Below, piece after piece: positions 1 to 64,000 of a stretch of DNA of 64,000 nt. The stretch comes from Owenia fusiformis (taxonomy: Eukaryota; Annelida; Polychaeta; Sabellida; Oweniidae). The stretch lies in contig CAIIXF020000011.1 of assembly GCA_903813345.2 (NCBI GenBank), forward strand, positions 16,909,754 through 16,973,753. Direction: 5' to 3'. A program made the position numbers and the translations under genes. The notes under the pieces were generated by a model. That model was not told the DNA's origin. It did no database searches and was given only the letters and a program-made list of their open reading frames with translations. Numbering within the stretch: the stretch's first letter is position 1; the number at the start of each line of letters is the position of its first letter.

Positions 1-3000
1 ACCTGGTAACTATAAAGACTGCTGCCAAAGTGATACAGAAACAATTAACAATAGGCAATCGCATGGGACTTTTAATCCAAAGGATCCTATCGAATACTTA
101 CAACCCGTTATACACTTATGTTAAGCAGTGATCTTTTAGTTTAGGAAAAGCCGGTGACCTGCTATCAGCTGCTGCAGAATGTAAACAAAGCCTGCATAGC
201 TGACTACCACTAAAGCGCTAATGTGTAACTTGACCTTTTTAACATTGCTGGCATTTGGTTGCTATTAAAAGACAGCCACTTGCTTGTGAGATGTAACTAG
301 GATTAGGGTTTCCCAATTTTGGGAGTAGTCTTAGTAAAATATGTCTGGGGGGCGTTTGCAGGAAGGGATCAAAACAATTTTTTCAATCCTGCATAGGCAA
401 GACAATTCTCTAAATTAACAATTTTGAATCAAGTTGATCCCTTCCTGCAATTTTGAGAGATTTAATGTTCAAGTTGCCAGAATGTTCAGAGAGAATACAT
501 TTATTAACTAACCAGCCTTTCATCAAGGTGCTTTAATCTGATAAACTTTCACTCAAATTAAGAGAAACCCTGGAAACATTAGAGGAAGGGGTAGTACTTT
601 CACAAAGTGTTAATTTCAAGACCTAACTCAGTATTAATTACAAGCTGTAATACTATTTTTAAGATGATCACACATTTTAGATACCAAAGAGTTTCTGTGT
701 AAGCATTAGGCCATATGGTGGGAAATCCTAGCAGTGACGTCACTCACTAGCTGATAAGACCAGCTTGAGTAGCATTAAGTGCACTAACTAAAAGTTCGTT
801 TACAGGCCAACATAACATAAGTGTATAGCATAGACACTCATTGCCCATTGTCCTCCAGTACCAACCACGTCATGCTCATTTCCCCTGTAATCGCCCTTGT
901 ATCCTGTACACTCAGACGAACTACCATTTTTGTTATATGTGCCATATCCGTCCCTTGAAGTAAAACAAATTCCACCATTCTGGACACCAATTACTTTTTT
1001 ATTATTGGCCGCCACAGCAGTGAAGCACTTCTTCACTTCCAAAACTCGATTCCAATAATCATCGTTCAAATAATCAATATCTTCGCCATCAATGTTCCAA
1101 TCCAGTGCTCTATCAAAGTCGTCCCCAAAGCATCCGAAATATTTATACGGAAGAGCTAAATAAAAACAAAAGCAATGCTGTTTAATCTGAGCTAAAGCAC
1201 TTGCAGAATATCATATATACGACACACTAAGCGCGGTCTAAATGTCGTTTCAAAAAATAATTATCGATTAGTAAAAAGCGTCATTCAAATATCAATACTT
1301 CTCTTGAGAATTCAAACCAGGAAATTATACCAGCAGGAAATTATCCTGGTATAGTCCACGAAACAACTAAATAGTATACATCACGCCTGGTGATTCGAAA
1401 ATATGACGGAGGGGGAGCAGACATTTTCTGCTAGAAATTGCCTAGAATGGATAGGCGCATGGTAAAATACGTTAGGCCTTCTAGGATGTTTTAAGCCGAT
1501 ACGCTTCGAAGATATGAGATCTATCAAAAAAGCGCAAGGCTACCAACGTCCACAAGTCAATGTTTTTGCTATAAGGTAAGGAACAATTTTCTACGCGACA
1601 TGTGCTAAATATTTTTCGTTATATAAAAATAATTAAAGCGGGATGGAGGGGGGGGGGGCGCAGGGGGAGGGGAGCAATATGTGTATTAGGTGGAACAATT
1701 TTACAAATATTCTTGTTTGTGAAAAATGAACACAGAACTCTAAGTTACAGGACATAAAGTTAAGTGACATCTCTTATCCTTTGTTGACATATTACCCCCA
1801 CTCCGCCCCCTCCCCTCCGTCCCATTTTAATCATTTTTTTGTATATCGTAGTCGTATGTAAACGTATATCTAATTAAAGTCGGCAATGGGATTCATTTCG
1901 TGATGATAATCTCACTTACAAGTATTTATTTCAGGTCGTGTAGACCATTGTTGCTTTATCCATGGCAAAACACTTTATTATGACTTGTGCATGTTGATGG
2001 CCTTTGCTATCGATATGGCGAACTGAATTAACACATGTTCTAAACCAGTCATCAAAAGTTCAAAAGATGGCAGCACTTGAACAATATGTCATCTGAATGA
2101 CATTCAAATAGATGGCAGCATCTCACTATGCTCATCCAATAACTAATAAGAAAAGCAAATTAAAAATAGGTATCGATATGGTGAGCTGAATTCAACAATG
2201 TTTTTCTCTTAAGCCAATTATTGAAAAAAAATTGTAAAAACACGGTCCTTTATGTAATTTTGACTGATTGGCAACAATTTAATGCAAAAATTATTTATGT
2301 ATGTATTTTTTATAACTGTTTCTGTTAACATTTTTGTACAAACGTTGGTATTTATCTGACTATATATATGAACTATGAAAAGTTAAATCTAGAATAATCG
2401 TGAAATATGATAGGAGTTGGTAAATGCAAGAGTAGCGACATTCCGCGTATTCGATAACCTAAAGCAGACTTTTGCCATTTGAGGTTATGTCCAAATAAAA
2501 GTGCAAGATAAGCTAAAATGGCAAAAGTCTGCTTTAGGTTATCATTCATATAGAACCAAACATATGGTTTTCATTGTTCACAGTAAACAGACTGTGGTTG
2601 TCAGTTCTTAGTAAAGTGCTTCATTAGTAACGTAATTGTTAATAAGAATTTCTCGACGGGCACTGTCTAAAAATGGCGAAAACTTACTCCCGTCGAGAGC
2701 TACTTAGATTTTGAAAGTATAGCTCTCTATCGCTAGAATCAACAGCTTAAGAATCCTGACTTCAAAGAAAATTTCAGGGAATTCAGCTGACTCATGTTGC
2801 ACATTATATACCTGAAAATGTTCCTACATCGCCATCTTTCATTCAACTCAACTATAGAACGTCTCACTGCCCTATGTATCGATCAGGACTTCATTTTATT
2901 GGTCGTGTCAAAAGTTTTGGCCAGGTATATTCAATATGGCGGCTTGACGTTTCCCAAGTTGCGCATGCGTCGATAGTATTTCCGTTTAACCGCCATATTG

Positions 3001-5896
3001 GAAATGGGTATCGAACAATAAACGATTAGAACTCCTGATCGCCATAGAAGCACATCCGCGATCCTGCAAAACGGGGAAAGTAGACACATATGTGCCCATA
3101 ATGTAGGCTACAGTTTGAGACAAACAGCAAGCCGTTGACTGGCGCTGATCAAAATTAGATGTCACCATTCTTCAGCTGGGAGATCCTCACGATGGAGAGC
3201 TATACTTTCAAAATCTAACATGGTAGCTCTCGACGTGAGTAAGCGAAAACATCTCCACCGCTGGATGTATCTCAACGTTGTTGACGATAATCCACACTAA
3301 TACCATGGGCTTTCAACTGTTTTAACTGAAACAAACCTAAAATATCCAACAAACCAAGTTATAACACAAATCAAAAAGTTCGACTCGTGTTCCGAGTCCA
3401 AGAGAGATATGAGCTCACCTAGCTAAATCACGCAGTAACTTCGTGTTCCGAGAAATCAGCGTTCTGATTGGTCGAGCTAGCGGATGCCTGTCGCTATAGC
3501 AAATAAACGCCATCTACTGGCAGAAATATTACGACTTCCGAGCCCAAAACTCGCTAGAAAAGTACCTTGAAACCATATAAAACAGAAAGACCTTATTACG
3601 ATGATTTAGGTTGATAATTATACTTAATGAAACCATCTAGATCTAGTGAAGTCAAAGGTGAATGACAAACCTTAAAAAAGTTTAAATATCGGGACTGAAC
3701 TCGATGGTCGTCACACTATTTTGTTTCAACAAGGATCGGACTATATTTTATTTCAAAAACCACAAAACATTTATAAAATATATATTTAACTAATTTTCGC
3801 ATTAAATTGTTAAATTAGTGACCATTACATAAAGGACCGTGCTTTTTCAATATGTTTTCAGTAATTGGTTTAAAAGAAAAACAATGTTGATTTCAGTTCG
3901 CCATAACGATACCAATCTTTTTGCCTCTGGAAGCCCGGCCATGTTGAAACGAAAACATCATGTCTTCATTTCCAGTGTTCCCCAGTGATAATATTATTTT
4001 GAGGAATTCGAAAAGCATAAACTTTTTCGACTTTCATTGGAACTGCAGTTTCTATGTAGATTTAATGAAGGATATTTGTAATGTAAATAAGTGTGTCGAT
4101 CGAGTGCTGATGTAACCAAAGCACACTAGCCAAATCGCATGTGAGTCCCATGATGTATAGAAGTATAGGGATATTAAGGTGTCACCCTGAACTTAACCCT
4201 TTCCCGACGTGAATATGAGAGGAAAATGTTGGCCCTGGTGACGGATAAGTAAGAGCAGTTTTTAGGGGAAAACTGAAAATTACCTATGCCCAGGGACCTA
4301 TTCCTTGAATTTTATCACTGAAATACATTTTTTAGTAAGGACTATCGTATTAGAACAACTTGTCAAAATTTGGTGTAAAAATACTGAATAGAACTGGAGA
4401 TATTATCATTTCATCGATGTATATAAATAAAAATTATGGTGCCAAAAGGAGCCTATCGTCCTGAAAGGTATTACATAATAGGGCTCCATATGGAGCCCAT
4501 CGTCGTGAAAGGGTTAAAAATGGAAAATACCAGTTACACATACCGCCAACAGTAATCCGAATACTATGTACGTAATACTCTTTGTCAAATGATAATGTGA
4601 ATGTTGGCACTTCACCACCATTAGTACGAGCACATGTTGTCGTATCACCATCAGTAGCTAGTGATGCCCAAGCGTGTATCTTGTCGTCCTCATCGTTGAA
4701 CTCATAATAAGTTGACGACTGGGATACATTTGATATCGGAATTACTTTGGTATTTGATGCGGCACATTCAACATCTAGAAATGTTAAAACATATAGTTAC
4801 TACAAACATATAATATGCGTATTCGTTGTTTTCAGGAACTCTATTCAGCAGATTCTAAATACAAGCTGGCTCACATATACTAATAGATAAGGACTTATCA
4901 GTTCAGTTTTGATGTTCTTATGACAACATATCTTTGAAATCAAAACAATAATTTCCTAACACGTTCTTTTCATTGAATATTGGAAATGGCAAACGCAGAA
5001 CTCATTTCGACATTATTCTTGATCCTTTACTGTTTTTAGTTTATATTAATCACCCTTGGTATACGCAGCTAACGAAAATTGACCGGTACGGGTCAAAAGC
5101 TGGACCAGTACGGGTTAACGGTTTATTTGAATTTAAAACAGCCATAACTTGCTCAATATTGACTTCCTCGTGTCTAATTTGAAATATATGATGCCTCCCG
5201 ATGCATTTAAGTACCCCAATTTTTTTACAGATTTTTAAACGGACCAAAACTCTCTAAATGCGCATTTATGCTCTTTTCTCTCGAGAACGACTGTCTCATT
5301 TTCACGAAAACTTTTATTTAGTACTTCTAACATATAAGATCTATTTTCCCCATCAAGGTATGATGTTAATGACATACTATTCACATCTTTTGAGTTTCAA
5401 TGACGCGAGTTTGATTTTATAAAAAATGCCAAACTTTGTGACAAAGAATTTCCTCCTGCTTGCAGCGAGAAGACGGACCGACACGTTTGCCCCGAACCTG
5501 TTTATATATGTATATGTATTTGTAAAAATTTCTATGATTAAAAGAAAAAAATCGACATAGACTACACTTCAGTATGTAAGTCCAATGCTCATACTATTTA
5601 CTTATGAAAGCTACATTTTCCCAAAAATATTTTAACAGCCATTTTGGTGAAATAATTATATTTTAGCCTGTGTCTATTTTCTCACAAAATACATAAATGT
5701 ATAATGTCATGAAAAATATATAACTACTACGTTTAAATGCGTATATGAGAATCTATAGAATTGAGCACTCAAGACTTAGTGCAATATAACAAAATGTCTC
5801 CAATAAAACGCATATTTGTATCTTACCATTGTTGATGATGCTCATTACAGCAAATACTGTAAAAACACTTTGTAAACATAGGTGTATGCTAGCCAT
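1..5896 (-). CDS. Receptor paralogue A, 5' part only (signal peptide, galactose-binding N-half, WSC-like exon split by a transposon)
   Basis: First three exons of the tandem receptor family; the gene runs leftwards out of the window. Exon 1 (5896-5827) gives a signal peptide starting MASIHLCLQSVFTVFAV and ends in phase 1 at GTAAGA. Exon 2 (4774-4544, 77 codons) is the N-terminal half of a fucolectin/F5-8C-like jelly roll, with QSSTYYEF, DGDTTTCAR and HSIRITVGG. Exon 3 starts at 1155 and encodes the WSC-like domain (FGCFGD, DRALDW, NRVLEVKKCF, GGICFTS). After codons Tyr-Ala it is interrupted by a 711-bp element (113-823, TA on each side); the remaining exon end is found at 112-102, followed by GTAAGT. 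Reading through, translation would stop inside the insert. Exons after WSC lie beyond the left edge. The copy is therefore probably disabled, or the insertion is an allele. A fragment resembling the WSC start also lies near 1320-1380. Confidence 0.7.
113..823. mobile_element. DNA transposon (MITE-like) inserted in the WSC exon of gene A
   Basis: The ends are inverted: CACTTATGTTAAG on the left and CATAACATAAGTG on the right, each flanked by TA (111-112 and 824-825). The outside sequence rejoins as a WSC exon end plus splice donor, as in paralogues B, C and D, which proves an insertion. An internal 16-bp inverted repeat (358-373 and 434-449) forms a hairpin. No transposase is visible, so it is non-autonomous. 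TA duplication suggests a Tc1/mariner-type partner. Confidence 0.8.
2169..3913. mobile_element. Large foldback element with about 90-bp inverted arms
   Basis: The left arm (about 2169-2260, from ggtatcgatatggtgagctg) matches the right arm (about 3825-3913) in inverted orientation at roughly 85-90%, including the stretch cacggtcctttatgtaat. A second inverted pair lies inside (about 2653-2745 and 3178-3265, sharing gattttgaaagtatagctct), so a second foldback element has probably inserted in the first. A part-copy of the outer arm also lies near 2010-2090. No coding capacity is recognised. Confidence 0.6.
4197..4513. mobile_element. TTAA-flanked MITE in gene A intron 2
   Basis: The inverted ends are CCCTTTCCCGACG and CGTCGTGAAAGGG, each bordered by TTAA (4193-4196 and 4514-4517). 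TTAA duplication is known for piggyBac and Kolobok families. The inside is non-coding, with a short inverted motif around ggagccta / ggagccca. The matching introns of B and C lack it, so it inserted after the paralogues separated. Confidence 0.7.
4975..5560 (+). mobile_element. Deleted CR1/Jockey-like LINE relic in intron 1 of gene A
   Basis: The segment 4975-5060 encodes the reverse-transcriptase block PLLFLVYIN. It aligns base for base with 43340-43425 in intron 1 of gene C. The LINE 3' end (about 5500-5560, containing tgtatttgtaaaaatttc) also matches C (about 45605-45660). The middle is replaced by unrelated sequence (about 5060-5490), so this copy has lost most of the LINE since the duplication. 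Confidence 0.7.
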
Positions 5897-7238
5897 ATCC
5901 TAATTACACAGACAAATGGATCCTATGTATACGTATATGTCAAACTTTCAAACCTTGACGCCTCTCAGAAATACGCAAGGAATTAAATGCTCGACTTCCT
6001 TGTTATATGTGTTGACGAATTTAGGTTATACGCTTATTGTGATCACATTTCTATTGATCTATAAAAACTACACAATACTTATTGTTTAAACAAATCGCTT
6101 CACTATTTTCCATTCTACATACAACGATTCGTAATTATTTGGTTTACTAGAATGTATTGCAGCTTATTTTAAAAACACTTTGACTCATGGTTTTAATGGT
6201 GTGAAGGACTACGAAATCAATCTGTGTTTTCAATTTTCTTTAGATTAACACACTTCTAAGAAATATCATTTTGATGCAACAATTTGTGTTAACACTTTGT
6301 ACAACACTTTGTAATTTCACATTTCTTAAACATACAGTACCGTTTTGTGCATTCCATCTATCGCAACATACGGATAAAGCGACCCCAAACCATTTTCTTT
6401 TTTTAGATGATGTCATGTTATTTTGTAACGGTGTCAACGTAAATATGGACCGTGCTTCATATGGTCCGCTGGTATATAAGTCCTGGAAAATAAAGTCCGG
6501 GACTATATTATCTAGAATATCAAGACCGATGGATTGTATTTCCTTCTTAGGTATTTAAGTCCATTCTCTAAAATTTAATGTCCGGGGGGACTATAAATAC
6601 CAAATTATGGTATCTTTGACCTTCATTTCGGACCATATTTTCTGGTAAAAATGTCCATGGGCATGTATTGAACTCTGCTAAAATAATATTTCATTGACAT
6701 ACAATGTAATACTGTTATTCCATATCGTTTAACCATCACATACTTAGAAATAATGTCTAAAACCATTAAATTAGTCATTGGACATTTGTCTAACTATCGC
6801 ACTACGCACACTGTGTTTGGCCATGGAATATCTTTCTTATTTTGTAGTTAGTTTAGTCTAGTTTTAGTTAATTTTTGTTGATTGATTGGGATCAAGATAA
6901 ACTTAATTCCAATATGTCATATTTGGCTTATTCTTAAATAAGATTTCCAATTTTAAACTTTCAGAATCATGATGATTGAATTTGGAAATTATGTCTTTGA
7001 CTTTATCTTCAATTCTATTCAATTCTCAAATATATTGAGAATTTGAGAATAACCCAGAATTTATAAAAATTCCGGTACATAAAAGTAGAACATAACTTTC
7101 AAGTGCCATTTCGAAATGCTAAAAATTATCAATATTTAGATTGAGTGTATAATCAAATATCACTTTGTAATTGTAAAAATGAAAAAGGGATACATATAAT
7201 AAAGAAGACTAATAAAATAATTTATCAATTATACTAGT

Positions 7239-7308
7239 GGGATGAGTTGTCTTGGGATGAGATGTCTTGGGATGAGTTGTCTTGGGACGAGATGTCTTGG
7301 GATGAGAT
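7239..7308. repeat. 15-bp minisatellite, about 4-5 units
   Basis: Tandem units of gggatgagttgtctt with single-base variants. The unit is a multiple of three, which keeps a frame open on the minus strand (HPKTS repeats); this is not taken as a gene. Confidence 0.8.
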
Positions 7309-8507
7309 ACATTGTTAAGATATTTATATATTGAATTCAGCGGGAAAGTGCTTTCCATAGCAACTCGGAAATGGAATTCAGCAGAGCAATTCCAAGACAG
7401 AAATATCAAAAGGAATGGAGGAGAGAATCACATGTGACCAGCCATTTTATCAACGTAAACCACCTTAGGTAAGTTTTATGGAGTTTTCGTTGTCGATCGC
7501 CACCGTGTTCGTAAGAGTGATCCGCTGAACCTGTTTCTGAGTTGCTAAGGCAATCACCTTTCTGCTAGATCAAATATTGGCCTATATCAACAATTTTTAG
7601 GTTATTTAGACAAATGTCTATATTCTTCTGTAAAAATCTGAATGATAGATGATTAATTAAAAAATAAAGAGTAACTTTAAGAGTAGCGTTTTAGAGAAAA
7701 AATAGTTTTAATTATATTTCTGTTTCAATCTTTATTCGTTAATTTTGATCATTACATCATTATATTCCAGTCATTATTCGTCATCATTCATCATACACAT
7801 AAGTCATCCAAGACATATTTTCAGTTTACGCATAGTTTGTTTGAGTTGAAGTCCCAGTTGATTAACTAGTTTATATTCATTAGATAGACTCTTCGTAACC
7901 ATGTAGTGTCCCACCCAAGGATTCAATTTCTTCCCTCCTTGTCCCTTTCTCTCTGTCGTTAACACTGGCCCCGATCTGGTTATAAATACGTTACGTTTTT
8001 ATAGCAAAATGGATGATTTGCCCCAAAGAAATTTTAAACGGGCGTGGTGATTCCGATCGTGTTATAACTCGAATAATGGGGCAGATGTAATTAAACGATA
8101 TAGCCCTCCTTGACAAGCATATAGAAAAATTAGAAGAACTGGTCTCGGGGACAGATGCAACCAGAAAGAATAGTCCGATTGGACTGGTATAACTAGAAAA
8201 TTAAGGAAAAGTTGTCTCGGGGCCAGAATTACCCGGAAAATATAGTGTCCTGGACATGCATTATTAATATAAATCATCCAAGGGAAACTAACGACAAGAA
8301 TAGTCAAAGACAATTTTAGTTTCATTTGAGTTTTTTAATTCGTTTATAATATATCAATTAAGTATGTACTATAATACGACATCTATACATTTAATCTATA
8401 ATCTATACATTTGTCAACGTATCTATAGTCCGTCAGTAAATGTAGTCCGGGTTTATATTGTACACCAATACAGAAAATATGGTCCAGTTAGTGTGTACGG
8501 AGCTCGT

Positions 8508-8625
8508 TTTCGAGGCCCGCGCGAGCTCGCACGATGCTCGTAATTGTTGTTTTCGAGGCCCGTACGAGCATGTACGAGGCTCCTAATTTCACAGCCCGTA
8601 CTTCCTCGAGCGAGACCCGTTATAG
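8508..8625. repeat. GC-rich palindromic interspersed repeat
   Basis: Several copies of cgaggcccgtacgagc-like units stand out from the AT-rich background. Related arrays occur at 47437-47610 and 48024-48245. The region from here to 8930 is collinear with the 47.4-47.9 kb region, so the two were copied together in the gene duplication. The unit contains the self-complementary core cgtacg. Confidence 0.65.
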
Positions 8626-9856
8626 GACACTTTTACAGCACGAAAAGGAAGAAGTTTGCATATTTAATGCAATGCTACATCATTCACGTGTCGATCTTAA
8701 ACAACTCGCAATGCATGTGTAATCTCTTTAACCACTTTTCATACAATCGATGTACACATCCATAAGCTTTATCTATATCACATTTTAACTACTTCAAATA
8801 CCACACGCACATGTTTATGTATTGCTTTTACTTCACTTGTAGAAAACATGGTATCTCCCATTGGTAACCCTGTTTATTTTGTTTCCTAACTTTTATACTG
8901 TTTATCATGGTGATACAGCCATGCGAATATTTTAGTTTAGTTTATTTCAAACAAATAAAAGGCCTCAGGCCCATAGTTTTACAAAAATAACAATACATGT
9001 TTACATCAATTTAGTAGCTCCTGCCTTAAATTAAATGCTTTATAGCAGAAAGTAGCTAAGTTACATAAATCATTTACACTTTTTGTAGACATTAAATTAA
9101 TATACTTTTGTTGTGATGGTAAAATATAATAATACCATATGATGTACTCTTCCCTTAGGTCAATATATGACAGGCAGATTAAAATAAATCTAGAATTGAA
9201 TGGTGAGAATACCATTATTTATCTGGCAGGTTATGGGGAACACGTTGGTTATGGTAAATGAAGGAAATGTTGGAATTTAAGAGGAGTCTCAACTCTCAAC
9301 GGATATTCACAAATACATTCTTCACAACACGATAATTAAAGACTGATTATGGAACACCAAGGAAAAGGTACTGAAAATAAATATCGCTTATATAACGATG
9401 ACTAAATCCAACCGATAGCATTGCCCAGATGGAAAAATTTGATTCAGCTGTGACATACATGTATTGAGTATTGAGAAATCAATGTGAATAGATTGAACAT
9501 GGCTAAGAAATACTTTTAAAAAATTGTTCTCATTAGTGTTAAAGTTTAAACGTATACAAAAGTACAAAAAAATGCCAAAAGGGTAATCAGAAATACTGTA
9601 GTTGTCTAAGATTGTCATACTTTGAGTTGATATCTTAGCACTAGTGCCAAATGGAAAGGATCAAAAGTTGTTATGGTCGAACCTTAAGAAAAAGTATTCT
9701 TTAAGTGTATACCACTCATAAAAACAAACACCATATTACGTATATTCCAAAACTTGATCCCGCTGGTTAAAGAGATTGAATTTTTAAGACGAATAAGATC
9801 TCTTAACAAATATGTTTTGACAGGCGATTTTGTACCCGTGTAAAATATATGTCTTG

Positions 9857-12800
9857 TTATTTCTGGTATTCTTTTAGTTGTTCATAAACATGGCTTTCTG
9901 TATCATCAACTTGCACGCCATCTTGAATACTGTCATCCTTGTCTAAATACGTCGATGTTTGTCCATTTATTTCTGCCATTTGTTTATTTGCCCTTGAATC
10001 AGTATTTTCATACTCAGGTTCCGCGGTTGCTTGTCCGATATCTAACGAAGGTTTCATTTCAATTTCAGCATACTCCATACTCTGGTCAGGTCGATCCGTA
10101 GGAAATGATTCCATATTTTGGTAGTCCTTGTCCGTTTTACTTTCTGATGTGTTCCTGGAGCAAATGACGAAATTCATAAATAACAGCAAAATTCGCCCAT
10201 ATTTTACATTTTCGACTAAACATTTTCATTGATTATTTTAGAATTCGAATACTATATCTATTACAAAGCATATTTTTTCCTATCGCTACTACATATACAC
10301 CATAAATTTATTTGATGAATAAACTAGACATCAGAACATTTTTCACAAGTTTTACCTTTTGTTTCGCCTGAGTAGTACAGCGATAACGACAATTAACAAC
10401 AGGATACACAGCGCGCAACCTATCGCTACCCCAATGATTGCATCCACCGGCTGTTTTGTATTGGGTTGCATAGTGTAATCTTTATTTCCTCCTTTATTAA
10501 AGAATAGTAAAATATAAATACTATACAGAGGGTTTACAGACATATACGTATAAATATCTGCAACACTTACGCAACATCATATTGTTGTGAAAACTGTTTA
10601 ATCAACATGAGACATGAATGTGGTTTATCATTGCAACGTTAATTGTATTAAATTAAAGTGAAATGATGTCTACATATTCTTAAACTGCTCTCACAGAGGG
10701 AATTAACAGCAGGCGTCCCATTAATCTTGTTTTCATTTTTTAGAACATCATGAGTAGTTGCAATAATTCTATCCTTCACCACGTTTCTTAATAATATATC
10801 GACATAAGAGGTACATTGTAAGAAGCATTACAGCATCGTTAGGTAATACGTTATGAAACAAAAATGAAACCGTCGAACAGATGAAAAGTTGAACAGCATT
10901 TGTTTATGAATATTCACCCCAAGACTCTAAAATACTAGCTATCATTTTAAACCAGTGCTGAAAGTAAGTCTATCCATTTTATGGATTAGATTTAACAATG
11001 CAAAATGTTTCAAAATATTATGTATTGTATTATTAATCTCATCTAATGCCACGTTACGCTATCAAGAGGTTTTGCGGTTGCCAAATGGTGGTGAGGTGTT
11101 AGACTACAATGAAGCGATAAGTACCTGTTTGAAAAGATCCTTTCGTAGCAGGTCCGTAACCAGCTTTTGTGGATGCTTTAACTTCACATTCATACGTTGT
11201 CTCAGACTCAAGATTACTCACAAATGTCTCTCTAGTCACAGACGCAAGAGTTTGTTTTAAAACAACGTATGTTGCGTTTACGTAGCATGTCACCTTAACG
11301 AGAACAGAAAATTTGCAACTTCTAATGTGGAAAAAACTAAAAATCGGCAACTCTTTTGAGTAGCAAATCCCAACGAACACTTTATTCATGAATCTTTTAT
11401 ACAGTTTGGTCAAAAAACGGCAACCTTAATTTTTCCTCATATCTTTCAAATTTCGCCCTGATATTTTGCACATATGTATATCATTCAATTTTGTACTAAA
11501 CTATATTATTTCATGGACATTGGACTGATAGTCGCAATTGTTACAGCACTTAAAACGAGGTGCCCCAGTTGGCCAACACTGTGCTGTTGGCAAACCTGCG
11601 CACGTTTCCAAACATGTCAATGACACAACTGCATTTCTCAGCAAGCATGGAAGGAACGACACATGTGATCTTAATTTTGAGGTCAAATGTTGTTCTGGTG
11701 ATATAACCCTACACTTTATCTTTGGGGTATCCCCGCTGGTAAAGATTATATGGGACCATATCTTGGCTATGGGGTGCCCATTCATTGTCTGTTGTACTGC
11801 CGATAATGTGATCATTGAAGTGGTCCCAAAGCCATTATTGCGCATCATTAGGTGTATAGGGTATGGTCTGTCTTGTTGGAACCACTGCTGCGGCCTATCA
11901 ACCCCCTGGGTTCACCTGTTGACAGTTATTGGATATCCGTTGGCATCATCAAAGGTAAAGGACCCTTTCTTCTTAACTGTGCATCTGTCTATGTGAAGGT
12001 GCCTCTGCACTACTTCATCAAGTGCTTGGCTCCCCAAGAATACATAATTGTTACCAGGGTATCAAGTTGGAAATGGAGTTCATCTAAGTAACAGACCAGT
12101 TCAGACAGCCCGAAAGTGGCCATCTGGGGCATGTTCCTTAAAATGCAGTAATATTGTGACTATCAGTCCTATGATGGTCATGAAATATAATAAGTTGGTA
12201 GGAAATTATTGTGTTTTTGAATTAAAACCAGGTTAATGGAATTGATCATTCGACCAATACGTTACGCCTCTTGCGTATCTCTTCTCGCTCCACACACTTC
12301 AGTAACTATACATTCGAGCATCTTGTATTCAGTCAGTCAACAGTCAACATACTCTCGTTTTCATTATTCTTACAATACCATCATTCATACGTTTTTTACT
12401 GTATTACAACTTTTTCTTGAACGACAATGGTCTTCAGATATCAGCATCATTTGCCGAACAACGTTGCAACAGAAATAGTTTGGTTTACCATAGAAAAAGA
12501 AGAAACTGCCCAGGACGAGTCTCTGAATCCACTGGAGATACAGAATCACGTTAGTGAATAAGGACACTTAAATGTTCAAGAGATGAACAGACGTTGTATA
12601 TAAAGAGTTAATTAACAGCCCCATCAGATGCACTGGGCTGATAGATAAAACATATTTTCCCATCTTGGATATCTCCTCGTAATTATGTGCACAATGTGCT
12701 TCAGAACCAGATGGCATTTGTGATAAACTTTCGATGATCATTTCATCAGTTCGTCATTATATAACATTCGAGTGAAAGCGGGATTTATAAAGTCAAGGAT

Positions 12801-15800
12801 AAAAAACATAGTATGGATAAAGTATCTACCGAGCGATCTTGGCCCAAAAATAAATAGTCACATCACTCGATCAGCCATTCTCACGTGTCGTTCTCCATGG
12901 ACAAATGTGTCAGCTCGATTTACAAAACCCTCAGGTTCGCAAATCAAAACTTGGCGTACGATTCCTGGGTTTCGAATCGGTTACAGCTATAAGGAACGAT
13001 CAATAAGCATTTAACTATGAGTGCCAAAAGACCTACAACTTGGCCAGACGTACTGTCTGAACCGATCGTCTCGATACTCAAAGCCAGAACCGACCAGTAC
13101 CCAGCGTGATTCCACCCACAGCCCGAACTGATCGCTTCAATACTCGAACGCAGGAGCTGAATAGAGAATCCGAGAAATTCTCCCCCCTCTTTATATAACT
13201 ATAAGGATGTTTTCGTATGATTAACCCAGACACAACTATATCGAAGAATGGTTTTGATTACGCGAAGGCGGATTAAACTATGTAGATACACAAGCAAGAA
13301 GACAACAATCAAGAAACTACACCATGTTATCCGATGGTGACGGATAACAGAAGAAAGAACCCTTGCGACTTGGCATGGCTAGCTTCTCAGTTTCTATGTG
13401 ATGAACTATACCCCACCTGTTTGACGAATTGTCGTGACATTGTCACATTGAACAACAATACCAATGATTCCAGCATTCTACTCTCTGTAACAATACGTCA
13501 TCACTGACTTTGGACATGATTTCATTTTGAATACCAGAATTTCAGTTTTTCTATTCATATCATATAGGCGTCAGTAGACCGACGTCATCGTAGCACCTAG
13601 TGTTCCGATGCGTTTGTTGTAGCATGGAATTCTGGGCTTTAAAGCCTAATAGCATGAACAATGTGATATCTAAAATAGCTTCTAATGAACCTTTAAGTGG
13701 TTGTCATCACCTTTAGACTTTTACCACGCATGTTTAGGTTACACCTTAATGCATGGATAATTCAAATTGTTTAAACTTTGTCCAAATGGTATTTACCTAT
13801 TTCTATTCTCCACGCAACATACTACTGTATTGACAAATTTGGCGTTTTAAATGGGGTTTAAATGGCTCGAGCATTGCGAATTATTTTAGTATTAGATGCA
13901 TTGTCGTTTTCACAGCCGCATGCTCTGTTTGCCATTTCGTTTAACCATGGGCTCTAGAGCCCATGGTTTAACGTACATTCATTTCTTCCCTAATTTTTGT
14001 TTTGATAACTTCCGTTCTGCTACCTACATCATTAAGCTGCCTTAAGGATGATAACATAACTCAGCATGTTTTCGTTGCACACTGAAACTGTACGTTTATA
14101 CTGACAATGCAATCAACACCGAACGACACCAATATTTGTTTATTCATGCAATTTAAAGAGAGAATCAGATCTAGCGAACAGCCAAGCAAGAAATATTTTA
14201 GAATATTCCTGGCTTATGTCAATCCTTTTCATGTCTATTTTCTAACAATCACCAAAGTGTATATTTCATTTTAAGAAAACTAACCATTTGTACGATAATG
14301 TAATTTTCTGGTTACTATTTTTATCATTTTGAAGAATTTAAACATTTTGCACCTATTTTCGAACTTTGAACCCATTATAACTTTACCGATTTATAATATG
14401 TAGTGGTTCTTTGGGATATTGTATTTGGGATTGTAAGGAATAGATTGGCTGGCTGTTCAATTGAACAAGTTGATTGTAATTTTGTCACCCCCATAAATCT
14501 GATTCTGCCTTAATATTATGCTCGTTATTTCAGCTAAGTCACATGCACATGCCTTCACGCATTGAGCAGAGTAGCAAAGTGAATGGCGAGAGACATCCCA
14601 CTGTGTTTTGATCATGGCATTTCTCTTTCTTATTAATTTCCCTTTTCAGAGTCCAGAAGCGTCCCCCTGAATCTTGAAATTCCACAAATCAATGTCCAAT
14701 TTTCGAATACCAAGGATGCATGCATATTGGTTCTTAATCACAGATTATCAACATTTCGACATTTTAAGCATCAGAGGAAATCTGATTATATTTTCTTTAA
14801 GCTCAACATTGTCATTTTAGAACAGCATAGCATGGATATCTTTATGTAAATGCGACCCGAAACTTGCTTCACCATTTACTATCTAACCATCACGCATCAA
14901 CCCATGAGCGGGTCACACGTTGTCAATGCCCTGTCTTTGGGCGTGCATTCGTAGGTTCAGCACTTGATGATACATCATGATTATTCATAGTCTTCAATAA
15001 GTTCCTTTCTAGAAATATTCATGGTCATGACCTGCTGTTTCTCGCGATATATGCGACTTCTATACGTACACTTCTATACGTACACTGTGTTATTTATCTT
15101 AGGCGTAAGCTTTGCTGTAAAACCATTTATATCTTATGATACATGCATGAAAGATGATATGATTTCACATCACTTGGATTCATACGAAGATCTTTCATAT
15201 GCGTTCATACATGTGACATGTGCATTCCTCTTCGCTGTAATTTTGTTTTGATATCATATCGGCAATTTTAAATTACTTTGTGTCATTGTACCTTTATTTA
15301 ACCCCTATGTATTTTTACAATCCATCTTATCTTATTTAATATACGGTCCTCGATATTTTATGTTTCGCCTAGGATACTTCACTTTGTGGTAACAACTTTG
15401 TTTTCCATATTTAGGGTCCGTACCGACACCTGTTGCTTAGACGTCATAACCTTATCTTAAGGACCAGGGGCTCATGTGTGCGGTTTGGCGGTTTTGGGGG
15501 CTGTCGAGTTGCGTAAATGGATTTTGTAAAAACGCAGCGTCTTAGACTGACCATCGTAACTCCGGGAATCGCGGTGTCCACACTCACACCCCTCCCGGCG
15601 ATGACCAGTCTAACAGACAAGCTTCTGCCATCTAACCAACCGCACACGCCTTGTTTTGTTATTTTATTGGGAGAGGGTTCACAGGAATTAATATTGTGTT
15701 TTTGAATTAAAACCAGGTTAATGGAATTGATCACTCGACCAATACGTTACGCCTCTTGCGTATCTCTTCTCGCTCCACACACTTCAGTAACTATACATTC

Positions 15801-18800
15801 GAGCATCTTGTATTCAGTCAGTCAACAGTCAACATACTCGTTTTCATTATTCTTACAATACCATCATTCATACGTTTTTTACTGTATTACAACTTTTTCC
15901 CCACCCACCATCATCCCTTATTTCCTTTTTTTTTTATTTCAGATCATATAATTCATGCTTGCCTTGAAAGGGCACATGAATTCATGTCAATATAGGCCTG
16001 CCCCAAAAAGGTGCCTTCTTGTTGTCTCCACATGCCTGCCTGAAACACTGGTGCATGTTACAAAACTGCGCATGCCTGCCTGAAACACTCGACGTGCATG
16101 TTACAAACTTCATATGCCTGCCAGAAACACCGGGGCATGTTACAAACTTACCATGCCTGCCTGAAACACTGGTGCATGTTACAAATTTCACATGCCTGCC
16201 TGAAACACTGGTGCATGTTACAAACTTACCATGCCTGCCTGAAACACTGGTGCATGTTACAAATTTCACATGCCTGCCTGAAACACTGGTGCATGTTACA
16301 AACTTCATATGCCTGCCTAAAACACTGGTGCATTTAATAAATCGGTGGCGGGGGCTGTCGAGTTGCGTAAATGGGTTTTGTAAAAACGCAGCGTCTTAGA
16401 CTGACCATCGTAACCCCGGGAATCGCGGTGTCCACACTCACACCCCTCCCGGCGATGACCAGTCTAACAGACAAGCTTCTGCCATCTAACCAACCGCACA
16501 CGCCTTGTTTTGTTATTTTATTGGGAGAGGGTTCACAGGAATTAACGAATGATTTACAAATGTATGAAATAGCATGGAGTTATATCTTAGAATGACAAAG
16601 ATATTAGGAAAAATAGGGTTGCCGTTTTTTGACCCCTGTATTTCACAATGTAATACTTACCGTCTACTCTACCCTTGATTAAATTGACAGATATTAAAAG
16701 ATATATTCTGATATGTCAGATATATATCAGAATCTCCACCCATTTAAGAATGTAGGGTTACTATGTAGGAGTTACGAAGGTATAGTGTAACCAAGAGGGG
16801 GGATAACCCCAGAGTTCAAAGAATTTATTATTTAAACCCGTATTGAAATGACATACATTTCTGATTGGTCGAAAATGACGTCATCCACGGTGGCTTCAAA
16901 ATTTTCGAAATACGACTCGAACAAGATTATGTTCATTTCTGGGGTATTACCAATATCATAGCTTCTAATTTCATATCTAGATAAAGAAAGGTATACGGAA
17001 TATGCCTACATCAATAAAACACCACATCGATGTGTAGTATTTGGAAACTAGCCGGTGAAAATTTGAACAAACGAAGGTGGTAAACAAGAGACGTAATTAT
17101 GGCTGTCATGTCTAAAGCGCTGGGTCTTTCCCTCCTCTTAATGTAATCACACTATTAGAAGATATCTCTAAGTAATAGCACGTTCATGCTCTAGACAGCC
17201 ATTTTGAATTTTCTGAGGGACGAATCAGAAAAACAGCACCACAATTCCTTCAATTTGAGTATAATATAGCCAATTTTTCAACACATATGAAGAAAATCTG
17301 TTTAAAACTTCTAGTATTCGAGTTTTCCTCCGGACGGACAGAATGACTGACAGACGTACGGACTGTCTGACGGAGGGCTACACTATATCCCTACAGAAGT
17401 TCGCTCGTTGGGATAATAAATCATGTCATGCCTTATAACTTAAAATGATCCGAGCCAATTCACATTCTGTAAAGAATTCCAGCACTCTTTCCAAGTCAGT
17501 CTTTCGTTACTTGATTCCCAACTTTTACGGATGAGGTACAGTTATTTAAATCAGTAACTAATAAAACATTTTTGCGAACTATTTACTGACTCTATGGTTT
17601 ACCTGATAATTCAGCAGTCGGCCATGTGTAAACTCTGGAGTACTCCATGAAAGATGATATGATTTCACATCACTTGGATTCATACGAAGATCTTTAGGTG
17701 AGGATGGTTCTGAAAAATAAAAAAATCGTATGTATTTCCAGAAAAAAACGATTTCAAAACAGAATTATAACTCTTTTCTAAACTGGTTACTCACTATCGG
17801 CAGGAGTCATTGTGTCAAAGACCAAGATCTTCGGGCCCTCAAGATCTGCATTATTTACAATGGACAGCTCCACTTTATATTGGGTTTCAAACTCAAAATC
17901 TTTATTCGTTAGTTCTATATTCTCCTCGGGTATATCCATGAAAAACTCTCCATTTCGATAAATCCTGTAGGATAGCATTTCGTCGCACTTTATTTCTTCC
18001 TTAATAGGTCTCTGAAACATAAACACAAAACAGAAACATCTAAATCGTATTTTCCCCCTTTGAGGTTCATACAGGTTCATATCTTTTTTAAGTAATATTT
18101 CTGGCCAAGGCTGTCATTGGTGTAGGCTAAATGTAACTATTTGAATGATATTTCTATTCTTATTGCATGGTCGATACCTGAAATGGTTCATTTCTTTAAA
18201 ACACTTGTTTTTTGAATATGAATGCTTTGGCATAGTTCGAGGTAAACAATATTATCCCACATTAAAGTCTTATCCGTGCATAATTCCATGAATACCACGG
18301 AGTCCCATTGAGCAAGCCCAAACAATGCTAAAATAAATAGAGGCTTCACCGTGTCCCATTGGTATATGTTGGGCTTATTCAACTAACAACAATATATCAT
18401 GTTATTATTGTCATATGGTTCGATCATTCGTGTTTGATACAAGCTCGTCAATAAAATGATACATTATATTTAAAATCATACGATATCTTATAGTTAAGCA
18501 TAACATATACGTGTAAAATTCATATTTAGTTTCAAAATTCCAAACAGATATTTATTAAGTACATACCACCCAGGTAAATTTTGTAGTAAGAGTTGATGGT
18601 CCTGTGTGATCCGAAGATGATGTAATGACAAAGTCATATGTGACATTCAGTGTCGAATATGTTGGATCTACAAGTAAGAGACAAACCATATGGTTTTTAT
18701 TGCTCCTATTTTACCTTGCTATTTCTAGACAATCGATTTTTATTTTTGAGGAATGTAGATTTCCTGTTTCATAATATGTTTTGAATTTTAATGATTAATT

Positions 18801-21800
18801 AATTTTCTTACTTGTGCATGTATTCAATGGGTTACTCCAGTCAGAAGCAGTTCCATTTCTTGTATCATTAGCTTCATATGGGTACAATGCTGACACACGG
18901 AAAACAAAGCTGCTATCCTTTGATAAGTTGTCAATTCTTGCCATTAACCCAGAACTGTTAATCCATTCTATATTATCATCTTCGTCTGTTGAAAGTTTGT
19001 ATTCAACTCTGAAGGTTTTATTAGTTGCAATATTACGTTTGGTTGTACTCTTATCATCGACAAGACTCCATTCTATCTCAATGTAATCAGCACCTCGACT
19101 CTTGAAAGCTGGTTTACCATCTATCTCGGGAACCTCTGAAATTACAAGTGAAATCCAATCATATGCACTTATTATGCCAGAAAAAAATTGATTTTACAAA
19201 AATAGCAATTCGAAACATTAATCGCTATTTCAAAAACAAAATATCACACAAGCGTACCTTGATTACAAATGTATTTTGGATAGTAATTTTGTTCACAATC
19301 ACCACTGCAAACACCATCTTCCCTCTTACATTCATCCCGTGTCTTGCAATGTCTTGTACACTCCTCAGCACAGTTGACTCCCCATTTTCCAGTTGAGCAT
19401 CCTGAAAGTACCGTCTCGATTCATTGTTTTTAAAAAGTGTCAAACAATTTCAAAATGCTGTGCAAGAATTGTTCAGTTCATGGTGGCATACTTGTTCTCT
19501 GGCAAGGTGAATCCTGCAAAATGCTCATATTATATTCGTAGTGTCGAATAATTCAATAATGTAATGATTAAAAAATGATAAGATATCTACTCATTATGCA
19601 TTCCTTCTCGGGTCCATATCCCGCCATGCAATCCCCTGGACACCATCCATTAGCCTTGATACAAGTCGTGCCAGCTTTGCACTTTCTGAAGCACTTTTCA
19701 CAAGAGGCACCATAGTGACCATCAGTACACTCTAAATAAAAAGGATGAAAGCACATCTGCCATAAATATGAGACGTGGGATATTAAGAGATCAATTGGAC
19801 TTTACTATGATAATGTACAGCTGTACGTGGAGAGATTAGCATTCCTCAGACCAAAGACCTTGTATACAAATATCATATTCATGACTATATATCACAACTA
19901 TAAATATTCAAATCATATTACATTTAAATTCTTGTAGATTTCGTGAACAGTTTTTCTGAAACTATGTTTGTCCCTCTGGGACTTTACTATGATAATGTAC
20001 AGCTGTACGTGGAGAGATTAGCATTCCTCAGACCAAAGACCTTGTATACAAATATCATATTCATGACTATATATCACAACTATAAATATTCAAATCATGT
20101 TACATTTAAATTCTTGTAGATTTCGTGAACAGTTTTTCTGAAACTATGTTTGTCCCTCTGGGATTTTTTTTTTTTTGGATCTTACACATACATCATACAT
20201 GATATACACACATGTTCATATAATTCTTTTACATTTTACAAATAGGTACTATTTTAACAGCTCATCTCCATGTATGAGGATTTTCTAACAATATGATTTA
20301 CAAATGTTTACAGCATAACGTACAATGGTCTTCAAAAACATATAGATTACCACAGTTTTATAATATATAAATCCATACCTTAAATATAATACATAGGTAT
20401 TGGCTTAATAGTTCACTAACCGATCTCCAAGTCTTATAGAATGTTTCTTGCATATCATTTGAATTTGCAATGTTTTGTTCATCTTTGATTTTATATTTTA
20501 TGATTTCCTTTATTTGGATAAAGGTGATTTTAGTTTTAGTCAGTCTCGATTTATGTATTAAACTTTTTGTATACAAAATACAAAAATTTATGGCTTTAGT
20601 TTTATCCTCGTTTTCTTCATCTAATTTTCCTATAATTATATCTTTATATGTTAGATCAACATCGAGGACAATTTTGAAATCATCCCAAATCTTGGCAGAG
20701 TTTGGGCACTCAATATAAAAGTGTATGGTATCATCGATTTTGTTATTATTGCATATATCACACAATTTTGAATTTTTGATCTTCTTTTGAGTTAGAAAGT
20801 TATTGTTTGGCGTTAGATTTAAAATGAGTTTGTATTGGAGACATTGTATTCTTGGTTCACGTACAGTCTTAAAAGGTAAAGTGAAAATATGTTTCCATTC
20901 CTCTTCTGCGACATTAAATTTTGTAATTAGGAAGTTTTTACCAGTTGGTTCTTTGAATAAATCCTCTATGAGACACCAATAGATAGTTTTAGTTTTAATA
21001 GCCTTGATGTTAATTGTACCGTCTTTAATTTGAAGTTCTTCATTTTTAAGCTTCTTGTCATTTGAATTTTGTTTAATTAATTGTTTCCATGTGTGTGGTA
21101 TTGCGTGGATTAAGCCATAGAAGGTTACGAATGGTGTATTAATGTTGTATTTACGAGAAAATTCTTCAAACCCCATGAAATCATTATTAATAACAAGGTC
21201 TTTAATTTGAAGAGTACCCTTGTTAATCCAGTTAGCATAACTCACTGTTAAATTATTAATTTTTATAAAATCATTATTCCATATATACTCCTTTAAGACA
21301 AGTTCCTTATTATATGGCTCTTTATTATGTAAACATTTCCACGTTTCCATCATACTGAGGTAAAATGGTGGTAATCTAGCCAAGGTTTCTACTGGAAATT
21401 TAGATTGAAAGATTGCCTCCGGGATTTGATGGAAATGATTAACTGATCTAAAATGTGCGGCTTTTCATTATGATAACGTCGATGTAAAAAGTGTTTCTCA
21501 CCATACACCTCAATGTCGCATATTGACAATACTGCACTCGAAGAAGTGATGTTTTTCACTCTGATTGTGATTTCGTCTGTAGATTTGGAAGAACAGTCAA
21601 TTTTCTTTTCATCTTTATGACCAAATACTTTCTCCTCACATTTTTCTCCGCTAGGTTTCATTGTTACCTCTAATGTTTGGTTTCCAATGTTGTCCGGATC
21701 TATAAGAAGTCGAGGTGAATAGTGTTCTTGGTTAAATATAACACGAGTGCAACTAGCTTTGAAATGTCTCCTTTCCAATGTTGTCAGGATCTCAATTAAA

Positions 21801-24800
21801 TAAATTAAGACATGATGAATAAATATTTGAAACATACCATCTGCACAAGGGATATCGGAAATAACATTTGGCAAAAATGGTTCAAGCATATAAGACCTGA
21901 ACTTGTCATGGTACTTTGAGACTAAGATCCAACAGACGTCGCTTCTTTTCATTTTAAATTGACACGAATCTCAATGGCAATTAATATCATATCTTGCCGT
22001 GGCATATCAAATGTCAAATATGCTACCATTGGCCTAAAACGTAAGTGAGGAATGCAGAGAAATTAAGAAATCATTAATAGATGCAACACACGTATGTGTT
22101 ATTTGCCGCACAAATTCTTTTGCCTCACCTCCTATGAGATTGTATGTGTAGATGCTGTTTGATTCAGAACCGTAATTTTGGCATATATCTCCAAAGTATT
22201 TACAGTCCTGTTTTCCGGGTTCAAACTCAAATGCACCACAGAAACCAGACAAGTCGCAATTAGTTTTGCATTCTTGAAATGTAGATGCAGTGAGGTCTCC
22301 TTTTATGTCATCGTTGCAAGTATTACGTGTTACATTGTAACGTAAAGGATCTGAAATAGAGTATTCGTCTAAAATGCATTCAAACAATAGTTGTATAGCA
22401 TATCATTACTTACATTGTGGGCTAGTGGTCTCATATTCATTGTTATACCATTGTATGCGACATCGAAAAGTATGGAGGGGAACAATTTTACATCGGCGTC
22501 ATCATGCTATGAAAAGCCCTACATTTTAACTTATTCATCATTTGCATTGCTTTATCAAGCTTAGTCATGAAACAAGCCTAATCTGAAGTCCAAACGGACC
22601 CCAGGATATATTTTGCAATTACTTTGCAACCAGAGAAGCTTTTTTTCATTCTGACATCAGTTTTACAGGTTAATCTATTACCTTTCAGAATATGTATGCA
22701 TTATTTATCATACATGCATGGAAATATGTGTAAACCTAATCATAAGGGGTCAGGTGTTTTAGCATTTTGTAACATTTGGTAGCATTTATATTATAACACT
22801 GTATTAATTGAATATGTTTCAGTGATAGTGATGTTCTTTGGCCTCAAGTAGCACAAAAAGTCATAATGCGATTTATATCTGGTTTGTTTTATCTGAAAGG
22901 AATTATATTAATTGAGGATTAGAGTGAATTTCATGTTGATAGAATGATTATTTCTGATATGATTATTGCAAAGAATGAGCTCTGGGGTCCAAACGGACCC
23001 CAAAAACCATTTAAGGGTTAAAAAAATCATGACATTGATACATTACCGAAAACACTGAAAATACATCACCGAAACACCCCTTCAGTGGTTTTGTGAGAAT
23101 ACCCCTAAGATATTATTTCATCACACGGCGATAGATGATTTGCATTTCATTAAAATAATTATGTGCATGCATGCATGTCACAACAACCAAGGAGTTGTAA
23201 TACCTGCAAAATAGCCTCACGGGTGTTTAGCAGATACGGTGATACCATGAGCATTTGAGAATCCACGTTGCGCTGAAACTTACCACTGACCTCGCTAAGC
23301 ATATGCCTAAGCCCCGCGCAACAACCATGAAACCGCCGAGCAAGCTCATGATATCACCGGATCTGCTTTACCTCATGTAGCCTGCTGACTTGGTGATACA
23401 GAAACAATTAACAATACCCAATCATCCGCAAGATTCTATTAAATACACACCACCCGTTATTGCATAGACACTCATTGCCCATGGTCCTCCAGTACCAATC
23501 ACATCTTTCTCAACATCCCTAGCATTGCCAGAGTATCCCGTACACTCAGTTGAAATGCCGTGTTTGTCGTATGTCTTATATCCGGTAGTTGAAGTAACGC
23601 AAAATCCACCATTGAGGACACCAATTAGTTCGCTGTTATTGGCTGTTATTGCGGCGAAGCACTTCTTCACTTCCAATACTCGATTCCAATAATCATCGTG
23701 CAGATAAGGGATATCTTCGTTTTCAATGTACCAACCCAGTGCTCTGTCGACCCCGGTTTCTCCAAAACATCCAAAATATGTATACGGAAGAGCTAAATAA
23801 AAACATTGGCAATGTTGTTTAAACTGATTCGCCACACTTCTTTGATTGATATTCGGGTCATTTAAACTGCCCCGCCTCAGCGTTACTTGCATTACTATGG
23901 CAACGACAGAATTTACAAATCAAATCGCTTGAATTTGAAACTCTAAAAGTGAATGAAAAAAATCTGAATCTATGAACAAATAAAAAATTATGACATTATT
24001 CTGTTTATTTCCTGGACACCCTGTACATTTCCTGAAAATCTTGAATAATATATTGAAGCGACACTTTACTAGTATGTCACATTTTATATTTATGTTAAGA
24101 GTTACTATACCACACGGTTCGCAAACAGCGTCGCCCCGAAAAATGCATCCCTAGAGCCCTCATGTTTGGAATACATTGTCAATTATGATGAGGTCTTCTA
24201 GAGTTGCATTGTGTACACAAATGTTCTTTTGAGGAATCAGAATAGCATAAACGTTTTCGATTCTCAATGAAAATGCAGTTTCTAGAAGGTTCAATGAAGG
24301 GTATTCGTGATATAAATAATTTTGTCAATCTATTACTAATATAGCCAACTCATGTACATGTCCCATAATGTGAATAGAAGTTATGAGCATTTTAGGGGTT
24401 ACCCTAAACTAAAAGAAATAGAAAAACACCAAATGTACATACCACCAACAGTAATTCGTATACTATGTACGTAATAATCTCTATCAAATACTATCGTGAA
24501 TGTTGGTTCTTCATCACCATTAGAACGAGCACATGTTGTCGTATCACCATCAATAGCAAGCGATGCCCGAGCAGGTATCTTCTCATGATTGTCGTTGAAT
24601 TCATAGTAAGTTGACGACTGGGATGCAGTTAAGCTTGATTTCGGAATTTGTTGAGTATTTGAGGCACAATCAATAATACCTGGCGAATAACACAACATAA
24701 ATGTATGAGGTCTCAATGACATATCGAATATGTAATGCCTCGTTTATTATTTTTAATGTCATCACAAATCCATTTGAAAAAGTTATTTCCTCGTTCATTT

Positions 24801-26161
24801 AATATCCCCCAAAAATCAAAACATGACACATTTCGACTGAAACCACTACGCTATAAGCGGATTCTCATGGCGTTATTAGTTTCTAAAGCCTTTCAGCTAC
24901 CATATGCTTGTTTAGTGGGGTGGTAAAAATCTATTTAAATTCTAGATTTCCTTCATCTCCTAGATTCTAGTCGTGATTGAGTCTGGATTTGGTGTCACAG
25001 CAACTATTATTTTGAGTCAAAACAACATGAAAATTCTGCCACGCTTGACTTGAATATGCCAGATTGTTATCAAGCAATATCGGCCAATTGTTCAAACGGT
25101 TTGTTTTTTTGCAACTCACTTTTATAATTGCCATTGCATTGTTACTTAAACTTTTTATCATTTGTTTTTTTCAAATGATGCCGGGGTAGGCCTACACAAA
25201 AATCATAAAATTCGAGTATTCTTTATATTATTTTACACTACACATCTTAAAATATACATTACTAACGTAAGGGTAGCCCAAATATTTTTTAGAAACACAA
25301 ATACTTCCTAGACAGGTACATATCAAATCAAGCGTGATAGTTAATCTCGCGGGCTACAGTACAACGTGAGGGTGATGAAGTTTAAGCAGACTGATTCTTC
25401 GTTTCAGAAAGATCTGGTTTTAATTCTTGATATTTTTATATGTAAATGTCTGTAACAACACCCTTGACAGTGAACGTTATGGTGAATTTCATATTTAAAC
25501 CTACATAAACTCCAAATGTAGAATACGGGCGGGTAAGATACTGTGTTACGCAAATTCAAACTACTTGTATCGTACCTTACTGTTAACGCGCGTTATATTG
25601 AATACTTCATTCGGAGTTTGTGTAGGTTTAACTATGAAATACACCATTAAGTTCACTGTCTGGGATGTTGTTACAGACATTAATTAACATATAGAAATAT
25701 TTAGAAACTAGACCACATCTTTCTGAAACGATGAAAGCATTAGTGTTTCCTCACATTTCATCACCGTTGTACCATACCCCACGCGTTCGACTGTCACGTT
25801 TAGTTTTGTACAGCCGTGTCCTGGGTGAAACATAGTTCGTTTAGATTTGTAACTAGAACCCAGCACCTAAATCAATCTGAACTAACTGTCAAAAATTTGG
25901 CGTATTTTGACCACCCTAATAATTAGTTAACATCATATATGCCAGTTTATATTTTAGGTTGTGTTTTTTCTAGATAGCCGCCTCCCCATGCCAAAAAGTT
26001 TTGTAAATATGTTATATTTTATATAATAAATTTATAGAAACTTACACATGTTCTTTGGATATAAAATGTAATATAATGCAAGAATCAAACTTACCGTTGT
26101 TGATGCTCAAAACAGCGGATGCTGAAAAAGCATATTGTAAATACAGGTGTACGCTTTTCAT
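9857..26161 (-). CDS. Receptor paralogue B: full-length multidomain membrane receptor, 14 exons, about 900 aa
   Basis: Hand-built model: 26161-26095, 24679-24443, 23792-23451, 22350-22129, 21699-21502, 19731-19591, 19401-19258, 19135-18812, 18667-18567, 18011-17795, 17709-17603, 11293-11125, 10491-10356, 10154-9857. The sum is 2703 nt with no stop before the end. Approximate domains: signal peptide 1-22; galactose-binding N-half 23-101 (SQSSTYYEF, DGDTTTCAR); WSC-like 102-215 (YFGCFGE, DRALGW, NRVLEVKKCF); PAN-like 216-289 (six cysteines, CDLSGFCGAFEFEPGKQDC); jelly-roll C-half 290-355 (LSICDIEVYG); EGF 356-402 and 403-450; FN3 451-558, 559-664, 665-756; membrane helix about 774-797; RRNKR stop-transfer; tail 802-900. 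Tail tyrosines: DYQNM (YxxM and YxN type), MEYAEI, PEYENT, TYLD, HVYEQL. Most exon borders are phase 1. Intron 11 (11294-17602) is swollen by repeats and a LINE tail lies in intron 5. Ligand unknown; role in recognition or adhesion signalling is inferred. Confidence 0.82.
11530..12090 (-). other. Unassigned coding-like block inside gene B intron 11
   Basis: On the minus strand a frame runs for about 180 codons with one or two stops, reading pieces such as SFTFDDANGYPITVN, TPKIKCRVISPEQ and CWPTGAPRFKCCNNCDYQ. Base composition is markedly richer in GC than its surroundings. The plus strand is also open for 152 codons, so strand is uncertain. I do not recognise a family. It could be a captured or processed gene fragment, or part of a transposon. 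Confidence 0.3.
12208..12416. repeat. 209-bp direct repeat, copy 1
   Basis: Begins attgtgtttttgaattaaaa and ends attacaactttttc. It matches 15693-15899 almost perfectly, apart from a 2-bp indel and one or two substitutions, so the copies are young. The 3.3 kb between them has no recognised coding domain. Confidence 0.8.
15496..15691. repeat. 196-bp direct repeat, copy 1 (pair with 16350-16545)
   Basis: Begins ggggggctgtcgagttgcg-like sequence and ends ttcacaggaattaa; copy 2 differs at only two or so positions. The pair encloses the second 209-bp repeat and the 39-bp minisatellite. It could be the ends of a small composite element, but no target duplication or internal signals support a class. 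Confidence 0.75.
15693..15899. repeat. 209-bp direct repeat, copy 2
   Basis: Near-identical partner of 12208-12416. It directly follows the first 196-bp repeat, with one base between, so the two repeat families are joined here. Confidence 0.8.
16029..16337. repeat. 39-bp minisatellite, about 8 units
   Basis: Unit catgcctgcctgaaacactg followed by gtgcatgttacaaatttca. 39 is a multiple of three, so long frames stay open on both strands with a 13-residue period. These frames are a by-product of the repeat and not genes. Confidence 0.9.
16350..16545. repeat. 196-bp direct repeat, copy 2
   Basis: Partner of 15496-15691, starting directly after the minisatellite and ending ttcacaggaattaa. Same orientation, nearly identical. 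Confidence 0.75.
19799..20162. repeat. 182-bp tandem duplication in gene B intron 5
   Basis: Two adjacent copies (19799-19980 and 19981-20162) beginning actttactatgataatg and ending gtttgtccctctggg differ at one or two positions. The second ends exactly at the poly-T start of the LINE insertion, so the duplication and the insertion may be linked events. Confidence 0.85.
20163..21390 (-). mobile_element. 5'-truncated L1/Tx1-like LINE, C-terminal end of ORF2
   Basis: A 341-residue minus-strand frame (21383-20358) reads like the region after the reverse transcriptase in L1/Tx1 LINEs: PPFYLSMMETWKCLHN, EEFSRKYNI, IPHTWKQLI, then the zinc-knuckle-like CDICNNNKIDDTIHFYIECP. A 14-base T run at 20163-20176 on the plus strand is the A tail of the minus-strand element. 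It lies in the intron between the jelly-roll C-half and first EGF exons of gene B. No clear target duplication was found next to the 5' end. The frame is intact, but most of ORF2 is missing. Confidence 0.8.
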
Positions 26162-27427
26162 TTCCAAATTACAAGCAAATATTATCACTGTTATTTCAAA
26201 CCTAAACAATACTAAATTTGACACCTTTCAAGAATTACATTCTTATTAATTCCTTGTTATATGTGTTAATAATTTGGGTTATACACTTTTCGTGATCACA
26301 TAAATTATATCAAAGCGTAAACTTCAACTCAACTCACTTCAGTTTATTTCAATAATATTTTATGTCGTCACTTGAAAGTTTCAGAGTTTATTATGAGTAG
26401 TATTAAAAGTATTAATATGTAACTGGCGGATTCTAATCGCAAGTAGTTATACTTTAGAATATGCCATCAAAGATGAATTGACAAGATTCCCTTTGCAATG
26501 TCGTTTCTGGCATATGACATTTTCAACTTCACTACATGAATACAATAACTTCACGCAGAATCATTGTAGGGGTTCAAAACCAAATCCAAACGTAATAAAG
26601 ACTGTGAAAGACTTAAGATAGGCTTCATCTTTACGGCAACTATCTCGGCGAAAAGGTGATAATCGATCAAGAAGTTACTATTGGTACCAGTGTTATCAAA
26701 CCTGGGACAACATCAAGGTAAACTGCATACAGGAAAGTTTTGGGTTTGTAATGGTTCTCGATAGCAAGTCGCTGCTACTGTTCGATCACTGTATTTGGGC
26801 ATTGGATAACCACACTTCCTTCCATGTCTAGTATCTGACTCGTTACACTACATTTCCCTGAACGAGCGCGCCCAGAGTCCCTACATTCGTGTCAGTAGAA
26901 GAAATGGGATTTCCTCTTGTGAATCAGTTACGACGGGACACCTATACTCAAGTTGTTTTGTGATAGATGCGTATATTGCGATTGCTTTCTCAATAGGTAT
27001 AATAGCAAACAAAGCAAGCCTAGAACTGAATGGCGTGTATGTCATTATTTATTTGGCAGGTTATGGGGAACATTTTGGTTATGATAATCGAAAGAAATGT
27101 TGGCATTTAAGAGGAGTCTCAATGGATATTCACAAATACATCCTTCACAAAACAATAATTGAAGACTGATTATCAAGCCCTTATAAAATATGCTTAAGGA
27201 AAGGGGACTTAAAATAAATAGTTCATTCAAAAAATTAAAACAGAAAACCTATATTTAGTTATGACATACAGTGTACATGTATTAAGAGATGAAATGCGAA
27301 TAGATTAACATGGCTAAGAAATACTATAAACTACAAAAAAGTCCTAAGGGTAAAGACTTTCAAGACACAATTTGAAAAAGAACACTCAGTCATAAGAAAA
27401 CAAATTCCCACATGCAGGAACAAGGCA
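26162..27427. other. 5' flank of gene B
   Basis: No gene is recognised. About 26240-26330 resembles the flank upstream of genes A and C (ccttgttatatgtgtt, followed by tatacactt and gtgatcaca motifs), so it probably holds the gene B promoter. An inverted pair near 25500-25640 (just inside intron 1) shares motifs around aactccaaatgtagaatac and cattcggagtttgtgtagg. The part 27050-27180 matches the downstream flank of gene B (9228-9360) and marks the 3' flank of the psi copy. Confidence 0.5.
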
Positions 27428-29516
27428 TTAACATGACAAAATGTCACCACCTAGTTGCTCACAATATTATGAGTTCAAACTTAAGTCAGATTTGAATTTC
27501 TGAGAACTTGTAAAGTCAAATTTGAACTTCTGAAAAGATGAAGATGATTTTGAAAAAAAAATTTGGTCAATTTGAAGCAAGTTGAAAACAGACCTTTTTG
27601 ACCTTTTTTGACCTTGAGAAGGTCATTAAAGGTCAAATGTCAAATCTAAAGTCAGATTTGAATTTCTGAGAACACGTAGATGATTTTGAAAAAAAAAATT
27701 AGTCAATTTGAAGCAAGTTGAAAAAAGACCTTTTTGACCTTTTTTGACCTTGACAAGGTCATTGAAGGTCAAATGTCAAATCTAAAGTCATATTTGAATT
27801 TCTGAGAACATGTAGATGATTTTGAAAAAAAATTTAGTCAATTTGAAGCAAGATGAAAAATACCTTTTTGACCTTTTTTGACATTGAGAAGGTCATTGAA
27901 GGTCAAATGTCAAATCTAAAGTCAGATTTGAATTTCTGAGAACATGTAGATGATTTTGAAAAAAAAAATTAGTCAATTTGAAGCAAGTTGAAAAAAGACC
28001 TTTTTGACCTTTTTTGACCTTGACAAGGTCATTGAAGGTCAAATGTCAAATCTAAAGACATTATTGAATTTCTGAGAACATGTAGATGATTTTGAAAAAA
28101 AATTTAGTCAATTTGAAGCAAGATGAAAAAAGACCTTTTTGACCTTTTTTGACATTGAGAAGGTCATTGAAGGTCAAATGTCAAATCTAAAGTCAGATTT
28201 GAATTTCTGAGAACATGTAGATGATTTTGAAAAAAAAATTTAGTCAATTTGAAGCAAGTTGAAAAAAGACCTTTTTGACCTTTTTTGACTTTGAGAAGGT
28301 CATTGAAGGTCAAATGTCAAATCTTAAGTCAAATCTAAAGTCAGATTTGAATTTCTGAGAACACGTAGATGATTTTGAAAATTTTTTTTAGTCAATTTGA
28401 AGCAAGTTGAAAACAGACCTTTTTGACCTTTTTTGACCTTGAGAAGGTCATTGAAGGTCAAATGTCAAATCTTAAGTCAGATTTGAATTTCTGAGAACAC
28501 GTAGATGATTTTGAAAAAAAAATTTAGTCAATTTGAAGCAAGTTGAAAACAGACCTTTTTGACCTTTTTTGACCTTGAGAAGGTCATTGAAGGTCAAATG
28601 TCAAATCTAAAGTCAGATTTGAATTTCTGAGAACATGTAGATGATTTTGAAAAAAAAATTTAGTCAATTTGAAGCAAGTTGAAAAAAGACCTTTTTGACC
28701 TTTTTTGACTTTGAGAAGGTCATTGAAGGTCAAATGTCAAATCTTAAGTCAAATCTAAAGTCAGATTTGAATTTCTGAGAACATGTAGATGATTTTGAAA
28801 TTTTTTTTTAGTCAATTTGAAGCAAGTTGAAAACAGACCTTTTTGACCTTTTTTGACCTTGAGAAGGTCATTGAAGGTCAAATGTCAAATCTTAAGTCAG
28901 ATTTGAATTTCTGAGAACACGTAGATGATTTTGAAAAAAAAATTTAGTCAATTTGAAGCAAGTTGAAAACAGACATTTTTGACCTTTTTTGACCTTGAGA
29001 AGGTCATTGAAGGTCAAATGTCAAATCTTAAGTCAAATCTTAACTCAGATTTGAATTTCTGAGAACACTTAGATGATTTTGAAAAAAAAATTTAGTCAAT
29101 TTGAAGCAAGTTGAAAACAGACCTTTTTTGACCTTGAGAAGGTCATTGAAGGTCAAATGTCAAATCTAAAGTCAGATTTGAAGGTCAAATGTCAAATCTT
29201 AAGTCAGATTTGAATTTCTGAGAACATGTAGATGATTTTGAAAAAAATTTTAGTCAATGTGAAGCAAGTTGAAAAAAGACCTTTTTGACCTTGAGAAGGT
29301 CATTGAAGGTCAAATGTCAAATCTAAAGTCAGATTTGAACTTCTGAGAACATGTAGATGATTTAGAAAAAAATTGAAGTAAGTCTAAACAGTATTTGTTA
29401 AGTTATAGGAAGTTGTAAGAAATTGTTACAGACGCCGGACGCCAACCACCAACCGCCGGACGCCGTCGCAAAAAAACGGAGACCATAACAATATGTCACC
29501 ACTTTTGGTGGTGACA
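27428..29516 (+). mobile_element. Satellite-carrying non-autonomous element (about 14 units of about 136 bp)
   Basis: Between about 27475 and 29395 a unit of about 134-150 bp is repeated head to tail, starting gaatttctgagaacatgtag and containing tttttgaccttttttgacc. Each unit carries AGGTCAttgaAGGTCA and, on the other strand, the same spacing. The left edge contains atgtcaccacc. The right edge (29494-29516) is a hairpin of 9-bp stems (tgtcaccac / gtggtgaca) around ttttg. Shared short inverted termini, a central satellite and a terminal hairpin recall Helentron-like satellite carriers (DINE/pearl type); that family label is inference. Confidence 0.65.
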
Positions 29517-29783
29517 TAACAAAGACTAAACTAAAAAAGACAAAATATCCTACAGCTCCTCCAACCGCTATCACAATAAAAAAACTGTGATATTTTTCAT
29601 TCTGACTTAAAGCAAAACAGTTCATTTAGAAATAATTGCAAAGTCAAAAAAGTTGTCTAAGACCATACATGTAATCTTTTTAAATGGAAATAAATTAAAT
29701 TTGGTCTTTTGAATTTGTCCTGCATTACAGGTGATTTGTACATGTGTCCGTTTTATGCCTTTTATGTCATTTCTAGTATTATT

Positions 29784-30736
29784 GAGTTGTTCATAAACAT
29801 GATTACCCGCGTTATAAACTTGGATGCCTTCTGGAATAGTCTCAACCTAGTCAGGTTCTCCAGTTGCTTTCCTATCAAAAATGTTCCCTATGTCCAGCGT
29901 AGGTTTCATTTCAAACTCTTCATGCTCAATACTCTGTTAAGGTTATCCTGTCGTGATTGATTCTTTACTTGGGTGTCTGTTTTACTTTTACTTTCTAATG
30001 CATTTTGTGCCCCACATACATTATATGTTTATTATTCACCATTACAAAGATTATTACCCAAATCGCTCCCCATGTGATTTATAATGGAGACACTTTTGAA
30101 ACGCTTACTGTGCACGTGATGTTGACTAAACACCTTGGGTTTTGTTTGATGACCAAGCTGTATAGCTACTTCATATATTTTTCACAAGTATTAACCTTCT
30201 GATTTTCCTAAATAGCACAGCGATAACGACAATTGATAACAGGATGCACAGCGAACCGACTGCCGTCAACCCAAGAGTTTACATACCTATTTGCAGAAGG
30301 CTTATGAAACAGTAAATTTTTGTGAAAAAAATGTTCAATGGGGTAAATGGGTTCAATGGGTGAATGTATTATTGCAATATGAATTTTATTGAGTTAAAAT
30401 GTAAATTATGTCTACATATTCTGATAATAAAACGTGTTCTACAGTATTACAAGCAATTTGACCTTACGCCAAGAGTGTAATTTATCTGTGGCTGAAGCTT
30501 GTAAAATAACAGAGGCACAAAAATGATAAAAAACTATTGAAAAATCGAGGACTGATCCCCGCGCCTGCATACATAAGGGTAATAAGCTCTATTGCTAGGA
30601 GTTGTGTTTAACAATTAACCGACTCTGTTTGAAAAGATCCTTTCGTAACAGGTCTGTTACCCGCTTTTGCGGATGCTTTGACTTCACACTCATACGTTGT
30701 CCGAGTCTCAAGACTACTGACGAATGTCCCTCTAGT
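29784..30736 (-). pseudogene. Psi: decayed remnant of the last three receptor exons
   Basis: Three blocks match the 3' exons of genes B, C and D in order: final FN3 exon (about 30736-30623, still readable as ETRTTYECEVKASAKAG-like), membrane-helix exon (about 30275-30181) and tail exon (about 30007-29784). All have lost frame by several indels and stops, and the FN3 block is cut off at a gtttgtttgttt run. No upstream exons follow before gene C. The fragment shows that at least one more receptor copy once stood between B and C. Confidence 0.75.
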
Positions 30737-32082
30737 TTGTTTGTTTGTTTATGTGATATATGATCATCCAAGAACGAAAGCATTTACGAGCATTATTTAT
30801 AATCCGAACATGACTGTATTCATGCCTTCTATAAACTGTGAACAAAGTCAATGCTTCAGCTGGGTTATATTCGATATCAATTCCCCGGCTCTGTACTAAG
30901 TGTTTCGTTCAGTTCACGCATTGGTCTTTTTAGGCCGTTCCGTTCTTTTCGCACCCCCCTCTCGTCTGCAAAATTCAAAATGGCAGGGAGAAATTGTCTG
31001 GAGCCAAAATTTTCTGTCGGAGCATTTGTAAACTGTAATCTCAATAATTTCAATGTAGTAGATATGCGTGAAACCAATAAAATAGGCCGAAATGTTAATA
31101 AAAAACTTAAGTAGGGGTCAGGAGGTAAGTAAACAAATTGGAACAGCCAAACGCTCAACCGGAAGTAGAAATGAAAAAGTGGAAATGAAAATCGAAACTG
31201 ACGATTTTGCTTCAATTTTTTCAAATCATCTACAAACTTTCAGAAGTTTAAATCTGACTTTAGATTTAAGAATTGACTTTCAATGACCTTCTCAAGGTAA
31301 AAAGGGTATTTTTTAACTTGCTTCAAATTGACCATTTAAAAAAACATCTTCAAGTTCTCAGAGGTTAAAAGCTGACTTTATTCTTCATATTTGACCTTCA
31401 ATGACCTTCTCAATGTCAAAAGGGCAACTTGATTCAAATTGACCAAGTTCTACAAGTTCTACAAGTTCTCAAAAGTTCAAATAAAATTTAAGATTTGAAA
31501 AGGGCAACTTGATTCAAATTGACCAAGTTCTACAAGTTCTACAAGTTCTCAAAAGTTCAAATAAAATTTAAGATTTGAACTTCAATGACCTTCTCAAGGT
31601 CAAAAAAGATTTGACCTTCTCTCTTGCTTCAAACTGACATTTTTCAAAACCATATACAAGTTCTCAGAAATTCAAATCTTTTCTCAACTTCGATCATATT
31701 GACAGTTTTTTTCAAAATCGTCTACAAGTTCTCAGAAATTCAAATCGGACTTAAGATTGAAGTCATACTTTAGTGAGCAACTTGATGGTGACATTTTGTC
31801 ATGTTAATGTCTTGTATTAGATTTGGTATGATATTTAAGAATGTCTTGTTCTATCGTTCTATATGGAAGTGATGAATAAGTATATTTGGTACATGTATCA
31901 GCCTTGGAACACTTTCACACATAGAAGCTGCGTTCTGATGCTTTATCTTTTGTGTTCAATGTACGTACCTATATAGCTCCTTCAAAATGTAATTTATTTC
32001 AATGTAACAAGGCGGGGTTATGCGAGTATTTAGTCTTAAATTGGGAGTGACGTACATGTACAAGTCTTCTATCTTGTCATAA
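30737..32082. other. Stretch between psi and gene C, with inverted satellite copy
   Basis: 30740-31200 has no recognised gene; its short open frames on both strands show no domain. At about 31205-31809 the 136-bp satellite recurs in inverted orientation and decayed form, ending in cattttgtcatgttaatg, the mirror of the left end of the 27.4-kb element. A 94-bp segment inside is tandemly doubled (gggcaacttgattcaaattg at 31423 and 31501). Confidence 0.7.
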
Positions 32083-35000
32083 CTATTTTGTAAGTTGTTC
32101 ATAAACATGAGTTTCTGCAATATCAACGTGCATGCCATCTTGAATAGTCTCAGATCGGTCTAAATGCGTTGGTGTTTGTCCGTTCATTTGTGGCATTTGT
32201 TTCTTTGCTTTCGAACCAGCATTTACATATTCAGGTTCCCTAGTTGCTCGCCTATCAGAATGCTGCCCCATACCCAGTGGGGGCTGCATTTCAACCTCTT
32301 CATACTCGACGCTCTGTTCAGTTCGCCCCATTGGGGTTGAATCTATACTTTTGGTGTCTGTATTCCTTTTACCTTCTGACGTGTTTCTGAAAGAGCAATT
32401 GACATACGGAAGGAAAATCGACGAAACCCTTGTAAAACATAATATTCAACAATTATTGCATATTATTTCCTCCTTCCCGAATGTCGTAACGTCATTAATA
32501 AGTACAGGCTTGTTTGACGATTCCTTTCATATTGAAGACATTGCAAATTGCAATACTTGATGATTCATCTAGACTACATAAACTATACAATACACAAATA
32601 TCAAAAATACTTATGGATACCAAATACCAGCAAATTGGGACAAGAACTACAGTATTAAATGTAGGGTGACAAATGAATTGTTTCTTGTTTGTCCATGTAT
32701 CTATATCCTTTAACAATCAACGGTTTACATGTCAAATTGATTTGGTTGCATGTAAAATGGTCGTATTAGTGTAATAATATTAAATAAATTCATGGGCAAT
32801 TATCCATTGATAGCAACTTAATTTCCTCATATATTATTTACTTTAGAATTCTAAATTGCTAGCCCCATTTCCGCTTCGTATGCACCATGGATTTGTTTGA
32901 TGAAGAAGATGTTAAGCTGTTATATATTATTGCTCACAAGTAGTTACCTTCTGATTTTCCTAAATAGCACAGCGATAATGACAATTAGTACCAGGATGCA
33001 TAGCACACTGGCGACCGTTACTCCAACAATTGCACCAACTAGTTGTTTGGTATTGGGTTGCATTGTATTATCGCTCGTTCCTTCTTAATTAAGAAAACAA
33101 CATTACATGTATAAACAGTTTAAACAATTATTAAAGATTCATTAAAATTGAGTAACATTACAAAACGCCAGGAATTTAAGTATTGATGATATCGTCTAGC
33201 AGCTAACAATATTACAGCAAGTTCATGTTCATGTTTACATTGAATATTTACCTAATTAAAGCTATACCACTTTTTGGTAAGAAACGAAATAAAATATTAA
33301 GAGTTTGGTTAATATACTGGGTATGTAATGATATTTCTGTTTATCATTATAATAACGAAGATTTCCATTTTCCCAATTATGTTCTAATTGTGAACTTGGC
33401 CATTTTGAAACAATATATACTTTCAGATTTGACTACGAGTTTTGACTTCGTTTGGGTGATTGAGTTTTTTTGGATCAAGGCAAAATAAAAGTGAATGTTG
33501 AATCTTCTCTCCTTGGTATTTAATAATGTCCAGGCAATGAGTTGTATACATGAACATTTATATTATTTATAATTGACATATACCTTTTGTTGTTTGAAAA
33601 TAGCCTTGCACCACAGGTCCATAACCCGCTCTTGTGGATGCTTTGACGGCACACTCATACGTTGTTCCGATCTCCAAATTACTGACAAATGTCTCTCTTG
33701 TCTCGGACGACAGTGTCTGTTTTATTACTGCGTATGTTGTATTCACGTAGCACGTAACCTAAGGAAAACATGGAACAACGTCTATCACGGGCTACTCAAA
33801 TTAACACAACGATTTATGTACAAGATAGACATCGTCGCTTTCCACTGGGTCTAGTAAACTGAAAAACTATAAAGCAACGTGCCTTTGCATAATCTTAGAT
33901 TCCAACATTCAATCAAAGTAATTCCAATTGTATTTATTTATCATTTTATCATTTTGTTCAAAAGGATGAGAGACATAAATAAATTAATTGTGAACATTTG
34001 AAGGAATACAGTATCATACTTGATTTACCTGATACTGCTGCAGACGGCCATTTGTAAAACGAGGAGTTTTCCATGCAAGATAAAACGAATTTACATCACT
34101 TGCTAGCATACGTAAATCTCGTGGTGAGGATGGTTCTGAACAAGACAAAAACACATGCAGATATATTTGGATTTTCTTATGCAATCAAAATAATTTTTAA
34201 TTTCAATTTTTCACTATTCGAATTAAATGGATACTCACTATCAGCAGGAGTCACTGTGTCAAAGACTAAGGTCTTTGGTCCCTCGAGATTAGCATTATTT
34301 ACCATGGAGATCTCCACATTATACTGGGTATCCAGCTCAAAGTCATTTTTCGGTAGTTCTATATTCATCCCGATTGCACCCCTCAAATATTCTCCATTTC
34401 GGTAAATATTGTAGGTTTGAATATCGTCGCACTTTATTTCATCTTCGATAGGTCTCTAAAGTCAGAAACACAAATGAAACATAGAAAATCAGGAGTGTTC
34501 AAAAGGTGGGCTGGATATGACCTGGTCACAAGGTTCTTCTAGTTTAGCTAATGCATAACAATCGTTATTCCTCCCAATATTTCTTTGAGGAAGCTATATC
34601 GATAATTGCACTTGAAAAAAGTGTTGATGGTCCTGTATGATTCAAGGATGGCGTAATGACAAAGTCATATGTGGCGTTCAGTGTTGAATCTTAAAGTAAG
34701 AACAAATCCATTTCACCTTAATGCTCCAGTTTAACCATGTTCTTCTATTAATATTTTTAGCAAGGTTGGCGTTCAAGTTTCAATGTGCTTTAGATTCCCC
34801 GATGTTTTAGACAGTCATGTTTCATATTTATATCTATGTACATCTTTCTCTACCTTGATGTGGAATTACAAGTCGTGATATTGGTTAACACGCCAGAAAT
34901 TAACACAATATCATTCGAAGCGCATCGTGAGATATCACAGCCTTCTCTCAGTGTCCTTCTAGAATGTGCATAGCAGAGATGGTCTGAGTATCAGAATGTT

Positions 35001-38000
35001 CGAAGCGTGTCTAGACAATTTTGACACAGCCATTGAATAACGTCGATTTGTTATCTCAATGCAGATTTACATCATAGACATATGTCATCTCTGAACCCCT
35101 GGGTTTCCCTCTCTTATTAGCATCAGTTTTATTTTGATCTGTTTCGGAGAATTTTTTGACTTACCTCCACATGTCAAAATTACCCATTCCATTTCAACAA
35201 CCTCAATTCCTAAAGATTATATAACAAATATCAATGTACATACCATCCATGTTAATTTTGTAGTGAGGGTTGATGGCCCTGTATGATTCAAGGATGGCGT
35301 AATGGCAAAGTCATATGTCGCATTCAGCGTTGAATAAGTTGGGTCTAAAAGTAAGAGAAGAACCATGTGGTTTTTAATGCTCTTATTTACGATGCTATTT
35401 CTAGACCATCTATTTATTTTAAGGAATGTACATTTCCTGTTTCATAATGCGTCTATGTACAATGTTTAATAGGAGTTTAATTTTGAACTGATTTAGACCA
35501 GTCTAATGCTTACCTCCACACGTAATAAATGGATCACTCCAATCAGATAAAATACCCATCCTTACATCATTAGCTTCATATTGGTACAATGCTGACACAC
35601 GGAAAACAAAACTGCTATCCTTTGATAAGTTGTCAATTCTTGCAATTGACCCAGAGCTGTCAAACGATACTTTATCATTATCTTCGCCTGTGGAATTTTT
35701 GTATTCAACTCGGAAGGATTTAGTACTTGCAGTATCACGTTTGGTTGTACTCGTGGTATGTACAACATTCCATTCTATCTCAATGTAATCAGCACCCCGA
35801 CTCCTGAACGTAGGTTTACCATCAATTATATTTGCCTCTGAAATACACAAGTGGAATCTAATCACATTTCAATGTTCAATGATAATGCCAAAACACAACC
35901 TATGAGTTTACTTTATCCCGGTAAAAACATGTATTTCCTATAACCGATTTATCACCGCACTGTACCTTGATTTATATATTTATTATTAGCAATTTACGAA
36001 GAATTCGAAACAAAATACAAACGAATGTACCTTGGTTACAACTGTTTTTTGGATAGTATTTTTCTTCACAATCACCACTGCAAACACCATCTTCTCTTTT
36101 ACATTCATCCCGTGTCTTGCAATGTCTTGTACACTCCTCAGCACAATTGATTCCCCATTTTCCAATAGAGCATCCTTTAATCAATTAATAGTTAAAGTGT
36201 CGGAAACACTCGTGCATTTTGATACATTAGTCCTTGTCGTTTATTCTTGAGAGCTCCAAGAGTCACGATTTGTGTCACTGCAAGAGTTCATTTTAGGATG
36301 TCGTCGTTTTCTTAACAAAATGATCTACAAATCGACATAATGCTTAGTTGAAATCATTGAATAAGGATTTGATGTATACTTATGCATTCTCTCTCGGGTC
36401 CATATCCAGCCATGCAATTCCCGGGACACCATCCATCAGATTTGACACAAGTATCACCAGCTTTGCATTTCCTGGTACATTCTATACAGGAGGCACCATA
36501 GTAACCATCAATACACTCTAAACAAGAATAGATGAAGTATATACATGGTGTTTCATCCCCCATCAATCACCAATCCTAGATAAAAATATACCTCCTATAA
36601 ATACACTCATTGATCTCAACCTCTGTACCCCTGAGTATTTTTCCAGAATCGCGTCTTTTATCTTAAACGTTGAGCAACTCGACAAACCAGCGTTCGAATT
36701 GCTAAAGCTAAGTTAAAACCAACGGCGCCATCGAAGCGCGTTGGTGTGAACTTAGTTTTGGGTAATGCAAATATGATTCATTCAAAACAACGCGCCTGTA
36801 TTCAAATCATAAAACGGTAAAGTTCTTGTAGTTTTCGAAAATAATTTTTCTGCACCTATATTCGAGCCAGGCCACAGGAAAAGGGGTCTTATCGCAGATT
36901 TTTCAACATTCAGATTTTCTGTTCATCTTACAAAGCACAAAGAGACCTTTCAAATGAGCCATGGCTTGTGTTTTAACAATTTTTCCTTGCATATATAGAC
37001 CAAAAAGTCGGATTTGAATTAAGCATATTTCTCTCTTAATCTTGGGCACATTTTTGGCTCTGTAGCACAATTTTATTTTATGTTATAAGACCGGTTTTCC
37101 GATGGCCAGGCTTATTTGTCTATCTTGTGTTGACCTGTTATATATATAGCTATTCATAACACGATGAAATCGATGTAAAACAGGTGTGTCTCACCATACG
37201 CCTTGATGTCGCATATTGACAATACTGAACTAGAAGAAGCAGTGTCTTTTACTCTAATTGTGATTTCATTTGTAGATTTTGAAGAACAGCCAATTGTCTC
37301 TTCATCTTTATGACCAAATACTTTATCCTCACATTTTTCTCCACTGGGATTAATTGTTACCTCTAATGTTTGGTTTCCAATGTTGTCCGGATCTATAAGA
37401 AGTCGAGGTGAATGGTGTTCTAGGTTTAATATAACGCCGGTGCAACTAGTTTTGAAATCTCCCGTTATTAAATATTATTAAAACTTTTTGAATGTTGCCA
37501 GGATCTCATTTAATTAAACAAACAAATGAATTATAAACATAACAAGACATAACATATGTCTGTACGATGGATAATATTATGATAAGTCACGTGTGGCAAA
37601 ACAAATACCAGAATATGACTCAAAATAGATGTTATGGTACTTGAGGCTTTAAATATTATGGATGTCGCTTCTTTATACTTCTTTGGTTTAATTTGTTTTT
37701 AATATAGCATATCATGCCAGGTGTCCCGAAAAGGTGAGACACTTTTTGAGAAGTTTTTACTCGGCAACTAACACTGAAACTTTCACTGAAATTTGGTACA
37801 AAGTATCCTTAGAGTATCATTAGCAAGTTCTAAAAACATGTGAGTTCCATTAAACCGATAAAATAAGCTATTTTACATTTCAAAACATGGTAGCATATAT
37901 AATAAGCATCACTATGGGATGGAGTTAGGGTTAACTGAACCCACAAGGTTGCGACTGAGTGGGACACAATGTAATTTAACTTGTTTGAAAGCGCACGCAC

Positions 38001-41000
38001 ACTCATTTACTGGAAACATCGCATTGATTTTAATTAATATCAGATGTAAGCTGCACGTGGCAGTGGGATTATTTTTGGTGGTTTTTACGTTGACCGGTTC
38101 GTCTTCGAAACTGGGTTATGCAATAAAAAAGTCGGTTTGTATTTTCAGATCGACCCAAACCTCAATGACTAATCAAAACACATCATTATTATCTTACCAT
38201 GGGATAAAAATTTCTAATGCGTGACCATAAGCCTACAGCGTACAGTGAAAATGTGCAGAAACAATAAGAAAGCACGAGAAGCTACACGTCATGTAAAGTT
38301 ATTTTGCCTCACCTGCTATGAGATTGTATGTGTAGATGCTGTTTGATTCAGGCCCGTAATTTTGACATATATCTCCAAAGTATTTACAGTTCTGTTTTCC
38401 GGGTTCAAACTCAAATGCACCACAGAAACCAGACAAGTCGCATTTAGTTTTGCATTCTTGAAATGTAGATGCACTTACTTCTCCCTTTTTGTTATCGTTG
38501 CACCAATTACGTGTTACACTGTAACGTAGTGGATCTGGAATAGAATATATGTTACGCGGTAAACTCGATACAAAAAATATGTCATATTCCGCAACGAATA
38601 TGACATATTCACTTGCGGTGTATGACAGATTCACCTGCGGTATATGGCATACACACTAACCAATGAGAACGTGATACGGAAGTACGCAATTGTCAATAAC
38701 TGCATCCATTGAACGAACAAGTAAAACGTTATATAGATTAATATAATGATTACTGAATCAACAGTACTGTGTATCGAATATATTAACTTAGCAGAAGTTT
38801 AATTCACCAATCTCGCGTAATAAACTTACTCAATCAATCCAGGATTCATATACTAACTAACTATATTGGTAATCCAGCGTAGTTTTACATTTAGAGTCGA
38901 TTCTCGCAACCAATCAAATCAAGGCTTTCTGTATCACGTTTTCACCTGCGGTATATGTCATATTCACCTGTGGTATATGGCATATTCCGCAAGTAAGTAT
39001 GTCATATTCCGCAGGTGCGTATCGGGTATTCACTGAAATTAATGTATCGCATATTCACTGCGGAATATCGCATACTCACCTGCGGAATATGCCATATACC
39101 GCAGGTGAGTATGGCATATTCACCTGTATCACAAATACCGCGCAACCATGAATATATGCCATATACCGCGTAACAATATATACGTCTATAATACATAATG
39201 ACAACTACCATTCAATAAATTGTAGATGCAGCGATAACTCCCTTGCTTTTTGCACTTTCGTTGCACTTATTACGTATGTAACGTAAAGAATCTCGAATAG
39301 AGTATAGATTACATAATGGGAGTTGAACTACTATTCAGGACTCAATGGCAGAGACTTTAAGAAATTATCACATTCTGCTTGTACTAGAAACCCAAAAATG
39401 TCACGAAATGATCGCATGCAAATCTCCTGCCTTTTGAGAATCACCCTAATACGATGCAATACTATATATAGAATGTTTACAAGTAAACAGCCAATTACAA
39501 TAGAGAGATTTCGCACATAAGTGAAAGTACAACTATATACGTATACTTTCAAGGGTCATGTCGAACTATTATATTTACTAAAATCAATTTTAAATTGTAC
39601 TTAATGGAACATAGCTATCCCCGAAATAGAAAAGCTCCATTAACTAGAGACTGTGAATGCACTGTCATCTGCACGTGTAGATTCTGCACATTATGATTAA
39701 ATGCTTGCTCCCGTGTCCTGGTAGAGTCCATTTCACTGCTTCATTTCGTCAGTAGAACGGCAAAAATAAGAAATTGGGAGACCATTGTGGAATTATATAT
39801 GGAAAAGTATATCCATAATGTACATGAATGACATTTGTATATTTCAGATTTTTTAGTTTTATGTGCAATTTAAGCCTGTGCCGTCTTGTAAATTGAAGAA
39901 TTTCAGCCATGTTAATCTTATTGAAAATAACATGGCAGAGAAGCATCCCAATATAAGAGGCCACACACTTTATAAGCCAAACTAGAAGCAATCCAAGATA
40001 TACAAATGTCATTCATGTACATTATGAATATACTTTTCCATATATTATTGCACAATGGTCTCCCAATTTCTTATTTTTGCCGTTCTACTGACGAAATGAA
40101 GCAGTGAAATGGACTCTAGTTGTAGTGTATTATAAACACGATCCTTTATAGTGAGTCATGATCCTTTAAAGTGAGTCATTACATAATCAAGTTGATTATT
40201 TTAAAGTTTTCTTGATCAGTATAAGTTCAATGAACTTACAAAAGGTCTATACATTAGGGAGGTTAAGATAAGCGTAAAATTGTACGTATACCTATCCCTA
40301 TCCGTATGTTTTCAACTGACCTCCCATACAAACATACGGATAGGGATAGGTATACGTACATTTTTACGCTAATCTTAACCTCCCTAATATACATAGATGA
40401 TAAACGTATACAGTTGGATCTCCGTATGAAGCTTTACCTACATGTGTGTGGAACAATTGACCGCAAGCATTTTTAAAAATTAATTGGCTGAGTAGGAACA
40501 GTATCCAATCAAATACTTTAACCATCAATTTGAAACACCAATCAAACCAGTAGGTTTTAGCAATTCCTGGAAACGACGCATTCCATTCAGTAGCTCAACA
40601 AATGACATACAGGGTGTTTCATAATGAGCATCTCCAAAAAGTCAATTTGAGCAGAGATGGGTCTATAACATATGTACTATATATGAGCCTATTTTATTCT
40701 AGACAAACACATTTGGATCAACTAAACATGCTACAATTCAAGAAAGTACAAATGGCATCCCTTTGACCTTTATTATTACAGTCCGAGAAGATCTTGCCTG
40801 ACGAAAAGCCCACATTATGAAACACCTTGTACGTTTACTTATAAGTATAAGTATACGTTATAAGTTGTACTTTCACGTATGTGCGAAATCTCTCTATTAC
40901 CCGATAAATAGCCTGATGACACGTTGATACAGAAACAACAATAAGCAATCACACGAATTCGAAAGATCATATTGAACACCTACCACCTGTTATTGCATAA

Positions 41001-44000
41001 ACATCCATTGCCCATGGTCCTCCAGTACCAACTACCTGTTCACCATTCCTGTTACTGCCTGTGCACTTATTTGAAGTACCATATTTGTTATATGTGCCAT
41101 ATCCGCTGCGGGAAGTATAACATATTCCACCATTCAAAACACCAATGATTGTTTTACTATTGGCCGTTACAGCAGTGAAGCACTTCTTCACTTCCAATAC
41201 TCGATTCCAATAATCATCGTTCAAATAATCAATATCTTCTGCATCAATGTTCCAATCCAGTGCTCTTTCCCAGTCGTCCCCAAAACATCCAAAATGTTTA
41301 TACGGAAGAGCTAAATAAAAACAAAAGTAATGCTGTTTAATCTGATAAACCACTTGGCAATGCATAATATCATATATACGAAACACTAAGCGCGGTGCTA
41401 AAGTCACTTCAAAAATTAATTAACTAGTAAAAAGCGTCGTTCAAATAATCAATATCTTCTTCATCAATGTTCCAATCCAGTGCTCTATCCCAGTCGTCCC
41501 CAAAACATCCAAAATGTTTATATGGAAGAGCTAGATAAAAACAAAAGCAAAGCTGCTGTTAAATCTGATCCCTCACACTCCTTTCATTAATACTTTCCTC
41601 AAAATTCCATACCAGGGCTCTATCCTTGTAGTACCCGAAACAACTAAAGTATTCATATACGGAATATACAGATATAGACCCAAAAGTGATATTATTATGT
41701 ATTATCCTACACTTAGTGTACTAAATGAATAATAACATTACAAAATAAATTTGATATTTATTGGCAAAATGACTATCCGGAGGATATCGTAACGATATAC
41801 TCCGGGCGGAGGATATCGTGACGATATACTCCGGAAAACCCAATATGCGGAGGATATTGTGAAGATATACTCCGCTTGTTGATTTCCCGCCAAATTGACT
41901 CTATTTGGCATGGAATTCATTTTGCAATGATATTATACATTTAGTACACTCCTTGTAAGTGTAGGATAATAAGAACATCCTATGATTTTTTTCAGAATAT
42001 CATTTTAATCTACTCGGTGATATTGATATATGCACTCGTTCGCTTCGCTCTCTCGTGCAGATATCAATATCACCTCGTAGATAAAAATGATATTCCTCAA
42101 AATCATAGGATATCCTATAAATATTAAATAAATCAATTACATGTACACCAACGCAAATTATATTTGTTTTGTCAAATAAACAACTTAGCAGGTCAAGGGA
42201 AGAGACACAAAATTAAAGGACTTGTATACATTGTGGATCGAAAGAGCTTAAAAATATATCAAATAAGAAGTGATAACAACGTCATACTTGATGAATACTT
42301 GAAAATTGATCAAACGCATGCATACTTTGAGTACTCGGGGAAGGTTAAGGCCAGGGTGCATATATTTATATCGGTTACTTCAACTGAAGTTAAATTACAA
42401 GTCAGTCTCAAAAATGCATCATACCAGTGCCCCCACGTTTGAAATTTAGTATCAATAATGATAAGGTTTCCTAGATTTATCTTGTATACAACAAAAGTGA
42501 AGTTTCCATACAGATTAAATGCGGATGTTCATGAAACGAATAATTTTTTCAATCGATTGCTAATATTACCAACGCACTTGGTGAGACTTAAAAGGTATCG
42601 AAATGGGATCGGAGCAAGTGAAGTTAACCTCTACCGTTTCGCAGAATAGTCTTATATTGATAGAACCTTGAGGCATTTATGGCCAACCTGCCATAAGAAA
42701 ATAAGAAAAACATCAGTTGCACATACCTCCAACAGTAATACGTATACTATGTGCGTAATACTCTCTGCCAAATGATAACGTGAATATTGGTTCTTCACCA
42801 CCATTGGTACGAGCACAAGTTAAACTAGTATATGGTAAGTAATATAAATATTGACTTCCTGGAAACACAAATTATTCTTAAATGATAAAAGTGTTCCCCC
42901 TGCACTTACGTACCGCCAACAGTAATTCGTATACTATGCACGTAATACTCCCTGCCAAATGATAATGTGAATGTTGGTTCTTCGCCACCATTGGTACGAG
43001 CACATGTTGTCGTATCACCATCAGTAGCTAGTGATGCCCGGGAATGTATCTTCTCATCATTATCGTTGAACTCATAATACGTTGACGACTGGGCTACTCT
43101 TGATATCGGAATTACTTTGGTATTTGATGCGGCACATTCAATATCTAGAAATGTTAAAACATATAGTTACTACAAACATATAATATGCGTATTCGTTGTT
43201 TTCAGGAGCTCTATTAAGCAGATTCTAAATACAAGCTGGCTCACATGTACTAATAGATAAGGACTTATCAGTTCAGTTTTGATGTTCTATTAACATATCT
43301 TTGAATTCAAAACAATAATTTCCTAACACATTCTTTTCATTGAATATTGGAAATGGCAAACGCAGAACTCATTTCGACATTATTCTTAGTCCTTTACTGT
43401 TCTTAGTTTATATTAATGATCTTCCTGAAAACTTGCACAGTAAATGATACATATACGCAGACGACAATTCTCTTCACCAGTCATTTAACCAAGATTATTT
43501 AATTGAAAAATATAATATTTTACAAAATGATTTGAATTCCATTTTCAACTGGTCAAACATATGGAAATTGAATTTCAAAGATGAAAGAGTAAGGACATTT
43601 TATTCTCTAACCCTCGTAAACATCTATTATTCGAACAACATATTAATGAACTATACAAAAAAGTCTAAAAGAACTTAAACCCACTCAGATCACTCCAAAA
43701 GAAATTAGGAGGTAAACACTTGAAGCTAATTTTCAAGTCATTATACTTCCGATTTTTGACTATTGTGATATTCTCTACTCGTGTGCAAACTTATCAAAAT
43801 TAAATTAAATTGATCAGCTTTATTATAAGCACGGGATACTAGAGTATCCGCGTATATTGAGTATGACCGGTTCTAAGCTTACGAGTGTGACCGTATTTCT
43901 GTTCCTATAAACAGACGAGGTGAGTACTTGCTTTTTATGAACACTTTCGAACGTTTTCTTTTTATCCTACTTGGTCAATGAATGATACTTGGTATACTTA

Positions 44001-46486
44001 TAATGCCAGGCATATCACAAGGGGCCTTACTTAAGAGAAAACGTATTAATATTAGATTGAAGCCGTAAAATCCTAGTTTCCAGCATCTTTGATCAGTTTT
44101 TGTGTAACACAACGCAACTCCGAAGAGGATGACACATCTTATGTATAATATATAGCTAGATCTACGAATTAGTCATGAATATTTTAAATAGTTTAGCCTG
44201 CTCTGTCCAAATATGATACATCTTTGAATTTTTGAGAATACGAATGTCACTGGTGCCCCATTATTGGAGAATACGATTGTGAAACAATCAGTGGGCCGTG
44301 TTACACTCGTTTCCATGACATTTCACAAGCGTATCCTCTGGGAAAAGATAAATCCTTCTCTTGCTCACTCTACGGGGGATCATATAAACTGAGATTTGGA
44401 GATCTTGTTCAGGTTAGCCATAAAAAGGTTTGGGATTTGTTTTTTTCTACTGTGATATTAATGATTTGGCTCTAAGGCGAGAAATCTGTACTTTCTGATT
44501 GATATTCCATTATGAACAGTTACATTGCTAAAATAGCTCATGTTTAACATTTTTTTGTTACATTACTATTAAATACAGCATAAACTATATTCAACAAACA
44601 CAATTTCAAAAAGGATAATATAGAAGTTAACCTTTATTTTCCATTTTTAAGCAGCTGTGCCTCTCATGACTTTCCAAAACAGGTCATATTCGTAGCCTAA
44701 GAACCGGTCATACTCAATATACGCGGATACTCTAGTTACCCGTGTATAAGGCAGCCTGTTTATGCTCTGGAGTCATTCATGGCACATCGTGTACTAACGT
44801 TTTGAACTGTTTAAATTGGACATCATTAGTGGAAAGACGGAAATACAACCACAATATTCTTGTGTTTAGATCGCTGAATAATTTGGTACAAGCATGTGTT
44901 TCAAGTATTTTCCAAAGATACCGTAGACATCATACAGTTGACGTTCGAAGAATTGCTCCTTTTCAAATCCCAACTAGAATTACATCATTTTCAAATAGAT
45001 CCTGTATTTTACAATCAATGATGGATTGGAATTCCCTGTCAAAGCGCCTTATAGAAGGTGAGAATTTAAGTATATTTAAGTCAAGGGCAAAGGAAGAATT
45101 ATCCAATTCAATTATTCGATCCTCTGAACTTAATATTCCAAGAAATCAAGAAGTTATACTTAACAAGGTTCGTTGTGTCTTAATTTTTAAGTCACATCTA
45201 TACTCCCACAATTCTACAAACGTTACTTCACCTGCATGTCAATGTGGCCATGCAAATGAAACAATAATTCAAGTTATTTTTTCCTGTATACTTCCTGCTC
45301 CATTCTTAGAAGAGTTGGAATACAATTTTAGCTTTTCTTAATTTTGGTTATTCTAATTTTAAACCCAAGAGGGACAAAGTAGAGTTATTTCTTTATGGGG
45401 ATTCAACCTTAACAAAATCCACTAATTTGAAAATCCTCAAGCTCACTGCATCATTTTTAGAAAAATGTGCAAATGTGTAGGTTTCTCTGCCACCACTCAC
45501 TTCACTCTTGAGTTCATATTTAATTTTTTTTCTTCACCCTGCAATTATTAATCAAGTGGCTGATAATGCCTTCAGCAAAGCCACTACAAGTGTACAATGT
45601 TTATATATTGTATATGTATTTGTAAAAATTTCTATGATTAAAAGAAAAAAATCGACATAGACTAGACTTCAGTATGTAAGTCCAATGCTCATACTGGAGA
45701 GGTTAAGCAAATACGGTTTTTCAAAACGTATACGTAAACGCAAAGTACATTGAATCAACATAGGATTGTATCGCTTTAGTCTACTTCAGATACCCGTTCA
45801 ACTTCAAAGTTGCGTGTTTAGAACGGGAGATTTTTAATTTCACGTTGCTATCAACGGGAATCATTATACTCATGTCTGTTGAATACTATCCTTGCAATTT
45901 TGATTTCGATGCAGAGTATAATTCTTTCTGAAGAAGATGATGTATGTTACGCATGATTTAACTCGAATAATCTTACGAAACGAGCTCGTTTAAAATATGT
46001 ATTAGAAAACCAGCTATTGAACTTCATCAATGGCATACTATGTAATCATTACAAGCTATGGTGTAGTCTAAAGAAACACTAGAGCTGAACGGCTATTTAT
46101 GTGTGAACTCTACATGTATTTGTATAGGGGCGATTGATACGTTTAAGTTGCGTTTTGGATTTTATACGGTAGCTTAACCTCTCCACTATTTACTTATGAA
46201 AGCTATATTTTCCCCAAAATATTTTAACAGCCATTTTAGTGAAATAATTATAGTTTAGCCTGTGTTTATTTTCTCACAAAATAAATAAATGTATAATGTC
46301 ATGAAAAATATAACTACTACGTTTGAATGCGTATATAAGAATCTATAGAATTGAGCACTCAAGACTTAGTGCAATATAACAAAATGTCTCCAATAAAACG
46401 CATATATGTGCCTTACCATTGTTGATGATGCTCATTACAGCAAATACTGTAAAAACACTTTGTAAACATAGGTGTATGCTAGCCAT
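32083..46486 (-). CDS. Receptor paralogue C: full-length multidomain membrane receptor, 14 exons, about 897 aa
   Basis: Hand-built exons: 46486-46417, 43144-42914, 41310-40984, 38534-38313, 37392-37195, 36517-36380, 36174-36031, 35837-35514, 35344-35244, 34455-34239, 34135-34029, 33758-33584, 33083-32948, 32386-32083; total 2694 nt, open throughout, with the same intron phases as gene B. Approximate domains: signal peptide 1-23 (MASIHLCLQ); jelly-roll N-half 24-100; WSC-like 101-209 (HFGCFGD, ERALDW); PAN-like 210-283; jelly-roll C-half 284-349 (LSICDIKAYG); EGF 350-395 and 396-443; FN3 444-551, 552-657, 658-751; helix in 752-796; tail 797-897. In the tail, VEYEEV fits the ITIM consensus; PEYVNA and HVYEQL are kept, while the DYQNM and TYLD tyrosines of B and D are absent. 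Introns hold truncated duplicates of three exons and many elements. Function in recognition signalling is inferred from domain order only. Confidence 0.82.
34617..34695 (-). pseudogene. Partial duplicate of an FN3 exon in gene C
   Basis: Matches most of exon 9 (35344-35244) with the reading NATYDFVITPSLNHTGPST, but lacks the exon 3' part and its splice donor, and the acceptor side is altered. It probably arose by a local tandem duplication of about 640 bp, since flanking intron sequence is also similar. Confidence 0.7.
36865..37112. mobile_element. MITE in gene C intron 5
   Basis: Inverted ends agccaggccacaggaaaa and its imperfect mirror ttttccgatggccaggct, about 28 bp each, enclose about 190 bp with no coding sequence. 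Target duplication is not clear. Confidence 0.55.
38550..39180. repeat. Palindrome-rich repeat cluster in gene C intron 3
   Basis: Motifs such as cacctgcggtatatggcata and their mirror atgccatataccgcaggtg recur many times at 38575-38645 and 38935-39175. The outer ends, tgttacgcggta and taccgcgtaac, are inverted, so the whole may be one element with subterminal repeats. Confidence 0.6.
39724..40116. mobile_element. Foldback MITE with about 110-bp arms, TA-flanked
   Basis: The left arm starts gagtccatttcactgcttca and the right arm ends in its mirror, agcagtgaaatggactc; the arms match almost perfectly over about 110 bp. TA borders both ends (39722-39723 and 40117-40118). The short minus-strand frame over it is not a gene. 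Confidence 0.8.
40257..40384. mobile_element. Short foldback MITE (128 bp)
   Basis: Almost entirely two inverted arms: gggaggttaagataagcg to atacggatag on the left, mirrored on the right and ending cttaacctccc. TA lies on each side. Its end resembles that of the element at 45696-46184 (ggagaggttaagc), suggesting related families. Confidence 0.75.
40610..40829. mobile_element. Mariner-type MITE (220 bp)
   Basis: Terminal inverted repeats CAGGGTGTTTCATAATG and CATTATGAAACACCTTG with TA duplicated at 40608-40609 and 40830-40831. Length and ends fit a non-autonomous Tc1/mariner element. Confidence 0.85.
41430..41660 (-). pseudogene. Two truncated duplicates of the WSC-like exon in gene C
   Basis: Just upstream of the real WSC exon (41310-40984), 41532-41430 repeats its first third with its own acceptor-like CTAG (reading FGCFGDDWDRALDWNIDEED). 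Further up, about 41660-41592 holds a more decayed copy (YFSCFGYYKDRALVWNFEES). Neither has a donor or a complete domain. The nearer copy differs from the real exon by only a few bases, so it is recent. Confidence 0.75.
41701..42118. repeat. Two adjacent inverted-repeat structures in gene C intron 2
   Basis: 41701-41972 is bounded by ttatcctacactt and its mirror aagtgtaggataa, and contains three 28-bp palindromic units (cggaggatatcgtgacgata and variants). 41975-42118 is a second hairpin with arms sharing cctatgattttttt and gatattgatat around cgttcgcttcgctctc. Both look like non-autonomous foldback elements. Confidence 0.6.
42727..42822 (-). pseudogene. Truncated duplicate of the jelly-roll N-half exon in gene C
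   Basis: Reads TNGGEEPIFTLSF and HSIRITVGG, followed by a good donor GTATGTGC, exactly like the 3' half of exon 2 (43144-42914), but its 5' half is missing and there is no acceptor. Confidence 0.75.
43340..45660 (+). mobile_element. CR1/Jockey-like LINE in intron 1 of gene C
   Basis: The 5' piece reads reverse-transcriptase blocks PLLFLVYINDLPENLH and YIYADDNSLHQSF (the catalytic F/YADD box) with some stops. After a nested transposon, a 199-codon frame (44745-45341) reads the LINE C-terminal region: LNWTSLVERRKYNHNILVF, TRITSFSNRSCIL, WNSLSKRL, and CQCGHANETIIQVIFSC. The non-coding 3' end runs to about 45660. The same LINE at the same intron position in gene A shows insertion before the A/C duplication. 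Degenerate and truncated at the 5' end. Confidence 0.8.
43830..44744. mobile_element. DNA transposon nested in the LINE (915 bp, TIRs about 45 bp)
   Basis: Inverted ends run CACGGG...ACTAGAGTATCCGCGTATAT through gagtatgaccggttcta, about 50 bp on each side. The LINE sequence is duplicated as TATAAG at 43824-43829 and 44745-44750, and removing the insert restores the LINE frame at LYYKAACL. No transposase is recognised inside. Confidence 0.85.
45696..46184. mobile_element. 489-bp transposon with 3-bp ACT target duplication
   Basis: Ends ggagaggttaagc and gcttaacctctcc, with ACT at 45693-45695 and 46185-46187. Intron 1 of gene A (about 5595-5610) has the empty site ctcatactatttactt, so the borders are exact. 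Non-coding inside. A 3-bp duplication fits PIF/Harbinger- or CACTA-type elements. Confidence 0.85.
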
Positions 46487-49214
46487 ATCCTAATTACATA
46501 GACAAATGGATTCTATGTATACGTATATGTCAAACTTTCAAACCTTGACACCTCTCAGAAATACGCAGGGAATTAAAGGCTCGACTTCCTTGTTATATGT
46601 GTTGACAAATTTAGGTTATACACTTATTGTGATCACATTTATATTGATCTATAAAAACTACACAATACTTACTATTTAAACAAATCGCTTCACTATTTTC
46701 CATTCTACATACAACGACTCGTAATTATTTGGTTTACTAGAATGTATTGTAGCCTATTTTTAAAAATACTCTGACTCATGGTTTTAATGGTGTGAAGGAC
46801 CACGAAATCAATCGGTGTTTTCAACTTCCATTAGATTAACACACTTCTCAGAAATATAATTTTGATGCAACAATTGTACCACTTTGCACAAAACTTTGTA
46901 ATTTCACATTTATTAAATATACAGTAACATTTTGTGCATTCCATCTATTGCAACATGCGGATAAAGCGGCCCCAATCCATTTTCATTTTTAGATGATCTT
47001 TTTTTTATACATAAATTTATTCCTTTAGTAAACAATAATAGACATGCAATTGATTGCCAACGTTTTATAAAAAAACAAGATTAGTGGCAATTTTGAATAG
47101 GAATGCATTAAAATTTAAAATTTATCAAAGTAATGTTATCACTCATGGGCCAGGGATGAGTTAACACATGCATGCAAAAATTAGCCAAAACGATCAATTT
47201 GGCTCAGACTTAAATTTTAGATGTTGTCATGTTATTTTGTAACGGGATGAAAAGTATGGTATAGAATGAATGGTCTTTCTTGTAAAAGTTCTAGGGTTTA
47301 GTATCTACAATTATTTCTAATGTTATGAGAATTAGCTATCAATTTTAAATGCATTCTTCAACAGGTATTGTAATGACTTAAGTAATTTTGTCTAATTTTG
47401 TTATTGTTACCTGGTACACATGCAAATTACATTGGGCCCCGTACGAGCTCGAACGAGCCTCGAGAATTGCGAGCCATTACGGGCAAAAAGAAGCAAGATC
47501 CTCGAACGGGCTCGTATGGAGCTCATCATTGTTGTTTTCGAGGCCCGTACGAGCATGTACGAGGCTCGTAATTTCGAAGCCCGTACTTGCTCGTACGGGG
47601 CCCGTTATCGGACACTTTTACAGCACGAAAAAAGGAAGAAGTTTGCATATTTAATGTCATGCTACATCTTTCACGTATCTATCTTAAACAACCCGCAATG
47701 CATGTGTAATCTCATAAACCACTTTTCATACAATCGATGTACATGTACACATCAATAATCTTTCTCTATATCACATTTTAACTTCTTCAAATATCTCACG
47801 CACATGTTTATGTATTGCTTTTACTTTACGTGTAGAGAAACCTGGTATCTCCCATTTGTAACCCCGTTTATTTTGTTTCATAGCTTTTTTACTGTTTATC
47901 ATATTGATACAGACATGCGAATATTTGATATTATTGAAGACATATTAATTTATAATTAGATATAATTAAAATGTTATTTCTCATGTATGCTGTACGTTTT
48001 CATCAAAATAAATGAGCAATTACGGGCCTCGTTACGAGCCCCATACGGGCAAGTACAATGCTAGAAAATTACAAGCCATTAGGGGCCTTGTTACGGGCAT
48101 CGTGCATGGAAGTACAAGGCTCGAATATTACGACCTATTACGGGGCCTCGTGCAGGCACCGTAAGAGCAAGTACAGAGCAAACTCTTACGAGGCTCGGAA
48201 ATTACCAACAATTGCGAGACTCGTAACGAGGCCCATACAAGGTTGTACAGGCCACAATCACGATCCATCATTTGAGATTGGAAATCTATTTTATGTTGTT
48301 CCCTCGCCGCCCATGATTATATCGCTTAACGTCGGTAAGTGATCTCCATGACTCAAGTTTATACATATTAAGATATTTAAAGCTATGTCAAGCGGTTTTA
48401 TTATGTAAGCACTGTCATTTCTCCATCAGTTTTTAAACTTTAACATACAAAACAATCAATAAGATTATTATCAATACAATGCATTTTAGAAAGAAATTGC
48501 ACACTGGTGTTGAGATTACATCTGTTGATATATTCTTCCCAAACCTAATCCTTGCAGTCAGCAAAACTTGCAGCTGGTTGTGAATGGCTTTCGAAAAGAT
48601 GCTGCTGGAATTATAGGTATTACTTTACAAATTTATCTAAATATCAACGTCAGAGAGCAGGCCCATAGCCAGGGGGGATCTATGGGTTCGAGCAACCCCC
48701 CCCCTCCCGGCCAAAAATTCTTTCAAAATCACCCTTAGCAAATCCTGGCTACTGGTCTGAAAAGTGACACCATGCACCCGTCCAAAAGCCACCACATGCT
48801 CAAATAAGTTGTTTCGTAATTTTAGATGCTAATATTGCACTTTGCGTTTGGTTAATTTCTCAATAGGTATAATGGCAAACATATAACGAAGACATACAGT
48901 CCATTTAAAACAGTTTTGATACGATTATATCGTTTATTTAAGGAAGACATGCGTCCATTTTAAACAGTTTTTATAAGATTGTCACTATTCTAAATTGTAT
49001 AAGCACAAGTGTCAAATGGAAAGGACCAAAACTTGTTATGGAGCCTAGCCAAAAAGTAAACGCTTAGTGTTTACCAGTCATAAGAGAACAAACCACTTGA
49101 TATCTCAAAACCATTATCTAGCGTGATTCAATATATTGAATCCTTATATAAGAGTTCTTTTCAAATATGTTTTGAATTGACTTGCGATTTATACATGTAT
49201 AAATTTATTTCTTC
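46487..49214. other. Intergenic stretch between gene D 3' end and gene C 5' end
   Basis: 46487-46995 and 47222-47250 match the 5' flank of gene A and should include the promoter of gene C. 46995-47222 is an insertion absent from A. GC-rich cgaggcccgtacgagc repeats lie at 47437-47610, with related sequence at 48024-48245. An inverted-like pair of ggaagacat / catttaaaacagttt motifs lies at 48893-48975. AATAAA on the minus strand at 49208-49203, seven bases after the gene D stop, could be its polyadenylation signal. No separate gene is supported. Confidence 0.6.
46995..47222 (-). mobile_element. Short retro-inserted element in the gene C flank
   Basis: Compared with the gene A flank (empty site tttttagatgatgtcatg near 6405), about 228 bp is inserted. 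It begins with a T run, read as an A tail on the minus strand, and tttagatg is repeated at both borders as an 8-9 bp target duplication. This fits a SINE or a LINE 3' fragment; no tRNA-like promoter boxes are recognised. Confidence 0.6.
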
Positions 49215-52200
49215 TCATTTCTGGTGATCTTTAAGTTGTTCATAAACATGATTGTCTGCATTATCAACTTGCACGCCATCTTGAATAGTCTCAGCCTGGT
49301 CTAAATACGTTGATGTTTGTCCATTTATTTCATGCATTTGTTCACTTGCCTTTGAACCAGTATTTACATATTCAGGTTCCACGGTTGCTTGCCTATCAGA
49401 AATCTGTCCGATATCTAACGAAGGTTCCATTTCAATTTCATCATACTCAATACTTTGTTCAGGTCGCCCCGAAGGTAATGATTCCATATTTTGGTAGTCT
49501 TTGTCCATTTTACTTTCTGATGTGTTCCTGAAACTGATGAAGAAATTCATACATAAGAGCGAAATTCGTCCATATTGTACATTTTCGACTAAACATTTTT
49601 TATTGTCCATTTTAAAATTTCAAATTTTATGTTTAATACAAAGTTAATTAAATTGAATTGATTTTGCGAATGCCTTTGATAGGTTAAAATCGTTCGGTCA
49701 ATATTCGTTTCTTAATCTGTTAATCAGGTTATATTATGAGTAATTTTCTTTTAAACTAAGCATATAGTAGTTAATATGTTGTCTTTCTTTTAAGTAATAC
49801 AATTTAGTTGTAGCATTATGCCAAATCCATAAGTAAATGTCTGAACCACCCTACCTATAGGATGTCGAGCCTTTTCATAACTACAGCTACCCTCAGTACA
49901 TTTTCCCTTCCCTTCTAATTCAATCTTTAAATACTTCACAATGCCAATTGGAGTCATTATATGCAATATGTACTAAGGCATGAATGTTTATAACTTCTGT
50001 AAGACTGTTTCCCCATTCTTTATCATGTATTCTATCAATGTTTTCTGCTTCAACTTTATTATTTCGAGCCATATTCTCCAATATTTCATACATTCATGAG
50101 AACTTTGATAACATCATAAAATCAGTTGATTTTTTCAAAATGTTTGAAGAGTATGTTTACGGTCATTATTGGCATGATCAAGAAAACAAGATGGAATATT
50201 TTGATATTAGATTCACTTTTGCCATGAGAACAAAACAAGATCTTGTTTAAATCTAAGTTGACAGTTTATGTGAGTAAAAGCATGATTGGTAATATTGTTC
50301 TTTAGATATTACTAGTTTTCTTTTTACAAAATGATATGGACCACTGAGTCATCGCCTTGGTTACTATAGCAACCGTAGAATGTTAAGAAGAGGTATATAT
50401 ATTAAACCTTAACATTGTAAGGGAATAAGATGGGGGCACATACCTACTAACTACGAACAGGATTGGTTCATTATTTTCATAATTAGATATATTTGTGCAA
50501 AACATTTTGAACAACGCTTGTATATATACAACATTTTATTTGACGAATGAACTAGACATCGGATTACTGCTCACAAGTTTTACCTTTTGTTTCGTCTGAG
50601 AAGTACAGCAATAATGACAATTAATATCAGGATACACAGCGCGCCACCTATCGCCACCCCAATGATAGAACCTACATGCTGATTTGTATTGGGTTGTCTT
50701 GTGCATTCTTGACTCCCTCCTAAATCAAAGGGATAGTAAAACATAAAGAACGTACAGAGACTCATAAATAGAAATATTTGCAAACGACTTACGAAACCAC
50801 ATGTTGTTTGGGAAAAATTGTTTAAACGAACATCAGACACGTGTATGGTTGTATAATTGCAATGTTAAGTGTATTGAACAAAAATGGAATGATGTCTGCA
50901 TATTCTGATACTATACTGCTCTGACGTAGCAAACTGACAACAGGTTTTCAATTTCTTTTATTTACATTTTTAGAACATAAGTAGTTCCAATCATATCCTT
51001 CAAGTTTGACATTAGAGATACACTCCCCTCCATAAGTTTGGCAAATTTTTCCCCCCATTGAACTACGTGTTAAAGCCTCTTTACCTTTGAATTTTTATTT
51101 ACCAAACCTGCGATGAAAATACAATTGATGGAAACGTAATTTGACTTTAATTCCAATACCTCCAAAATTTTTCTCAATTTTTTTCCTCAATTACAATAGG
51201 TCGAAAATTGGTGATAAATTTGATAAATTTTTGAAAATCGTCATTCCCATGTTAACCAATGGGAAATGGTAGGTTTGCCGCAAGTCATATGACAGAATAT
51301 CCATCCATCCGAGTCCTTGCAAAAATACGAGTAAGGCAGGAAATTGAATTTGCTAACTTTATTTAACAAAAAATTAATATGTTTCTTCAGGTTCAACAAA
51401 GTTATAGGGCTTTAAAGTCAAAATTGTTTTTCGAAAAACCTCTCCCATTGAAATAACACAAGAGGCGAAAAATTATTTTCAAAAATGACTTTGAAGCGCT
51501 GTAACTTTAATATTCATCAAATAAACTAAATACTTAGTGTTCAAAAAAGTTAGACAATTCAATTTTCTATATAAAAATATTTTTTGCTGAATCTTTTACT
51601 GAAAAGATATCCTGATTTCTGATTTGCCCCGAACCCTTCATTTCCCCAATGGATTACATGGGAATGACGATTTTCAAAAATTCATCAAATTTATCATCAA
51701 TTTTCGACTTATTGTAATTGAGGTAAAAAATTAAGAATATTCGGAGGTATTGGAAATAAAGTCAAGTTACGTTTCCGTCAATCTTATAAGTTATTTCATT
51801 GCCGGTTAAGTAAATAAAAATTCAAACGTAAAGAGGCTTTAACAGGGAGTTCAATGGGGGAAAAATGTTGCCAAACTTATGGAGAGGAGTGTAAGTCGCA
51901 TTAAAAAATCGTTGAGGCTATGAATATTGATAATTAAACCGTTGAGCAGATGAAAACATAACATTTCTATGTTATATTATAGGTCAATCTGAGTCTCCAA
52001 ACAACTGGCTGTTACTTTATACCCGTGCTGAAACATATTGATTCGGATACGATTAACAAAAGCACAATGTTGCAAATATGTATCTTAGAAAATCTTTGAT
52101 ACACTCACTCTATAAGTTGTGGTGGCGTGTTTTCATTACGTTAAATTATGGGCTTATTGAAAGCGAGTGATTAAATCAATGACTTAATGAATTGATATAG

Positions 52201-55200
52201 ATCGCCAAACAGGCATTAACCTGTGACCAAACTTTCAGAGTCCACGCTTGTGGAGGGGCTGAGGGCTACCATAAAGCAAGGATCCCTGGCTACGGATTGA
52301 TGTAATAGAGGGCGTTCAGGAAATAAAGCTAATTTTGCTCTCAAACTTATATTTCTTGTCTACCGGAAGTTGGTAGAACGACACCAGTTAAGTGTGAAAG
52401 CTAGGGGAAATTATTTTGAACATGAAATGGAATGTTAACTTGATGAAAGAAATATCTAGCAGCACTATGATCAAAACATAGACATAACGTTTACAAAATC
52501 TACTATGCTGTGAACTATTTTGAAGTTATATTAATTATATCTCAATATTTTTTTCTTTTCGGTGGAATTAGGAAAATGTCAAATGCTTCTTCTCTGAAAA
52601 TTTGAATGATGAATGACAAGAAGTAAAAGTTTGAGAGCAAAATTAGATTTACTTACTGAACGCCTTGTACAATTACCTGTTTCTGTTTGAAAAGAGTCTT
52701 TCGCCACGGGTCCATAACCTGCTTTTGTTGATGCTTTGACTTCACACTCATACGTTGTCTCAGACTCAAGATTACTGACAAATGTCTCTCTAGTCTCAGA
52801 CGCCAATATTTGCTTTAACACTACGTATGTTGCGTTTACGTAGCATGTCACCTTAACGGGAAGAGAAAACATACAATTTCCAATGTGAAACAGTTTAACT
52901 CAATAAAACATGTCACGCCCTGATAACTTAATAAATCAGTGTTCTGAACCAAGGGGCCTTCCTTAAACCTTTCAAAGTGAGTCTTTAATTTCTTATTTCA
53001 GAACTGTCAAGGATGGGGACAATTATTTATATCAGTAATTATCAAAACAATTAGTTATGAAGATTTAAGCGAAGGATGTACACGAAGTTACGGTTTACCT
53101 GATACGCCAGCAATCGGCCGTTTGTAAACTCTGGAATATTCCATGTAAGATGAAATGATTTCGTATCACTTGCTCTTATACGAAGATCTTTTGGTGGTGA
53201 TGGTTCTGAAAAAAAACAGACATCGTGTCTTTCAAGAAGAAAAGATTTAAAAACAGAATTATAACGTTCACCTCAAATAGATACTCACTATCAGCAGGAG
53301 TCACTGTGTCAAAGACTAAGATCTTTGGACCCTCAAGATCTGCATTATTTACCATGGAGAGTTCTACTTTGTATTGGGTTTCAAACTCAAAATCTTCATT
53401 TGTGAGTTCTATATTCTCCTCGGATGTATCCTTCAAATACTCTCCATTTCGATAAATCTTGTAGGTTTGCATCTCGTCACACTTTATTTCGTCTTTTATA
53501 GGTTCCTAAAGCAGAAACACAAAATAAAAACTTCTAAATTGTCTGTTTCCCTTTTGAGCCAGCATTGCTACTCTTCTACTCATACTTGTATGTATTCTGG
53601 GCGTATTAAAGTATGGCCTTACAATCGTATATCATGTTGTTATTGATACGTATGTGACAAATATTAGAGGTCATAAGTTACACATTTTAAGAAATATATT
53701 GACTCACAATGATTTCTGTTCTCTCTCGATTCACTTTTCCAGGGACCTAATTACAGAGGACCATAATTCTAGATTCTAGATTAAAAACGTGTATCTTTAC
53801 CTTCCTAATATCGCTAATTTGGTTCAATCACTTGTGTTTGATATCAGCTCGTCGATAAAATGATACAATAACCATTCAAAATTATATTTTATATATACTC
53901 ATTACACTTGCAAAATTCATGTTCAGTTTCAAAGGTCCTACAGTGGCTATTTACGTACATACCATCCATCTTAATTTTGCAGTTAGAGTTGATTGCTCTG
54001 TGTGATCCGAGGATGATGTTATGACAAAGTCATATGTGGTATTCAGTGTCAAATAAGTTGGATCTAAACGAAAGAGGAAAAGAAATACCATGTGGTTTTC
54101 AATGCTCCTATTTAAAATGCTAATTTCCATTCATTCATTTTGAATTTTAAGGAATGCACATTCCTGTTTCACATTGCGTTTAAGTACATTGTTTAACAGG
54201 AGGTTCATTTTGAACTGATTTAGAGCGATATTTTGCATTTACCTCCGCATGTAGTAAATGGATCACTCCAATCAGATGTTGCGCCTATTTTTATATCACT
54301 AACTTCATATGGGTACAATGCTGACACACGGAAAACAAAAATGCTATCCTTTGATAAGTTGTCAATTCTTGCCATCAACCCAGAACTGTTAATTGATTCT
54401 ATATTATCATCTTCGTCTGAGGAACTTCTGTATTCAACTCTGAAGGATTTTGTAGCTGCGGTATCATGTTTGATAGTACTCTTAACATCCAAAACCTTCC
54501 ATTCTATCTCAATGTAATCGGCACCCCGACTCTTGAACGTAGGTTTACCATCTATTTTGAGAACCTCTGAAATTACAAGTTGAATTCAATCATGCTTTGA
54601 TATATACGATTATAATGCTAGAGAATTACAACAAAGGTAATTTAACAAAAATTAGCAAACGTTTTGTATTACTGATTCAAAAACGAAAAAAGCAAGGGTA
54701 CCTTGATTACAAGCGTATTTTGGATAGTAATTATATTCACAATTACCACTGCAAAAACCATCTTCCCTTTGACAATCGTCGAGTGTCTTGCAATGTCTCG
54801 TACACTCCTTAGCACAATTGATTCCCCATTTTCCAGCAGCACAACCTGAAAGTGCATTTCATATCTATTGAAGTGGAGGGAACATGTTTTCCGATCAGAA
54901 ACATTCATTTCGATTCCTTAGTACATCCCTGTTCATTGTTTTCAAAAAGTGCCTATCAATTTGAAAATGTTTTGCTTTGGTTCAGTTTCACAGTGTCAGC
55001 TTTGTTCTCTAGCTAAGTGAATCCTACAAATTCATATCAAATTCGCAGTGTCAAATATCTTAGTAAAGACATTTTCTGGTTTTACGGTGTCAACCTTGAT
55101 GCAGTCTCTGAATTGTAAAGAATTCATAATTAATGAATATATACAGGGTGTCTCAAAGATATATACCCAAAAGTATATCAACAGCACAGATAAAACAATC

Positions 55201-58200
55201 AATATTTTAAGACATTTTTTGCACGGTCATGTAACCAAAACATGAAAGTTTGCTCCCCGATACACCATATTTATTTCAGTCTTGCCTTTTTGATGCTTTA
55301 ATCCTTTACCTTCTACACCACACATCCAATGTAACCCCATATTTCGATGACAGCCTGTTTCCTTACTGCTACGTTGTTCATCACAAATGATTCAGGAGTT
55401 ACCTTCCAGACTTACGCAGGCTAGCCTGGAGACCAAATGATATCGAAATGAAAACGCAGTGGTCTCAAATTGCTTGAGTCCCTCTTCACCCAACAAAGGC
55501 TACAATAGAATCCCACCCAATGCAGTTTATTGAACGTCTGACCTCTCTGTATAAGGGGGCTATAAGACATTGTGAGGGCCTCCCTATTTGCCAGATTTGA
55601 TCTGGGGCTATCTGAAGGACCATTTTATGCTAAACCCAAAGAAAGAGACCTGGAACAACTTAATTAAGACGAGCATCAGAACAGAAATCAAACCATTCCA
55701 CCAGAAATATCAAATATTAGGAACATTGTAGTAGTAAGGATGCAGAATGCCATCGAAATATGAGGTTATATTGATTATGCGGTGTAAAAGTTAAAGGTTT
55801 TCAGTATTAAAAAGATAAAATGTTTTGACTACATGACCATGCAAAACATGTCTGAAAATATTGATTGGTTTGTCTATGCTGTTGATATACTTTTGGGTAC
55901 ATTTTTTGAGACACCCTATATATCTACTTAGGCATTCTCTCTTAGGACCATATCCAGCCATGCAATCCCCGGGACACCATCCATTAGCCTTGACACAAGT
56001 ATCACCAGCTTTGCACTTTCTGAAGCACTCTTCACAGGAAGCACCAAAATGGCCATCAGTACACTCTAAATAAAAAAGGATGAAAGCACATCTGGCATAC
56101 ATATGAGGCGAGGGATATGTAGAGATCATGTTGTTTATTTTAAATAAATCTACGAAAGCATTCCTCACATTCGGGTAGACTTGTTCCGAGATAAATATTG
56201 TATATTATATTTATGATCATGTTACATTTTAAATGATTGGTGTACCTCAGGTCTCAAAAGGTATGAAAAGCATACAAAATGCAAATATGCTATATTCAAC
56301 CAATATTATTGTATTCAAATCAAGATTCTGTGAAGTTCTTGTATTTTCTTAAACAGCTTTTCTGAACTCTTTACGAGTTTTCTGTTTTCTCGATTTAATT
56401 CTTAGAAGTCAAGCTGTAAATTATAATTTGGCACAAAGCTAGAAAATATAGTCTTAACAAGTTTCTTCGATTTGGAATTTGTTTTGTAAATAAAGTTGCA
56501 ATTTATATATTTAGCCCCTCGCTTTTGTTACATTGACGACTTACGTCAATGATACAAAAGCGATGGTCTAAATGCATCAATTACGGCTTTATTTAAAAAT
56601 CAAATTACAAACCAAGAGCATTTCTAAAAGCTAGACTATATTGTCTAACTGTGTGCCGCATGATAACCCGCAACATGACTTATACGTAAGTTTGAATCGA
56701 AAAAACAAAAAACTTGTACCCAGGAAGTTCATATCCATTTTGTTACATTGACGTTCCGTTAAAGTGACTAGTTGTGGAACAGTGTAAATGCACGGCTATT
56801 TATAACATGATTAAATCGATGTTATAAGTGTTTCTCACCGTACACCTCTATGTCACATATTGACAATACTGTACTAGAAGAAGCAGTGTTTTTTATTTTG
56901 ATTGTAAGTTCATTTGTCGGTTTGGAAAGGCAGCCAATTGTCTTGTCATCTTTATGACCAAATGCTTTCTCCTCACATTTTTCTCCACTGGGCTCCATTG
57001 TCACTTCTAGTGTTTGGTTTCCAATGTTATCAGGATCTAGAATAAGTCAATATGAATAGTAATCTAAATTAAATAACATGGGTACAACTAGTTGGAAAAT
57101 GTTTAATTTCGTCTCATATCGTCAAGATCTCAACATAAATAAATAAAGACCTATATTGAATAATTAATTGAAACATAACATCAGTACGAGAGATAATAAT
57201 GTGTCTGTGACAATGTGCATAAAACTAAATTAGAGCTAACAGTTGCAAACTTATACCCCACCTGCTATGAGATTGTATGTGTATATGCTGTCTGATTCAG
57301 ACCCGTAATTTCGGCATATATCTCCAAAGTATTAACAATTCTGCTTGCCGGGTTCAAACTCAAACGCACCACAGGAGCCAGACAAGTCGCATTTAGTTTT
57401 GCATTCTTGAAATGTAGATGCAGTGAGTTCTCCATTTTTGGCATCGTTGCACTTGTTACGTGTTACACTGTAACGCAGTGGATCTGGAATATATTATACC
57501 TCTAATAAATTAATACATTCAAACAAAAGATTGCTGTACAAATTGTACGTTTAAATATCTCTGTGGAATTTTGTATTGCTTTTAGAACTAAGATAGAAAA
57601 TCCATGATGTCATATGTTAAAATATTGAGATAAGAAACAATGACATGATGAAAATGCTATTGAAGAATAGTTGAAGAATAAATACTCAAAAATATTACAA
57701 TCTACTTGAACTACAACAAAGAGATGCAACACACCCACGTACATTGGAACATCACTAAAACATCCCGAGTCAAAACAATCCCATTCACTCATCTTAGTTT
57801 AAATGAAATATAATATCTTAGTTTCCATAAAATTAGTGTTTCACTAATTAAGAAATATTGATATTCATCCCATGATTTTTCTACTTCCCGGTGAATATCA
57901 CCCGGAAATATTTTTGATATTGAAAATATTGATATACAGCGTTTTATATTGATGTTCTTATGTTAAACTATATTTTCCAAACATAATTAAAAAAGAGATT
58001 TTGAAAAGTAAAAAGTATATAAGCCTATTAAATATAGGAGAATTGTAATTTATCATCATGCTCTGACACAGTCAACGTCATAGAAATCTGAGGAATATGC
58101 GAATACCCTGTGATGGACACGTATTGTTAAATTTATTTGATGTTGATGTGTTTATGTTATAGAATTTTTTTTAACATTTCAAAGTTAAGTCATATTTTGT

Positions 58201-58902
58201 AGACTAAATAATTATATAGTCTGGTTTTGTTTCATACAAAAATCAGATATGGATTTTGAACTGATGATTTTATGAAGAGAGTCATGGAATAAAAAGCTTA
58301 TTTAGTGATGTTATTTCCCCTTGGCCCTCTAGGCCCCCCGGGAAATATCATATTGTCCCTAGAAATAAAGCCAATTTTGAATCTGTATATAGTCAACATA
58401 AGAGAGATTTTCCACTTTGCCTCTTATCCCTCCTTTATCTAAACCCGGAACACATCAAGCACATGCGTCTACTAGTAAAAAAGCGATTGCAATATCTGCT
58501 AGATAGCCTGATGACCCGGTGATACACTCGGAAACAATTAATATCCATAGCATATGCATGACAAATATCTTATCGAGCACTTACAACTCGTTATTGCATA
58601 GACACTCAATGCCCATGGTCCTCCAGTATCGACCGAGTCCTTATAGTATCCTGTACAGTTAGTTGACAAGCCATATTTGTTATATGTGCCATATCCGGAA
58701 CGGGAAGTAAAACATTCTCCACCATATTCGACACCAATGATTCGTTTCTGGTTTGCCCTTGCAGCAGTGAAGCACTTCTTCACCTCCAAAACTCGATTCC
58801 AATAATAATCGTTTAGATAATCTATATCTTCGCCATCAATCCTCCAATCCAGAGCTCTATCCTCTGTGTCTCCAAAGCATCCAAAATATTTATACGGAAG
58901 AG
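49215..58902 (-). CDS. Receptor paralogue D, 12 exons visible; 5' exons missing and an in-frame stop in the PAN exon
   Basis: Exons: 58902-58585 (WSC-like), 57483-57262 (PAN-like), 57036-56839 (jelly-roll C-half), 56065-55928 and 54845-54702 (EGF), 54566-54243, 54063-53963, 53505-53289, 53205-53099, 52851-52677 (three FN3), 50719-50584 (membrane helix), 49527-49215 (tail). Sizes and phases equal those of B and C. The PAN exon has TAA at 57334-57332, where B and C have a lysine codon after QNC/QDC, so translation would end in the ectodomain; this may be a true null, an allele or a base error. Signal-peptide and jelly-roll N-half exons were not found up to 64000 and may lie beyond the transposon there. 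The tail keeps DYQNM, IEYDEI (ITIM-like), PEYVNT, TYLD and HVYEQL. Apart from the stop, all exons are open. Confidence 0.75.
51021..51891. mobile_element. Tc1/mariner-type MITE with about 240-bp inverted arms
   Basis: Ends CACTCCCCTCCATAAGTTTG and its mirror CTTATGGAGAGGAGTG, flanked by TA (51019-51020, 51892-51893). Arms of about 240 bp are roughly 85-90% matched; the middle has no transposase. It lies in the intron between the last FN3 exon and the membrane exon of gene D. Confidence 0.85.
52311..52663. mobile_element. MITE 13 bp from the splice donor of the last FN3 exon of gene D
   Basis: Inverted ends ggcgttcaggaaataaagc and its mirror ending ctgaacgcc, with long similar arms (ctaattttgctctcaaact). 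The right end lies just 13 bp inside the intron from the exon end at 52677. The corresponding intron of gene B shows no such sequence. Confidence 0.7.
55144..55918 (+). mobile_element. Mariner transposon relic in gene D
   Basis: Ends CAGGGTGTCTCAAAG and TTTTTTGAGACACCCTA with TA on each side (55142-55143, 55919-55920). The decayed inside still reads PDLIWGYLKDHF and NNLIKTSIRTEIK on the plus strand, like the C-terminal catalytic region of mariner/Tc1 transposases. The right end lies 8 bp from the first EGF exon (ending at 55928), so the splice donor GTAGATA is all that separates them. Confidence 0.85.
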
Positions 58903-59835
58903 CTTTAAACAAAAGAAGACGTATACACGAAAGTAATGCAGTTTGATGTGATGCATCACAGTATGGAATTTTTTCTGCATCTTTATTCGATTTTCACACT
59001 TTTGTATTTGATAACGACCATTCGATATTCCACTCTATTAAAATGGTTCGAAACACGTAATAAATTTGTTTGTTTTTACACATTTATATTTGATTTATGT
59101 AACTATATATGCGATAAATGCACTTGTATATGCTGTTCATGTTATTCAGTGTTTGGTAAAATGTCACATATTTAAGTCCATGTACACACACGAACAAAGA
59201 CGGTTGACACATATATTTAGAACACGCATCAAATACAAATATACTTTAGAACCAAACATAAAGTACACAATAGCACGGACATATAGTGACTTAGATGGCG
59301 CAAGTCACGTGACCAAAGTCAAAGTCACGTGACTTACCCCACATCAAAACAGTGAACATTGGTTTATATAAAATCATTCGGTAAGTCACGTGACTTACCC
59401 CACAAATGAATAGGCCTATGTTTACCACAAATGAATATGTTTACCCAACACGAATGGTACTTGGCATCGCATATATTTAAAATACTTATCAAATGTATAT
59501 TTGATCGGGTCGAATACAGTTTTGAAGCATCTTACATATTTGTTTTGTAAGACGGTAAATTATATGTTGGATAGTTGGTATAATTTGTTGTAACTGGTTT
59601 TGTTTATATTCGGTTTAACTTTCTCCGATGGGTAAAAACCGAAGATATTAATGTTACGAATATTGATGCAATAAATACACTATATCACAGTCGTTGCGCA
59701 TGTATATCTGGTTTTCAAAAAAGGTATCAAAGAGTATATCAACAGCACTCTCAGATAAACCAATGAATATTTTGGAAATTTTTTGCATGGTCCTGTAGCC
59801 AAAATATGTAAGTTTTCTCCCCCAATACAGAGTTG
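58903..59835. other. Intron upstream of the gene D WSC exon, with a mariner fragment
   Basis: No exon is recognised. The palindrome gtcacgtgac occurs three times at about 59305-59395, two of them in the longer repeat aagtcacgtgacttacccca. 59720-59835 matches the 5' part of the mariner relic at 55160-55260 (tatatcaacagcac, aatattttg, ccaaaat) and is cut off at 59835 by the next element. Confidence 0.65.
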
Positions 59836-60180
59836 TTAGGTACAATACAACTCACGTGGCCTTTTGTTTACTCATCGTATAGGAAAAGTAGTCCATTTTG
59901 AAAACTGTTTGGGTGTTGGATGGTGTATAAATGGGACATATTAGGATGCAATGTACCTCTTTGCTGGTTAATAAGTAAGTACAGACTCTTAGGCATTGGA
60001 TGATAGCAGAAAACTTTCATGAAAAAAATTGGATTATTTTTTGGTAAATATTGATGACGTAGGGGGTGTGTTGGCTGGGCCATGTTAATTTTCCATTGAA
60101 AAATCACTACGCGTGTGAACAATCCAGCGGTTCTTTTGATTTTCGTGGGATATTTTTTTCAAGACTTTTTCTGAGGTAAG
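59836..60180 (+). repeat. 345-bp direct repeat, left copy
   Basis: Identical over its visible length to 63656-64000. It carries a perfect minus-strand open frame in both copies, which I regard as chance. It ends with a splice-donor-like ctgaggtaag that in the left copy continues as gtaagttt. The true repeat length may be greater, since the right copy is cut by the window edge. Confidence 0.85.
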
Positions 60181-60435
60181 TTTAAGGATATCTCTTTATT
60201 GTCTGTTAATATGAGTGAAATCGATGGGCTAGGATTTTTGTAATATTCTCTCAAACTTTGTCAATTCACCATGTTATCCTATGTCAGAAAAGTAAGTTGT
60301 TTTCTACCTAATATTCAGATTTTTGGAAACACAATTTGGTAAGAAAAATGATTTTTTTGATTTTTTCAGAATTCATTCTATCTTATCTCACTTGTATAAC
60401 ATATAAGTTGTTTCTTGCTTGTAAAATAGGCCAAA

Positions 60436-60813
60436 ATGGATGCCTGGGGGGCAAAATATGCCCAGAGATTGGGCCGGGAGGCAACAGTCTACCCCAATAA
60501 CTGCATTATTTGGACAGGCTATCGTAACAAGGCTACCGGGTATGGGCAGTTGTGCATACAGAAGCGCGGTAGTCAAAAATGGGTGACCGTGTCGGCTCAC
60601 TGGCTGTCGTATGCCACACGGCATCCTAACGATACGCTTGATTTATCGACACTGGACTTATCTCACCTTTGTCATAACAAGCTATGTATCAACATAAATC
60701 ACCTTAGCCTAGAACCACATTCTGTAAATAATGTGCGAATGGGTTGTATCAATGCCGGAAAATGCCGTCAGCATGGGGCCTACCCTGATTGCCTCTTAAA
60801 ATGGAAAATGTAA
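60436..60813 (+). CDS. HNH / His-Me finger endonuclease-like protein (125 aa)
   Basis: The 125-residue frame starts MDAWGAKYAQRLG. It has the family layout of small zinc-loop homing-type nucleases: CIIWTG (23-28), GYGQ (35-38), SAHWLSYA (53-60), then SHLCHNKLCININHL (76-90) and a Cys/His tail C104, C110, H113, C119. H77, with the following N88/H89, is the probable catalytic and metal site; the cysteines bind zinc. The ATG follows an acceptor-like tgtaaaatag, so a 5' non-coding exon in the upstream repeat is possible. It is paired tail-to-tail with the transposase. Nuclease identity is family-based; a role in moving the element is inference. Confidence 0.75.
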   Translation: MDAWGAKYAQRLGREATVYPNNCIIWTGYRNKATGYGQLCIQKRGSQKWVTVSAHWLSYATRHPNDTLDLSTLDLSHLCHNKLCININHLSLEPHSVNNVRMGCINAGKCRQHGAYPDCLLKWKM

Positions 60814-60836
60814 ATGGTATGATTAGATCACTTACC

Positions 60837-62912
60837 TCATATAATCTCTTGGGCATAATCGTGATCACCGAACCTTGGTGATCTCCTCAATTTCATTTTT
60901 AAAATGGGTTTTTTGTCTAGTTGCTCTTTCTTATAATCACTAGTTCGCTTTTCTAATCTTGTGTGTAAATACTGTCTAGTGTAGTATGCTCTATGAAAAG
61001 ACTTGTTTTTTCTTGCATGTGGGGAATTTTTATATTTTCTCATGTATCTTTTCTTTTCACTCATGCTACGTAGATGCTTTGCAGCACTTGCTGATGATAT
61101 TGGGGCCCCAATAAGTTCCAATTTGAGGTGAGTGGCATTTTCTCTTCCATGGTTTATATCTAATACTGCAGAATGTAATCTGCCATTACATGTGGCTGAA
61201 AACACCTTGTTTTTAGGTAAATATTCTGCAATTACCTTATTTGATGCTTCATTTTTGTTTGTATGCGTGTAAAAGCGCCCGTCATTAACAGCTTCGGGGC
61301 CCAACTTCATTTCTAAAAGTACGCGTATGAATTTGCAATCTTCCTGAGATGGCATCAATTTGTCATTCTTTGTAATTCCACACACCTTGAGATTGTGGGA
61401 TGTTTCTAGCCATGATTTCTTAGCCCCTTTGCAACTATTAAGGTGGGGTCTACATTGCTCATGATTCCCCGCGTAACAGTTCACTGTACTTGTGATGACC
61501 CTATTCATGTATTGAACTGATACAACACCCAAATCATTGTATTTTTTGGCAAGCTGACCCATGATTTTGTCACACCTCTCTTTTATATCTAGGGAAAACA
61601 TTTTCTGCTGGAGATCTTTGTTACCTGGGAACATATGTCTACTAAAGCTAGCTTTAAGACTGTGCTTAAATTGAAGTTGCCCTTTGTGCACTCTATCGCT
61701 AAGTTTTGTAACTTTGTGATTGCTCTGTTTTTCATCGTAAAATGACTGAGCACCAAGGGAGCCTTTAGCATCACCATCTGTAGTCAGGTATTCTATTTAC
61801 AAATTGTCTGCATCCAAATCTTTTGCAAGTTTGTACCCCATGTTGAATTCTTGAAAAGCTTCAGATTTCTTTATATTTGATGTACAACCATCATGGCCAC
61901 CAGGACATTTAACATCAAACCCACGCGCCCTTAGGTAAGCCCCGCGCCAACATAGCTTATTATACAAGCATACAGATATTATCTGCATGGCATCGGTCAT
62001 TGTTTCAACAGATACACCAACTGCTCTGGTAGCGCGCTGACCAAGCTTACCCCAAGATCCGAATGTGCTACTACTGTAACACCCATCAAATGCTACCTGG
62101 ACTTTTTTTTCATCTTTTGAAGATACACCCCTCAGTTTATTCAACTCTATTAATTTGCTACGTCTCGTTTTTAAATCATTTTCACCCATTTTCTCAATAT
62201 CTCCACTGACCGCTTTAGAATTTTTTTGCATTCCTTGGGAAGAAGGGGCCCTTGCATTGCAAGTAGCTAAAATTTTTCGAAATGCCTCAACACCAATAGA
62301 GGAAGATTGTAGAGCTACATGTATTGCTACATTGATCTTAGCTTTCCTCCTGCCACCTTTCTTTTTTCCCTTGACTTCTTCATATAATTTGCACATTTTG
62401 GAGAGAAACCCACATTTACTACATGAAAGCTGCATTTTGCAAACTAAACCAAATGGAATTTTTTTATGTACCTTCAAATCACCTCTACATTTTTTGCTAT
62501 GGGCCCTATGATCTTTTGCTACCAAGTTGAAACAATTAATCATAGAATTCTGACTAACTATTAGAGTTTCATCTCCACCAACAGTGCCATCTAGGGGTTC
62601 ATCAGTGATGTATTTATCTGAGATTTTTGGTTCAGAAAGTTTTGGCCTTAAAATCTTACCTCTACCAGGTTGCATGTGGACATCGGGTACTTCATAACTA
62701 TTCCCACCTCTACTTTTCCTGACAACTAACGAATGAGTCTCCTGATCTAGCCTCCTAATTTTTGTAGGTGGGGACGATTCCTCTTCGCGATTCGCTACCG
62801 TCCCATATGCCGGATGCTGCGTATGTCCTTCAGAAAATGTTTGCTGGTTACGAAACTTATTTTTGGAATAAAAATGACCAAATCCTCTTGGTGGTTTTGA
62901 CATAGTTGACAT
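60837..62912 (-). CDS. Mutator-like DDE transposase, about 690 codons with one internal TAA
   Basis: One frame from 62912 to 60837 broken only by TAA at 61799-61797 (codon 372), with no shift of frame. Residues 1-110 are low complexity and basic. A Cys motif (C158, C164, C167) is followed by a KINVAIHVALQSSSIG block, as in the animal Mutator-like transposase domain. VAFDGCY (D276) is the likely first catalytic Asp. CPGGHDGCTSNIKKSEAF (336-353) and, just after the stop, YLTTDGDAKG hold the expected second acidic site. The C-terminus is strongly basic (SEKKRYMRKYKN, HARKNKSF). A 5' part upstream (63034) may belong to the transcript. The stop could be a recent loss, an allele or a base error. 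Confidence 0.65.
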
Positions 62913-63655
62913 TGCTTGATAACTTGGAACAATCCAAAGCAGAATGATGTTCTCCTCTCTAAGTCCAGTCTTTCAAGTGAAAGTAGTGGTTTGATAATAC
63001 ATGAGATGTGTTTCTGGGTGACTTGGGCAGCCATCTGACCAATTAATAATTCCAGATTATGTTTAAAAAAGTGTCTGAAGAATGATAAAGTCTTAACACA
63101 ATAAATAGTTCACTGTTTGAGTTTGAGATAAATCACCCCTAGATCAAAAGATGGCATGTCAGTACATTGTCAGTATATGTAAACAAACTGTATCTTGATT
63201 TATTTGCTAGATAAGGCATTGTTGTCCCATTTAAAGCAGACCTGGTCAAATTACCTGATTTATAGATCAGCTTTTTTATGAATATATCACAATTTTAATG
63301 AAAAAACACAATACTCATTAATTATGCGCATATTAATTAGTTATTGCATAACTCATTTTTCGGTTCATGTTTTTCAGTAGCCGTGACTTGTTCCTACATC
63401 ACATCATACAGACAACATCTCAACTGAGAGTACATACACCGATAGAGTCCATAGAAGTTGAGACAACAGCAGCACAATCAGTGTTTAACCAGTCAGCACA
63501 ACCAAATATTCCATGTGAGGGTAAGTCAGAATTCAATTTTTTTTACATAGATAAACATGGAAGAGGATTAAAAGCATTATGGACTTTTATTAAGGTAAGA
63601 CAGTAGATTCACCTCACACAGGACATTGGTGCCAGGGATCAACCAGGTGTGACTA

Positions 63656-64000
63656 TTAGGTACAATACAACTCACGTGGCCTTTTGTTTACTCATCGTAT
63701 AGGAAAAGTAGTCCATTTTGAAAACTGTTTGGGTGTTGGATGGTGTATAAATGGGACATATTAGGATGCAATGTACCTCTTTGCTGGTTAATAAGTAAGT
63801 ACAGACTCTTAGGCATTGGATGATAGCAGAAAACTTTCATGAAAAAAATTGGATTATTTTTTGGTAAATATTGATGACGTAGGGGGTGTGTTGGCTGGGC
63901 CATGTTAATTTTCCATTGAAAAATCACTACGCGTGTGAACAATCCAGCGGTTCTTTTGATTTTCGTGGGATATTTTTTTCAAGACTTTTTCTGAGGTAAG
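63656..64000 (+). repeat. 345-bp direct repeat, right copy (cut by the window edge)
   Basis: Identical to 59836-60180 across all visible bases and preceded by unrelated sequence (ccaggtgtgacta against cagagttg), so the left border is sharp. The last bases are ctgaggtaag. Confidence 0.85.

Follow-up and report, generated by a model that had tools for sequence, protein, structure and literature searches.

Putative paired receptors related to receptor tyrosine phosphatases in a tandem gene array of Owenia fusiformis

Organization of the array

Several receptor-like genes with an unusual order of domains lie side by side in the genome of the annelid Owenia fusiformis, which raises the question of what type of receptor they encode and how such proteins might signal. 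The stretch of 64,000 nucleotides that was analysed is referred to as the window; positions are given in window coordinates unless preceded by C11, the contig. Self-comparison and exon alignments revealed direct repeats on the minus strand, in agreement with the preliminary description of head-to-tail paralogues on one strand. The count of four gene-size copies and a remnant given there also stands (A–D and psi, Table 1), except that copy A is not contained in the window but runs below base 1. Copies B and C are open, D carries a stop codon (TAA) within its PAN exon (57263-57481) and psi is a relic with a tail piece that is interrupted by stops; intact and broken receptor copies thus occur together, as had been claimed. 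Copy A is open in every exon found, and the usual donor of its WSC exon has been lost. Neither a signal exon nor a first jelly-roll exon was detected between D and 95.6k (tblastn by exon). An open signal exon at 96.2k and an open first jelly-roll exon at 95.6k, outside the window, may represent the 5' end of D over a gap of ~37 kb.

The array extends beyond the window in both directions (tblastn of each exon against 244 kb, that is, the window plus 180 kb of flank). A further copy, Z, is the neighbour of A (−23.4k to −35.5k and onward), and two tails, E and F, are found at 101.5k and 114.8k. A genome search with the C protein, in which 51 of 133 candidates were scored and match counts are lower bounds, yielded at least 59 matches, 59/59 on the minus strand at C11:16,874,648-17,022,863. 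A single-copy conserved gene with an odd domain order was therefore rejected as an explanation, all 59 matches lying on one strand of C11:16.87-17.02 Mb.

The splice sites of B and C were placed by aligning exon-size blocks of each copy. The resulting models confirm two 14-exon genes of about 900 aa with identical intron phases (1,1,1,1,1,1,1,1,0,1,0,1,2). Copy B (26161..9857) is uninterrupted and encodes 899 aa, copy C (46486..32083) encodes 895 aa, and the two proteins are 69.6% identical. AG/GT borders are present at 13/13 introns. The WSC donor was set 3 bases further, at the GTAAGT position of D and Z, which adds one residue each to B and C. Transcripts are predicted, from sequence, to be spliced as modelled.

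Table 1. Positions of exons, copies and remnants of the receptor array (window coordinates).
Feature	Position	Strand	Basis or remark
Copy A, 5' part	824..5896 (exon 1 5827-5896, exon 2 4544-4774, WSC 824-1155)	-	
Copy A, PAN to tail exons	-880..-7134 (below base 1)	-	tblastn
Copy B, exons 1-7	26095-26161, 24443-24679, 23451-23792, 22129-22350, 21502-21699, 19591-19731, 19258-19401	-	
Copy B, exons 8-14	18812-19135, 18567-18667, 17795-18011, 17603-17709, 11125-11293, 10356-10491, 9857-10154	-	
Copy C exon 1, signal peptide MASIHLCLQSVFTVFAVMSIINN	46417..46486	-	kept in A, B, C; phase-1 donor GTAAG
Copy C exon 2, first jelly-roll half (F5/8-like)	42914..43144	-	Pfam F5_F8_type_C_2
Copy C exon 3, WSC-like	40984..41310	-	Pfam WSC
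Copy C exon 4, PAN	38313..38534	-	Pfam PAN_1
Copy C exon 5, second jelly-roll half	37195..37392	-	completes profile when joined to exon 2
Copy C exons 6-7, EGF-like pair	36031..36517 (36380-36517, 36031-36174)	-	cysteine pattern, splice sites
Copy C exons 8-12, three FN3-type domains	33584..35837 (35514-35837, 35244-35344, 34239-34455, 34029-34135, 33584-33758)	-	Pfam fn3, phases
Copy C exon 13, TM helix	32948..33080	-	hydrophobic segment, phases 1 and 2
Copy C exon 14, tyrosine tail and stop	32083..32386	-	VEYEEV, EYVN, HVYEQL
Copy D, WSC exon to tail	49218..58902	-	exon matches
Remnant psi	29784..30736 (FN3c2 30626-30736, TM 30198-30275, tail 29784-29969)	-	
Partial duplicates within copy C	41427..42820 (WSC 5' piece 41427-41528, jelly-roll 3' piece 42728-42820)	-	

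A jelly roll split by WSC and PAN exons

The models of B and C uphold the unusual domain order that had been noticed. Among its domain labels, PAN, WSC and the third FN3 domain (FN3c) are supported by Pfam, the first FN3 domain (FN3a) is weak, and the EGF-like pair is recognised by its cysteine pattern alone (no Pfam match at E ≤0.1). NCBIfam gave no match for 4 proteins. The WSC and PAN exons are located between the two exons of the jelly roll. Exon 2 of C by itself matches F5_F8_type_C_2 at positions 2-38 (3.1e-4) and exon 5 by itself has no relevant profile match, whereas the joined halves cover positions 2-87 of 91 in C (1.4e-5, 26.0 bits) and 2-86 in B (4.7e-5, 24.4 bits), against a curated cut-off of 27.8 bits. 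When the joined jelly roll and WSC were compared with PDB sequences, all matches were at chance level.

For the inserted domains, Pfam WSC matched in 5/5 copies at E ≤1 (best 2.5e-5); the WSC exon of C alone scored 0.016, under the curated cut-off, and the domain is unlisted for the whole C protein. Pfam PAN matched in 4/4 copies at E ≤1. The best PAN_1 match, which identifies exon 4 of C, was 9e-5 (22.7 bits, cut-off 21.4), and in the whole C protein the value was 0.013, under the cut-off. Plasminogen has a PAN domain at its N-terminus, and plasminogen accounts for the top four Foldseek matches (E 0.47-1.9) of the AF2 model of PAN, a strand-strand-helix-strand-strand fold of low confidence (pLDDT 61.5); 0/84 matches of this model had E ≤0.001. 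The predicted structure of WSC was too poor for use (pLDDT 40).

All seven exons from exon 2 to FN3a are of phase 1-1 in B and C, so that each can be added or skipped with the frame kept. From the sequence, WSC and PAN probably entered the jelly roll by exon shuffling. The missing jelly-roll halves were searched for in nine introns, namely between exon 2 and WSC of A, B, C and Z and between PAN and the second jelly-roll exon of A, B, C, D and Z, and nothing convincing was present among the matches listed. The strongest of them, in B, was a 10-residue resemblance to the beginning of exon 5 (E 0.003), and the others had E ≥0.037; three of these introns leave little space (646 and 421 bp in B, 219 bp in D).

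The same exon phases, together with the match of the joined halves to a single F5/8 profile (2-87/91), lend something to a complementary reading in which the jelly roll is whole only when transcripts skip WSC and PAN, nested and skipped isoforms coexisting. The lost WSC donor of A and the PAN stop of D would then be harmless. The WSC and PAN exons are, however, constrained too (dN/dS 0.22-0.61 in all pairs), and we regard such skipping as doubtful.

Weak matches to the PAN exon, 14 in number (E 3e-6 to 0.9), cluster at C5:4.19-4.21 Mb and on C256; these possibly belong to another tandem family.

Stalk and transmembrane segment

Pfam fn3 was found in the C protein with 3.1e-14, FN3c being the best stretch; FN3a alone scored 0.0053, under the cut-off. 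In B and C, FN3b and FN3c have phases 1:0:1 and the TM exon is followed by a phase-2 intron. Excerpts of the literature give 1:0:1 FN3 phases (PTPRO) and a C-terminal YxN for R3 receptor tyrosine phosphatases (RPTPs; PMC5336234), and a phase-2 intron right after the TM segment for uroplakins and CionaNocat (PMC5242461).

At C11:17053-17061k (window 143272-151672), five FN3-like exon matches ~2.08 kb apart form a tandem repeat.

Relationship to receptor tyrosine phosphatases

The receptors are kin of RPTPs, as is seen most directly in copy Z. It shares 11 ectodomain exons and the phases of the TM exon (1 and 2) with A–D, and continues beyond FN3c2 with a TM exon, juxtamembrane exons and the phosphatase (PTP) domains D1 and D2. 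These match PF00102 with 2.7e-66 and 3.2e-30 (exons joined by homology, borders partly checked). Among solved structures, D1 has its best relatives in RPTP alpha and S. The HC/SAGVGRTG motif is present in D1, with GWLDHSAP in place of the usual WPD, and a signal exon of Z was not found by the searches; because of these two features Z is perhaps weakly active or unexpressed.

A genome search with PF00102 gave 99 matches, of which 12 lie on C11 at 16.81-17.18 Mb, four of them just after Z on the same strand, and 0/99 in the window. The B and C proteins have no PTP domain in Pfam, and the phosphatase exons of Z and of a second phosphatase gene (L049) had no match in the window at E ≤0.05; the sole weak match spans 21 residues with a stop (E 0.34). 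In A–D, the tail exon replaces the phosphatase at the phase-2 intron after the TM exon. The swap presumably went from phosphatase to tail.

L049 is located at C11:17.104-17.113 Mb and was read over 10 kb of gene and 10 kb below. Among two-domain solved chains its D1 (1.1e-69) comes closest to LAR and RPTP S; of the single-domain receptor chains, CRYP-2/PTPRO and PTP10D are the nearest. Three FN3 exons of L049 share 49-59% identity with their counterparts in E and F, two copies whose tails are of the kind seen in A–D.

Tyrosine tails

The tyrosine tail of the preliminary description is borne out in the B and C models. The tails of A–D carry 3-6 tyrosines, arranged as YxxI/V before an acidic residue, YxN (a Grb2-type motif) and a terminal YEQL. 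The ITIM consensus is [SIVLT]xYxx[ILV], and its strict form is present in 4/6 tails (C, D, E and F), A and B having M at −2. Two YxxI motifs with 9 residues between them give E and F an ITAM-like spacing, judged by the usual consensus, which is not seen in the tails of A–D. The motif content (YxxI/V/L, YxN) and the existence of the phosphatase twin Z make A–D likely signalling receptors.

Over the six aligned tails, 23 columns are invariant, including 3 tyrosines; the tails of E and F hardly differ from one another and share 40% and 38% identity, respectively, with that of C. The dN/dS of the tail is 0.43-0.88, below 1 in 6/6 pairs of A–D, a weaker constraint than in most other exons. These figures bear on whether A–D, which have the same head but lack a catalytic domain, are decoys or dominant-negatives that merely titrate Z, by capturing its ligand or by forming dimers with it. 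The tail would then matter little, yet three tyrosines are invariant among the six tails (with E and F near-identical) and the tails are constrained, if less than most exons. A decoy role appears improbable to us.

When the genome was searched for the tail, 16 of 18 candidates were matches, comprising 8 tails and 8 TM-only segments. The eight tails are A–F, one at 17,097,275 and a distant one at 28,673,877 on the other strand. Near the unit at 17,097k, three FN3 queries had no match in the 5 kb above its TM segment, and relics of an RPTP juxtamembrane region are present 2-3 kb below, which would fit a tail exon that arose after the TM exon and ahead of the phosphatase exons in an RPTP; a separate partial duplication may also have been the source.

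The distant tail-like exon (C11:28673877-28674152, plus strand) has 39% identity (E 0.003).

Divergence and selection

Head and stalk base have diverged unequally, so that the copies are mosaics: between C and Z, 48 of 443 third positions differ from WSC to FN3a, but 81 of 196 across the inner pair of FN3 domains. The dS of the inner FN3 block is somewhat higher also in A-C, B-C and C-D, with overlapping intervals. Both parts yield one and the same best unrooted tree, ((A,D),(C,Z),B); because the topologies agree, it is the depth of divergence from which we infer exchange between copies. A foreign stalk base gained by Z would leave nearly the same picture. The direction of exchange is putative.

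The copies are under purifying selection. The pooled dN/dS was 0.33-0.39 in 10/10 pairs of A, B, C, D and Z (codons with stops or gaps were removed; for pairs with Z the signal, TM and tail exons were left aside, and for pairs with D the signal and first jelly-roll exons), and the copies are therefore more than chance. Values for single exons lay between 0 and 1.26 once two pairs with a dS of zero were set aside. Positive selection was not seen in the pooled exons, and dN/dS gave no sign of an arms race, so 'fast-changing', taken as positive selection, is unsupported.

The remnant psi, the broken copy D and relic exons at 97.9-100.2k and 112.9-113.2k might suggest that the locus consists for the most part of decaying duplicates, among which one or two genes still work. 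We give this little credence in view of the pooled dN/dS values and of the reading frames, B and C being open throughout and A in every exon found.

Comparison with known systems and proposed function

RPTPs combine an FN3 stalk, a TM segment and PTP domains, as do Z and L049; A–D differ in having no PTP domain. We know of no RPTP subtype that is matched by the head of A–D. The closest parallels are UPK2/3 and the tunicate PTP-less R3 relatives (CionaNocat), which excerpts of PMC5242461 present as RPTP kin without phosphatase and with a short tail of phosphorylatable tyrosines; A–D share the kinship, the missing phosphatase and the phase-2 intron after the TM segment, and the tyrosines of their tails may likewise be phosphorylated. 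Uroplakins and CionaNocat, however, derive from FN3-only R3 RPTPs, whereas the head here consists of jelly roll, WSC, PAN, EGF-like and FN3 parts. Unlike them, A–D are tandem genes beside a phosphatase with a related head, and their tails carry several SH2-type motifs. UPK2/3 proper have a short FN3-like juxtamembrane ectodomain with CNGPL; the multidomain head of A–D is of another kind.

In vertebrates, receptors that form activating and inhibitory pairs are a familiar feature. Similar heads on different signalling parts, one mark of such pairs, are found here as well, opposing signals and co-expression, the other marks, would be expected, and in the excerpts available Siglec-11/16, CEACAM1/3 and CD300A/C likewise have related heads with differing cytoplasmic parts. 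Gene conversion of the head is stated there for Siglec-11/16, and gene conversion for the CEA family in general. The vertebrate pairs oppose ITIM and ITAM, whereas here a phosphatase domain would be set against a tyrosine tail, and the heads are unrelated. Among invertebrates, the Botryllus allorecognition receptors fester/FcoR are also clustered, with ITIM, hemITAM and YxxI/L/V tails (excerpts of PMC12065747); their heads are of Ig/sushi type and those excerpts describe no phosphatase partner with the same head.

On balance we favour, with modest confidence, the interpretation that the window holds part of a tandem array of RPTP-related type I receptors acting as paired receptors. The head is read as a jelly roll interrupted by WSC and PAN exons, and two EGF-like plus three FN3-type domains make up the stalk; Z joins the head to two phosphatase domains, and A–D join it to one exon with YxxI/V (full ITIM in C and D), Grb2-type YxN and terminal YEQL motifs. 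The head versions would bind the same or related ligands. Kinases would phosphorylate the tails of A–D, and SH2 proteins, the partners of such tyrosine motifs, would be recruited. Z, placed alongside by its related head, would take the phosphate off and set the balance. Exchange between copies would keep the heads alike, and stalk base and tail would remain type-specific. Phosphorylation, SH2 binding and a shared ligand are thus predicted, and any immune role, in defence or self-recognition, is likewise putative.

A different outcome would be that these RPTP-derived proteins are adhesion or developmental receptors, comparable with R3 RPTPs and uroplakins, with tails that serve epithelial or neural contact and not foreign or allogeneic recognition. 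Purifying selection agrees with it, and 1:0:1 FN3 phases and a post-TM phase-2 intron are among the R3 RPTP and uroplakin patterns in the excerpts of PMC5336234 and PMC5242461. In our judgement a tandem array with relics and unequal divergence would be unusual for such a gene, and the head is not made of FN3 only but includes a jelly roll, WSC and PAN; we consider this outcome rather unlikely.

The paired-receptor interpretation can be extended, tentatively and with less confidence than its core, to an invertebrate RPTP-based locus in which a lectin-like head is carried by phosphatase and phosphotyrosine-tail receptors, recombination matches the heads and leaves the signalling halves distinct, a common ligand brings enzyme and substrate together, and a WSC-PAN cassette inside the jelly roll can be removed in frame. 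The titles and opening lines of abstracts retrieved describe neither this architecture nor a tandem RPTP/tail array. The preliminary receptor reading keeps its tandem array, odd domain order and tyrosine tail, and loses 'fast-changing'; it missed the RPTP kinship, the split jelly roll and the mosaic divergence.

Should the proposed mode of action hold, a phosphatase form and a substrate form of a single receptor would have evolved alongside each other in an invertebrate. Paired signalling would then have been reached by a second route, and RPTPs would have become tyrosine-tail receptors in one more instance besides the uroplakins. The locus may further illustrate how shuffled exons can be placed within a folded domain.

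Other features of the window

The window contains no tRNA and no Rfam family at the gathering cut-off. A zf-RVT open reading frame (20358-21464, minus strand, 3.4e-6), likely a piece of a retroelement, lies inside an intron of copy B. Self-alignment showed ~13 tandem copies of a ~140 bp unit at 27475-29372, with inverted relatives at 31216-31815. A Mutator-like transposase open reading frame (61797-62972, minus strand, PF20700, 5.8e-31) has a second open reading frame behind it (region 60837-62972), and both lie between identical stretches of 345 bp at 59836-60180 and 63656-64000, the latter cut by the end of the window.
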